64,000 nucleotides of DNA from Liolophura sinensis (taxonomy: Eukaryota > Mollusca > Polyplacophora > Chitonida > Chitonidae): positions 55,973,187 to 56,037,186 of the forward strand of contig NC_088301.1 in NCBI RefSeq assembly GCF_032854445.1, written 5' to 3'. The position numbers and the translations under genes were made by a program. Shown one piece after another: positions 1 to 64,000 of the stretch (its first letter is position 1; the number at the start of each line of letters is the position of its first letter). The notes under the pieces are model-generated. The model had not been told where the DNA came from. It saw only the letters and a program-made list of their open reading frames with translations, and searched no databases.

Positions 1-375
1 GGCTTTATATTAAAAAATCTGACATCTGGTGTAAAATTTTAAATTACATACGGAATTTGCAAACACCAGTTTCATTAAAAAAATTAACATTACTCATTAT
101 TTATTAATAAAGGGTAATTAATTTGAACAAGAGTGCATGAAGTATGTAATTTGTTGCATTAAATCAGTAAATATGTATGTGACAGGCTTCAAATTAAATG
201 TTCATGTGACATTTAATTTCCCCTATTTTTATGGAAAGGAATTACATTTTAAATAACGTACTATGCCCAGAAACTACAATCCTAAATAATGATCTTTACC
301 AAAATTACTTTCCAGATCAACAAAATTTGATAAGTTGAGGGCCAGTGTGAGTTCAGCTGTTTGTCCTTGTTTCAG
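1..375 (+). other. Intron of the TRPV gene (5' part of gene outside window)
   Basis: AT-rich DNA with no coding signal. It ends in a pyrimidine-rich acceptor (TTGTCCTTGTTTCAG) directly before the first recognisable exon. Because that exon starts inside ankyrin repeats and with a split codon, the start codon, N-terminus and earlier ankyrin repeats of the gene must lie upstream of the window. Confidence 0.8.
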
Positions 376-530
376 GTTATGCTTACTATGGAGAATACCC
401 ACTGGCGTTTGCATGTTGCTTTGGTAACCGCGAAATGTATGATTACCTGCTGGATCACGGTGCTGATCCTGATTACCAAGACTCATTTGGCAACACTGTT
501 CTTCATATGGCAGTCATTGCCAATCAAGTT
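376..530 (+). CDS. iav: TRPV exon: ankyrin repeats
   Basis: Acceptor TTTCAG at 370-375, donor GTAAGT at 531. The first two bases complete a codon from an off-window exon; the exon ends in phase 0. It encodes [20 protein letters not shown] and then [20 protein letters not shown]. The stretches GADP and GNTVLHMAV are classic ankyrin-repeat signatures, as in TRPV ankyrin repeats 4-5. Confidence 0.9.
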
Positions 531-2515
531 GTAAGTAACATGTCTTACTTGTACATATGTACTTGTGTTGATAGTAATCCGTGTGATAGAGCATATCTAC
601 ACACGTGGTTACTGGTACATTACATATTTCTGGGATACTGTAATTCATGTTTATGGCCGAAATTTAATTATGTATGGTTTTGAAATTGGCCATTTTGGAA
701 GCAGTTATTTATGTTTTTTTTCTCCTGCTAGGAAATGTACAAGTATGCATTTCAACATCACAAGAAGCCAGCCAAACCAGCTTTGAAGAATAATGCCAAA
801 CTGACACCTCTCACTCTTGCCAGCAAACTTGGGAGACATGAAATATTTTTAGAGATGTTGGAATTAAGCAGTGTGGTAAGTATTGGCCTTGGAAGATGGC
901 TTTTTTCATTGTCTTACAAATTAAGTATATATGCTCATGCTGGCTTCCTCTCCGGCCGTACTTGGGAAAGTCTGACAGCAACCTGAGGATAGTCGTGGGT
1001 TTTCCCCTGGACTCTGCCCGGTTTCCACCCACCATAATGCTGGCCGCCGTCATATAAGTGAAATATTCTTGAGTACAACGTAAAACACCAATCAAATTAA
1101 TAAATAAATAAATTATTTTGAATATATGTATGCAATTTATGGCTTATGATTTGCTGAAATAAACCTTACATATGTGGCAGTCTATAATCTGCTCAAACTT
1201 CTATTTGCTTCAGTTATTCCCCTTGGATTTTGGGAAATCTTGATTTTAAAGTGGCCAGTAATTAATTCATCTGGACAAAAAGCAAAATCAGTCATGTCAA
1301 TCAATGCTCCTTTTTTCAAATCATGACTAGCAGGAATCTCTATATTCTCATAACATTTGAAACTAGGACGAAAGATCGATGAACATTTTCTCTACAACAT
1401 TTGAGTTACGTTACACAGTTTCAAAGATTTATATTGAAAATACTTAGTGAATTAATTTCACGAATAAAACTTCCACTGTCTTATAGAATAACAGATGTTG
1501 CAGTTTTGCTTTGCCAGACTTACTTACCATGATTTGTTCATTTAAATTTTGTGAAAATAAAAGAAAAAATGTTTCAATGTTGAAATGATATTCTGTATTC
1601 AATAGGTGAGCTGGCACTACAGTAACATCAAATGTTCAGTTTACCCCCTGGCTCCCTTGGACACTATAAGTCCTTCAGGCAACACTAGTAAGTACTCATT
1701 TATTAAACAGTTTTTACTGTGAGATCTATGGTACATTAACCAGAGATGAATGTTTTCTGAAGGAAAACCTATTTCCCTGTAAATTTATGTACAGTTCACA
1801 GAATTTTGTCCACAACAATTTCCAAATTTTTTTATAGTTTTGTGCTTTCATCCCTGAATGCGTGTACCTGTGCAAGAAGTTAGAACAGAGGTGGGATCCA
1901 CACAAGTTGTGTTCCTTTTGTGGACAATCTTATTCTAAATGTTGAATGCTGCTAATGTAACAAAATGTGCCTGCAAACTGCATCATCATTCGGAGAATAC
2001 ATTACATAACTTGAAAGTCCTTGCTTGTACAGTCACCTTAGGTGGTCATGAGTTTTGAAAGCTGTTTTTTGGAGCATAATGGTTTCCTGGACTCTACCCA
2101 GTTTCCTCTACCCCTAGTGAGTTGAAATTTCCTTGCACAACATAAACATCAAACAAATGAATAAAATCAAATATATGTTTCAGAAATATTCTGTTCTGGT
2201 ACTACAGTTTCTAATGGAAATCCCTCTGTATAATAATTAATACACATATATTATTATATTGTTGCAACTTTTATAGGGGCCTCTGTGGCTCGGTTAACGT
2301 GCTAGTGCAGAGTAATGACCCAGGAGCCTCTCACCAGTGCAGTCGCTGTGAGTTCATGTCCAGGTCATGCTGGCTTCCTCTCCGGCCATTTGTGGTTAGG
2401 TCTGGTGGATGGTCTTGGGTTTCCCCTGGGTTCTGCCTGGTTCCCACCCACCATAATGCTGGTCACCATCGTTTAAGTGAAATATTCTGGAGTATGGCCT
2501 AAAACACCAATCAAA

Positions 2516-2549
<34 letters not shown>

Positions 2550-5500
2550 TTTAAATACATAAGAGTCTGTCTGAAATGAGGATTTACATGTATTTTTGGG
2601 TTGTTGTCTGATGTTTTTTATCTTTTGGAATCTGGGCTTTACAGCTAGACCACTGCAGAATTTTGATACTGTTGTTTAGTACAAACTGGTGCTAGGGCAA
2701 TGGTAGAAGTTTACCGTCATTATGTACAGTAGTAGTAGGTTTAGTAAGGTACATGTAATGTTTATCTTATCTCATTGTTCATTCTCAGACTGGCAGTCGG
2801 CACTGTGGTTTATTATCAATGGTGAGACAGATGAGCACCTGGACATGCTTGAAGGAGGGGTGATACGCCAACTATTGGAGGAGAAGTGGAAGACATTTGC
2901 GGCGGTAGTGCAAAACTTATACCCCAGCCATTTTGTTATGTTTTTTTTGTGTCTTTTTTAACTTTATCTAGTTATCTTTGAAATGTCAGATGCAATCAAA
3001 TTACGTTTGTTGCATAGACTATTGTAAATACATATAGGCCATGAAATTATGCCTCATTTTGGAGGAAAAATCATAAATTTATTCAGGCTTTTTCTGCCTT
3101 TTCAAGTCAAATTTATATTTGTGCTTTATGCCATCCTGCTTTAAATAGACTGTCTACCTATGTTTTTGTGAAGCTTTTTCGATTATATATTTGTTCATGT
3201 CATAATTATCGGTTGTGTTATCCTTCTGTTTCAGAGGCGTTTTTTCCAACGTTTGGCATTGGCATTATTTCACTTGATCATGGTCAGCATAAGTGTGTAT
3301 TTAAGGCCTGCTGACAAACTTTTACAATACAGAGGAGCTGTAGATGTGGTATGTTTTTAACCTACCCAAACAGCAGTTACCCAAATGATTCTTCAGAGTA
3401 CCTAATACCCTTCAGATGTGGAGAACGCTGTAACTGAGAGATAGCAGTCTTCTATTTGATGTACATTATGCTACATTGTATATGACTTGTGTATATATTT
3501 CTTATTAACAGCTGTGTAGGAATAATAGATTTTATTTTGACTGTCATACTGTATTTCTGAAATATGTGCCAGTAGGTGATCTAACATAAATTTAGTGAAC
3601 ACAGCGTTTTGAGTTGTGGTGCTCAGTCATATTGAAACGGTTTACTTTTTGACAACTCCTAATGGCACCCATATGTGTACAACTGAAAGTGATTTTGTGA
3701 ATAGCCTTATAAGCAGGATAAAGGATGCACGCTAAAGATACCGTACTTCTTCTTTAGTTCATGAAGCTGTCATTACATGTGCTCATGTTCTATTTCAAAG
3801 GCTCGTTACACTGCTGAAATCATTACTGTTATTGGCTGTGCTTCCAATACAGTGTTGAGCCTAAAGGAGATTCATTCCCAACGCTTCAAGGGCTTTATTG
3901 GCAACTGTGTAAGTTAACATGAGATTACACCCAAAACTTGCTCAACACAAAATTTTCGGTCATTTAATTTTTAGAAATAGTTTGTTATGTCTATGATTTG
4001 ATCCCTTAAAGATAGTATGAGTGTTTTCTGAAACTTGGCTGCATATTGAAATTATTTATCTTCAAAAGAAACAACAGACTGAATTAAATCTAGATATGTC
4101 TACAAACTGTTTTCTGAGATTTATTCTTTGCCATAAAAGCTAATTGTAAATCAGTCAATTATGCATGCCTCTTTCCTGAGTACTGTGTCATTTTCTCTTT
4201 TTTTCCTCAGAAACATGCCCCTGCCAAGACTATCTTCCTTGTATCCTGTATCCTGATGATACTGTGCCTCCCATGCCGACTGCTGAGCTTGGCTGTGGAT
4301 CCGTATCAATGCCAGCAGGTGGAGGACACCCTAATGATCATTGCTGTGCCTTGTGCCTGGGTCTTCCTGCTTTTCTTCGCCAGGTATGTGCCATTACCTC
4401 TATCTGTATGCTCTTTGATGTGTGTTAATGATCCACACCCAGTTTTTGTAAGATAATTATTTAAGCTTATTGTTACCTGAACACATATTTTGTAGAAGGC
4501 TGTAATGGTGTATTCATGCAAAATCAATCAATCACAGAACCCATGACTTAATGTGTGTGTTTGGTGGAAGAGGGGTGGGTTAATTGTGTGTACTTACCAT
4601 GTTTGACTGACATTTTCCATAGGCTTAAGGAAGGAATAAAAGCAAGATATTAATATTTATGATATTTCCTGTTGCAAGGTATGTTTTGTATGCCATGTCT
4701 GACATACACGTAATGGTTATACAAGCCACTGTTTATACAAGTTTCTCTAACTGCCAGTAGGTTCACATATAGCTGTATAAATGTAGATTTGGTGGCCAAA
4801 TATACTTTATGTTAACCATCATTAAATGAAGGTGACCTACATGTACTCACAGACACAGAGCTATGTTCAAACCCTGTAAGATTTACCTGCCAGTGTTGTC
4901 ATTAGATAAGTCACAATTTCATGGCCTTTTGTTTCATCCTTTCAGTTTTTATGCATTGATTTGGGACAGGCAGTTAACTTACATGGCTTGTTACATGAAG
5001 CACTACACCAGCATACACAGTAACAACTCCCATACATGTAGCAAGTTACATGTACCTGTATGGATTTTATGAATAACATAACCAGGACAGTGGCACCCAC
5101 TTTGGGGCAGTCTTTCACCCCATTTTGTCCATGTGACACTTTGCTTGTGAAACAAATCAGCTTCGTTATCCAACAGTAGGTGCTATGGAACTTGGACATA
5201 TGGAATTTCCTTGTGGTGACAAAACTTGTAGGCCTCTGTTTTGTTCAGCCTGCAGTTCCTGCATTACCAGGTTATGGAGGGCCCAGCACTGATAACTACC
5301 ATAAAAAGCTATAAAATCTTACACCTGTAGCCTGTAAGGTCATGACTTGTTCCTTCAGGATGTATCTATAGAGAAACAAAGGAATTAAATGGTGAAGTTT
5401 CCTGAACATATTGGAATATATTCAGTGCTTAAATGAATGAGTTATATCACCGATATTCTGTGAAATGTCACTTGTGCCTTTCCAGTGGCTGTGACCCTGC

Positions 5501-8500
5501 AGTCAAAATCAACTACAATTGTGTTGTCACTTTGTTTCAGGATATTCCATATAATAGGACCTTATGTAGTCATGTTATACCTGATGGTCTCAGAGGATCT
5601 TTTGAAATTTACTGTTATCTACCTCGTCTTTATTCTGATGTTTGCCCAAGGTATATGTATCTATGGAAACACCAAAACCACAAGTGTACATGTAGTCTAA
5701 CTAATAATGACTGTGTGAACTTTTACTAACTCTGACTGTTTGATGGTATATGTCAAAGATTCAGACATATTTGGAGAGTTTCTATGCATCTGCATGGATA
5801 AGTACATGTACAAGTATGTCACACACTCACAGCATTTATCTATATCAAATCTGTTTGAACATTGATATTTTGAAAATAGTTTATACTTAATACTTAAGTA
5901 ATTTCCATAGTGCATGTATAATCCTTTTTGGAAAAAATCTCTTTTCTCCAGTATAGTTCACTGCCCTTTTTAATACCTATTTTCTATTTTTATATATAAA
6001 ATTACTTTTATATAAACTACAAATTTTTTTAGTGACTGTGTACTGAGAAGATATTGGTTTAAATTCTCAACATGAGCAGGGCTCTCCATAATGATCATCA
6101 GTAGCTAACCTACATGTAGACGCTGACTGAATGTGCAAAAGATGTGTTTAAAAGTTTATATAGATTTAAGCCTAGTATTAGCTTTATGTTATGTGTTTAG
6201 ATTTTTGTTAAAATCGTTTTACACCATTGAATACAGTTTTGATCACAAGCCTGAGTCCACAGAACTGTGGTATATGAAGGACACCATTGCGATATTGAGG
6301 ATAATTTGAAGTGACATTACCAACACTGGAATTGAGAATAGCATATTGCCATGGTGTACACGTAATAATTAATTTACAATGTCATTAAAACAAATTAGTT
6401 TTGGAAGTTTCAAAATTGAGTTTATATTGGTTTTGTGGATTCCTTCTTAGTTGTATACATATATCTTCAGGGTTTTAGGCAAATTTGAGGATCTGTAACT
6501 GTCTTCTGACTAGTTGTTTTACTAACACCCTACCTGTACACTCTTTCTCTCTGTGATGTCTGTTTGTAGGAGTGTAAAATTAACAGGTCCTTTTGTCACT
6601 ATGATCTACAAAATGTGCACGGGTGACTTGTTCAGATTTGGCATCATTTATGCCATTTTCTTGATTGGCTTCACACAAGGTGAGTCATCTGTGCTCAGAA
6701 GTTGCGATGTACCTCCTCCTGGTTTATATTAAATTTTTTTGTTATGAATAATAATGAAACTGGTTATTGTTTTTTCTTTGTATCTTTAACAATGATGACA
6801 GTAAAAGACTAAATGAGGTAGAATGTGTTTTAAATCAGCAATGGTTACTGTTCACTAGCATTGTCATACAACATTATTAAAAGCAAATAGAAGTGACCAA
6901 CATTGTTTTGTATTCCTAGCTCAATTTTTTAAAAAGTTTTAAAAGTTTGAAACAACCAGTATTGTTGGTGAAGCTATAGTTTAACATTGTTAAAGATTCT
7001 TTGAACTTCCTCTCTTTGAACTGAAAACAATTGACATGAATTGTTCAGTAAATTTTGCTACATACCTTTCGCTGCATCTGACGTTTAAAGGGAGGTAATT
7101 TCTGCATCCCTTTAAATTGACATCCACATGATGTCTCTTAAAAGTCATTAATTTGGGCTACACTTTATTCTATTTAGCACCTGATTTACTAATTCCTCTG
7201 AATGCAAATATGTTGTCAGTTTATTATTATTATTGTTGTTTAGACGGGGTGCTAATTCTAAACAACAACTAATAAAATATATATTGATTTATTGTTTAAA
7301 CTGATATTTTATGTAAAATGTTAATGATGTGTAATTATCTTTAGAATTAAGATATTGTATATTATCTGAAGTTGAACAAAATTGGTATACTGATATAAGA
7401 ATCTGTAACACTAAAAGTAAACTATTAATACTGGTTAAACATTTAATCACAAATACATATGTCACACATGTCAATTTCTTCAGTACAAATTTATAGAAAC
7501 TTTCCGTGAACACTGAAATATGTATAATTTCATGGTCTATAATAACCATATCTTAAAATTTGTGAGCATTTGTGACAGTTTTCTTTTGTTTTTGTTTTGC
7601 AGGGTTTTACTTTCTGTTCCGTGATATAGAGGATAAGAGCATCACCAGTTTTGACACCTTACCCACCACTGTAATGACCTTGATCCAGATGACCTTGGGA
7701 GAGTTCAGGGTAAGTCTGTCTGAATGTAACCATAAATTAGAGGGCCTCTTAGATTATAATAAGGGCAGCTTAACACCTGTTGTTCCAGTCTTTCTGTCTA
7801 CTAAACACATCATGCAATGGGGAAGTAAATCTGTCACACTGGACTTGCATGCATCTTGTATTTTACTCAGTAAGTCGCTGTTAGTGGCTGATCTATTACC
7901 ACACAGTTGCATGTAGATTGGCCAGTTCCATGTATCTGTATCCACATACATCTGGCACATCACACAGTATCATTTACTTGTTGGTATCATGTCATTCTAT
8001 CATGGGCAGCTGTATCATCCTCACATTCAGAGCTGTACAACTACTAGTATTTACCTACAGTATATGGAGGGAAGCAGATGAATCATTTGTAACTGGTAAC
8101 AGTGCCCATCGTCTACAACATGGCCCTGCAAGCTTAATGTTGTCGACGTTGGTTTATCATCAGTATGCCACCTTATTTATTTACTCTACAGTTTATTTGT
8201 ACAGGTTTGGACTCCATTGGTGGGCATACCTTTAGAGGTCGCCTGTGCAGGAGTACTGGTTGAACATAGAACTAAAATTTACATGAAAAGTTATTTTTAC
8301 TTTGTACTTTATTCTACTTATAGTACATCTCATAATCCAAATGGTTTATTATTTTCTTTATTAGGCCTGCTCAAAGTTCAGTTAAAGATTTTGTTGCTCT
8401 CACCTGTTGTACTTTATTCTACTTGTAGTACATCTCATAATCCAAATAATTTTTTTTAGTTTATTTTGACTTTGTACTTGATTCTAAAAGTACATCTCAT

Positions 8501-11500
8501 AATCCAGATAATGCACTTATATTTTTTTCAGTCAAATAAAACTCCTGTATTTTTGTAAACAAGACAAGCTATATTCATTGTTCTTGGACAAGCAGAATAA
8601 AATCAAAATTGTTATGGTAGAAGAATACATTTTTTATCCAAAATACTGTAGTTTTGGAAATATTACAGATTTATCCTTGTCTGCAAAATTTCAATCTCCA
8701 TGGGTACGTTGTGCTTATCTAACTTAAATAGGATCCGATACATGTAATTTCACATGGTACATGTATACAGCTGAAATTTTGGAATTACATTTAATCAGTT
8801 AGCTGTATATAATTTACATGCTGCTCATACAGATGCGAAAAGGTGGAGTTGTCAAGGTGACATTTTACAGAAATCAGAAGTATTTTTCATTTTCCTTGCA
8901 CATATTTTCTCTCATTCTCTCTCAACAGAGAGTTTTTCCAATAATGTACATGTGTTCTCTGTTGTGAATGAATTCCATTTTCTGTGGGGCTTAGTGTTGT
9001 TTTGGTATTTACTTTGTTTTTTGCTGAAAAATTTCCTGCCATCTTGTGTCGTTTTTTCTTCACAGCATTTTCAGATTATACTCTGGTTCCTGGGTGCTGA
9101 AATTCGTACTGGTCATAGTAGCTTTTACACCTGTGATATGTAGCATTGTTGGGTTTGATGAATTAGGACTCTTCTTTGTGGACTTTTTAGAAATTGTTGG
9201 TGGAAGTTTTGTGGTCTTTTTGAATAGCATTGTTTATAGCTTGTAGAGTAAAGGAGATGTAGTCCGGGTGGCTGGGTAAACACATACATATATGCCCTTC
9301 TGGCTTTCCATAAATGCATTTAGGCCATTTAGTACCCCATTTCCAAGATTGTATAAAATGGGAGAAAAAAAGAAGCAGATGTACTCATTAATTAACTTTA
9401 AGTGGTCACATTTCTCTGACACATGTAATTTGCATCAAAGCAAATTTATATGTATTTAAGAAATAAACAATAAAATAGAACAATAAAATGGAGATGCAAA
9501 ACTGAACCGGAGCACTCATCTCTTTTCCTTTTGTGGCATTTACATGTAGACGTTGGTGGTGTAAAATAAAACCACTTTATGGATGACAACTTATTTTAGT
9601 TTTAGTAGTGTTGTTTTCATGTGGATTGCTTATTATAGTATTATAAATTTTGATGACGCTTATGTATGATAACCCTTTTAAGCTGCACGAAAGAGTCTGA
9701 CGGTGGTGTGAGCAACCAGTGAAACTTTATTTATGCAATTTAAGGAAGTTGTCATCTGTGAACTTGGTTTAACTTCTTTGTCCAAGAATTTGCTGTAATC
9801 TGTTGATCATCTTGAGTGTGTTTCTTCATATCTTTCCAGTATCAAGAGTTTGACTATACCCACTATGCCTTCCTGACGAAGCTGGTGTTTGGCGTCTTCA
9901 TGGTGTTTGTTCCAATCCTTCTCTTGAACATGTTGATAGCCATGATGGGGAACACATACCAACAGGTGATCTCAAAATCAGAGAAAGAATGGCGAAGACA
10001 GGTGAGTCACAACTGTTTGATTCTGTTTATACAATAACAACCTGTCTAAATGCAAATGTACATTTACCTTTTGAAATGCACAGAGACAATTATATGTAAA
10101 ATTATTAATATACTTTGATGTGCAGGAAACGTGCTTGCAGTTCGATTCTGGAGATTGCATTATGCCCTTATAATTTAGATTAATTTCATCTGGAGACACT
10201 TTTGTATTTCAGGGTCTTTGATGTTATAAGTGTGAGACAGTCTGATGTATTTTACTTTCTTGTAAACCTTATAAGGTAGGATTGTTAAAAACACCGCTGC
10301 CACATAATCTCCCTTTTGTTTTCACAGTCAGCTAAAATTGTGATAGTTTTGGAGCGTGCCTTCCACAAGGATGATCTGCAGCGATATCAGGAGCGGTACT
10401 CTGTGAAGATGGGAAGTCCGGCCAATGAAGATGGAGAAAAGGCAGAGAATGAGGGTCATCGCAGAGGCATTATGGTCATCAAGGCATGCAATAAGACAAA
10501 GGCCAAGCAGAGGAAAGGGGCTGTTAATCACTGGAAGGTAATTTGGGAATATACACAGTTCCTATTGAACTCCTGCCACTTCTCAGTCTCTCAGAAGAAA
10601 AGCTGTTTGTTCAAAACCAATGCCACCAGCAGCTTTTTTCTTATATTTGCATGTAATAGTAATTTTTCAGATTTCTAATTTAGTGTGTTAACACATTTCT
10701 ATACTCAATCTACATGTGTTCAAATGTTTGATGAGAATTTTTCTGTAATATGCCTAATGTAAAATCTGGATAACAGTTGCTAAAGTAAAGAGGAATGAAG
10801 GTTCATTTAGTTCCACTATATACATGTACATTTAATGGTCCAGCACTAGACATTATATTCTTAGTATTAAGCGATTATTATTTATATCGGTGTGATCCCA
10901 GAACTCAACTCTGAAGACAGCGTGTAATTTAATGAAGGATACAACACTGGTGAGAACATTGTGAAGTCCAAAATGATGTTTGTTTATGTCTCAAAATCTA
11001 CCATCACAGGCTGTTAGGACTTTTCAACACCTACCTGTTACCTGGGTTACACATCATGTATTGTAAACAGTCTCCTGTGCCACCTTGAGATTTTGGAGTT
11101 ATTTTGACCTCAAGTGTTCAATTTTCTGCTTGTCAAGTATTGGTACAGCGTGTAATTCACTTTAGCAGTCTTTGTATACGAACTGTAAATTTGCACCATA
11201 TTATTTTGGAAGAACTTGTGCTCTTGTTTCTCAGGCATTCAGCTTTTCAGCATATATATAAATGCACAGTATTTTGTATTATGTCCTTTGCTGTCTGTTT
11301 TGCTGTGACATTATTGTCGAAAGACAGCACCATTGGTTAATGTTGTGGCTGTTGTGGGAATGCTGTAAAATGTGTTCTTCTTGGACAGGCAGAAAAAGGT
11401 AGATTCTGGGTGGAAAATGTTATGTAATGTTTCATTATATTCTTATTCTGAACTGTTGTATGTGCAGTGTTTGCTTGGTCAGAACTGCATGCTCAGATTC

Positions 11501-12727
11501 TATTTAATACCATATTTCACAAAGGTCATAGTGAAATACACAGCTGTTATCTGTCAGATCCCTCGGGAAAGTAGAAATAACTCCACAACACCAATTTTAT
11601 GATGCTACTTTCAGTTCTGTTATGGGAATTATTTAGATGTAGGCCAAATGTTCTTCGCAGATCTTCACAGTCATGTACTCCAATCAAATATTATCACATA
11701 ATTTCGTCCTTGGAGACAGATTGTTACTGAAGGTAAATATTTGGTTGCTCAAAGAAATACATGCATTTATAGACATCTTGAAATATGAGCAGTTGTTTCA
11801 TAAAGATTGTTTTTATTTGTTTCACAGAAATTTGGCCGGGAAGTTATGCGTCAAATAAAGGAACAGAAGAAAGAAGGGAAACATGGCCCTATTGAACTGA
11901 AAACACGGAAAAGGCGCTCTAGGCATAAACGTTCTCGCAGTCAAGATAAAATGGATGATGATCGACCTAGCTCTGGAGATTCTACCAGGTTATCGAGGAA
12001 TATTTTCTCTGCGGTTGACCAATTAGCATGGGAGAGGAAATTAGACTACCAGCAAGGCCAGTCCCTGGAGAAACACGTCAGTCAGATGACCATACCCGTG
12101 TATGATACAGAGGACGATCTAGCAGACAATGGGGCATTGATCAGTGACAAGAAACCACCCATCGACAAGCGCAAGAGAAAGAGTCACAAGACCCCAACAG
12201 GCAGCCCCAAGAGCCGGCGACCACACCGTAACCAGGTGCAGCCTATTGTGCAAGAGTACTCGGAAGGTTCACCTGCTCACGGTGGACATGACTCCCAATT
12301 GGTGTCAATTCCTTCAGAAACCACTCTGGATATTGTCACTCTTGGAGAGGGGGAACGATTTGTCACCAAGACTAGCAGGCTTACAAACACTGTGAGTTCA
12401 GAGGCTGCCGACTCTCATGCTGAGGTCATGGCTTATCCCGACAGTGCCTCGGGCAAAGCAGCAACGAATGAGGGATGTGCTGATGGTGAGCGCAGTGTCG
12501 GGTCAGCTGTGTCGAGGGGCTCAGCCATTTCTGAGGGCTCCAGTCGCAGCCATGACTCTCCTCACCGCAGAAAGAAGAAAAGGAGGAAGGAGAAAAAGGA
12601 TCGAGGGGGAGGTACAATGGTATCTCAGACAAGTTTGAACGCCTCGTTGACCTCATTAATAATGGCGCAGGGGAATGTGCATTGTCTCAACGATAACAGA
12701 GGGGATACTGAAGACACACCTGTGTGA
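376..12727 (+). CDS. iav: TRPV cation channel, OSM-9/Inactive type (3' part of gene, 12 constitutive-or-alternative exon positions)
   Basis: Gene-level entry. Exons: 376-530, 732-875, 1606-1687, 2789-2904, 3235-3348, 3801-3908, 4211-4383, then either 5541-5650 or 6570-6679, then 7603-7709, 9840-10001, 10328-10537 and 11828-12727. All junctions are GT-AG and the phases join into about 790 residues. Order seen: ankyrin repeats, pre-S1 linker (EEKWKTFA), S1-S4, S4-S5 linker/S5, pore helix and filter (MTLGEF), S6 ([14 protein letters not shown]), TRP helix (EKEWRRQ), and a long basic Ser/Arg-rich tail. The family is a tetrameric non-selective cation channel of sensory cilia; OSM-9/Inactive subunits usually pair with OCR/Nanchung subunits. 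The type call rests on the block [15 protein letters not shown] after the TRP helix and on [18 protein letters not shown], which resemble Inactive/OSM-9 more than Nanchung as I remember those proteins. Family certain, subtype likely. The N-terminus is off-window. Confidence 0.9.
732..875 (+). CDS. iav: TRPV exon: last ankyrin repeat
   Basis: Acceptor CTGCTAG at 725-731, donor GTAAGT at 876, phase 0 at both ends, 48 codons. It encodes [10 protein letters not shown], then [20 protein letters not shown]. The [11 protein letters not shown] stretch is the ankyrin helix found at this place in TRPV proteins. Confidence 0.9.
934..1114 (+). mobile_element. SINE (Meta-core family), 5'-truncated
   Basis: Starts CATGCTGGCTTCCTCTCCGG, shows the core around CCACCATAATGCTGGCCGCC and the tail GTAAAACACCAATCAAATTA followed by AATA units. 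It lacks the tRNA-like head. It lies in the intron after the last ankyrin exon. Confidence 0.85.
1606..1687 (+). CDS. iav: TRPV exon: post-ankyrin linker
   Basis: Acceptor AATAG at 1601-1605, donor GTAAGT at 1688, starts in phase 0 and ends with one leftover base. It encodes [20 protein letters not shown] and then ISPSGNT, matching the beta-strand linker (W-x-Y-x-x-I-x-C-x-x-Y-P-L) between the ankyrin domain and the membrane domain of invertebrate TRPVs. Confidence 0.88.
2276..2546 (+). mobile_element. SINE (Meta-core family), full length with tRNA-like head
   Basis: Complete copy. The tRNA-like head starts GGGGCCTCTGTGGCTCGGTT (A-box-like TGGCTCGGTTAAC), followed by a B-box-like GTGAGTTCATGTCC, the core with CCACCATAATGCTGG, the tail CCTAAAACACCAATCAAATA and an (AAAT)n run ending near 2546. 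The best copy for building a consensus. Located in a TRPV intron, same strand as the gene. Confidence 0.9.
2789..2904 (+). CDS. iav: TRPV exon: pre-S1 helix region
   Basis: Acceptor TTCTCAG at 2782-2788. It encodes (N)[19 protein letters not shown], then [19 protein letters not shown]. [20 protein letters not shown] is a near-invariant invertebrate TRPV block. The donor GTAGTG at 2905 is weaker than the others in this gene but is the only one that keeps frame. Confidence 0.88.
3235..3348 (+). CDS. iav: TRPV exon: S1
   Basis: Acceptor TTTCAG at 3229-3234, donor GTATGT at 3349, phase 0 at both ends. It encodes [20 protein letters not shown] followed by [18 protein letters not shown]: basic pre-S1 residues, the S1 helix, then the extracellular S1-S2 loop. 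Confidence 0.88.
3801..3908 (+). CDS. iav: TRPV exon: S2
   Basis: Acceptor TTCAAAG before 3801, donor GTAAGT at 3909, exactly 36 codons. It begins [20 protein letters not shown], the usual (A)RYxAE start of TRPV S2, and ends in a short intracellular segment [10 protein letters not shown]. Confidence 0.85.
4211..4383 (+). CDS. iav: TRPV exon: S3 and S4
   Basis: Acceptor TTTTCCTCAG before 4211, donor GTATGT at 4384. It encodes [20 protein letters not shown] (S3) and [20 protein letters not shown] (S4), ending with AG of a split Arg codon (phase 2). The next exon must supply G; both alternative S5 exons begin with G. Confidence 0.9.
5541..5650 (+). CDS. iav: TRPV alternative exon 8a: S4-S5 linker and S5, version A
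   Basis: Acceptor CTTTGTTTCAG before 5541, donor GTATAT at 5651, length 110. Read in the phase demanded by the S4 exon it gives 36 residues, beginning [20 protein letters not shown] and ending [10 protein letters not shown], without stops. It aligns residue for residue with exon 8b (GP-[YF]-V-x-M-[LI]-Y-x-M at the same place). Relative to 8b it has Lys to Leu before the linker Met, Thr-Gly to Ser-Glu, and Gly to Met in mid S5. It is either a mutually exclusive exon or a recently silenced copy; the intact frame and both splice sites favour the first. Confidence 0.82.
6570..6679 (+). CDS. iav: TRPV alternative exon 8b: S4-S5 linker and S5, version B
   Basis: Acceptor GTTTGTAG before 6570, strong donor GTGAGT at 6680, length 110. 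It encodes [20 protein letters not shown], then [16 protein letters not shown]. This is close to the canonical OSM-9/Inactive S4-S5/S5 sequence (GPFVxMIYKMxxGDLxRF, FLxGFxQ), so it is probably the ancestral version. Start and end phases are identical to exon 8a. Confidence 0.92.
7603..7709 (+). CDS. iav: TRPV exon: pore turret, pore helix and filter
   Basis: Acceptor TTTTGCAG before 7603, donor GTAAGT at 7710. The first two bases complete the Gly begun by either exon 8. It encodes (G)[18 protein letters not shown], then [22 protein letters not shown] is the selectivity-filter region. Confidence 0.9.
8299..8511 (+). repeat. Three dispersed-tandem copies of a ~43-bp unit in a TRPV intron
   Basis: The words TTTGTACTTTATTCTACTT and AGTACATCTCATAATCCAAA occur together at about 8299-8342 and 8406-8449, and in a shortened form at 8466-8511. 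The copies are separated by 15-65 bp of unrelated DNA. Confidence 0.7.
9840..10001 (+). CDS. iav: TRPV exon: S6 and TRP helix
   Basis: Acceptor CTTTCCAG before 9840, donor GTGAGT at 10002, 54 codons. It encodes [20 protein letters not shown], then [20 protein letters not shown] (S6 and gate), then SEKEWRRQ, which carries the conserved TRP-box Trp. Confidence 0.92.
10328..10537 (+). CDS. iav: TRPV exon: TRP-helix end and proximal C-terminus
   Basis: Acceptor TTTTCACAG before 10328, donor GTAATT at 10538, 70 codons, phase 0. It encodes [20 protein letters not shown], then [20 protein letters not shown], then AVNHWK. The [17 protein letters not shown] block is the feature I recall from Inactive/OSM-9. 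Confidence 0.9.
11828..12727 (+). CDS. iav: TRPV terminal exon: long basic, Ser-rich cytoplasmic tail
   Basis: Acceptor TTTGTTTCACAG before 11828; open to the TGA at 12725-12727, 299 residues. It begins [20 protein letters not shown]. It contains [13 protein letters not shown], a GSPKSRR stretch, a Ser/Gly-rich block ([16 protein letters not shown]), a basic cluster [16 protein letters not shown], and ends RGDTEDTPV. Composition suggests a disordered tail with many phospho-sites; basic clusters could act in phosphoinositide binding or nuclear/ciliary targeting (inference). The last residues T-P-V could be a weak PDZ ligand. Confidence 0.9.
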   Translation, partial: KFGREVMRQIKEQKKEGKHGPIELKTRKRRSRHKRSRSQDKMDDDRPSSGDSTRLSRNIFSAVDQLAWERKLDYQQGQSLEKHVSQMTIPVYDTEDDLADNGALISDKKPPIDKRKRKSHKTPTGSPKSRRPHRNQVQPIVQEYSEGSPAHGGHDSQLVSIPSETTLDIVTLGEGERFVTKTSRLTNTVSSEAADSHAEVMAYPDSASGKAATNEGCADGERSVGSAVSRGSAISEGSSRSHDSPHRRKKKRRKEKKDRGGGTMVSQTSLNASLTSLIMAQGNVHCLNDNRGDTEDTPV

Positions 12728-15700
12728 AGAATGGTTCACATATTGTTGTCTCTTTACCTGGCTTTTGCATGAGATGGTATTATCAGTTGGTACAGTTTGT
12801 GAACTTTGCGGTGGAATATGACCATAATTCAGATTAATATGGCCATAATTCAGGTGTTGGTGTTAATGATTGCAGAGTGTATAACATTTATTCTTATACT
12901 CGTGGTAACATGTTCAAAATAATGAATGAAAGAATTAAGGAATGAAATATACACTCATCTATTTGAAATTAAATTTGAGCTGAGTCACGTAGAAAAAACT
13001 GTAGGATATGGAAATGAATGTGTGTAGGGTAGAGAGTTTTCTCACTGCTAACAAGCAAAGACGAGTATAATACATTCCATTGAAAAAACACTAGTATGGG
13101 GATTTTTTGTGGTTGTATTTACCTTTATAGGCAATATTTTGATGTAACAGTTTATAATTAAAATCATTTTTCAGAATAAATTGTTTTAGGTGATATACAT
13201 CTCTTTACCTACAATTGTTACAGGTAGGCAAAAACTTGTAACTGCTTATCTTTTGAACTGTATTTTTATTAACTTTATTGTTAGGCATATGTTACCTTTG
13301 TTTTGAATCATATTGCAAGCTAAGGCTAATCCGTCCAGGTTGACATATTGTGGTGTAATATGATTTTCACTTTTCATGAAAATTTTCATGGAGTAAAATA
13401 GGTTTTTTATCATTATTGGATATAAATATAATTTGGCATAGTACAATATCAGTGATAAAAATATTTGTAAATGTTATTTGTAAGCAGATATTTTAGATGT
13501 AATGGAATTGTTAAAAAAAATCAGGACATATATTAATTAGGTAGTATTTCATCTTATAAGAGTTGAAGTTATTCAAAGTAAATTATTTTTGCCCTAATTG
13601 TGGATATACCACAAGAAACATTTCTGTATAAATAAGACACAAATTGCTTTTAATTTGTAATTGTTAGGGATAATTGTTGGATTTCTTTTGAAAACGGAAT
13701 TGTTACAGACGTCCCATAGGGTTTAGCATACATGTAATTACGTTATATTTGGGACATTGTCCATTTTGGTTTCTGATTTACATCAGCAAATATAATTTGA
13801 GTGCAAGTATTTGCAACTAGAGCATGTATAAGGAAAAATTGTTGCATGTTGGTGTTCAATACCATTTCTGTTTTTCAGGTGAAATATTATTTGAAGTATA
13901 TGTACTTAAAAGGCTGAAATTTAGTTTTGGCTGCAGTTCATTTTGTGAAGGTGTAGACACCTTGCGTTTTGAGAAGCAATGAAAAGTTCCATGACAAAGG
14001 CAAAAACATGTATATAGGGTAATCCGAATGTCATCGTCTGTAGTGTGCAACTTTCTTGAACTGCATAAATGTCTGTTATCCCATTTCAAGTTCTGTATAA
14101 CAGCTGGCTGATAATTTTAAGGACAGATAACTTGGCATGGTAAACCATGTTGTTTTTCTGAATCTTTAAATAGCCAGCACATGTAGGCAGGCATGCATGC
14201 ATGATACTCAGTGTTCCACATTTGTGGGTTCTACTATAGTCTTAGAGCAAGAGAAATATAACCACTGTCAAAGTATTGCTTTTTTATCCAACATTGTGAG
14301 TAGATAAAAAAAAGGTGAGCAAAACCTTTCTGGCAACTAGATGGGAAATCTTCCCACGGTGGTGCAGTAACCCTAATGCAGCATAATTTTTTCATACTTG
14401 ACTGTAAATTGTTAAACAACATGCCTGTGAACCATTGGAATGGTGTGATTCATAGTTCTTGTTTTATCAGAAATCAAAAGGTAAGGTCAGAAGCAGACAT
14501 TGCCGTTTTAAGGCATATTCCTGTGGAGAATTACAATCATGATAAAAATTTATGGAACCAAAATTATTTGTGCATATTTCATATCAAGTCAGTGTTGCAA
14601 GCAAATCTGAATGTTGGTTTAAGTTATGAAATTTTTTTGAAAAGTGAAATATGAAATTTTCGTTCCTAGTACCATTGATTGCACATTTTTTAATTATGTT
14701 TTTAATTATTTAATCATGTTTATGTGTCCAAGCTATATATAAATATCACAATATCCAAACATCACAATAAATATGCATGGAGGATAGTTAGATGGATAGA
14801 AGATTACAGTAGCTCTGCTTATTATTTGAAGATGCTAATACTATTTGCTGAAATAGTTTTCAACTATTACATGATGTTACATTGTAATTTCTTTTCATCA
14901 GCAATTTGTTATATACCGGTACTAGTAACAACTTCAATCGGAAATGCCAGGGAAACTCATTCCAAAAAAGTTTATCACTGTGATGGTTAATGGCTAGAGC
15001 AAGATTGAGACGATTTCCCAGTTAGATGTTGAATTCAGTACAACAGTTATTAACCCAATTAATCTTGCTGAGGGAAAATTTGAGACAACTGGAAATACTG
15101 AATGACACCATCCTTAGGTTGGGAATAATGGGGTTCTTTTTTGTGCTGGTCTTGCCAAGTATCATGGGCATTAAATAAAGTTTAAAGTATCAATTGTCCA
15201 TATATAAATGTTGAGAATATCCAGTGCATTAAGAGTAAGAGATGGAGGTATTATTTATTTTTTCTTTTTGCAAGAAAGTAGTGGTTTTAATGGATATGAC
15301 AAAGTTTTATGTTAAAACTTTTGGATGTTGTGTTACTGTGCATTCTGTAAACTGACTTTACACATGTGATATGAACATTTAGATTTCCATACCCAAGCAT
15401 TTCAGGGGAATGTTTATTAAGATTTGTATATTTTGTTATAGACCAATAATGCATATCGTTGTTTGTAGCTAATTGCTTTGTCTTTTTGTACAAATGATAT
15501 ATATGGTTATCTTATTAACCTTGTACTGACGACATTCCTGTAAGCCTATACCAGATACATGGGTAGGTCAGAAATGACATTGAATAAATTCAATAATTGT
15601 AAATTAATAATAGCAAAAGCTATCTTGTTGCTCTTTTATAATGCTCATCTGCCTGTTTCTAATATCTATCCATAAAGAAGTGAAGTATGGTATACTGTAT

Positions 15701-15839
15701 GTGTCAAAAATCGCTCTGCTTCTTCAGTACTTACCTTATAACATTTTTTGGCGAAGTTAATTGTTTTTTTTTTTTAATTAAAATTTTGACAGTTCTGCTT
15801 TATGCGATTTTTGTTTAGGTTGTATACTTATTTTCTGTT
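12728..15839 (+). other. 3' untranslated and flanking DNA of the TRPV gene
   Basis: AT-rich DNA with no coding signal on either strand. AATAAA hexamers occur at 13175-13180 and later (for example near 15172 and 15583), so the 3' end cannot be fixed from sequence alone. Nothing else recognised. Confidence 0.5.
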
Positions 15840-15918
15840 TCCTCCCAATATCTAATCCTGACCACCCATAGATCAGCGAGTTCGGCATTAAACAGAGGTG
15901 AAGTAAATAAATGAAGTA
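15840..15918 (+). mobile_element. Degenerate SINE tail
   Basis: TCCTCCCAATATCTAATCCT followed by GCGAGTTCGGCATTAAACAG and AAGTAAATAAATGAA. The layout matches the 3' end of the Meta-core SINEs (core, GAGT-CGGC-TAAAAC, AATA tail), but strongly diverged. Confidence 0.5.
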
Positions 15919-16653
15919 AATTGCATTTGACTATGGTGATTATAATAAGATAGCGTTGTTCAGGTATTGAGTCACTTCCTCACATCTCTCTCCGGCTTGA
16001 TAGCCTGCTGCAGTGCGTCGAAAAGTGCTAATTCACTCTGGAATCCGAATACGCTTTCCTTCGCCTATATGAAAGCCTGACCAATCTGTTTTTGATAGTC
16101 TAGCTGCCGCCTTACGCCGGAAAGCATATGTCAGACCCATGGTAAACTGCGATCGTTTACTGTTTGATCTGAACCCGGTTTCCTTTATCCACAAATCTGA
16201 CCGACCTGTTTCTGGGTTCTACGTTATACCCAAGTCAAATACACAAGTCTAGGTTCAGAATACATTGAAATATAACCGCCGTGGTGGTGTTTGTTGTGTA
16301 ACCCGATACCGCTGAACCTTGTTTCGTACATCGCCAAATCTTTCGAATACTGCACTCTAGGGATTTGACGAGTTGCGAAAGGTTCAGTGGTAGTCCAGAT
16401 TTATATAAATCATGAAGCAAATCTAACAAGTAAAAAAAACTCAAATTCTTTTATTTGTGGGCATAAACAGCATGACATCATATTACTCGGGGAGGTAAAC
16501 TTAGCGGTCGGTGTGTTTCCGTGCCCCACCTGATGTTGTTGGAAAGGTACATTTGCACGCAGCCCGCAACTAGCAGCAGGGTAGAATGGAAGACCATGTC
16601 GTCTTCCACCCAGGTCCTAGGTTAAGTGAATGGACCATGTACTATCCATTATA

Positions 16654-16798
16654 GGTAAGTGGGAAGGTCTTCGGCAACCTGCGAGTGGTCATGGGTTTCT
16701 TCCGGTCTCTGCCCCGTTTCTTCCCATCATGCTGGCCGCGGTGGTATCAGATAAATATTCTTGAGTACGGCGTAAAACACCAAGTAAATAAATAAATT
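16654..16798 (+). mobile_element. SINE (Meta-core family), 5'-truncated
   Basis: Contains GTAAGTGGGAAGGTCTTCGG, TGCCCCGTTTC, CATCATGCTGGCCGCGGTGG and TTCTTGAGTACGGCGTAAAA with an AAATA tail. The head is missing or too diverged. Confidence 0.8.
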
Positions 16799-17066
16799 TT
16801 ACAGGAGGTACAGTCGTTTCGTTCGAATGCTGACAGACATTAAACTCTTTGATAGGAGAGTCTGGTTAAAAAATGGGGTGTCAACATTTTGACCGACAGG
16901 CAGACAAACAAAGCGAATTATGTACGAATCTACTTGAAAGGCAGAGAGAAACAACTATACCGTAAATAGCTTGTCAGGAAGTACGATGAAGCGTTGAAGC
17001 TCACCTTGGAATATATAAGAAAGGTTTTAAAACTATAAATATATGTATCTTTCTCTATTACCTGAT

Positions 17067-17195
17067 CAACCGCTTCGGTAGGCCCTTATTGTTTATAGCG
17101 TCTGCCTCGAAGTTGGAAGACCCGGGATCAAACGCGACTCGGGTCATACCAAAGACTTTAAAAATGTTACTTGTTCCTGTCTCACTTGGAGTCGG
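17067..17195 (+). mobile_element. tRNA-like SINE head, second SINE family
   Basis: CGGTAGGCCCTTATTGTTTA is followed by GCGTCTGCCTCGAAGTTGGA and a B-box-like segment around ACCCGGGATCAAACGC. It resembles a Pol III tRNA-derived head but does not close a tRNA cloverleaf, and it continues into SINE-like body sequence (TTACTTGTTCCTGTCTCACT). Not a tRNA gene. Confidence 0.6.
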
Positions 17196-17199
17196 AACT

Positions 17200-19070
17200 G
17201 AGAGGTTAGAGCGGTGAAACACAATAGTTTGGCCCGGTTTCAGTATAATTTTCTGCTCCGTTAGAAATAATACAACCCAAATTATCGATGCAGAATTTTA
17301 TGAAACTGGAAACCATGCAACACCATATCTTGAACATTCCCTCCATGGAGAGAGTTGTAGAATGATTGCGTTTGATGGAGAATATTTTATATAAAACAAA
17401 CCCAGTAAGCATCATGGTTATTGAAGCTATTATGACCCTATGTATAGAAAATTTAAGGCATGCCCTTTTAATGTCTTAAAAGGAAAACGGGGAGATAGTC
17501 ATGCGTACGTAAACAAATATGACGTCTCAAATAAATCAGGTGCTAACTACGTTTATTCCATAGCGTCAACGACATTCCGTGTGATGGTAACCTGGAACTA
17601 TTATATACATGTATATAATATACCCTGGGGTAACACAATTCTTTGTTGAATGAAAACAACACAAGTTTTAGATTTCAACAGAAGTGTTTTTAGTGTGTGT
17701 CCTAGATTGAATCAGTACTTCATTAAAAGATATTCCTAAAAAGGGATGAGAGTTGAGTTACAACGGTTCACAGTCTATCAGAAATGAAGACAGAGTTTCT
17801 TGACACGAGACTGTGCACATTGAAGACCTCAGGGTAGCAAATCTCTGGTTGAAATAGCTGTAGAATTGAGATATTGACAAAACTCTCCGACAAAGTAACC
17901 TAAGAATTCCCTTGATGAAGTGTTTCTCAAACCTAATTTCAACTTGTCTGTCGACGGAGCATCGCATAGCTAGGGTAAAAATTTCCGGAAGTGCTTGCGA
18001 CAGAGAAGACTGGTTGGTATTTCGACAAAATCTTCATTGATCGGAGGCAGTGACTGTTTATAGAATCGATCTCCAGAAGAACGATGGAGGAGGGTTGAGG
18101 TTATTTGATCTAGTCTTGTCCAAGTCGAGGAGGTCTCAGACAAACAAACCAAACCAAGGCACCCGCGGATGCCAGGCTTCCAGGCTTCTGAAAAACAACC
18201 AACACAAATACGTCGAATAGTCAGATTTGGGTCATTTTCGAAGCATGCAGGAACAAATTCACCGTTTCTTGTTAGGACTGAAATATAGATTAAAAATGTC
18301 AATACATTATTCCGCACTTCAGAGCAGGACAGCAATATAGCTACAAAGTTGAAGGGCGGTGTTAAATATCCGTGTTTTAATTCTAGAGGTACATAGATGC
18401 TATTAGATAAACAAAGCGGTAGTGTCATTGTCTAGAAATGTAGCATCCTCCTGCAGAGAGTATTCCACCATGTGTTTATACTGTGTGCAAAATTGCTGTA
18501 CCGAACGTAAATTAACGTTGAAACAAAATCTCCACTCAAAGAAATTCAAGTTATGTGCAGCTTATTTTTGACTAATACAAATGACCCAAAAGCAAATCGA
18601 TGTGTTTGAGAAAGTTTTGAATACGCTGATATTCAATTAAGGTGAGTCATGTTTATATACCGAATGCACAGGGTGTTTGATATCCATTCGCAATGAGGTG
18701 AATTCTCCAAAGGATAATGGTATGATTTTTGGGAGGAGCTATACACAGTTAACACATACGAAATTTATGGCGTTCCCGGATACGCTCCACAGTCGGTCTC
18801 TATAGCTTGGTGCTCATTGCATCATAACAAGTATGTGCGTCTAAAACGTAACGGTTGCAAACTATTTGTGAAGTTGTTTTTTGCCAAGATTTGTAGTGAT
18901 GGTGAGCAACATCACCTTGAACAGTATTGGTTAACTTTCGATTTTGATATTGATTTTGATATTTATTTACAAGACCTACATATAAAACAAAATTGAAAGT
19001 AAACATATATGTGTCATTTCTGTGTAATAAATAGCAACAGACAACGATATAATGCTATTTTTCTCAGTGT
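17200..19070. other. Intergenic DNA without a recognised gene
   Basis: A reading frame of 152 codons is open on the - strand at 17970-18428, with several Cys but no recognisable domain, no signal peptide and no partner exon; I treat it as chance. No repeats recognised here. Confidence 0.4.
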
Positions 19071-19074
19071 TATC

Positions 19075-20560
19075 ACCGAAAACCGAATACTATTTTCTTT
19101 TCACAATTATATGGAACTATCTCTGAAAACTCAGCACTACTTTTAAAGGATAACCGTAAAACTGAAAACCGACGACTGAATTTAAATGATAGGCTTACCA
19201 CTGAAAACCGACGACTTAATTTAATTGATAGCCTTACCACTGACAACCGACGACTGAATTTAAATGATAGGCTTATCACTGAAAACCGACGACTGAATTT
19301 AAATGACAGGATTACCACTGAAAACCAACGACTACTTTTATATGATATAATAATATATGATAGGCCTACCACTGAAAACCGACGACTGAATTTACATAAT
19401 AGGCTTACCACTGAAAATCGACGACTGAATTTAAATGATAGGCTTACCACTGAAAACCGACGACTGAATTTAAATGACAGGCTTACCACTGAAAACCGAC
19501 GACTACTTTTATATGATATAATAATATATGATAGGCCTACCACTGAAAATCGTCGACTGAATTTAAATGATACGCTTACCACTGAAAACCGACGACTGAA
19601 TTTAAATCATAGGCTTAGCACTGAAAACCGACGACTGAATTTAAATCATAGGCTTACCACTGAAAACCGACGACTGAATTTAGTTGATAGCCTTACCACT
19701 GACAACCGACGACTGAATTTAAATGATAGGCTTTCCACTGAAAACCGACGACTGAATTTAAATGACAGGATTACCACTGAAAACCGACGACTACTTTTAT
19801 ATGATATAATAATATATGATAGGCCTACCACTGAAAACCGACGACTGAATTTACATGATAGGCTTACCACTGAAAATCGACGACTGAATTTAAATGATAG
19901 GCTTACCACTGAAAACCGACGACTGAATTTAAATGACAGGCTTACCACTGAAAACCGACGACTACTTTTATATGATATAATAATATATGATAGGCCTACC
20001 ACTGAAAATCGTCGACTGAATTTAAATGATACGCTTACCACTGAAAACCGACGACTGAATTTAAATCATAGGCTTAGCACTGAAAACCGACGACTGAATT
20101 TAAATGATAGGCTTACCACTGAAAACCGACGACTACTTTTATATGATATAATAATATATGATAGGCCTACCACTGAAAATCGTCGACTGAATTTAAATGA
20201 TAGGCTTACCACTGAAAATTGACGACTGAATTTAATTCATAGGCTTACCACTGAAAACCGACGACTGAATTTAAATGATAGGCTTACCACTGAAAACCGA
20301 CGACTGAATTTAATTCATAGGCTTACAACTGAAAATCGTCGACTGAAATTAAATGATAGGCTTACCACTGAAAATTGACGACTGAATTTAAATGATAGGC
20401 TTACCGCTGAAAACCGACGACTACTTTAATATGATAGGCTTACCACTGATAACAAATGACTGATTTTAAAAGATACGCCTAACAATGAAACCGAGGACTG
20501 TTTTTTTCTTTAGGATGATAGGTCTATTACTGACAACTGACAACTGTTGTAAATGATATA
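19075..20560. repeat. Minisatellite of 39-bp and 54-bp units with 459-bp higher-order period
   Basis: The basic unit is 39 bp (AGGCTTACCACTGAAAACCG followed by ACGACTGAATTTAAATGAT). At intervals a 54-bp variant occurs, in which the end is replaced by a segment with TATGATATAATAATATATGA. The order of variant units repeats with a 459-bp offset: the segment starting GATACGCTTACCACTG near 19570 returns near 20029 almost unchanged. Units decay at the right edge (20430-20560). Both unit sizes are multiples of three, which keeps - strand frames open (169 and 131 codons); I do not regard these as genes. Confidence 0.93.
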
Positions 20561-21500
20561 GGCCTACTTCTGAAAACCGGATTTTTTCGCTTTTTTCTCT
20601 TTTAGATGTATTGAATAACGACGGTTACTTTTCTCCGTTTTGAATGACTCGCTTCTATTTTGACTCTGTTTCTGTTTTGTTTCATCTTTCACTCTTATTC
20701 TGCATTCCTTATACATGTATATAGGCCCATTTATAAGAGAACATAACAGGTCTCAGTCAGTGTCAGGTATTGATTTATTAAGTCTTCTGCCGTGGTATCA
20801 TTGTCAACAGCTTGTATTTTCTCACTATGCAGATATTAAAACTTCACATAAACATATGCATACATCTCCGCGCGATTGTAGGGGTTTGTAAATGATGCGC
20901 CATGTATACATATCAACACCTGGATATTTACCGTACATTAATATACAGGATGCTTAGGAAGATGCCATACATTGAAATACTTTCATTTTCAGAATTTCTT
21001 CTCAGGTGGAATTACGGGCAATTAAAAATGTGTCTTTTTCCCTGTCTGACTGGACAATTGGTGTGAACTCCCATTTCCATTATATATAATCATTGGTGTG
21101 TATATAGGCATATACACTCTACACGCGGTGACAACTTCTCTCAGTCAAGAGGACTCAAGTCTTCCTATAGTAGTGCATGGACAGACGATCGTTTTTCTGG
21201 TTAAGCACAGAGGGGACCATCTGTGACCATGCTGATATCGATGTGTACTTCACCAGAGGTTCGCGCAAGGAGACGGTAATCGTCCGCTTGACTGGCCTGT
21301 ATTGATCAAGACGCCCTCAGAGTGGTTGTCGACGCCCTATCTTGCAAAAGTTTTACGTTATAGCGGCGCGCTGGTGCGAGCTGTCATATCGTCCAACGTA
21401 AACAGTTAGTCCGTACTGTGCCATACCTGTCTGAAGTTTCACTTCCAATTCCACGGTGTTAATTTCGACTCTACTGAAAGATTAACTGTTCACGTGAACA
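20561..21500 (+). other. Upstream region of gene A, possible promoter
   Basis: No coding signal up to the presumed first exon of gene A. TATATA-containing words occur around 21082-21108 (TTATATATAATC, GTATATAGGCATATAC), some 600 bp before the presumed start codon. These could be a core promoter if the 5' leader is long. Inference only. Confidence 0.25.
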
Positions 21501-21588
21501 CCTGTCTCACTCAGTGAGTGTCGCATTTTGTGCGCCACAGTCACGTGGCAAGTTCTTTACTGTGTATCATACGTTGGCTGCTGCGTAT

Positions 21589-21690
21589 ACACCCTCGCTA
21601 TTGGATTTGACAGATCTATTTCGTGGTATTGGTGCATGTACACCCTCGCCACTGGATTTGACAGATTGTTTGGTGGTATTACTGAAAAGA
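21589..21690 (+). repeat. 51-bp tandem duplication just before the gene A start codon
   Basis: ACACCCTCGCTATTGGATTT...GTGGTATTGGTGCATGT is followed by ACACCCTCGCCACTGGATTT...TTTGGTGGTATTACTG. Offset 51 bp (17 codons), two copies with a few substitutions. It lies in the presumed 5' leader. Confidence 0.8.
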
Positions 21691-21747
21691 TGTGGCATCC
21701 GTACGCCACTTCAGTCAGGTTGGGACATCTGACATTTCCCTTTCTCG
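21690..21747 (+). CDS. Gene A exon 1: start of signal peptide
   Basis: ATG at 21690 gives MWHPYATSVRLGHLTFPFL, then donor GTAAGT at 21748 with one leftover base G. This is the phase-1 end needed by exon 2, and joining gives a signal peptide (LTFPFLGCLVTVLRLGFVSA). The same frame is open upstream from an ATG at 21528, so a longer N-terminus is possible, but it would place the hydrophobic stretch internally. Chosen by phase, strong donor and analogy with gene B exon 1; the exon is more than 4 kb from exon 2. Confidence 0.55.
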
Positions 21748-24700
21748 GTAAGTAGACACATATGTATGCTTAACCAACTCTGAAACAACTTCGATACATA
21801 GTAATTAACCATCTAAATGCCTCAAGATAAACTTGGTCTACCAACTTAATTGGATTATCCATATTTTAAGGTGTCTTTTTGGTCGAATTTTGTTTTCAAT
21901 CCGGTACGATATTGCGATGAAAAAGTCGATAGTTCAGTGTATGGAATACATCGGCTACTATATAAAGCGTAAAACAAAGTTGTTCCGTACAGCGTACAAT
22001 ACAGTTTATTTCAAACCTAAATAAGCCAATTTGGTGTTTCAGGCAAATCGGCATTATTATATACACGGTATTATTATATACACAACTACAGAAGGTACAG
22101 TTAATTCCACTGTATACCTGAAATCATGAATGAGTTTTAGGCTATTCACAACATGTACAACGATCGATACATATTGTCCCTCTCCAAAGTTTCCTTTAAT
22201 TTTGTTCATGGAAATAAATATATTGTGCCAAGTGCCATCTACTTGTAAACGTTTGGAATGGACCTGGCGACATTGCTATTATATGCTATTATATCTGTTA
22301 CTTTCTCTGTAGGGTGCACAGTTTCCCTGTTACTGCCGAAGATTCACAATTTATTTCATAACATAGCTATTATAGAGTATCCTCTTTTGCATAGCGCCTC
22401 TGCAAGAAATTTCATATAAAACTCTAAACATATAAGGTCGCGCGCTCGAACCCAGCTACCGCTAATTGATCCGGCCGAGACTGTAGGTGATAAGTACATG
22501 GTGACCACCTGACTGCACCCGTTGGCACCCATAAACGTCACCACGGTCATATATCTATATGTGAAATTTCTTGCTTACGGCGAAGTTAAATGGAATTTAA
22601 CTACAATATCGGCTAGTCAACTGCTTAATTGTTGTCTTAGCTAATGACTCTTAACCTATTTTAAAAAGAAGTAAAGGAGCAGTATTCGTTTCATAATATT
22701 ATTCTATTCCTTTACGGAATACAATGAGTCTTGAGAATATTCCACGGATTCAGTATAAGGGGAAGTCACCCGAATTAAGTACATAGAGAACACAGCAAAT
22801 ACTGTAATCCAGCAATTTCCGCAATGTGGCTTATTGTACGGAAGTGAACAGCTGTTGGCTGACAAGGTATAAAATACCAAAGTTACCATAACTGTATGCC
22901 AACAAATATCTGCTCAGTTCCTCAGAAAAGCCACGTTAACCAAACTACCTTTCCATGAAATAAACCACAATACATTTTCACATTGCCTTTAGGGAATATA
23001 TAGACTATTAATATTTGTATTTCAGTGTGGTAAATTTCAAAGCAGGTCAAACGATATACAGGGTAGATACGGTAAATAAGCGACAGCTATTGGGAAATAT
23101 TGGGAAATTGGGCAATATTCACCACATACCGTATACCATGAAATTAATTAAATCCTTTTATTTTTTGTTTTGATGGCCACAAAGATTACCGAATGCTGTT
23201 ACTATGTGGAGTTAATAGGCACCTCTCCAGAATGATATGATCTGCAGGTATATGGAAATGGCAATAAAAGAACAGCTCGTCCTCACGTATTGCTGAGCGC
23301 CACACAGCAAGGGGTTTGCTGACAATGAATTTAATCCATGCGATGTCAAGAACACCTGTTGCATAGTTGTTTCTCATATTGTGCATACTAAGCTTGTAAT
23401 ACCTCAAGTTATGATTCAGCGTCGTCAAACCTATTTAAACGTAGTATAGTGTGAATTCAGACAGTTATGGCAAGCATTTCGTGTAGTAATCAAGTTGTAG
23501 GCAAACTATAAACAGAATTTCACAGACCCTATATACACACATACATCCTTATTGTGACTCATTGGTGTACAAGCTCAATTATGCAGGTTGATAATCAAAT
23601 TGATAAACAGTTGAAATTTTAAGAGGAAATGAGTATAAGTATACAAATGTGATATCCATATGACTGGTCTGTAATTGGAAAGATTCTGTGTATGACAACA
23701 CAGCTGAGTTCGTCGGAGCTTGTTGCCATATGGCAATCCTCTTGCTTTTTTCACTTGTACAACACTTGTACTATAGCCATCTTTGATTCTGTTACTGCAA
23801 TCACAAATCGAAGATGTTGACGTCCTGTTTCTAATTTGTATAGATTCTCAGGGTATAAATGTTTGATAAAAGCAAACACATCAACAGTATTTATTTATTT
23901 ATTGGATTGGTGTTTTACGCCGTACTCAAGAATATTTCACTAATACGAGGGCGGCCAGCATTATAGTGGGAGGAAACCGGGCAAAGCCCGGGGGGAAACC
24001 CATGACCATCCGCAGGTTGCTGCCAGACCTTCCCACTTACGCCAGGTCTGCCAGCATGAGGCCAACATGAGCTGGTCTTGAACTCACAGCGACCGCATTG
24101 GTGAGAGGCTCCTGGGTCATTAGACTGCGCTAACGCGCTAACCGACTGAGTCACGGATGCCCCACAACATTATTATAAACTTTTTCTAACGTTGATGCAT
24201 ATTTGACAATCTGGATCGGAAAATTGAATTTGACAAGATCCAATAAGGAATATGTTTTAGCTCTTCTCACTCCGTCTTCCTATCTCAGTGATTCTCTCTC
24301 GTTGTGACCTGAACTGTGCAAGTAGTAGTGTGTAATGTGCTTTGGAAAGGAGTTACAAATCTATTTTTTATTTGCCACTTCTTAGAAACGTGGAGACATG
24401 GAATTTAACGCCAGTGAATGCAAAATGATCCCTAGTTTTGGATTTGTAGATGAATGGTAATTTTTATACATTGTGAATGCATTAAACGTATATCGAAATT
24501 TCAAGAATTTTAATTTTTAAAAGTTTCAGGGCCATTAGATTTCATCTCTTTGGAAATTATCGAGCAATTATTATTCTGTATACGAGAGCGTGCCTGCTGG
24601 TCTTATCAACTTTAAAACAATAATTATAAAAAACGTGTCAATGCTTGAGATACATTCTTTTTTTTCTATCCTGACCGTTCATGGTATTGGCTGAATGACG

Positions 24701-27700
24701 GTAGGAGCCGAGTTTTTTCCTTAGTGTTCCATGTGCTCCATGTTCTAATCTTTCATTGCATTATTACAATAAAGCTGAATCATGTCGCCACTTAGTCATA
24801 ATGGCTGGAGCACTCCTCACATTGTTAGAAAAGATGTTGAATTCACAGATATTGAATCTGTTCCCATGTCACTCGGGCAATGTTCGATTAACCTTTTAGC
24901 CGATGCCCATTCCCCGAAGAAATGCGGTGTCCATGTATAAGCTAGAATACTAAGATATGAGTCGGTGACAGTCGATGTCCAAAAGCCCGATGAAAAGCCT
25001 CCTGTATCTACAGTGGAGGATTGTCGATGGGTTTTTCGTGAATAGCTCCGTTAATTGTTGGGGAAGTCTCTGGACAGGCAACTTATATCGATGTCGATGG
25101 CAGCTGAGGAAAGCAGCGAGATTTACACAGCCAAACTCGATTTCTACGCGGATTATCTGGCTGTCCTCAGAAGCATATTGGGACAGGGCTAAAGTGGGGA
25201 TCGATGGCTTACCCTTCCATTCTCAAGACGGGCGCCCCTTGTCTATAATGAAATGTTTACTTGAGCCTGGTGATTTAATTTTCCGAGCCCCAAGACGTGT
25301 TTGGGTAAGACCCACCGCCGTGTATCTTATTCTACGAGAAATTGCTCTTTTGTAGACAGTTTCCGTCTGATCATGATCAAATAACCGACGTCGCTGAGGA
25401 CCTGGCTGCACTTTTAATGGCCCTTCATTTAAATCTCAGTGATAAATAGAACAATATGAACCTTTCTGGAGAAGGACGGGGCGCTCGATGTCTTGGTCTG
25501 TCAATTGAGGTTAACAGTGTTAAACTGAGGTTTCTCCGAGCGAGGAGAAAGGCCAGTGCTGACACCAGGCCCGAATATCCCTGATACTTAACACCCTGAT
25601 TTAATAACCCGCCTCTTTCCAGTACCAAGGAAACGTGCTCAACTTAATCCGAGCCAAGAAAGCGTGCCACATTTATCCATCGAGTTCGGGGAGTTGTGTA
25701 ATTTGGTTTTAGCAAGATAAAACACGAACCGAGGCCTACAAGTTTTTTGCGCCAAACAGAGGCATTTTTTTCTGGTTTGATGCCATCAAACATTTTTTTG
25801 GTAAAAAAAGTGGGAATGAATGCGGCTGTGTGGTTTATTTTGAGCCGAGACGTTTATATATCTTCTATATAACTTCTATGAAGCAGAAAGTCTCACGATT
25901 TTAAGTAAATATAAATTCTCTCATGCCATCAGTGTATCAGTCGAATATATAATCACAATAGGCTAAAAGCACTGACACTGACGTGGTACACGAGATATAT
26001 TCTTGTTTTGTCGCTGTAGGTTGCCTTGTCACAGTTTTGAGGCTGGGTTTCGTCAGTGCTTGTCCTGATGACGTCATCATGGGCGTCTACAACTGTCTAC
26101 GCCACGTCGCCTCTGACGAAACAGGATTGACTGCTAGCAACGATGTGAAGATTTTGCGATCGAAATGTTTGTAAGTCAAGACATTGTTGGTTTATTTTGA
26201 TTATAAATGGTTATGAGTTCAGTATTAGGTGAGATTCAGATATCATATCTAGAATATACTTCTTGTCAGTTTCTGAATTACGATAGTGTATAGGTTTATG
26301 AACTGTGTTATTTTCTAGGCTGTTTCCTTTAACGACGTCACATAATTATCAAATTCCGAACAGTAAGCTCATAATTATTTTACAGAGATGGAAGTTTGAC
26401 GTCACTATATCATGCATTCAGCACATCATATACACCTGTCGCTCGGACATCATAAAACAAGATCTTATACATAGAACTGTCGACCTTGCCCAGATGCGCT
26501 CCGCCTTTGAATTCACATGTGATCATTTAGACGGTGGGTTGAGATATTCTAATTTTCATTATAATTTGTTGAAGCTCAAAATATTGATTGTATATAATAG
26601 TAACAAATGTACTTTTTCACATTCTTAAGTACATATACTCTGTTTCCCAAGATTTTTTGTATTTCAAGCAGAAAATGTTATCTAACAAACTATTAAGAAG
26701 AAAATTTGAACATTTTTTACGTTGATGTTTTTAATATGTCTGAATGTTTCTTGAAATATTTTTTTGCTATTTTCAACCTGAGTAAGTGATAATGAGCCAT
26801 TGCAGATGCATTTGTCATAGAAGCAATAACCCCAGGCTCATGCAGGGCGAGATTCTGTGTTTGGCTTTCTGGATACTTTTTTCTGCCAACTGAAGTAACC
26901 TAAATTTGATATCCTGTCGGCCATAGTAGATATAGTAGTATAGCAACGCCATTACTAAATGAGACTGAATGCGTGAAAGACACTAGTGTTGTAGTATTGA
27001 AGTGAGCATTGGCGATGACATCATCAAGCCACAGGCATTTGGCTATGATCATAAGATATACTTGTTCCCTTCTTCTTCGGGCGAACATTTTTATATCCGT
27101 CATTTCCATTTGCACGACTCGTACATTCACTCCTGAAAAGATGAATGTGATGCCGTTGATTCGTTTTTGTGTTTTTGCGTTCAAGTTGCCGTGGTAACTA
27201 TTGCGAATGTCCTTCCCGTTTACAGTCCAAGTCGAGTCAGCCCACTGTGTGACAAGGTATAAAGACCAAATAAACGAGTGCAGTTCACAGGTGGCAAAAG
27301 AATTCGAAAGAGAAAAACAGTTTGCCTATACTACGGAACTGTATTTGAAACTTATATGCAGGTAACATACCTTTCTGAATAAATACGTTTTTCTTTTCCA
27401 GTGGACAATAGATAAGCTTACACTCTTCAGTTGTGATAGTATAATCCCATGCATGCATATGACATTTATGACAAAATCTTTGGTAATATATATTCTGTAT
27501 TTATGGACTCGTATGAATATCACTGCAGCTACAAAGTGAACAACTGCATGAATTTTTCACAGTTACTTTCACTTAGTAAAGATTATTTTGGGCTATGAAG
27601 TTTACAGTATACCTAGCACTTTTAAGGAGGACAGTTTGTTTTAATGTACAGGGCCGTCTTAAAAATACGGGTCTGATACAGAGGAGGCGTGCAATGGGTT

Positions 27701-28495
27701 TTACCCTCTGGAACTTTTCTGGCCTTAACGAACTGTTGATGTCTAATTATGGCATCAGGTATCTAACATTTGTACGGATTTTCTATACAAGATTTATCTT
27801 GAAAACTTGTATTTCTCTTACGCCGCACCATTTGCGATGCACAAACGCATGGCATCACAATTTGTTGATACTACTGGACGACACTATTATATACGTGAAT
27901 ACAATGGAATCTAGTCTTGCTTACCCGAGTGTCAATTGATGTAAAAGGTTGGTCAAACAGATGAAATGTCAGCTGTTCTCTATCTATTCAAAATACGACT
28001 CAATAAGGCAACCAAAACTAGTAACTTCATACAAATATATTACAATAAGCAATACATAACTCCGAAGGAGTATGGTTTTATACGAAAATTAACTACAAGC
28101 GCAAAATGGAATATGCCTAAATATACAGCCACTGTGCCAGGAAAGGAGGAGAATCAATCTAGAACATGATACAAAATTCACTAGGAATGGTACTTGCCTT
28201 ATATTTATTTAAGCAAAAGTTGAATGATGAAAATCTGACCAGGTTGATGTTAGTAATGGATGTTTTGTTTCTTCACCATCACAGCTTTGTAGATGCCATA
28301 ACGATGTGTGCCGAACGGCCGGTGAGGTCGTATTGTAGTGCCGAGTCGGCGGATGTGACTGTTCGTCTGATGTCAGGACTCAAACCGCCAGGATGTCTTC
28401 CATACAGCCGCTCCACACATATCTCATTCTCTTTTTATACAGTACTAATCATGTGTTTCATCGCTTTGGTTGTACAATTTGTTTCTTATACATAA
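21690..28495 (+). CDS. Gene A: secreted 12-cysteine, four-module protein with hydrophobic C-terminus
   Basis: Gene-level entry. Exons 21690-21747, 26020-26170, 26388-26533, 27226-27361, 28285-28495; all introns GT-AG, phases 1-2-1-2; about 233 residues. Layout: signal peptide ending near VLRLGFVSA/CP, 12 cysteines, a final hydrophobic stretch (FSFYTVLIMCFIALVVQFVS) directly before the stop, suggesting a GPI signal or membrane anchor. Spacing is C-x10-C-x23-C-x9-C-x7-C-x26-C-x11-C-x10-C-x25-C-x8-C-x8-C-x19-C. I do not recognise the family. It is a paralogue of gene B at 40.8-46.4 kb, in which every cysteine and intron phase is kept, which is strong evidence that both models are real. Function unknown; extracellular or cell-surface by signals seen. 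AATAAA signals at 28533 and 28583 follow the stop codon. The first exon is the least certain part. Confidence 0.82.
23889..24163 (-). mobile_element. SINE (Meta-core family), full length
   Basis: Antisense copy. From high to low coordinate: head GGGGCATCCGTGACTCAGTC, GGTTAGCGCGTTAGCGCAGT, a TGACCCAGGAGCCTCTCACC segment, B-box-like GAGTTCAAGACC, core, tail GGCGTAAAACACCAATCC and an AATA run. Almost intact, so recently mobile or well preserved. Confidence 0.92.
24690..25720. other. Block of even base composition, possible conserved non-coding element
   Basis: About 1 kb inside gene A intron 1 that is visibly less AT-rich than its surroundings and free of the local repeats. It holds an open + frame of 126 codons (24975-25355), but that frame has no recognisable domain and no signal peptide. 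Homeodomain-type words (TTAATTG, GATTTAATTTTCC, CATTTAAATCTC) are present. Regulatory DNA is one explanation; an unrecognised exon is another. Confidence 0.25.
26020..26170 (+). CDS. Gene A exon 2: signal-peptide end and cysteine module 1
   Basis: Acceptor GCTGTAG before 26020, donor GTAAGT at 26171. With the G from exon 1 it reads GCLVTVLRLGFVSACPDDVI, then MGVYNCLRHVASDETG, then DVKILRSKC. Three cysteines (C1-C3). It starts with one carried base and ends with two leftover bases (TT). Confidence 0.85.
26388..26533 (+). CDS. Gene A exon 3: cysteine module 2
   Basis: 146 bp. The acceptor is the second AG of ...TTTTACAGAG; using the first AG (exon start 26386) would shift the frame. It reads (L)WKFDVTISCIQHIIYTCR, then SDIIKQDLIHRTVDLAQMRS, then AFEFTCDHLD; cysteines C4-C6. 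Donor GTGGGT at 26534. Exactly the same length as gene B exon 3. Confidence 0.85.
27226..27361 (+). CDS. Gene A exon 4: cysteine module 3
   Basis: 136 bp, acceptor CCGTTTACAG before 27226, donor GTAACA at 27362. It reads (V)QVESAHCVTRYKDQINECS, then SQVAKEFEREKQFAYTTELY, then LKLIC; cysteines C7-C9. Ends with two leftover bases (AG). Confidence 0.85.
28285..28495 (+). CDS. Gene A exon 5: cysteine module 4 and hydrophobic C-terminus
   Basis: Acceptor CACCATCACAG before 28285; stop TAA at 28493-28495. It reads (S)FVDAITMCAERPVRSYCSA, then DVTVRLMSGLKPPGCLPYSR; cysteines C10-C12. A 25-residue hydrophobic C-terminus (ISFSFYTVLIMCFIALVVQF...) ends at the stop with no cytoplasmic tail, as expected for a GPI-anchor signal. 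Confidence 0.87.
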
Positions 28496-28799
28496 CATTC
28501 CGGTTACATCAGATAATTTATAATACATTGTAAATAAACTCAACGTTTCCTCGCCATTTAATTCATATTCCTTTACCTATGCAATAAATGTATTTTCATA
28601 TATTATGCTTGTTTTTGGCTTTGATACATTTGTATTACCTACAGGTCATAGTGGATTTTAAGCGTAATACTTCTTGAATATCATTGTTTAAACCCTTTAG
28701 ACATTGATTGTGCAACAACATTATCATCAAGAAATAATAAACATAACCAGAAAGACTGTGTAGCTTTATATTTAGTACAGCTCTTGTGCCCACTGTAAA

Positions 28800-28970
28800 T
28801 TGCTCGCTGGCTTACTCTCCGGTAATACGCGAGAAGGTCTGCCAGCAATTTGTGGATGGTGCTAGATTTCCTGCGGTTTGTTTCCACCATAATGCTGGCC
28901 GCCGTCGTATAAGTGAACCTTTATTCTTGAGGATGGCCTAAAACACCCATCAAATGAACAAATAAACAAA
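28800..28970 (+). mobile_element. SINE (Meta-core family), 5'-truncated
   Basis: Core words GCTGGCTTACTCTCCGG, GAGAAGGTCTGCCAGCAA, CCACCATAATGCTGGCCGCC, then CCTAAAACACCCATCAAATG and an AAATAAAC tail. Confidence 0.82.
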
Positions 28971-29794
28971 CAGAGCAATAGAATATAAATGATTTTGTTG
29001 ATGTAAAGTGGTATAAAAACTTTTCTTAAGTCCGTGATTATATTTTCCATGAATCTTACTAAACGTATAATTGTTCGTCCCGATTGATAGATATATTCGA
29101 TCAAGTACCATAATATGTGTATTCCAGACTGTTCACACATGCGTGACATACCTCCTACTTCTAAGATGATAAGGCCTACGTATGGCCGCCATATTAGTAA
29201 GCCGACTTAGACAGCTGTGTTGTTCCACCCAGAACAATCGAACGCAATTCCATTGCCGCTTTCTTGAAATAGTTCGCATGCCATTATTCCTCTGCTCCCG
29301 AGCCCCAACACCTAAGCCCTCTGGCTATAGCCATGTCGACTTAGTCACACGACAGACGGTGACTGGGGTGACAGTTCCCACTCTCAACATGCGGCTATTG
29401 ACCGATCGCAAACAGTTGCCAGCTTGAAACACTCTTTGCTTGCATGAATTGGTCTCAAATCTAATCCTCAACAGTTTAAACAGATCATATTGTTGGACTC
29501 ATAACAGAAATTTTGACTGAGGTACTAATGGTAATGTCTTAATGCAAATCGTTTCACAAGACAGGTTGCTCTGCATACATTGGACGCTTTGTTAATGGGC
29601 ACGCTTGAAGACAAATGAGAATTAGCGAAGGATCCGGGATCTGTAAAGTTCAGCCACCGTCTTATCAAGTGTTAATATGACATTATTTATTTATTTATGT
29701 ATTTATTCATCTATTGTTTGTCTGGGATTTAATCTCTTTTTCAACAGCACGGAATTCTTATAACACAATATAACACAAAAGATTACGATATACT

Positions 29795-29935
29795 GCTTAA
29801 AACCAGAACAATGACGACAGTGTGATAGATGATGGATGGTTACACTTGCAACCCGGAAGCGTGTCAGTTAAGTTCAGTTAGAGTTTTATTCTAACTGTTC
29901 TTTTAAATGTTTCAATGAAAAATATAGTAGCGATA
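29795..29935 (+). repeat. Interspersed repeat R2, copy 1
   Basis: TTAAAACCAGAACAATGACG, ACAGTGTGATAGATGATGGA, then GTTAGAGTTTTATTCTAACT. It matches the copy at 41283-41460 word by word (AAAACCAGAGCAGCGACCAC, GTTAGGGTTTTATTCTAAAT). Non-coding; family not recognised. Confidence 0.7.
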
Positions 29936-30198
29936 CTAGCAAATTAGGCTCCCTTAGTGCAATGCTTAAGAAAAACTGGGTAAAAAAATGCAGTGCTGTT
30001 AACAGCAATTATCAAGTGCTCTAGAAAGAAAAAAACACACAACAAAGAGACCATGCCTCGTAGATCCCTAGTCGCCCTGGAGAATCCTGGTTTATGCAGG
30101 AATAAAATATAAAAGGCTAAAATATACACAGTAAAAAAAAAGCCCCGCCTCGAAAATGTGTTATTTGACAATAGTCACGCATATAACCGGTGAACTCT

Positions 30199-30292
30199 GG
30201 CCTGTTCATGTAAATGCTTAAATAGTAGCAACCCAAACACCCCTAGTAATATGACATATATTTAGTCATGACTTGGCAGAATTAGGTAATAC
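30199..30292 (+). repeat. Interspersed repeat R2, copy 2 (right end only)
   Basis: TGTTCATGTAAATGCTTAAA, TAGTAGCAACCCAAACACCC and GCAGAATTAGGTAA all recur in the same order in the copy at 41283-41460. Confidence 0.6.
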
Positions 30293-30398
30293 TGCACTGG
30301 ACCAACAAGTTCTTGGCCTATCACTTTGTATGGAAGTACAGTCTCTACTTGAGATTGAACTGGGGTTTGGTGCTTGCAAGGTCGATGACGTAAACTTT

Positions 30399-30516
30399 GA
30401 TCGATTGGTGTTTTACTCCGTACTCAAGAATATTTCATATTACGACGTCAGGCAGCATTATGGTGGGAGGAAACCGGGCAGAACTAGGGGGGAAACCCAC
30501 GACCATCCGCAAGTTC
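30399..30516 (-). mobile_element. SINE (Meta-core family), 3' fragment
   Basis: On the + strand it reads GATTGGTGTTTTACTCCGTA, CTCAAGAATATTTCATATTA, then CATTATGGTGGGAGGAAACC and CCCACGACCATCCGCAAG: the antisense tail and core. The tail poly-AATA and the head are missing. Confidence 0.82.
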
Positions 30517-30599
30517 ATGACGTTTGATTAAAGATTTATTTGATAAGAACTTTTCTTTTGAAAAGAACATTGTTTTGTTAGGCCATAACATTTAACAAA

Positions 30600-31660
30600 C
30601 CCAGAGCAATCGAACGTGGTGTTTATAAACACTCCGCTTTATGTGTCAGTAACAGTTTGGCGAGTCTTTGTCTCGGCATTTCCATCGAAATTTAGAAAAC
30701 ACGATTTAATTGATATTCCTCAGACAAGCGAGAGTTATTTGCTCACGCCCTAAACCCCGCACTGCGCTATCTTCATTAAGCATAGCAAAACTTTCTAATC
30801 ATGCACGTTCTTTTTTTCTGTAAGTTTTTACAGCTGTAGTTTTAATAGCCTCACTAAGAGTATTACATGTGCGGATTTTACATGAATAGAATCGATGAAT
30901 ATTATCGATCAATTGTCTCTTACAAATCTGCATTTCTTTTCTTCCTGCTTTTTATGTGGTGCTCTGCTCCCAAGTAAAACTGAAGCATTCGAGAAACACC
31001 CAATCACACGATCAGTTTGTAAACAACCAAGTTCACGCCTCATGCAAATGTTTTACTCGAGAGCAGCAAACATAAATTTCTATGTAACCGGAATTTAAGG
31101 TCCGGATGAGCACCTAATATGAACAAAAATTTGTTTCCTTTGTTACTTGGGAAGAATAAGTGATATTAAAAACGTTGAAGCGTTAAATTTTTGACACAAG
31201 AGACACAGGCCTGAACTTGTTTTGGAGTCCGTGCATAGAAAATGACTGCAAATCGATCATAAAGTCATTCTCCACTGATTTTCGATGTTATCTCCCCTCG
31301 TCTTCTTTTCGCCATGACTCATTACATACCGTTTTATTGTCCGTTGAAACAAATGAAAAAGTATTCAAATCGATGAAAATTATACATGCGTCAGTGAATG
31401 AACTGAAATCAGTGATGCATTTACTCTCTCGAAAGAATTTGCATTATTTTTTTCGAATTCTTAATGAAGTCGTACTGTCTCATAGTTTGCTTTTGAATTA
31501 ACAGGGGCTTTGAATTTTACTTCAATCATGTAACAATTGTCTTCTGGAAACAGTACAGCTCCAGTGAAATTAGAAAGTCACGTCGCTCTGAAGTACCATG
31601 TCACTGGCACCAAATACATGACGCGTGACAAAGTAATAGTGGTTTTCGTAGTGCTCAGGC
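30600..31660. other. Intergenic block without a gene
   Basis: No coding signal on either strand. Contains homeodomain/POU-like words (GATTTAATTGATATTCC, CATGCAAATG) and even composition; could be regulatory DNA. Nothing definite. Confidence 0.2.
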
Positions 31661-33015
31661 ATAAATATAATCCCTTTACAACCTGTGATTGTAACTAATA
31701 TACGATGAAGGCTATAGATACAGGGTATATCAATTTATGCGCAAACAAATATTTCAGAGCTCAGTTTCGCATGGCGCACTCAGTATTAAATTGTCCCAAA
31801 TTAAGCTTCATATCTCTACAACATACGTTGTCATTGTACCTAAGGACTTACTTAACAAAGGGCTTTTCATAAAACCAACAATGAACCTATGTCACTAACC
31901 AAGAACTCGATGCATTTCATCGATATGATTAGTATCATCACCCATTTGTAATATAGTCCCTGCTCCCTGCTCAGTCGTGATTTGCTCCCACAGATCATGT
32001 AGTGGAATGTCATAAGTCGTAGGTATATCTGATTCCAATTTCCCTGTTTCTTTGAGCAGAAATGGTTTCTGTTCTTTATAATAAGGACCTGCTACACATC
32101 AGTTTAGCGGCGAACTTTTTCTCTCCCATATCGACAAATCAGATCTGGCCTGTTGCGTTACCCTGTTACTTGTTTCAGAAATTGGACGTCATGTACTTTA
32201 ATCATTTTTAAAATTGGTGAAATATCTCTTGAGTGCTACGTTTAATGTTGTTTAGTGCTTAATTAAGTTTTTGTTTCCCTCTTCAAATATTTTATTGATT
32301 TCATTCTTTCTGACACATCCATCAAAAATACCTTCTGCACGAAATTTTAAGCTTTATTTAACGTAAGAACACCTTGTTGGGTATCGACTTTCACTAATTT
32401 ATTTATTGAAATGTTGAGAAAACACTAACGCATAGTATGTCAGAGTAAGAAGCATTAAACAGTGTTCACAAACATAATTCGATTTATTTTTTTAGAATTT
32501 TTAAAACCCAATAAAAAAATTTAGACCATGCGCTGTCCTTATTAACCTTATCTAACTATATTTTGGCCAGTGACGTCACATAACCTTTTTTGCTACTTAA
32601 AACAAATACACTGCTAGATTTCATAATTTTAAATGCATAGGTACCATCATTTTAGAATGCATCCTTTTATATACATATAAATCTAAGAATGCTAAGAATG
32701 TTTACACGTTCAGCTCTTTCACGTGACCTAATATGGAAAATATTGTAAACATTCACAAAATAACAGCAAGGAACTCCGTTATCTGGATGGGGCAGTTTTC
32801 TCACAGGTGGTGTTATATAAGGCAAAGACGTTAGTAAAATATTAGCTAAGTGAAGTAATATTAATTTTAAAGTTTCCAAAAGTAGCCTGTGAAGAAGATT
32901 CAAATCAAATTCGATGTGATGATCTGCCCTGATCATCATATTTACGGTGGCTTTCTGTACTAGTGATATTGCGTAAACTATTCTTTTGAATGATGGAAAA
33001 AATGATTGGATCAGG

Positions 33016-33215
33016 TCGTGAAAGAATGGTTAACATGCATGTCTTTTAATCGCGGTGTTTGTTCAAACCCGGCCTTGGACAAGTGACTTGGTTTCTTATA
33101 CCTGTATGTATGTTTGTTCCTCTGTTACTTGTCAGTTTCTTCCACCAATACAAATGGCCGCCATTGTGTAAGTGAAAAATGATTGCATATGGCGTTAAAG
33201 AACAATCAAGTAAAT
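33016..33215 (+). mobile_element. SINE of the second family (different head, Meta-like core)
   Basis: Head-like GAATGGTTAACATGCATGTC with B-box-like TGTTCAAACCC, middle GACAAGTGACTTGGTTTCTT, a core remnant (CCACCAATACAAATGGCCGC, GTGTAAGTGAAA) and tail GGCGTTAAAGAACAATCAAG plus TAAATAAAA. It shares the 3' half plan with the main family but has another head. Confidence 0.6.
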
Positions 33216-33444
33216 AAAACCTGGAACGATTTGCAAGAAACCATAGTTACCTTATCGAGTCACATTATTCATCTAGCTGGACATCAACAAAGGCTTCCCA
33301 AAAACACTCTCAGTTTAGGCCTAAGCATGTACGGTACTTGTTTTGGGTTTTTTGCTTCGAATGTGACTTGAAAACCAGATGTATTACGTAAATCAACTCT
33401 TTAATGGAACAGTTGCTGTGAAGAATCACGTCTCCACGGCTCGC

Positions 33445-33470
33445 ATACGAATGTCTGTTTCGACGCCGAG
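33445..33470. repeat. Copy of a transposon-end sequence also found at 58670-58691
   Basis: 22 bases starting ATACGAATGTCTG and ending TTTCGACGC are identical at 33445-33466 and 58670-58691. At 58.7 kb the sequence is the outer end of an imperfect inverted repeat, so both may be ends of the same transposon family. Confidence 0.5.
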
Positions 33471-33779
33471 ATTCCATGACAAACCACCATAGTTAACACG
33501 GAGAAGTAGATGCAGAGTTACCGCCCTTCTCTCTACCTGGATTGCAGTAATGTCTGCAACTGCGGACACTCAGCAGATTATAACTGGCTTAATCAGTAGG
33601 TGTCAGTAACTCATGAAGGTCTAGTGCTAAGATGATAATTTAACTTGTAGAGAATCGGACTGATTACTCATCTCATGTTTTAAATTCTGTCACAAACAAG
33701 TGTTACAAGAAATGCACCACATTTAGTGACCACCAGCGGAATGGGGTCTTTTATGTTGTTATTATTTAAGCATATACAT

Positions 33780-33870
33780 GGACAGTTTGAGTAAAACCCC
33801 GACCAACTGACAAGAGACTAGATTTCACCGGTAATATATTAAAACGCCATGCTCTCGTCACTGATCTGCT
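33780..33870 (-). repeat. Interspersed repeat R2, fragment
   Basis: GAGTAAAACCCCGACCAACT, GACAAGAGACTAGATTTCAC, CGGTAATATATT. The same order of words occurs at 36345-36470 and, in reverse, at 41283-41460. Confidence 0.6.
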
Positions 33871-34009
33871 TTTACTCTTAATTTTGTAGTTTCTTTTATA
33901 GCACATTTTACCGACACCTTCTTTGGTTTGGCCTATAACGGAGAATGAAGCTATGCTCATCAGTAAGTAATCGAGTAAAGAATGACGAGACAGGCCAATG
34001 ATATGAGTG

Positions 34010-34098
34010 TACCTATCATAACGCTGACCGCCGTGGTGTAAGTGAAACATTCTTGAGTATGGGGTAAAACACTAATCGAATAAATAAACAAATAAATC
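34010..34098 (+). mobile_element. SINE (Meta-core family), 3' fragment
   Basis: CATAACGCTGACCGCCGTGG, GTAAGTGAAACATTCTTGAG, GGGGTAAAACACTAATCG and an AATAAATAAAC tail. Confidence 0.78.
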
Positions 34099-34463
34099 AC
34101 GTGCTGAACATTACAACATAATGACTAGTATTGTGCAACTTCCACAGATTAAACAATCTGATAAAGAAATCGCACGAACTTATTTAAACTGACAAGCGAG
34201 ATTCGACCATTACATCCCTTAAATCAAAAACAAGCTTCTTGTAAGGCTATAACTTAGTAAAAAAATGTCCAATGTGTTCATAATCTATCACACACGCAGA
34301 CTTCTAACTCCGGCCATCGCTGGTCATTTGAATGTGTATAACATGTTACACATGGTCAGTAAAACATGTTTGTGGTTGTATTAGCTGCTAGTAGGTCAGG
34401 GCCAGGGAATTCATTTCTTGACTTCTTTCGACAATAAATTTTATCCATACTTTATATTTGTAT

Positions 34464-34616
34464 GGAGCATTCAGTGCGGCCACTGTGAGATCAAGTCCAA
34501 GTCATGTTGGTTTCGTTTCCGGAATGTATGTCAGCGGAAGGCTGGTTGTGGGTTTCCGGGCTTTGTCCCACCACAATCCTGACTTCCGTCCTATAAGTGA
34601 TATATTCTTGACTTAC
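34464..34616 (+). mobile_element. SINE (Meta-core family), internal part
   Basis: GGAGCATTCAGTGCGGCCAC, a GAGATCAAGTCCAAGTCATG B-box region, GTTGTGGGTTTCCGGGCTTT and CCTATAAGTGATATATTCTT. The tail is replaced by the 77-bp tandem array that starts at 34618. Confidence 0.75.
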
Positions 34617-34617
34617 T

Positions 34618-34995
34618 GAGAGTTGGCTTACTGGTATAATACGGCCAATGTATGTAAAACATTTAATGTGGTACTGGACACTGGCTGTGTACCTGAGAGT
34701 TGCATTTCTGGTATAATATGACCGGTGTATGCCAAACATTTAATGTGGTACTGAACACTGGCTGTGTACCTGAGAGTTGGCTTACTGGTATAGTACGACC
34801 AGTGTATGTCGAACATTTAATGTGGTACTGGACACTGGCTGTGTACCTGAGAGTTGCATTTCTGGTATAATACGACCAGTGTATGCCAAACATTTAATGT
34901 TGTACTGGACACTGACACTTTAACTGAGAGTTGGTTTACTGGTACAGTACGACCAGTGTATGTCAAACATTTAATGTTGTACTGGACACTCAACG
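34618..34995 (+). repeat. 77-bp tandem repeat, alternating units (154-bp dimer)
   Basis: The unit runs from GAGAGTTGGCTTACTGGTAT through CATTTAATGTGGTACTGGAC to CTGGCTGTGTACCT, 77 bp, nearly five copies. Units alternate between TTGGCTTACTGG and TTGCATTTCTGG at the start, so the true period is a 154-bp dimer. Reading frames across it are chance. Confidence 0.9.
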
Positions 34996-35039
34996 CTGGA
35001 CAACATTTGCCAGAGTTAATTACTCTGTACAATGTAAAA

Positions 35040-35510
35040 AGAGATTGTACTGTGTATTTATTGATTTTTCACAATCTTTTGATAGAGTCTGACGAGAAGG
35101 TTTATGGCAAAAGCTGGGGAAATCTGGGATTACAGGCAAATGTTTAAAGCTAATCCAAAATATGTATGCAGATATCAAATCTTGTATCTTAAATGGTAAA
35201 CTATACAGCGAATACTTTGTGTGTCAATCAGGGGTAATCAGGGTGAAAATTTATCCCCTCTTTTGTTTGCATTGTTTTTGAACGTTGTTGAAGATCTTTT
35301 AGAGGCCAACAATGTCGTAGGTGTTAGTTCACTAACTGATGAAATTAAAAACGAACTTCATGTTGTAATACAAATTTTATTATTATTGTATGCAGATGAT
35401 ATTATCATGGCAGAGTCAGAACAAAGGCTTATGCATGCATTTAATGCATTGGGAAATATTGTGATTTGTGGTCCTTAAGGGTAAATATAGAAAAGACTTA
35501 AATTTCTAAA
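35040..35510 (+). pseudogene. Broken LINE reverse transcriptase fragment
   Basis: Three frames must be joined to follow the protein. First VYCVFIDFSQSFDRV then a stop, GLWQKLGKSGITGKCLKLIQ and NMYADIKSCILNGKLYSEYF (RT blocks before the palm); then, in another frame, NQGENLSPLLFALFLNVVED; then ILLLLYADDIIMAESE with the catalytic YADD. The element is a non-LTR (LINE) type. In-frame stops and frameshifts show it is dead; both ends are missing. Confidence 0.88.
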
Positions 35511-35945
35511 GAATTAGCTTGGACGGAATATTTTTATTTTATAGCTTTATTTGAACAACGTCTTGAAGACCAGTTTATCCAAAACTAGCAGGCCGAAATG
35601 TCATCCTCATCTAAGGGTATTACTCACAAGATGTTTAAGGATGATTTCGAAATAGAATTTTCAATAGAAAAAACATTTTATACTTGTTAACACGAAGTTA
35701 AATAATTTAAGGATAAAAACATATACCTGAAAATATACGGCCAAGACCTAGTGTTTTTACCTTTCAAAAGCTGTTTCAATCCAGAGCAAACATATCTTAT
35801 ACAATGTACAAATACATACAAAAAAGCAATGACAATATACAGAGCATAACGGAAAACTTGTATATTTATAATTAGTATAGGAATAAGAAATGAACTGTAC
35901 AAAATGTGTGTATATTGTTTAGTTGTTCTGAAAGAACTTGAACTT

Positions 35946-36078
35946 GAATCATCCGCAGGCTGCTGGCAGACCCTGGCAGAGGATGCCAGTATTGAGCTGG
36001 ACTTGAACTCGTAGCGACCGCATTGGTGAGAGGCTCCTGGGACTGGCACGCTGTTCACCTCAGCCGCAGAGTCTCCGT
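35946..36078 (-). mobile_element. SINE (Meta-core family), head half
   Basis: On the + strand: ATCCGCAGGCTGCTGGCAGA, GAGCTGGACTTGAACTCGTA, GCGACCGCATTGGTGAGAGG, CTCCTGGGACTGGCACGCTG. This is the antisense tRNA-like head and 5' core; the tail half is absent. Confidence 0.8.
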
Positions 36079-36344
36079 TGTGTTTCTCCCCTAGATATGC
36101 CGTAGTGTTTTATATTTGGAGTCGTTAGTTTTCATAAATGCTTAAATTCTTTTGACCGTCACGAATTTATATATGTACGCTCTTATCTAATGTTTATAGG
36201 AAGGTTTTGCATTGTATTCATGATACGTGATGAAAAAGACCTTGAATTTTTAGTAATTCGAGACCACTGAAGTTATATTGTAATTAACCTCACTGTACTT
36301 TTTTATCTGCTTTTGCCGCTGCCATGGTGCTAGAGTCGTACGTG

Positions 36345-36470
36345 TAAGTTGCTACTATTTACGCGTTTACATAAACAGAGAATAAAACCCTAACTGAGAT
36401 AAACTGGGAAGATGCTAGATTTCACCGGTTATATATGACCATTTCGCAGCTGCTCTCATCCATGCCAAGC
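36345..36470 (-). repeat. Interspersed repeat R2, copy in reverse orientation
   Basis: GTAAGTTGCTACTATTTACG, CATAAACAGAGAATAAAACC, CTAACTGAGATAAACTGGGA, TGCTAGATTTCACCGGTTAT. The reverse complement of the 41283-41460 copy gives the same words in the same order. Confidence 0.68.
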
Positions 36471-36479
36471 GCGCGGTAA

Positions 36480-38035
36480 CGAAATATGTTCTGTCTACAT
36501 TGTCTACATGGCCTAATACAGAGGATTGTGTAATGGGTAATAGAAATGAGTGCAAATGTATTGGTTATGCTGACACTATTAATTTATAACCGTCACTTCC
36601 CTTGGTGTTAAACAATTGAATTGGAACTCGTCTCTCACAGTGATTCCTTACAGAGGAATAACTGACGAAAAATTAGCAATCCACAAATGAATGTACAGTG
36701 ACAATGTTTGGAAGCATAAAGACCTCTTGTGGGCTTGAGTAGCCAGCCCTGATATTAAATGAGTGATATTGTTGACAATTGCCGGCTGGTATGTCTCTTG
36801 TCACAAAAATGCACTCCCAGGCCTGATCATTCAAGTTACTATATAGCTTTGACATTTCAAGTCAATTATATACACACAGGTCCTTTATCCCCGGGTTATG
36901 AGCCAATTGACATTATATGCAATAGACAAAAGCATACAGAGAAAAACTACATATTGGTGCTAAAACAGAACATCCGTTTATATATAATATGTACCCAGTG
37001 GAACTAAACAATTGCTGACATTCTCTACCTGTGGGACATGTATGCTAAATTTGCAGTAGACCATTGACAAACCACTTTAATACGAATGTAACTTACTAAG
37101 GGTTAACAATAACGATAATCACATGTTTTGATCTGCATGGTTTTAAAATAAGAACAGAAAATCAAGCAACAATATTTATACATGTAGGCCTTTAACGTAC
37201 GACATCCCAAACGTACTGTAGGCCTAATTACAGCCACATTATTCCTAACTACTTATTCACAACACCCTGGAAGAGGCATATAGGGTAAACTTTAATTGTG
37301 GATTAAAAACCTAAAAACATGTAAAGCTCGCCAATTTCGCTTCTGTATAATCACCAACGCTAGGCAATTTCCAGGGATAGCTTGCCCCAAATTGCAAGGT
37401 CTTTGGAGAGTCATATATAAATACTGAATGAGGACAGACACTTCCAGGCCTATTTCACTATATATAGTGTCGAGGTACAAACGGGCAGCTGCTGGGACAT
37501 GGATCTCTTCCAATGCTGTATACAGTCATACAACAATGAAGGGCAACCCCTGGGCAAGCTTTCTGTGATCCATTCTTGAAGCTTTTTACATATTATACTT
37601 AAGTAACAGTTGCCTTACGCTTAATAAAAATGAAGCACCTTTACATACAGCTGACCATAAGCCCTACATTGTTCCTATAAAGCAACAATTGCCACCCCAT
37701 TGATAAATCGTGTTATCTTATTTGTGAGACACCCAACAGACATAACCTACACAAGAATATGTCATATAGTCAGCTTATGGAGAAAGAAGTGCTATTTCTG
37801 CTGAAATCTTTCAGGAACTTTCTGCGAAATAACACAGTACAGACATATCCTCCTGATACAAAGATCCTATTGCACGGCTGTTATTCTTGACCTTATCTTT
37901 GAGGGGCACGAATAAGTTCTCTGGTGTGCGTATCATATAGGAAGGATATTTATCATAGAATAAATGACGATGTCCCGCAGTTGATGTGAATAGTTTCGTG
38001 TGACGCATGATGACTTACAATATATAAAGAGTAAC
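36480..38035. other. Intergenic DNA, nothing recognised
   Basis: No domain, repeat or splice-linked frame recognised on either strand. Confidence 0.4.
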
Positions 38036-38037
38036 GT

Positions 38038-38138
38038 ATTTATTTATTTATTTGATTGGTGTTTTACACCGTACCCAATAATATTTCCCATATATGACGG
38101 CGGCCAGCACTATGGTGAGAGGAAACCGGGCAAAAAAG
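38038..38138 (-). mobile_element. SINE (Meta-core family), 3' fragment
   Basis: TATTTATTTATTTATTTGAT, TGGTGTTTTACACCGTACCC, GACGGCGGCCAGCACTATGG, GAGAGGAAACCGGGCA: antisense tail and core, then unrelated DNA. Confidence 0.85.
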
Positions 38139-38868
38139 TAATATACGAAAATTGAGACTATATATTGCTGAAAAGCATTTTGTCCTCATGACATGATGGG
38201 CATACGAGGTTTGACAGCCAGTGTGATGACGACTTCATTCTCAGTGCATTCAGGGGGTTGTGCAGTTGCGACGACGCAAATGTATAGACAATGTTCAGGA
38301 AGATATGCTATATGAAATAACCGGGAGGATCATACTTTCATCAGCCAGTATTTCAGTGATGCTTTATAGACTCTGGGTTAATAATGAAACTAGCCAGGCC
38401 AAGATACAATGATGGTAGTCTATTAAGGACGGATGAGGGTCGTCTTATTTGTATGTAAATTGAATTAACCCTCTACAGGCCACCACAAGGGAATGGCGGA
38501 ATCGATCGTGTTTCTCTTTAGCGTAGACTACACATGTCAAAGGTCAGATTAGGGGGCTGAAATTATGGGTTTGCAATTACACTAACAGAATAAGCATCGC
38601 GCTCAAATCCAATAGTGAAGGCTAAATATTAAAGAGATGAGTTTTTAGTGCGAGAAGCGTTGACAAATGAGATATTATTGACGACCTGAGAAGAGGAACA
38701 AAAAATAAGAAATACAAACCATCGTCCACTCCAATTCACTTTATTTAATCATAAACATGCTATAAAAGACAGATTGTATTATGGTAATGCGTGATGACTA
38801 ACGCGTGGCCTTGCTGCCGTGAGATCATAATGAGGTTCCCTTGCTTCAGCCATGGCTTTTTTTATAAA

Positions 38869-39126
38869 TCAAATCCCCATAGAAAAATCAAATTCCCTCA
38901 GTAACTCATATGTAGTATCCTCTTCGTTTATAGGATTTGGTCCCATTTTGAATTTGTAAAATTCCCAGTGGAGCCAACATAAAGCCTTGTCACAATTCTT
39001 CTTGTTCAAACTCAAATTAATTGCTACGACAAAATGGGAAGCACATACCTTTCTTTCCTTTGCAATAGGCATTAATTCTATCTGTCCGATATGGAAGTCG
39101 TTTCCTGTTTTCATTATTTTATCCAT
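38869..39126 (-). CDS. Unassigned 85-codon reading frame
   Basis: Open from an ATG at 39126 to a stop at 38869. It reads VCASHFVVAINLSLNKKNCD, then KALCWLHWEFYKFKMG and YELLREFDFSMGI. The composition is protein-like, unlike most frames here, but I recognise no domain, and its position between genes A and B gives no clue. A donor-like GTATGT lies within it. It could be a transposon remnant or chance. Confidence 0.2.
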   Translation of the reverse strand: MDKIMKTGNDFHIGQIELMPIAKERKVCASHFVVAINLSLNKKNCDKALCWLHWEFYKFKMGPNPINEEDTTYELLREFDFSMGI

Positions 39127-40384
39127 TCACTAAACATGCGTATGTACCTGCATGTTTTGGATTGTGCATGAATGATAACTATAGTTTTCATAAAAATTGT
39201 ACAGGTGCAGATCAAAGCAGATTTAGGGATGCATAAAGCAAGAACATGTTTAAATAAATGTCGAAATACCTTTTCCTCTCCGCTAGTTATTTCCAACCGC
39301 CATTGGACTAACTACGCTGATTTTTCTCCCATAAACACATCACATTAATATCAACTGCAATGACTGAATTAACAATTGCTTTGTGAATGTTTGGCCAGAT
39401 AAACTGCGGGGTTTATCTGAATAGTTAACTACATATAGTTAAATGCCATGCTCACACCTTTTCATTCCGCATCAGAGCAGATCTAGAAGTCCAGTATGGC
39501 ATTCAACCAACACTAGATTAAACTCAAATTAATGAATAAACTATAATAGACATAATATACAAGCTTACACTTCAGTCGTTTTCATTTATGTATAAAGTGG
39601 AGTTAGAGGTAAAAATGGTCGAATACAAGTTATATATACACATCAACCACATGTACCTTGAATGCCACTGTGGTAGGCAACTGTTATTGATGGGATACTT
39701 CAGCACAGTTATCCTCAGTAATAAATTACAAAGCGGATATTCTAGAAATTCCCATATAAAGTCTTAATATGATAAAGTAGAGCTTTGTTTCTCCACTTCG
39801 CGATATTGCAGTCATATATCGTGGTAATTGTTTCATGTGGTGTTAACTGCCTTTTCACAGAGGAAATTATGGATATGACATGATTATATTCCATGCACTG
39901 AGGAATATGTAATGATGTAATGTAATATTTGTATAATTTAATGGCTTGCACTATGAAATGTATTCCGGACTTTCAAGATTTTACAAATATCAACAACATG
40001 ATGACAGATAAATGACATCATACACTTAATGGAACTTTCTGTTTAAAGAAAAAAACACATAAATTAATAAAGTCTCTGTCAAGGCATTATGCTTGGTATT
40101 GGAGGTTTGGTCCCATACATGGAATAATATTCCAGGGAAGGTCTAAAACGTTTGGGTTTAGACTAACAAACAATTGGGTTTTAAGATTGAAGAAGCTTTT
40201 ATACAGCATGTGGAGTGAAGATCGACATGAATCGGACACCGAAAGCAGATCCATCATTAATTATATCCCATGAATCATGTTCCAAATGTTCAATGGAAAG
40301 GGGCCACACAAATCCAATGAAGATAGTACACATCTCGAAACCACAGGTTTTATTCACATAGGTAACACAGTGCCACGGTCATAG

Positions 40385-40390
40385 TTTATT
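40385..40390 (-). terminator. Possible poly(A) signal of gene B
   Basis: AATAAA on the - strand, about 430 bp after the gene B stop codon; another lies at 40349-40354. No strong downstream element could be judged. Confidence 0.3.
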
Positions 40391-40820
40391 TTCAGCTGAA
40401 GGGAACACTGCGTCAGTTTACATGCCTCACTTCTCAATATAAGTGAAAATCAGGACATACATTTTGCCTGTGTTTGAACAGGTTTTCAATCTTAGTCGTC
40501 TGGCCATTCTCTTCGTAAAATCTAAGTGCATAAATTGCGATGGCGTTTGTAACGGAATTTTATATGAAGGCCACTCGCCGTCAACCCTTCTTTAACCATG
40601 CTTTCTCATTTTAAGGAGAAAAATGAATCCCTCTAATGACGCCATAATTTCATTTTCTCGACGCTGTATTCAATTTATCCCATGCCCAAGGAGCAGGTTG
40701 CCGTGTAACGTTGTGGCCAGACAACATGAATCACACCCAAGACGGAGCAGGTAGACTGTGGCATAATGTGTTAGACACGAGACACCTCGATCGGTTCAGA
40801 GGCTACTATCTATGGCTCTG

Positions 40821-41073
40821 TCACCTTTCGGGGAACCAGACCACAAGGTCAAAGTTGAAGTTCAGGAGGCAGCTCATGGTAAACAAGAAACTAATCCAAT
40901 AGGTTGTGTTGGTGATGAGGGAATAAGGCGAGTAAGCATCGTTTGTGGGATGGTAAGGTTCACACACAGGCGGCGTAATCCCAGACATGAATTTTAATAA
41001 AATATCAGCTAGGACAGAGTCACAGGAATTCCGAACTGGTAAGTCAATGCAGCCTGTCATGCCCCGCAGGAAG
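40821..41073 (-). CDS. Gene B exon 5: cysteine module 4 and C-terminus
   Basis: Acceptor TTTTTTCCTCAG, exon from 41073 down to the stop at 40821. It reads (N)FLRGMTGCIDLPVRNSCDS, then ADILLKFMSGITPPVCEPYH, cysteines C10-C12, then a sequon NTT and a hydrophobic stretch. It matches gene A exon 5 at PVR, AD, MSG and PP-x-C-x-PY. Confidence 0.88.
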
Positions 41074-44000
41074 CTGAGGAAAAAAAGGAAAGAAATGCAC
41101 TGAAGCACAAATAAAAAAATCCGACTTTAAAGATTACTTGTTTGTATCATTGGTTCATGACATGTCGCATTTGAATGTTGCCCTTATCTCCTCTTTGCTA
41201 TATATTTCAGGAAAAATTAGTACAGTGCACCTATTGTGATTTATAATCGTGATAAAGTATAAAAGACTTACAGCATATATAGAGATTAAAACCAGAGCAG
41301 CGACCACAGTGCGACAATTGGCAAATGGCCACACTTCATTGGTTAAATGCAGCCTCTTGTCAATTTACATCAGTTAGGGTTTTATTCTAAATGTTCATGC
41401 AAATACTTCAACAGTAGCAACTTACACACCCCTTGCATCGGGGAATACGCAGAATTAGGTAAATAAATTGTACTGATGTTAGTTGCAATTTATTTGACGT
41501 CGCTGGTCTAGAAAAACTCCAAATACTGTGTTGTCATATTTACATACAAAAAAAACTTTTCCATTACTTGCATACTGTTTCCATCGTAGCCGTTTCGTCC
41601 TCGCGATTGACGCTCATTTCATAATCAAAAATCCCTTGGCGATATTCAATGCAACGTTGTATCACAGTATTTTTCCTCAGCAGACACTCTTTGTTTTCGC
41701 CATATCCTAGAAAATAAAAGAGGCGTATTAGAATTGAACCTTATCAGTATTTCAAACGCTTTTTGAAATGAGTGAATAAGTGTTTGATTCGCCATGCAGT
41801 ATAAGTTACTGAAATCAGGCGTCTTAAATGACTCATGAATTTTTATTTATTGTTTTTATTCATACCATGTGTAGATCCCAATACAAATGGTATTTTCCCA
41901 CTTGACTGTATCTGACATGAACACAAACTGCACAACTTCCTCCACAAGATAAAAGTGAATGTTCGGGTCAAAGGGAAATAACATATAAGTGGGGCATCAA
42001 TTTTTTCCATCGAAATCAGCGTCATAAAGCCATCAGTATTACAAGATATGTACAAAAAATTACACATTACATATCAAGTGGGTTGCAGTGACCATGCATC
42101 ATTAACTATTCACTAAAACGGATTCTGTGACAGTTTAGAACAGTTGCCGATGATGTTCAGAATTTCCTTCCTCAATGAGTAAACACTATAATTACGGAAA
42201 TGTTGAATTAACTGAAAATATGTATACTCATGTATGTTGTAGAGCAGTGTTGGGCAGGTTAAGTGGGAATAAGTTAAGTCAACCACATTTACACAAAATG
42301 GATTGTATTAGGTACGTTTCCATATGGACTCTCCTATACACTACACGAACACTACACAGCATGAAACAAATTACCCCACCTAATTTTAGCATATGAGATT
42401 TATTCACCTTGTATGTAAAGGTTTCTTCATTTTCGGATAGAACAATAAGCTGATATATATGTATGAGTACACCTCTGTCAGTGGTTAATAAATGAAATGA
42501 ATTATGAAAAACTGAAATCTGAGATGTGACTATAAAATGTACAGAATTCGGTTCAAACCAGTATGCATGATTTGTGCTTCCGTGAGCCCGACCGAGAGCA
42601 ATTCGTCACACTGACAGCAATTCGTCACGCTGACAGCAATTCGTCACGTTGTGACATCGACAGTGTTTCACATATTTGCAGGGTTTTTTTATATCACAAG
42701 GCATTATTGGTCAAACCATGGGATCACACATGAAGGCCTACTATAATTAATTAGAGAGTATACACAGTCTCACGCACCACACACTGGAGATACACTGCTA
42801 CACGGGCGTGGTGTTCACTGACCACAGTTCTACAGTCTTATATAGACCGACAAATTGGCATTGTAGTCAACTGTATACAAGAGTTGTTTCCAGCGGATAT
42901 TTGGCTAGGAAGCGGTATAGAAAGCCGTTAACACCATTCTAGACAAATAACAAAAAACGATATAACTTTTGTTAGATAGTTGTACCGTGTGTGAAAAAAT
43001 ATGTCTTGGGATTTAGATATCCGTAACATCTCCTTTTATGTGAAAAGTTATAAAAAAAAATCCATACGCAAATGTACGATATACATTAGTTGTAGTTAAA
43101 AGCAACCACTGTTACACTGATCATGCCCACTTTACAAGCACGCATATTGCCTTTGTTGCTTATGTACAGATACAGGTTTGGATAAGCAACAGCGATTATA
43201 GACTATTGATTAACTGTTGATTATTTTCATCAATAGTGTGTTTCTTGCTATTCAGTTTTGGAAATCTGTCACAGTTGTTGTGATAGGAGATCCTCTTAAA
43301 CATCTTTTTTTAAAACAAATTAGAATCCTTTGATCAAGAGTATAATCCTAAGTATCCACTTTTGTACAGGCAAACAATGAAGTGTTTAAAGCAAGTAATA
43401 CATAGCATACTCACGGAAAAGGTTGTCACAAAACACTTTGAATCCTTCGTCCATCAAGACTGTGTTTGCGAGACGACTTAATAAAGCCTGCCGTTCAGAA
43501 TAACGACAAACATGATTTAAATTTTGGACACACCCCACCGCCTTGTTGAAACTGCCGTCCCTGAAGGGCGTGAGTATGAGAGAGAGAAAGTGTCATATTC
43601 ATATTTGACATCGACAGAGGGGCGAATAAGCCACATTGCAATTGAACGAATGAACAAATGGTTATATAGATTATTGTCACTTCCGCTATATTGCAAAATA
43701 TATATCATGACGGAAATATGTATAAACCAGGTGACACATTCATCGTTGATTGATGAGTTGTAAGAGATGCACACCCATGCATGAAAAAACTTTTCTCTTT
43801 ACGCTTACACCCACTTAATGGTAAACAATAATAAATAATGTCATAAACTTTTGATCAGTATTCTTTAGTATTTTAATCTTGGTTGTCGGCTGCTGCTTGT
43901 CACCCAGTACTGTACTTACTCACACCGGGCCTTTACGGCGCGAAGATCCGCCCCAGCAACAATTAGTTCCTGGGCGTTAGGTCCCAGGATGTCCCGGAAA

Positions 44001-46373
44001 CAAGCGAACACTGATGAAAACATATCACGTGGACAAGTGACGGTAGCACCTTTCTGTGTCAGCAGGAATAAGATCGCTATAAAGTGAAAAAAGATCCAAG
44101 GGTTACGGAACGAAGAAGGTGTAAAACTATTAGTTTTAGGTTTGTCCACATATATTTAGCATTAGCACCTGAGGAAACCAGGTGAAGTTTGGTAAATAAG
44201 ACCCTCTGACATAAAGTTGCAGACGACCCATCAGCAGCATCATACTCTAAATTCGAGAAAACTCATTGAATATAATAAATTATATCTTAATACACACTTG
44301 TTCTCAGACGCCGTAGGAACACTTAGATGTGGAGCTTATTTTTTGGGAAGACTAGTGGTATACATTTCAAATCTTCGACTGTTTACCTGTTTGTCCCAGT
44401 GTTAAAGACTTAAAAACCATAGTATTTGGATCACACTCCTTTGCTATCAAAATCATACTTTGCTGTGGGGATGTAACGGTGAAAAATGGCTCTGCCTGGT
44501 ACGGAACAACCAGTCTCTGTCTAAGAGATGTTTCTCAAAGCGGTCGTAATGTTACGCCGGTCGCAAATACCAAGGCAACGTATGCCGTCAGTATGCATCA
44601 TCATGGTGATTCGGTCGTAACGTTACGACACCATTAGAAATCAGGCCCTGGTCTGAAGTGATACCTTTAGTTCAATTAATCCTGGGATGTAGCATAGCTG
44701 TGATCTTGATATTCTAAGTGTAAAATAGTAGGGGTTTTTTGTATGAACATACGCAGTAATTCACATTATTATAACACCTTCCCGGTTTTAAGGGTCATGG
44801 ATTTTAAGGGTCATTTCTATCTACCTCTGTGTCCAACATACTATAATTTCCTCTTAATGATGATTCCAAACTCTAGCTTCCTTTCCTAAGCATGTCTTAG
44901 TTGCTTACATAGTTTTTTCCAGTATGGAATCAGATTAGTAAACGCCATGTGTAAACGTGACATTTGAACTGTTGTTCCAAATATGTAATGCAACCACAAC
45001 GTGCATAAAGTAGGCACATGAAAAACGGCAGCCACTGGAATCGCAGTACAATATACAGCTGAGGTAACTATATATTTGTCCGTGTTTGCACTATCCCCTG
45101 AGGCAGAGAACTGAGTTTGTGTAATGAGCTTGGTGGCAACTCTATCGGCTTTACTGCACATTTTGGAAAGCAATGCTTCAGTTGTCACTTTCACTGGTGT
45201 AACGTTATTGAAATGGAAACTGTATTTTGAATAATTCAACAGAAGAAGTTGTAGCAAATATAACGGCCGATTACACTGCATACTGTCAGTAGAAACACTT
45301 GCTTTACGATATGGATCGATTACAGTAGTAAATCACTTTGCCATTTGGAGAACCAGATTAGTAACAATTATGTTTCGTGTGACAGGAAATCTCCTTCAAA
45401 CACTATCCTCCAATTTGTTATAGCTCTGACATTTTCAACTGTGATGTACACAGCTCTTAATTTGTAGTGGTAGACAACCGTGCAGAGCTATATTTACCTA
45501 AAAGACAATGTGATTGCGCATGTATGCAAAATACAAAGAGCAAAAACATTAGGTGCAAATACACATCTTATCCACTATACATATGGAAAAATTGCGTTGC
45601 AAAAATCACCAGTTTGATAGTTATGTGTCTTGTATGTGTTGGATGAACTACTCAACCAAACTCAACCAAACGGCGTATGCAAGCAATGAAGAGTGGAACC
45701 AGCAATGCTGACAAGTAGAACAGACATTTAGCGTGGGATTCAAGGTAACTGATGACGCCTAATCAGAGAAAGAATTTCGGGTGAAAGAAATTGTAAGTTT
45801 TCATACTAATATTGTTATTCTGAAATGACAGCAAAAATCTATGCTATGCTATGAATGATACATGAATGTACTGGCATTTAAATTTAGTAACTATCTGAAC
45901 GCTCGCTTAGAAAGTATGATGCCTTAGAGAAGAAACATACTTGTAAGGACAGATAAGGTTTGCCAAACATTTGGCACTGGAAACAGAACAGTCTTGACTT
46001 TATTTGTATCATGGAAATGCCGGTAAACAACTGGTCGCATTGAGTTTATATTTCAAACTAAGGCAACAGGTTACTGTCGTGTGAATATATATCCTCACAC
46101 ATTTATCCAAGAAATACGTGCAAACCGTTCACCTGACTCTAAATATCCATCTGATGAAGAGTTATCAGAACAAAATAAGCAGTGAGCAAAGAGCAGGTTA
46201 AGTGGAAGCTGCCCAAGTCAAGTCAAGAGTAATCAGTTCTGACACGTTTTGCCTATGTATCAAATTTAAGACTTAACTTTCAAAACGTGTAAAGCACGAG
46301 CGTATTCCGTATTGAGTTAATACTTACTGGCAACGGTGGTGAGTTCCAACAGCCTGCTGTACATCCATTCCAT
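40821..46373 (-). CDS. Gene B: secreted 12-cysteine, four-module protein, paralogue of gene A
   Basis: Gene-level entry, - strand. Exons 46373-46328, 44076-43920, 43560-43415, 41706-41568, 41073-40821; introns GT-AG with phases 1-2-1-2, exactly as in gene A; about 246 residues. Signal peptide (from MEWMYSRLLELTTVAT on), 12 cysteines spaced C-x10-C-x25-C-x10-C-x7-C-x25-C-x11-C-x10-C-x26-C-x8-C-x8-C-x19-C, and a hydrophobic C-terminus (YWISFLFTMSCLLNFNF). The last residues VVWFPER are less typical of a GPI signal than gene A, so a membrane helix or a secreted form is possible. One N-glycosylation sequon (NTT) precedes the tail. Overall identity to gene A is low apart from cysteines and a few positions (CP at C1, C-[IV]-Q in module 2, PVR, AD, MSG, PP-x-C-x-PY in module 4), so the duplication is old. 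Function unknown. Confidence 0.83.
41283..41460 (+). repeat. Interspersed repeat R2, longest copy
   Basis: Best copy of the family, inside gene B intron 4. From AGATTAAAACCAGAGCAGCG through AATGGCCACACTTCATTGGT, GTTAGGGTTTTATTCTAAAT and CAACAGTAGCAACTTACACA to GCAGAATTAGGTAAATAAAT. Other copies: 29795, 30199, 33780, 36345 and probably 51107. No coding capacity, no clear terminal inverted repeat. Confidence 0.72.
41568..41706 (-). CDS. Gene B exon 4: cysteine module 3
   Basis: 139 bp, acceptor TTATTTTCTAG, donor GTAATG. It reads (R)YGENKECLLRKNTVIQRCI, then EYRQGIFDYEMSVNREDETA, then TMETVC; cysteines C7-C9. C7-C8 spacing (10) is identical to gene A. Confidence 0.85.
42597..42650. repeat. Three copies of a ~20-bp unit (AGCAATTCGTCAC)
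   Basis: AGCAATTCGTCACACTGAC, AGCAATTCGTCACGCTGAC and AGCAATTCGTCACGTTGTGA in direct succession, inside gene B intron 3. Could be a cluster of binding sites or a simple slippage product. Confidence 0.75.
43415..43560 (-). CDS. Gene B exon 3: cysteine module 2
   Basis: 146 bp, same length as in gene A; acceptor CCCTTCAG, donor GTGAGT. It reads (E)DGSFNKAVGCVQNLNHVCR, then YSERQALLSRLANTVLMDEG, then FKVFCDNLF; cysteines C4-C6. The C-[IV]-Q-x5-C-R pattern is shared with gene A. Confidence 0.87.
43920..44076 (-). CDS. Gene B exon 2: signal-peptide end and cysteine module 1
   Basis: Acceptor CACTTTATAG, donor GTAAGT directly after TGTGA (using the overlapping GTGAGT would lose the frame). It reads (T)ILFLLTQKGATVTCPRDMF, then SSVFACFRDILGPNAQELIV, then DLRAVKARC; cysteines C1-C3. 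The frame also runs upstream to an ATG at 44149, but the acceptor and the match to gene A favour a separate exon 1. Confidence 0.83.
46328..46373 (-). CDS. Gene B exon 1: start of signal peptide
   Basis: ATG at 46373 gives MEWMYSRLLELTTVA and one leftover base, then donor GTAAGT. Joined to exon 2 it makes a normal signal peptide (LLELTTVATILFLLTQKGAT). Phase 1 as in gene A. Short and more than 2 kb from exon 2, so less certain than the others. Confidence 0.6.
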
Positions 46374-48730
46374 TGTAGTACTTTGTTGCCCACAGAGGCC
46401 TATACCATGACTGTGAAACAGGTAGTTATGTCGCGCCTACAGGCTATCATCGCTTTTGTTGTCGTTGAGCATAGCGGAGTTGGCCTCACGGACCGCCGAC
46501 CTCACATGGTTCTTCCTGCGTGCCTTGCTTTCTAACAGCAGAATTGTGACAAGGACCGTTTCACGTGCTGGCTCTACTCAATAATGAAAGCAGTGGCGAT
46601 TTGTCTGTTACAGTCAGCCGCGGCCTGGAGGGCGTGTCGCTGGCGGGCAGTGGGGAATCGCCAAGAATTGATCGCTAACGTTGGGTAAACTGACTCTAAC
46701 TTGCGTGATCACAATACAATATTAAGTATTTATCAGGCTTCGAACATTTGTTATTTGACTCTGTAGCCACAATTAAATGATTGATGTCGTCGTGCTCGGC
46801 ATTTACAAAAGGGCGCTGTTTCCCGCGAGACGGCTTCAGGATAGATTGAAGGTCGGATTTCTGAGGCTGGTCCTTGGCACTTGTTGGAAGAGTTTGCAGG
46901 GTAAAACAGGCCGCACTCCTCTCTTGTTAATGTGCTCTTTATATCGGCTTATGACATTTACCCTCCATGCACGGACACTTCACTTGAGGCAATGCGGTCG
47001 CTTAAGGCCACCCACTAGCTCAAGACAGCAAGGTAAAAGCCAGGAGGGCATTTGCTCTTAACATGTCATAACTTTACCGTACACTTAATAACGTTTTACA
47101 CCACTGATGTAATTTTCACAGAAGGGATCGTGACCGGCAGTATACCATATACTGCAAAAAAGTATATGTCTATCCACCATACCCACTGTACTCAATGCAC
47201 TGTGCGTTGTGTATTTCTTGGATAGCTGACAGTGACATCTAAACATCAATAATCCATTGCTAAATTTTCAGAAAATGCTGCCACAATTATTGAATGTCTA
47301 TGGTGTTGATTGTTTACAGTCATAACCTTGATCACACACGACAGAAGCTCGTAGTTCATTTTAACGACTTTCATTTGGCATTTATTTTAGATTTTATATT
47401 TAAAACACTGAAAAAATGTTTACACTTTACCACTTCGGTACCAAGAAAAGGCAATAAACTGAACCTTGCTTATCCATGTACATTACAGTGTCGGGATGAA
47501 GTATCCATTATTTGGTTCTGTACTCCATAATCGTTCGACGACTTACTAAAATCGGGAAATGGCGATGTCACACAGAAATAACAATCTACCTCTTGACTTG
47601 GTGTTCATTTCCTACAGATAGGGATGCGGATAGTGTGTCCTATTTCGCTCTAAAGTCTCAAACTCTTGGGAATGTGTGCCATTCAGTCAGTGTGGAACAC
47701 GGAGCCATAAAAGTCAGATCCCTGAGAGAGCAGCAGATGTTGGCGCTCCTTTATTACAGAAAGTCGACTGGCAGAGCAAACAGTTTCCAGAAGCCATGTT
47801 GACATGTCATCCATTGGATTAGTGTGTGCACTGGTCGAAGAATAGAAAAGTCACCATGGTGGTTACAGCCAGCTACATCTTACACTGAATAATTGACAAA
47901 CCAAGAGAAGAAAAAATGAAGATAAATGACTTCTTCAAATGCACTGGCTGCTAACATGTTCAACAGTAGGCTTACGGTATTCGCGATTTCAGATTAACCT
48001 TAAATCAGCCCATTGACTCTCCTATATAGCATGCAGTATATAAAAAAATGCTTTATCAAAAATAGATCACATGCGAAGTGTGTAATGACTGAAAACGTCG
48101 TAATTAGACATGGATTTCTTTGTATCAACCAGATACAAGATCATCATGTGAAATATTTACAAACCAAATACGCAAATCTCCTGAGAGCAACCCCCCTTAA
48201 GATTGAAATGTGAAATAAAACATTAATTACAACACATGAAACTCTGTTTTTGCAACTAGCATTATAATACTTGACACTGAATGTCCAAATTCTCTGAGTT
48301 ATTTGCTGATTGTTAGGGAGTGGTTTGCTACAACCCCATTGTTTATGACAACCACCCTGTTATACATGTTCAATCAGGGTGTGTCTGTATTCATATTTAC
48401 CAGAGTGGTGCTTGATAGCGAAATATTCACGACACGGTCTATCTTCCAACATGATCGATCTACAGTCAATTACAGAGGCTTTGTAAAGCACTTCCGTTGC
48501 TGTCTTTCATCAGAGCGGACAGCCAGTCCCGAGGGGCTTCACAATCGATGCTAATAGGTAATAACGGCCGCTTTAAGGGCTTGCTCATCCTTATCTATCG
48601 CCCGCTTCAGTTAGCAGACAGGTTGTGCCTTTTGTTTCGCGTAACCCAACTCTATTTGACAAAGCATTTCAGTTTCCAAAGAAGCCCTTTCATTACAAAG
48701 CTATTCGGAAAAAATGATGTAGATTAATAC
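46374..48730. other. Upstream region of gene B, no gene; even-composition blocks
   Basis: Blocks at about 46440-47060, 47600-47820 and 48440-48720 are less AT-rich than the rest and repeat-free. No domain or signal peptide in any frame. The first block lies immediately upstream of gene B exon 1 and is the natural place for its promoter and 5' leader. Conserved regulatory DNA is a possibility only. Confidence 0.3.
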
Positions 48731-51700
48731 AGCGTTTTTTGTACAGCTTTATTGTTTTCTAATTTTCCAAGACTATGTTGCCCAAACCAACGACTCCAAT
48801 ACCGTTTGAGGATTTAGTATAGCAAACTGGTAGACAAAAACAAGCTCCCCCCCCCCCCAAATGGTTGAGATTTTGTTCTAACTGTAATAAAGAATTTCAG
48901 TTCAGACTAGCCACAAATGATGTTTTCACTTTATCGCAATATCAAATCCAAGATACCAAGGACCGGCTTCAATGAAATTAGTAAGACATCCACTGGGAAA
49001 TCTTCACTATTTCACTATGGTGACATTTATCAGTTACGTCGCCATAAATGAGGCTAGTACGTTAAAATGGTAAACCACATAGTCCTACAGAACAACGTTG
49101 TCTTACGCAAAGGCTAATGAAAAAAGACTAACAAAAGATGCAATGGTCTACTAATCGAGAAAATCTTATCAATAAAATATACCCAGAACATTCTGCTCTG
49201 CAAAATGTGATCGCATAAAGGAAAGCATACACGGTGCAGATGTGTACCTCTTTGTCCAGAATCCCTTGCTGGCTTTCAACGGCCTGTTTAACCTATTGGG
49301 TTCCTTTTCTTACAAGTTACGGAAACTGGCACCAGTTTCACTCCTTCTAGTATGTGTGATTTGGTCGGAAAACGGCAACGTTCGTTTGCCAGACACAGAG
49401 TAAAACTATCTAGTTTTAGTCACAAGTTTCTCTTTCACATCTTTTTGTATTACTTCAATGGGACGTAGAGATCGATAGAAAGCTTGGCGTTTTGCCATCA
49501 AATGGCCTTGGGTGGCAGTTACTGTTCTATGGGCAGATATGTGTCAAACATAGAACAGAGAACCGTAAGCTATTCGAATGCAGTGTTGTTCTCAGCCGAT
49601 TGACGTCCCACTCCCCCTGTAGAGCACAGGTTCGAACCCAGAACTCGCAGTGTGTAACACAACGTCATGCAAATAGATGAATAAATAATGTTAAGCATCA
49701 TTCAATGTCAACAGCCATCTTCAGTGATGTGTAAATGTATATTTACAATTTTCTCGCCACATTTCACACATTCTGCTCTCATATCAAATTTTATTACATT
49801 TTTCGCGATATCAACGTTTAGTATTAAACTAAACAAAGCTTAAGCGCTAAACACGGAAGGCTGGAAATAAAAACGAAAGGATATTAGATACCTAGAATGT
49901 CAAATCATTATTCACAAAAGCAAATTCAATTTCTCCACTCATGTCACAATTGCTGTTCATCACATGTCTGTGTACTTATATATGCACTGGCCTGGGTAGT
50001 TTCATTCAGGTATTAATGCAATGGGGGACTACGTTTCAGTCCAAAGTAGCAATGGGATGTTTCAACTTGGCTCTGCTAATACATTCAGTTTGGTGAGGAA
50101 TGCTCCTATGCTCTTCTATGGCTAATGCTAGTTTGATTCACCAGGGACAAATGTCTGTAGAGCACATCCGTTATAAGGCAGGCACAGACATGCTTCGCTG
50201 ATAAGGCTATTGGACACATTATGCAACTGGAACGGCGATGACCACATGCATCATTAAGAGGCTTTCAGCAAACGGTTCATGCGCGTAACGTGCGGTATTA
50301 AGAACAATAACGACAAAGGCGTACATCTATAATTGACTTTTGCTTGATGGTTGTCACTAACAGCGTGTGGTTAGTTTCCATTTCTTCACCCGTCTATAGT
50401 TTATAAAGTCAATAAGTAGCCTAATTTGACATTTACCACTTCAGCCAGGTGATCGATGCAGTGCCTCAACAGTATGAACACTGGCTAATAAATATCATTG
50501 GCCTTTGTTTCCATCTGCACAATGTGTGCTGTAGAATTACAACAAAACATAATCGTGTTTGTACATGCCCGGTGTACCTGTGTATAACAAAAAGCAAAGT
50601 ATAAACTGATATAGCGCCAAATAAATTTATGATATATACACTGTTACCACGTAGATGTCATCTGTTTTTTTTCTGTACCTTGCATTTTTTTGTAAGGAAA
50701 GTTGCTTGAAATTTGTTTACGCCAATGCTGGTCGCGTATGCTTATCTTCACAATGTTGATAGCGTGGGACTTCGTTGTGTCTTTAGTCCATTAACCATTA
50801 TTCCGGAATGGCAGCCGTAACACGCGATGAATGGCTGCAAATATAAGAAAAGAACATTCATGCATGCCTTGAATTTAACAAACGAGAGCAATCCACTTTT
50901 TATTGCCGGTCTTTCGCCCGAGGGACACACACATGCCTAAAAATCGAACAAGTAGGATGGATAATCCACGGATTATGCATCGGCACGAAAATGCCTAATA
51001 AATTAACCAGTGTTCTGGGGTTTGGCTCGATTCCCCGTGAAATAGACCGATGGTATATATGTATATGCTATAGACTGATAATTCTCAACAGGACATCGGC
51101 CGTCTCCATGTAACCGACGGAAAACAGTAGCAACACCCACGGTCGTGAGACTCAATTACGAGGAAAATGGTAATTCACAGGTCTGTTTGTCCCAGAGGTG
51201 CGGCGTGTTGATCTGTGGATAGGAGGAGAAACTTGGTTGATAGTGTAGTCAGCACCAGTAGGACATGCCTTATGCAGTGTTTGCCCCCAGTGACGCCGTC
51301 TGGGAGAAAATTATTATTACAATCATCATTATAATCTGCCTCTCAGCGTGCATAAACCCAGCCATCAATTTGCACATGAAATATACATTTGTCTCCTGAA
51401 TAATACATAAAGGGTAAATTATTACACACCCAGGGTTACAGTGTGTAATCTAACACATATAACTCTCTTTGTGTACAACCAACGCTAAACTTAAACCTGT
51501 CAGAATTACAAACTAAACCAAAATAATCATTCAAAATAAGTATATAAAGTAACAAATACAAATACATTTTTTAACTGGAACTAAGAATCGTACTAATACA
51601 TATAGGTTATACAGCGGTCATCAACATCGCGCTAAAACGTATTACAGATTGCAGTGTATAAGTTAACAGTGATGACGCACAATGCAAATACCCCAAACAG

Positions 51701-51880
51701 ATTATATGTGTATCCGGATAAGCCCGGACAAATCAATGAGAGTTATGTAACTCACAAAACACTGGATGATGGACACATTTGGTCATCGCCATCATAGAGC
51801 AAATGTCATTCTACATGTACAATTCTCTACCTAACGGCTGTATATAGAACTGACGATCCATACATGTCAACGATTTCCTT
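48731..51880. other. Intergenic DNA, nothing recognised apart from small repeats
   Basis: A C-run at 48847-48858 and a tRNA-like B-box fragment (GGTTCGAACCC near 49630), probably a SINE remnant, followed by AATAAATAA. A weak fragment of repeat R2 lies near 51107-51150 (CAGTAGCAACACCCAC). No coding signal. Confidence 0.4.
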
Positions 51881-52323
51881 GTTACTCCACTTCCGCGCAT
51901 TAAATGAGACAACTAAGAATATCAGTTGCATTAGGTGCATTTTCTAGACTTAAGAATCTTACTGTTTCGAACGAGGCTAAAATCGTAGTCAGTGCGCACT
52001 TAACTTCATATAACTTTCGACCCTTTGACATACTTATTTACAAATACTCTCTGTTTTCCTTTCACTGTGATAGAACGCCCATGGCCTCTCTTGCGCACAT
52101 CGTCTTTAACCGGCAAATAGGTTTATCAGTGGAGTAAAAAGAGCAGACCCTCATCTTGTACAAAACAGACACAGATGTATATACTGTTACAGCCGATCAA
52201 GCGATAGCTTTCATCTACATCACGGTGCGTCATTGGTCAAGGACCGGAAAGGCAACTTGCAACAGAATCCATTGGCTCGCTCGGCGAAAGACGGTCGCAT
52301 GCTCAACAGTAATAATCAACCAT
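51881..52323 (+). repeat. Left arm of a 443-bp near-perfect inverted repeat
   Basis: From GTTACTCCACTTCCGCGCAT to CAGTAATAATCAACCAT. Each position x pairs with 104791-x in the right arm. The frames 51904-52137 (+) and 52654-52887 (-) give the same 77-residue translation. One difference seen: C at 52170 against T (as reverse complement of A52621). Confidence 0.95.
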
Positions 52324-52332
52324 TAGCTAATC

Positions 52333-52910
<578 letters not shown>

Positions 52911-52915
52911 ACTAC

Positions 52916-53025
<110 letters not shown>

Positions 53026-53495
53026 TACTATTTTTATATACAATATCACATTACTCACCATAGCACCCAGCTCTTCTTCAAGAGTTTGTTAACTAATAAA
53101 TGCTTTGGAAATTAAAATATTGCCCAAAAGATGGTCGACAACTGGATAGATGTTGGATGTTACTTCTTGGTTATGCATGTCTGGCCTTTGTCATCGACAT
53201 CATAAATGTGTGTCTGTTTTTTTCCAGTTGCTATTTTATGCGACCACGTGTCACGAATCTGTGGTGTCGTCCAAATGTCACATGCTAATGTGGGACTCAC
53301 TTCAATAATTGCTCTTAATTGTTAAATTAAATACTTTCGCAAACAAAGCAATCTCATTGTTTCATCAATTATCATTAACTGACGAAGGTATTAAGCCCAA
53401 GTTCTGACAGTGACATCCGATGGCCTGCATAGTTCATGTTTGACTATAGATCTGTAATGAGATTTGCTTTATTATATACGATCATCAGTAGAATG

Positions 53496-53690
53496 CCGAT
53501 GCAACAATATATTGTTTTCAACCAAACTGGCGAGAAACGTTTCTGTTTTCCATGGTTACATGTACATGCAAACCCATGCAGTCGAAAGCCCATGGAATAA
53601 CGTATTGTTTTCAACCAAAATGACAAGAATCGTTTCTTTTTTCTATGATCACATGCACATGTGAATCCATGTAGTGGAAAGCCGATGGGC
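53496..53690. repeat. Two diverged copies of a 93-bp unit
   Basis: TATTGTTTTCAACCAAACTG at 53510 and TATTGTTTTCAACCAAAATG at 53603, followed in both by CGTTTCT, CATG-rich and CCATG-AGT-GAAAGCC words. The 93-bp offset is 31 codons, so a - strand frame shows a 31-residue repeat; probably not coding. Confidence 0.8.
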
Positions 53691-53784
53691 TGACTACAGT
53701 TGACAATGGTAACGGAAGAACTACATTTATAATGGGATTGGGATGTTCGGTATGAGCTCATATCTACATTTTCGTTGTTGGTTC

Positions 53785-53937
53785 CAGTCCAGTTCATGTG
53801 GCTTCCTCTCCGGTTGTACGTGAAAAGATTTGTCAGCAGCCTGCGAATGTGGTTTCCCCGTTTCCTCCTACCATAATGCTGACCGTCGCTGTGTAAGTGA
53901 AATATTCTTGAGTACGGCGTAAAACATCAATCAAATC
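53785..53937 (+). mobile_element. SINE (Meta-core family), 5'-truncated
   Basis: GTCCAGTTCATGTGGCTTCC, TCTCCGGTTGTACGTGAAAA, CCTACCATAATGCTGACCGT, TTCTTGAGTACGGCGTAAAA, CATCAATCAAATC. No AATA tail remains. Confidence 0.85.
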
Positions 53938-53939
53938 AT

Positions 53940-56900
53940 GTATTATCTTCTACGTTTGTCCTTGTGGCTTCTCTAATGACCGTTGTACGTCGTGGGTACG
54001 ACGCAGCGCTCTCAAGTACGTAGATCCTTTTCGTGGGAAAAAAGAGAATTTTTACGCATATCATGCTCTGATATTGTTTCATACATTTATACATTTCGGT
54101 ATAATACAGTATTCGTTTCAAAAATTTGAATTTTCGATTGATGACATGCGCTGAGCGATCAGCCTTAATGTGTCGTTGATGAATGGCAAGCGAATACATG
54201 TTTGCTGTTATAATTTGAGCCATGTTAGCTGACAACCTATATTTCTGTATTTTCCTTAAATATGATCTGTGTGTCTTCCACCATTAACATGGTGGATAAT
54301 AATAGTTGAAAACATACATCAACTATATAGAAAAGAATTGTCTTTAATTTCTTTCTATATCTCTAAGCTGATTGTATTTTTCACAATAGCTTGTTGTAAA
54401 TGTTTTCGATGCTGGCAATGCTGTTTTCATGGATGTATGTATTGTATTATACAATATCTATACGTAAATGTCAGGTCTTCGAGTGACAGGTTATTAAAAG
54501 ACTGCGAAGTCAAGTATCAGGTATCCAGACTACGAAACTATACAGAGTGGATGCAGTCTTATCGTTCGTGCCTTGCGCGTTAAACATGGCTTTCCACGAA
54601 CACAATAAGCGACTTCTGCAACAACGATCAATAAGCGGCTCTGCCAACAGCCCTATTTTACGTGCGAGTCAACAATTTCCGTTCTTCAGAAATTCATTTC
54701 CTTCCTGTGACAAAGCTGGTGTGTGTTTATTGCTGTGTTAAACTCGATACACGTCAAACTCCGGTATTAATTCTCATTTTCAGTCGAAATACGAACTCTC
54801 GCCTATTATCGTTGGAGTCCCGAGAGAGTTACGTTGCTAAGATACCGCTTCACCATCTGTTGTCTAAACACTGCGCGTCCGGCCTTAAGGAAACGGGATT
54901 ATCTGTTAGTTCTAATTAAATGCTTTTTGCTGGGAACGATAAGTTGACCAATGCAAAATCTGGTGTAATTGTCTATCAATCTTTTTTGTTTCTACAAGTA
55001 ATGAAAAGTGATTTGCTAAAAGAAGTTGATATCGGCCGCCATTTTCTTGTGAGGTTAGACTCGTTGCCATATACTGAGAATGTGATCTCGAGCTATATGT
55101 GCGCAGGTGGATAATATGTTGTCTTCACCAGTTTTATCACAAGATTCGGTGACTTGGACAACAGACCAAAAATTCATGCAGCTATATAACATATAGTTTT
55201 GTCTGTTTTTTTACATATCCGGGATATAAAACCAATTTGTTACATTCGATATTTTACAGCGGGATTCTTTATTTAAAAACTTCCGGATCGGAAGCCAATT
55301 ATTAGGAACGAAAATGGACACGGCACGGATGATGGAAGCAAAAGGCATTAAAACGATTTTTTTTTTTTGATGAGGCAATGTTACCTTATCTGTGTTATTT
55401 ATCATTGTATCACTCTCCGGTTGAGCTTATCAATTTCTATTTGCGACACAACATGAACAAACGTAGATCTTCGTAGTTACTATGTTGTGTATTCATAAGT
55501 ATTTTACGCTGTTCACACATTGTCGCATGTGTCGCTATGTTCACATATATTCGGATAACAGCATTGGATGCTGATGTAGAACCAAGACGATTGGCAGCAC
55601 TTTTGCACCTTCTACTCCAGTCGATCACATATTTCATGTTCAACAATGATTAAACCATATAAGCTGTACATTAAGTCGACCTTATTTCGACAGAATGTTG
55701 CTCTTGCGCTTTACATCTCTACCGGTACTGAAAAGGAAATCTGAAAAAAAATCGAAACAACCGTGTTGAACACAGAATTTGTCGAAAAGTTGGGACAGAT
55801 TTGTGAAATCAGTCTCTGAGCTGTTGTCGTTCATGTCAAGGGGGAGGGAGAACAGGACTCATGAGACCATGGCGGATTTTGTGTTTACTATATGTCGAAA
55901 TGTGACTGAATATGTGGGACTGGAGCGCCATTTCGTGATAGATTTAGGGGATACCGCCGCCTACAGAATAGAATATCCCAATGAGCTATACTGGAAGATC
56001 ATACAACCATTTCCTTTCAGACGAATTTAAACTTTTATTGTGACGTCAATGCTTTGTTTAACATAAGAATATTATGCATAAAGAGCCCATTCGTTTCTCA
56101 TCAATGTGAAATTATTTTCTGACAGTTTCGTTCTTTGCCTTCTTTTCAATTACACCAAATGTTGCCAGTGTGAGAAAAAGTGGATTCGTCAATTCTCTTA
56201 GGCACAAATATGAACAGCAAAGAACAAAGCTTGTACTAAGGTTAACCGGTGGGCCTAACTTGTGGCATTCTGATTACGAACATTTTGGATACCTCGAGGT
56301 CTTGATATGTCAGTGTGACAGAAATTGTGTATTCTACTATCAGACTTCACCAGATATATGTAAGCTTGATTGGCTTTCTTGCACATTTAATCATAGAATC
56401 ACTGTCCATAATCTTACACATCCAGTGCATGCTCAAGTAGTAACCTACACAGAGTACCGTTGTTACGTTACTACAAACAGCATTAAGTAGGAGAAACAAG
56501 TCGCAACAGTTGATTCCGCGCCTTGTCCATTGTTTCTCCCCTGCAGTGCTCCTTCACTCCTCAGTTCGCAAGCAAATCTTGGAACCAACAACATGAATTG
56601 CGCATGTTTAACCTTAACACGGCGCTCACTGACTACAACATTGCGACCGCCATGATGCCAAGGTTATCAAACTTTATAATGATGATGCACCATCACAAAT
56701 TGGCTTATGTGTCCTAACGGTACCTCACACATACATGCATGAAAAGCCCTTTAACTGATTGTTTACAGTCTTCATAATAATGCGAGGGGAACCTCTAAAT
56801 CCACCAAGAAATGAACGTTTTGTTTGACGAAGTATACTGCATACTTAAAATCAACCACACTCACTGCCAAAATTGTCTTTCCTCGGTGACACGTAACAAC

Positions 56901-57820
56901 ATGAGTCGAAACTTCCGGATGAGAGGCCTTCACATCGATGTATATTTATATGTATATTTTACTCGTAGATATTTGCTCCAAATAAAATTCATTTCAAGTA
57001 GTTTTTCTCAAGCCAGGGACACATTAGACGTATTTATACTGCTCATACAGGCGTATTTTGTGAATTTCTAATACTCCGCCTTGAGTTCCGGTGACAGCGT
57101 AATTCACAGGCGACATTTTCCGATCCGAAATTCGCCTTTATCAAACATGTTAGATACTAGTGAAAAAAAATGCTTTTCTAGGTCAGATTACATAACTTAC
57201 TGACCCTGACAAACGGAAAAGTCTCCTATACATTCAGAGTCTGCAACAATGGAGCGTGTATTTAGCCGCCACTGACGGCGCTGACACGCTAAGCGCCTCG
57301 GTAGCGGGGGCACAGCCCTCAACAATGTGTTGTTAACACTATATGTTGTTATCGTAGTTACACAATTTCTGACTGTGTTGGAAAGGTTCTATTCTACTTA
57401 TTTATGTTAATGTTGAAATAGTGGTAACTTACACCTGTCTACGAAGGATTAATCAAAATTAACACAATAAATCAGTGGTGTTGTGGAATTGCCGTAGAAT
57501 TACTCATTATTATTGATCTGCTAGCTTTAAGCAATCCATATATCGCAAAAGCTGTGAATGATTTTTACCCACCTTCGACCCTCCAGATGGTAGATCTTAT
57601 CTGTGTCTACGTTTGTACAAAGGACAAAACGGTTTCCTTTCTCCCAGACTTTACGACAAGAGGGATAGTTTCAATTTTGATATTGTAAATTTCCTCACTT
57701 GGACAGCAATATACCAAAGGGTCCTGCACATGGCGTGTACATATCTCTCTTCGTAGCATTTGTTAGAGCCTGCATCTTGTGTGACTATTTTAGTTAACTG
57801 CACAATTTGTTACTGCAAAA
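53940..57820. other. Intergenic DNA without a recognised gene
   Basis: Several frames of 80-106 codons (for example 55779-56030 and 56170-56490, both +) lack recognisable domains and partner exons. A less AT-rich block spans about 54480-54950. Nothing certain. Confidence 0.35.
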
Positions 57821-57825
57821 ACTAG

Positions 57826-58560
57826 TGTGTCAAGGTTATTCCATGAGACGCTTTCACTCGGAGTTTCTTAAGGTTGACAATGAGTATAAATATAAGCGTC
57901 ATGTCCGACATTCGTATATCATTCGTAGTGCGTAAAGGGCATTCCAAGTCGATAATCGCAAGATCCATTTCCAAAACAACGTTTAACACTAGTTCCCAAA
58001 GACAAAGGTATGTAAGAAATTGTACAAATAGGAAATAAAGCCGGTAACCCAAAAGAGAGAAGCGGTCATCAGTTTTCAATGATGCCGGACAGACAGTTGA
58101 TATTCCAGGCATGAATTCCATATCAAAGTTCAAATTCGTAGTCCATGAATGATTTCCAGGTCAAATAACAATTAAACAAGGTATCATGCAAATGTAATGA
58201 GCATGGCAATTAAACAAGGTATCATCCAAATGTAATGAGCATGGCTGCCTTTATGGCCTCTAGTCCCAGGTTAAGCGGTATTAGATATAGTTCGATAATG
58301 ACGAGCGTTACAGACCTTAACCGAAAAGATTTTGATTCTCTTGTTACATAAGTAAATATGTACAGAACGGTCAGAATTCCGCTCAACTCGGAGCAAGGGG
58401 ATGTATATTCATTGTGATGAATTAGACTGCCACGTTGGCTATATCAACAGTTGTAATCAAAGCGCAACTGAGATACACAGTTTGTTATTGACACCTAATA
58501 TTCTAGCATGGTACACGATTTGAATACTGATTTCACCGTGTCGTCTTGAACGTACCTTGC
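57826..58560 (+). pseudogene. Decayed reverse-transcriptase element, copy I (3' end, interrupted)
   Basis: 57826-57900 reads VCQGYSMRRFHSEFLKVDNE, equivalent to VRQGYSIKCLHSKFHKFYNE of copy III. The following untranslated part (about 58335-58560: CTCTTGTTACATAAGTAAAT, CAGAATTCCGCTCAACTCGG, TGATGAATTAGACTGCCACG) is homologous to 59553-59800 of copy II. About 430 bp of other DNA lies between the two parts. Confidence 0.6.
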
Positions 58561-58691
58561 ATCTTACATGGCCATTGAAAACTGTTGATTTGTGTGATAC
58601 GTCTTTTTGTGGATTGGCCTAAGGCTTGCGATTATTGACCTGGAACATCCTTATTGGCTGACGCCTGGTATACGAATGTCTGTTTCGACGC
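57896..58691. repeat. Imperfect inverted repeat, ends 57896-57975 and 58615-58691
   Basis: The left end (GCGTCATGTCCGACATTCGT ... CCAAGTCGATAATCGCAAG) and the reverse complement of the right end (GCGTCGAAACAGACATTCGT ... CCAGGTCAATAATCGCAAG) align over about 70 bp at roughly 70 percent identity by eye. Could be terminal inverted repeats of a transposon of about 800 bp. Confidence 0.5.
58167..58246. repeat. 38-bp tandem duplication
   Basis: CAATTAAACAAGGTATCATG and CAATTAAACAAGGTATCATC, each followed by CAAATGTAATGAGCATGG, at 58169 and 58207; one base differs. Confidence 0.92.
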
Positions 58692-59287
58692 GTTGATTTA
58701 AAATGCTTTGTTGTAATCACATTTAATAAACAGTAAGATAAAATCAATGCAAATGGACCAGACTGAAGGACTACATCATGCTTAGAGAATAACGCACAAT
58801 AAACTCAGAGCAACCACGACGGGTGATAATTGTTATGATCACATGTAACCGTAGAAAAGATCAGGTAGGGATTTATTATAATTCTTAATCGGGGTTTCGT
58901 TTAATGCTACCAAATGATAAGATCCGCACAGCGCCACGGCATAAAGGAGAAAGAACAATTTGTAGCTGTTATCAACATTTTGATAATATCATTTGCAAAA
59001 AATTGCCAAATGGTGTGAATTTTTATTTAAAAAGAGAAAAGAATTCGTGGTGTGGTCAATAAAGGCGGTTATCCCCCTTGCACTGTAGAGTTGTAGTGGT
59101 GACATGCCATAATTCCATTCAAGACACATTGGCCAGGAAGCATTAACGACTGTAATTGCTAACAAATTTACCTCTGGTTATTAATTTTAATGTGCACTTT
59201 TAATGTGCATTTCCCTAACTAACTATAATAGCAAAGGCGTAGAATGTGTCTCGCAGATGTTGGATGTCTTTCATTAAAAAATAGGTA

Positions 59288-59800
59288 CAGATAAATTATG
59301 CTATACTGGACACCCAAAATGCACAAAACCCTTTACATTTTAAGACCATATTTATATCTGGATCAAAGACATAAGCAACCATGGTCAAAATTGTTAACAA
59401 GAGGTCTACATGACCTTTTGGGAAAGGTATGGTTAGATCCCGTGTGTTATGTGACAATCAACGTCACAAGTTATTACTGCACAAACATGTATGTCAAAGT
59501 TATTTATATCTAACATCTTCAGTCTAAGTTTCATAAGCTTTACAAATGAGTATAATTCTCTTGTAAGTAAATATGGATAGAGCGTCCAGAATCTCTGGCA
59601 TTCTGCTTCATGGTTCTGTCTAATTCCGCTTAACTAGGGTCTAGTGAGTGTGTATTCATCATGCTGAATTAGATCGCCACTTTGGATGTATGGACAATTT
59701 CAATAAAAGCGCATCTGAAATACATATTGTATTATCAACAGCTTATATACCAGCGTGATACACGCTTTGAATGCTGATTTCACTCAGCCGACTAGAACAT
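59288..59800 (+). pseudogene. Decayed reverse-transcriptase element, copy II (internally deleted)
   Basis: Starts MLYWTPKMHKTLYILRPYLY, the conserved LYW-x-x-K-x-HK-x-x-Y-x-x-R block upstream of the RT palm. It jumps to the C-terminal block (HLQSKFHKLYK near 59510-59550) and then the 3' part shared with copy I. Stops and the loss of the whole palm show it is dead. Confidence 0.65.
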
Positions 59801-59964
59801 ACTTTGTGTTTGTTTTTCTTCATCAGTGAACACTGTCAATTGACTGCTTCTCTGTACATAATTCCGTGTCTGTCTTATCACGTTGAATATACAGCGCCTA
59901 ACCCGCTGGGTTGAGCGCAATGAGATACAATCATGAAGCACAGTGTCATCCATTCTGAACGTTC

Positions 59965-61070
59965 CATCAATATTTAATTATAAAAGAATTATTTTCATTG
60001 TAAAACTTATGAAACTTAGAGTGAAGGCATTTGATGGAATAACCTTGACGCACTATTTTTTCCAGTAATAACTTATAACGTTGATTGAAATCTTCAGAGA
60101 ACACACAAGATCTAACAAATGTTACAAGGCAATATATGTACACGGCATATACAGGACCCTTCGGTATACTGCAAGTAAAGGACAATTTATAATGTCAAAA
60201 TTTAGCCTATGTCCCTCTTTTCGTGAAATCGTCTTTAGAGAACACTGTTTTGTACAAATAAAGGCCAAGATAAGATATACCATATGGGAGCTTAAATCCA
60301 GCCAAGGTGGATATATATCTTTCACATTTTTTTTATATATTTTCTAGTGTTTAACTCTATCGGATCATCTGTTTGGAGCGTAAGAATTATCGGTCCTGGT
60401 GAGGATTACTCTTTAATATACATGCATATATTTTCTGCATAATTATTCATCTGAGAACAGGTATAGGTCAGTCAAAAGGGGAGCACAATTTCTTCTGTAT
60501 CCATCGGGTTACCTATACACTGCTGATATATGATTTCTCAGAATTTCACAAAGATGTTATAATTGAGAAATTCAAGCAACTCGACAAACAACGGAGCATC
60601 CCATGAATGGTAAGACTTTCATGTGTCGTGGAACTGCAGAAGGCTTTGTTTCCTTTGACGTTAATGTAGCGGGGACCAGTTTTATTCAACACCGACACAA
60701 TTCGTGATGAACTTCTATCTTTTAAATTTGTGTGTGGAAAAGTGGTATACATAAATGTACTTTGAGAGCACGTGTATTTGAGCGTTTAGTTCTTCAGTGA
60801 AACGTTTGGGTTTTTTAAGTATCCACATACAGTTGACGCCAGATTTTTTTTGCAATTACACGACAGTATTTTTTCCAAGATGACTTCTTGTAGTGCTTTC
60901 GTTATCGGAGTAGACACAAGTTTGGTGGTACAGCTTCTCGACCCCGCAACAAAGCGAGGATTGTAGGGGGATTTATGTATTCCAGTAATCCAGTAAAGTT
61001 GTGGTATATCGGTGTGATGATACGAATATACTCCTCTGTTCGAGAAAGGACTGATGTTTTTCACTAATTA
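59965..61070 (-). pseudogene. Decayed reverse-transcriptase element, copy III (longest)
   Basis: On the - strand, in order: PQLYWITGIHKSPYNPRFVA (60786-61064); MYTTFPHTNLKDRSSSRIVS (60546-60752); a corrupted palm around GNPMDTEEIVLPF where other elements have GIPMGTNCAPLLA (about 60440-60540); CSIPKGPVYAVYIYCLVTFV and QRYKLLLEKIVRQGYSIKCL (59967-60185). The order is that of a complete RT. Frameshifts and stops separate the pieces. The family resembles RTs of Penelope-like or similar elements known in invertebrates and fish; exact class not certain. Confidence 0.75.
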
Positions 61071-62897
61071 CTCCACCGATTACGTCGTTATAGAAGATGT
61101 TTAGGTTGCGGCAGTTGATCTAGTGATATTAAGCTCCTCTTCAAGAACCTAATAATTTTTGACGACAAATATTATATTATTAGGCGTTTTGTCCTCAGGA
61201 ACAATGACGTTTTTCCCTGAAGATCATCAAGTGCCTATCGCACGGTAGGATAACTCAGAACTTGTCTGGGTGTCACATGAGAATTTGTACTGATATGGTG
61301 AATTGCATCCGCCAGTTCCAAAGACGACGATTAATAAAACCCACCAATAAAGTAAGAAAGTATACAGAGTACGAAATCAGAACAGAACCATACAAAGTGA
61401 TGCAGTCGACGGTTTTCAGTGATGTTGGAAAGACGGGAGGAATGTTCTAGTCGAATGAGTGAAATCAGCATTCAAATCGTGTAACATGATTTAAACTGAT
61501 CGCCATTTTTTGATAGCTTGAGATTAACTCTGTCTGCCTACTGACACATTATTATTACATTTAAGTTTCCAACGCCAGCTGTAAGATGTGATTCAGCAAG
61601 ATAAAACTAAATACTCTCGTGTTTGAAAGCCGCCATGGGTAAAGCGAGACTCTGTAATCTTGCTGTGTTAATGTAGTAGAACGGAAATCAAACAAGCGCA
61701 AAAACGAATGGTCCCAATCATAGACCAATCACTGACACAAAGTAGGAAGTTGCAGTTAAAATTTTTCATGTAGTGTCATAACTGATTAAAAGAATTATTT
61801 AAAAATTAATGAATTAAAATAAAATTAAATAATTTCTTAATTAACGAACTTGACTTGTACTTTTTCAGATAAGTCTATCTAACCATATTCCATATTTTCC
61901 GCAGATACGCTCCTGTCAAAGCGTAACCTGGGTGTCTACCCTATAAGCCATCATAGAATGATATCTCAAGTTGGTCTCACTCGTGTTTAACACCACATTA
62001 TTGTCTCTCAACAACTGCCTATTGTTAACGTTTATCCCGGCTATCCCACTGTCACACTATCGCTATTGATTCAGTGAGAAGGCACAGGTCAAGTTGTATG
62101 CATTAAAACAGTTGAGTCAGTTGTTTTCCTGTAGTGGGGGCCTCTTCCTCGCTGCTGCTGGAAGACCGAGCCGTCGACCTTCATACATACATGTATTGCC
62201 ATACACGAATGGAGTGGGTCACTGAGCCCTAACACGGTATGCAACACTATACATCAATTACAAAGTGATTTCAGGATTCAGGACACTTAAAACATGAGCA
62301 TGAGGAACAATTACCATTCACGCATTGCTACATCAATAGTAAATGCTTGGCTTTGCAGTTAAGATCTCGCTGTTCTCAGGAATACAATGTAAATACGACA
62401 ATTTTCATATCACCTACATTTGAAATATATACCATACATTCCTGAATACTTTTCATCCGACATATACCACAAAGCCCGTTAGATACCAGAGTCGTATGCG
62501 GTATGTTGAGAAAGTGTAGTTCTCATCGCACTAAGTTCCGTATACACTTTAGCGGCGGACATTAGCAAGCCCAGTGAGATCCGTGTGCCGTAACTGTCGC
62601 CCACTCGGTCACCCACAGGACAGACGCTGAGCTCTGGGTAGACAAATTCAGCTGATAACCATACATGGTCTCGGTGTGTAATAGGCGGTATTAGTGGGAA
62701 CGGAAATAAACAAATCCTACCACATGTGCGATAAATGTGGGTTATAGGGATGAAGAAGGCTAGGTACGAAGAAGACTAGGTACGCTAGGTATCAACATCT
62801 CTGAAGAAAAGGAGAAGCGGAGAAGCCCGTGGGAGTTTGACAACACAGTTCAGTGAGATCGAACCGATTTCATCCATACACATGTGTCTGTGAAGCC
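61071..62897. other. Intergenic DNA and possible promoter of the 62.9-kb exon
   Basis: No coding signal. 62520-62890 is less AT-rich than its surroundings and precedes a candidate first exon. A short GAAGA-x-TAGGTAC duplication lies at about 62751-62790. Confidence 0.3.
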
Positions 62898-63015
62898 ATG
62901 GCGTTATGGATGTCAACTGATCACGTGGAACAAAGGCGACATACAGTGTTGAGTCGATCTGAGTTCCCCGATAAATTCTGGAATCTATTGCTGATTTTAA
63001 TATTCAGCTGTCAAG
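62898..63015 (+). CDS. Candidate first coding exon with signal peptide (gene continues beyond the window)
   Basis: ATG at 62898 in a strong context (GAAGCCATGG). 39 codons: MALWMSTDHVEQRRHTVLSR, then SEFPDKFWNLLLILIFSCQ, then one leftover base G and donor GTAATC at 63016. A basic N-terminus followed by the hydrophobic FWNLLLILIFSC looks like a signal peptide with a long n-region. The phase-1 intron inside or just after the signal peptide is the arrangement seen in genes A and B, but also in many secreted proteins. No further exon lies in the remaining 985 bp. Confidence 0.45.
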
Positions 63016-64000
63016 GTAATCATTAATTCATTATTATATCTTTTTTCATTCTTTTGTTTTAGTTTTGAACGACACAAGAGTATATTTAAGTATTTAATTA
63101 CAGTCATTTTATTTTATTTTCCCCGGATTGTTGTTGTACAAAATTCGTACGTTTTATATATGCATATGTAGAAAATTATGATATAGGTCAGGAGCAATAA
63201 CTTAATTTGCCCTGAAAGTACTGACCTCCAGATATAATGGTTTGTTCAACTGTGAACTCGTTGGCTAATAACTCACCTTTTATGTAGACGTGTATAATAG
63301 GTCAACACGAAAATGTTCACGTGTACGTGTGCAAAATGCTCAACAATTACGGGCTGACTGATTCACAGAACTCCATGATCATTTTGTTTGAACACATAGG
63401 AATGCGACGTTTGCCATTTGTTTGGTGTATTGAGTAGGCTGGTATAGTTGTGAAAAAGAAGAATTTTGAATGCACATGTAACTCTTTCTTTACTGGTTTA
63501 CCTATTGTCCATAGTTATTAAAGGAAAAAGTATGTAATTAAGAATCTGGCGACAGAAATGACAGAACTAACGTAGTGTGGTTAAATAAATGTGTAACTGT
63601 ATTTTAGTTTGTATGGATTCTATAAAGATGCTTGAGATGTCAAATTATCACATCAATGTTTTTGCCATTTTATCCCAAAGTTCTTTAACACCCGGTATGA
63701 AATCCTGTATAGTGACTCTCGATTTGATTCATTTAGCACATGGTTGATGGAATCGATTGCATGTTTACTCATTAATTAGGTCAATGGATAACGAAACGAC
63801 TGAAAACTACATGTATTAAACCAGAGCAATAAACATTGTACCAATATTTGTAAAGGCGCATCCACATATTAGCACGCACCTATATAGTTCAGGGGTTAGG
63901 TTGTATACAGCTGATGTTGAGGGAAAGTATTTGGCGTCTGACTCAAACAGACATACCCTGCGTCCGACGTTTGGATAGTTTATCCGATCGCTCAGGGCAC
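63016..64000 (+). other. Presumed intron after the 62.9-kb exon
   Basis: AT-rich, no coding signal and no repeat recognised up to the window end. Confidence 0.3.

Follow-up and report, generated by a model that had tools for sequence, protein, structure and literature searches.

In its Pfam description, the DUF19 (PF01579) or T20D4.11-like domain is extracellular, carries 12 conserved cysteines, and occurs in one or two copies. The GDNF/GAS1 domain (PF02351) is helical, cysteine-rich, and often GPI-anchored. As excerpted from the literature, C. elegans has 51 DUF19 genes, 42 of them with a signal peptide and 14 infection-induced (PMC3534327), and the table of a norovirus pull-down includes an oyster DUF19 protein (PMC10058639). 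Excerpts on the insect family DUF1397 (PF07165) place the Bombyx 27-kDa glycoprotein in it (PMC8358373) and find orthologues in the mosquito peritrophic matrix (PMC5865745); the Galleria 27-kDa haemolymph protein, of unknown function there, is raised after Fusarium (PMC4224417), while in another excerpt the level of the 27-kDa protein at 24 h was lower, not higher (PMC6025711). Among the papers listed by our searches of an open-access library, we recognised none on the molluscan family described below, whose members A and B lie in a 64,000-nucleotide stretch of Liolophura sinensis DNA (the window).

Two five-exon genes in the window

The original prediction placed two paralogous genes for a secreted 12-cysteine protein in the window, and both were recovered there. 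The models of A and B are ab initio predictions with the following exons in window coordinates.

21690-21747 (+): gene A exon 1; start codon and beginning of the putative signal peptide, from ATG to a GTAAGT donor, phase 1
26020-26170 (+): gene A exon 2; remainder of the putative signal peptide, Cys 1-3; placed by splice sites, phase and genome search
26388-26533 (+): gene A exon 3; Cys 4-6, C-I-Q motif
27226-27361 (+): gene A exon 4; Cys 7-9
28285-28495 (+): gene A exon 5; Cys 10-12 and the PVR/MSG/PPxC motifs, then a hydrophobic tail and the stop codon
46328-46373 (-): gene B exon 1; start codon and beginning of the putative signal peptide
43920-44076 (-): gene B exon 2; remainder of the putative signal peptide, Cys 1-3
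43415-43551 (-): gene B exon 3; Cys 4-6, C-V-Q motif
41568-41706 (-): gene B exon 4; Cys 7-9
40821-41073 (-): gene B exon 5; Cys 10-12 and the PVR/MSG/PPxC motifs, then a hydrophobic tail (weaker than that of A) and the stop codon

The joined exons encode 233 residues in A and 243 in B. All eight introns (four per gene) have GT-AG boundaries, and the phases are 1-2-1-2 in both genes, in agreement with the shared five-exon structure first proposed. The 12 aligned cysteines are distributed three per exon over exons 2 to 5, with spacings of 10,23,9,7,26,11,10,25,8,8,19 in A and 10,25,7,7,25,11,10,26,8,8,19 in B. When recomputed, 7 of these 11 spacings are identical, exactly those that had been listed as such. 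The remaining cysteines lie outside the aligned 12: in A, one each in the putative signal peptide and the tail; in B, a single one in the tail.

Exon 1 is the least certain part of the models, being assigned from its donor, phase, and hydrophobic start. A scan of 18000-26010 found only one exon-1 donor for A, and when ATG-to-GT[AG]AG first exons with a fitting phase were compared over the stretches searched, the most hydrophobic start used the originally chosen donor in both genes. An alternative in-frame ATG within exon 1 lies at 21636 for A and at 46364 for B. The best 10-residue hydropathy before the first cysteine is 2.24 for A and 2.26 for B, in each case across the exon 1-2 junction, consistent with the putative signal peptide. 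The hydrophobic C-terminus was also confirmed, with a best 15-residue mean hydropathy of 2.73 in A and 1.48 in B.

A and B are genuine paralogues. BLASTP aligns them over 193 aa with 27% identity (E 2e-26), in keeping with the low identity claimed outside the shared motifs. The alignment reaches a z of 15.5 against 300 shuffles with every cysteine kept in place, and the likeness therefore exceeds the shared cysteine pattern. A and B are not one another's nearest copies: B scores 373 to locus L038 on another contig versus 213 to A.

The family across the genome

A and B served as queries against the genome (609 Mb, 632 contigs); stretches of up to 10 kb around the matches were read, and family exons turned up on other contigs. 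A search with L043, an intronless member, gave 31 places, among which five further stretches were read. In total, we read 17 loci, nine with five exons and eight with intronless frames. The family thus has at least 17 loci, a lower bound because only the best search candidates were scored, and further fragments on contig 10 fall outside this count. The two genes first described are real, but rather than a stand-alone pair they are 2 of the 17 loci of a larger dispersed family.

Exons 2-5 are complete in five of the nine five-exon loci, including L036, L038, and L045 with phases as in A and B. L039 and L040 are partial: exons 3 and 5 are present, exon 4 is represented by weak candidates (E 0.0015 and 0.0086), and no exon 2 was found within the stretch read. 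The remaining two appear decayed. L035 has a substitution at its fourth cysteine, with exon 4 split over two frames; L037 has no donor at exon 2, stops inside exon 5, and weak exon 4 candidates (E 0.16 and 0.25) in two frames. Among the intronless loci, L041, L042, and L043 are uninterrupted frames, L051, L052, and L053 have one domain each, and L049 and L050 have two domains each. L050 continues in the same single open frame from its two 12-Cys domains into a long Thr-rich and then an Ala/Gly-rich low-complexity stretch; L049 ends in a short Thr-rich stretch.

We compared 12 domains (A, B, L036, L038, L045, L043, L052, L051, L042, L041, and both of L049), setting aside the decayed L035 and L037, the incomplete L039 and L040, and the near copies L053 and L050. 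Each of the 12 has exactly 12 cysteines, as expected from the constraint originally proposed, and the invariant columns of an eight-sequence alignment are the 12 cysteines and one proline. Profile comparison of the five-exon and intronless groups by hhalign gave 98.8% (E 1.3e-16), and hmmsearch between groups gave E 2.5e-16 to 0.0077 in one direction (7 of 7) and 1.4e-14 to 3.6e-9 in the reverse (5 of 5). By these sequence comparisons, we consider the two groups homologous beyond doubt. A maximum-likelihood tree separates five-exon (5 rows) from intronless (7 rows) sequences by one split with support 100/100, in a tree that carries a long-branch warning and in which 6 of 9 inner branches are weak. 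The single split suggests one event of intron loss, or of intron gain, within this sample.

The most recent pair, L043/L053, has a dN/dS of 1.04 (23 changes, 5 synonymous and 18 other), which is compatible with relaxed constraint; the other two intronless pairs tested have values of 0.53 and 0.43. We also considered an internal two-fold duplication of the domain, given its spacings (10,25,8,7,26 / 11 / 10,25,8,8,19) and repeating phases, but comparing the halves by hhalign did not show it (P 0.11 local, 0.46 global).

A 15-residue mean hydropathy of at least 1.48 was found in 11 of the 14 tails examined (A, B, and 9 of the 12 others), and the hydrophobic end was absent from the other three, L042, L049, and L035. 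In L043 (contig 10, 32653300-32655430), the C-terminal tail is encoded by one unit of a 100-bp minisatellite that has 21.5 copies over 2.1 kb and runs on downstream of the gene. Tail-only matches similar to that of L043 occur downstream of other contig-10 copies. Since the tail of the contig-10 intronless genes belongs to this minisatellite, it may not have evolved as an anchor signal in them.

Predicted fold

The proposal of an alpha-helical, disulphide-rich exported protein gains support from AlphaFold models of two intronless relatives, both all helix: L043 (nine sequences) with pLDDT 88.0 and pTM 0.82, and L041 (seven sequences) with pLDDT 86.0 and pTM 0.77. These are models of relatives, from which we infer by homology that A and B share the fold; the 12 cysteines would form six disulphides. 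Foldseek searches of the PDB at E<=10 gave 132 matches for the L043 model (best E 1.0) and 55 for the L041 model (best E 2.6), none at E<=0.001. Among the best 50 matches of each model (of 132 and of 55), the TM-score to the query is at most 0.31. A viral fold library gave 0 of 94 at E<=0.001. At the sequence level, the family profile found no PDB sequence and a consensus found one at E 0.8.

Searching with B by phmmer matched 22 PDB sequences, the best a polyubiquitin fusion at 7.1e-11, with no stretch individually significant; single ubiquitin gave E 0.14 and worse. We put the best score down to many weak copies accumulating across the signal peptide and exon 2 of B, and rejected polyubiquitin kinship.

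Distant likeness to DUF1397, DUF19, and CPG4

All 12 proteins or domains scanned against Pfam fall short of every cut-off, and in that sense the family was rightly called unrecognised; what that label missed is a weak, apparently collinear likeness to DUF1397, DUF19, and CPG4 (PF15481, chondroitin proteoglycan 4). For DUF1397, A has E 0.94 at full length and 0.64 trimmed, and the best real protein among the 12 scanned is L038 (E 0.22), with 11.3 bits versus a gathering cut-off of 25.7. A five-exon consensus, which is a computed sequence and not a genome-encoded protein, exceeds the cut-off with 27.2 bits (E 2.9e-6), its best stretch covering only 92-160. The intronless consensus matches at E 0.0015 over residues 7-176 to HMM 27-198 of 207, and a leave-one-out consensus at E 0.0032 over 9-176 to HMM 29-198. 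DUF1397 is the top-scoring family for both group consensuses.

An all-member consensus had no DUF1397 match, and of the 10 leave-one-out consensuses DUF1397 was matched in 3 (best 1e-5) and missed in 7, with DUF19 in 2 and DUF445 in 4. Consensuses also match unrelated families (Rota_NSP4 at 5.9e-4, DUF445 at about 0.002). The consensus E-values are therefore optimistic. Ten cysteine-keeping shuffles gave no match to DUF1397, DUF19, or CPG4, and their best match to anything was 0.0068.

The best real protein for DUF19 is again L038 (E 0.028, 14.7 bits versus a cut-off of 23.2), and the best consensus reaches 16.3 bits against the same cut-off. These weak matches are in register, L038 85-174 aligning to HMM 58-144 and one leave-one-out consensus 4-167 to HMM 1-148 of 157. 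CPG4 matches L038 133-209 over HMM 18-88 of 94 (E 1.2e-4), with 23.0 bits versus a cut-off of 32.7, and is absent from the other 11 proteins scanned. Genome-wide runs of the DUF1397, CPG4, and DUF19 profiles recovered none of the family loci, A and B included, and the DUF19 profile found nothing in the whole genome. The places that DUF1397 and CPG4 did match (L046-L048) were discarded, as no family pattern appeared in their reading frames with at least three cysteines.

DUF1397 resembles the family in being a secreted-size protein, with a weak match to the intronless consensus that appears collinear over most of the domain; the insect members in the excerpts cited above are haemolymph or matrix proteins, from which A and B differ by their hydrophobic C-terminal tail. 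The family has 12 cysteines and one- or two-domain proteins, which may parallel the DUF19 description. The CPG4 likeness covers the C-terminal part only, in 1 of the 12 proteins. From these sequence matches, a distant kinship to DUF1397, DUF19, and CPG4 is likely but unproven, and the family probably represents an outlying branch of previously catalogued orphan families. A lophotrochozoan-only family, which had been raised as a possible outcome, is unlikely because these three are secreted-protein families of insects and nematodes.

Candidate functions

Altogether, we read A and B as encoding a secreted or GPI-anchored helical binding domain that is distant kin of DUF1397, DUF19, and CPG4, with a probability of roughly 0.55 for this reading and a function that we infer. 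Each would be a single-domain extracellular protein with a signal peptide, an all-helical six-disulphide domain of ~170 residues, and a hydrophobic tail, probably acting as the signal for a GPI anchor. The candidate role as a surface scaffold follows from the protein being exported, helical, cysteine-braced, and hydrophobic at its tail. The domain would most likely be a rigid scaffold whose variable surface binds an extracellular glycan, a microbe, or a partner protein, with tailed members on the cell surface and tail-less two-domain members in mucus or matrix. The family would most likely be a distant branch of a superfamily including insect DUF1397 and nematode DUF19 and CPG4. Because its candidate relatives are haemolymph, peritrophic-matrix, or infection-responsive proteins, a role in defence or surface recognition appears most likely by analogy.

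Several other explanations can account for parts of these data. The proteins could be building blocks of extracellular matrix, mucus, or egg coat without specific ligand recognition, like CPG4 or the DUF1397 of the peritrophic matrix. L050, which couples two 12-Cys domains to Thr-rich and Ala/Gly-rich stretches, the Thr-rich end of L049, the CPG4 match on L038 (1.2e-4), and the excerpted report of DUF1397 orthologues in peritrophic matrix (PMC5865745) all fit such a role, but A and B are single-domain proteins with hydrophobic tails and the CPG4 match is under its cut-off (23.0 of 32.7 bits), and we regard a purely structural role as rather unlikely. Diversifying selection on a gamete-recognition or allorecognition family would be consistent with the dispersed copies, the decayed L035 and L037, the 27% A-B identity that is low outside the cysteines, and the L043/L053 dN/dS of 1.04; the ratios of 0.53 and 0.43 in the other two pairs tested argue against it and make it improbable.

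That A and B are non-functional relics of an old family is very improbable: although 2 of the 9 five-exon loci (L035 and L037) look decayed, A and B retain open frames, 8 of 8 splice sites, and all 12 cysteines despite 27% identity. A GPI-anchored co-receptor like GDNF-receptor-alpha or GAS1 shares a general likeness with A and B (exported, helical, cysteine-rich, with a hydrophobic tail), yet PF02351 is not among the families at E<=10 for any of the 12 proteins, A and B included, and no GDNF-receptor chain is among the best 50 Foldseek matches of either model, so that this identity is hardly credible. A genome search with PF02351 also found no match and carries little weight because its control was likewise silent.

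The preferred reading of a secreted or GPI-anchored binding domain has a wider form, which we offer tentatively and consider doubtful as a whole. The six-disulphide all-helical ectodomain would be a new fold class without a solved counterpart, a single molluscan split would have produced a five-exon GPI-anchored line and an intronless line duplicating to two-domain mucin-like proteins, and DUF1397, DUF19, and CPG4 would be joined in one protostome-wide superfamily of extracellular binding domains. If the kinship is true, orphan secreted families of insects, nematodes, and molluscs become one superfamily with one fold and a shared, testable role. With no Foldseek counterpart in the PDB, one solved structure would serve all these families, and the one-time five-exon/intronless split would give a dated handle on the spread of the family.

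Other features of the window and genome

Between A and B lies a 77-bp tandem repeat of about five copies (34615-34990). A minisatellite at 19142-20490 has 39-bp units with 171- and 459-bp higher-order periods and is open over 389 codons (+); it is probably not a gene. An exon at 7566-7913 has a sub-threshold match to the ion-channel family Ion_trans (E 0.0029, 17.3 of 25 bits). Downstream of it on the same strand lies a charged open frame of 307 codons (11804-12724), and the two perhaps belong to one channel gene. We also observed a large palindrome at 51900-52891, with two 424-nt arms (0-1 mismatch) around a 144-nt AT-rich spacer and a second AT run beside it at 52921-53022, which could represent either a foldback element or an artefact of assembly. 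Elsewhere in the same genome, contig 8 carries eight haemocyanin beta-sandwich units in tandem, one of which matches PDB haemocyanin chains including keyhole-limpet KLH1, marking the genome as molluscan.
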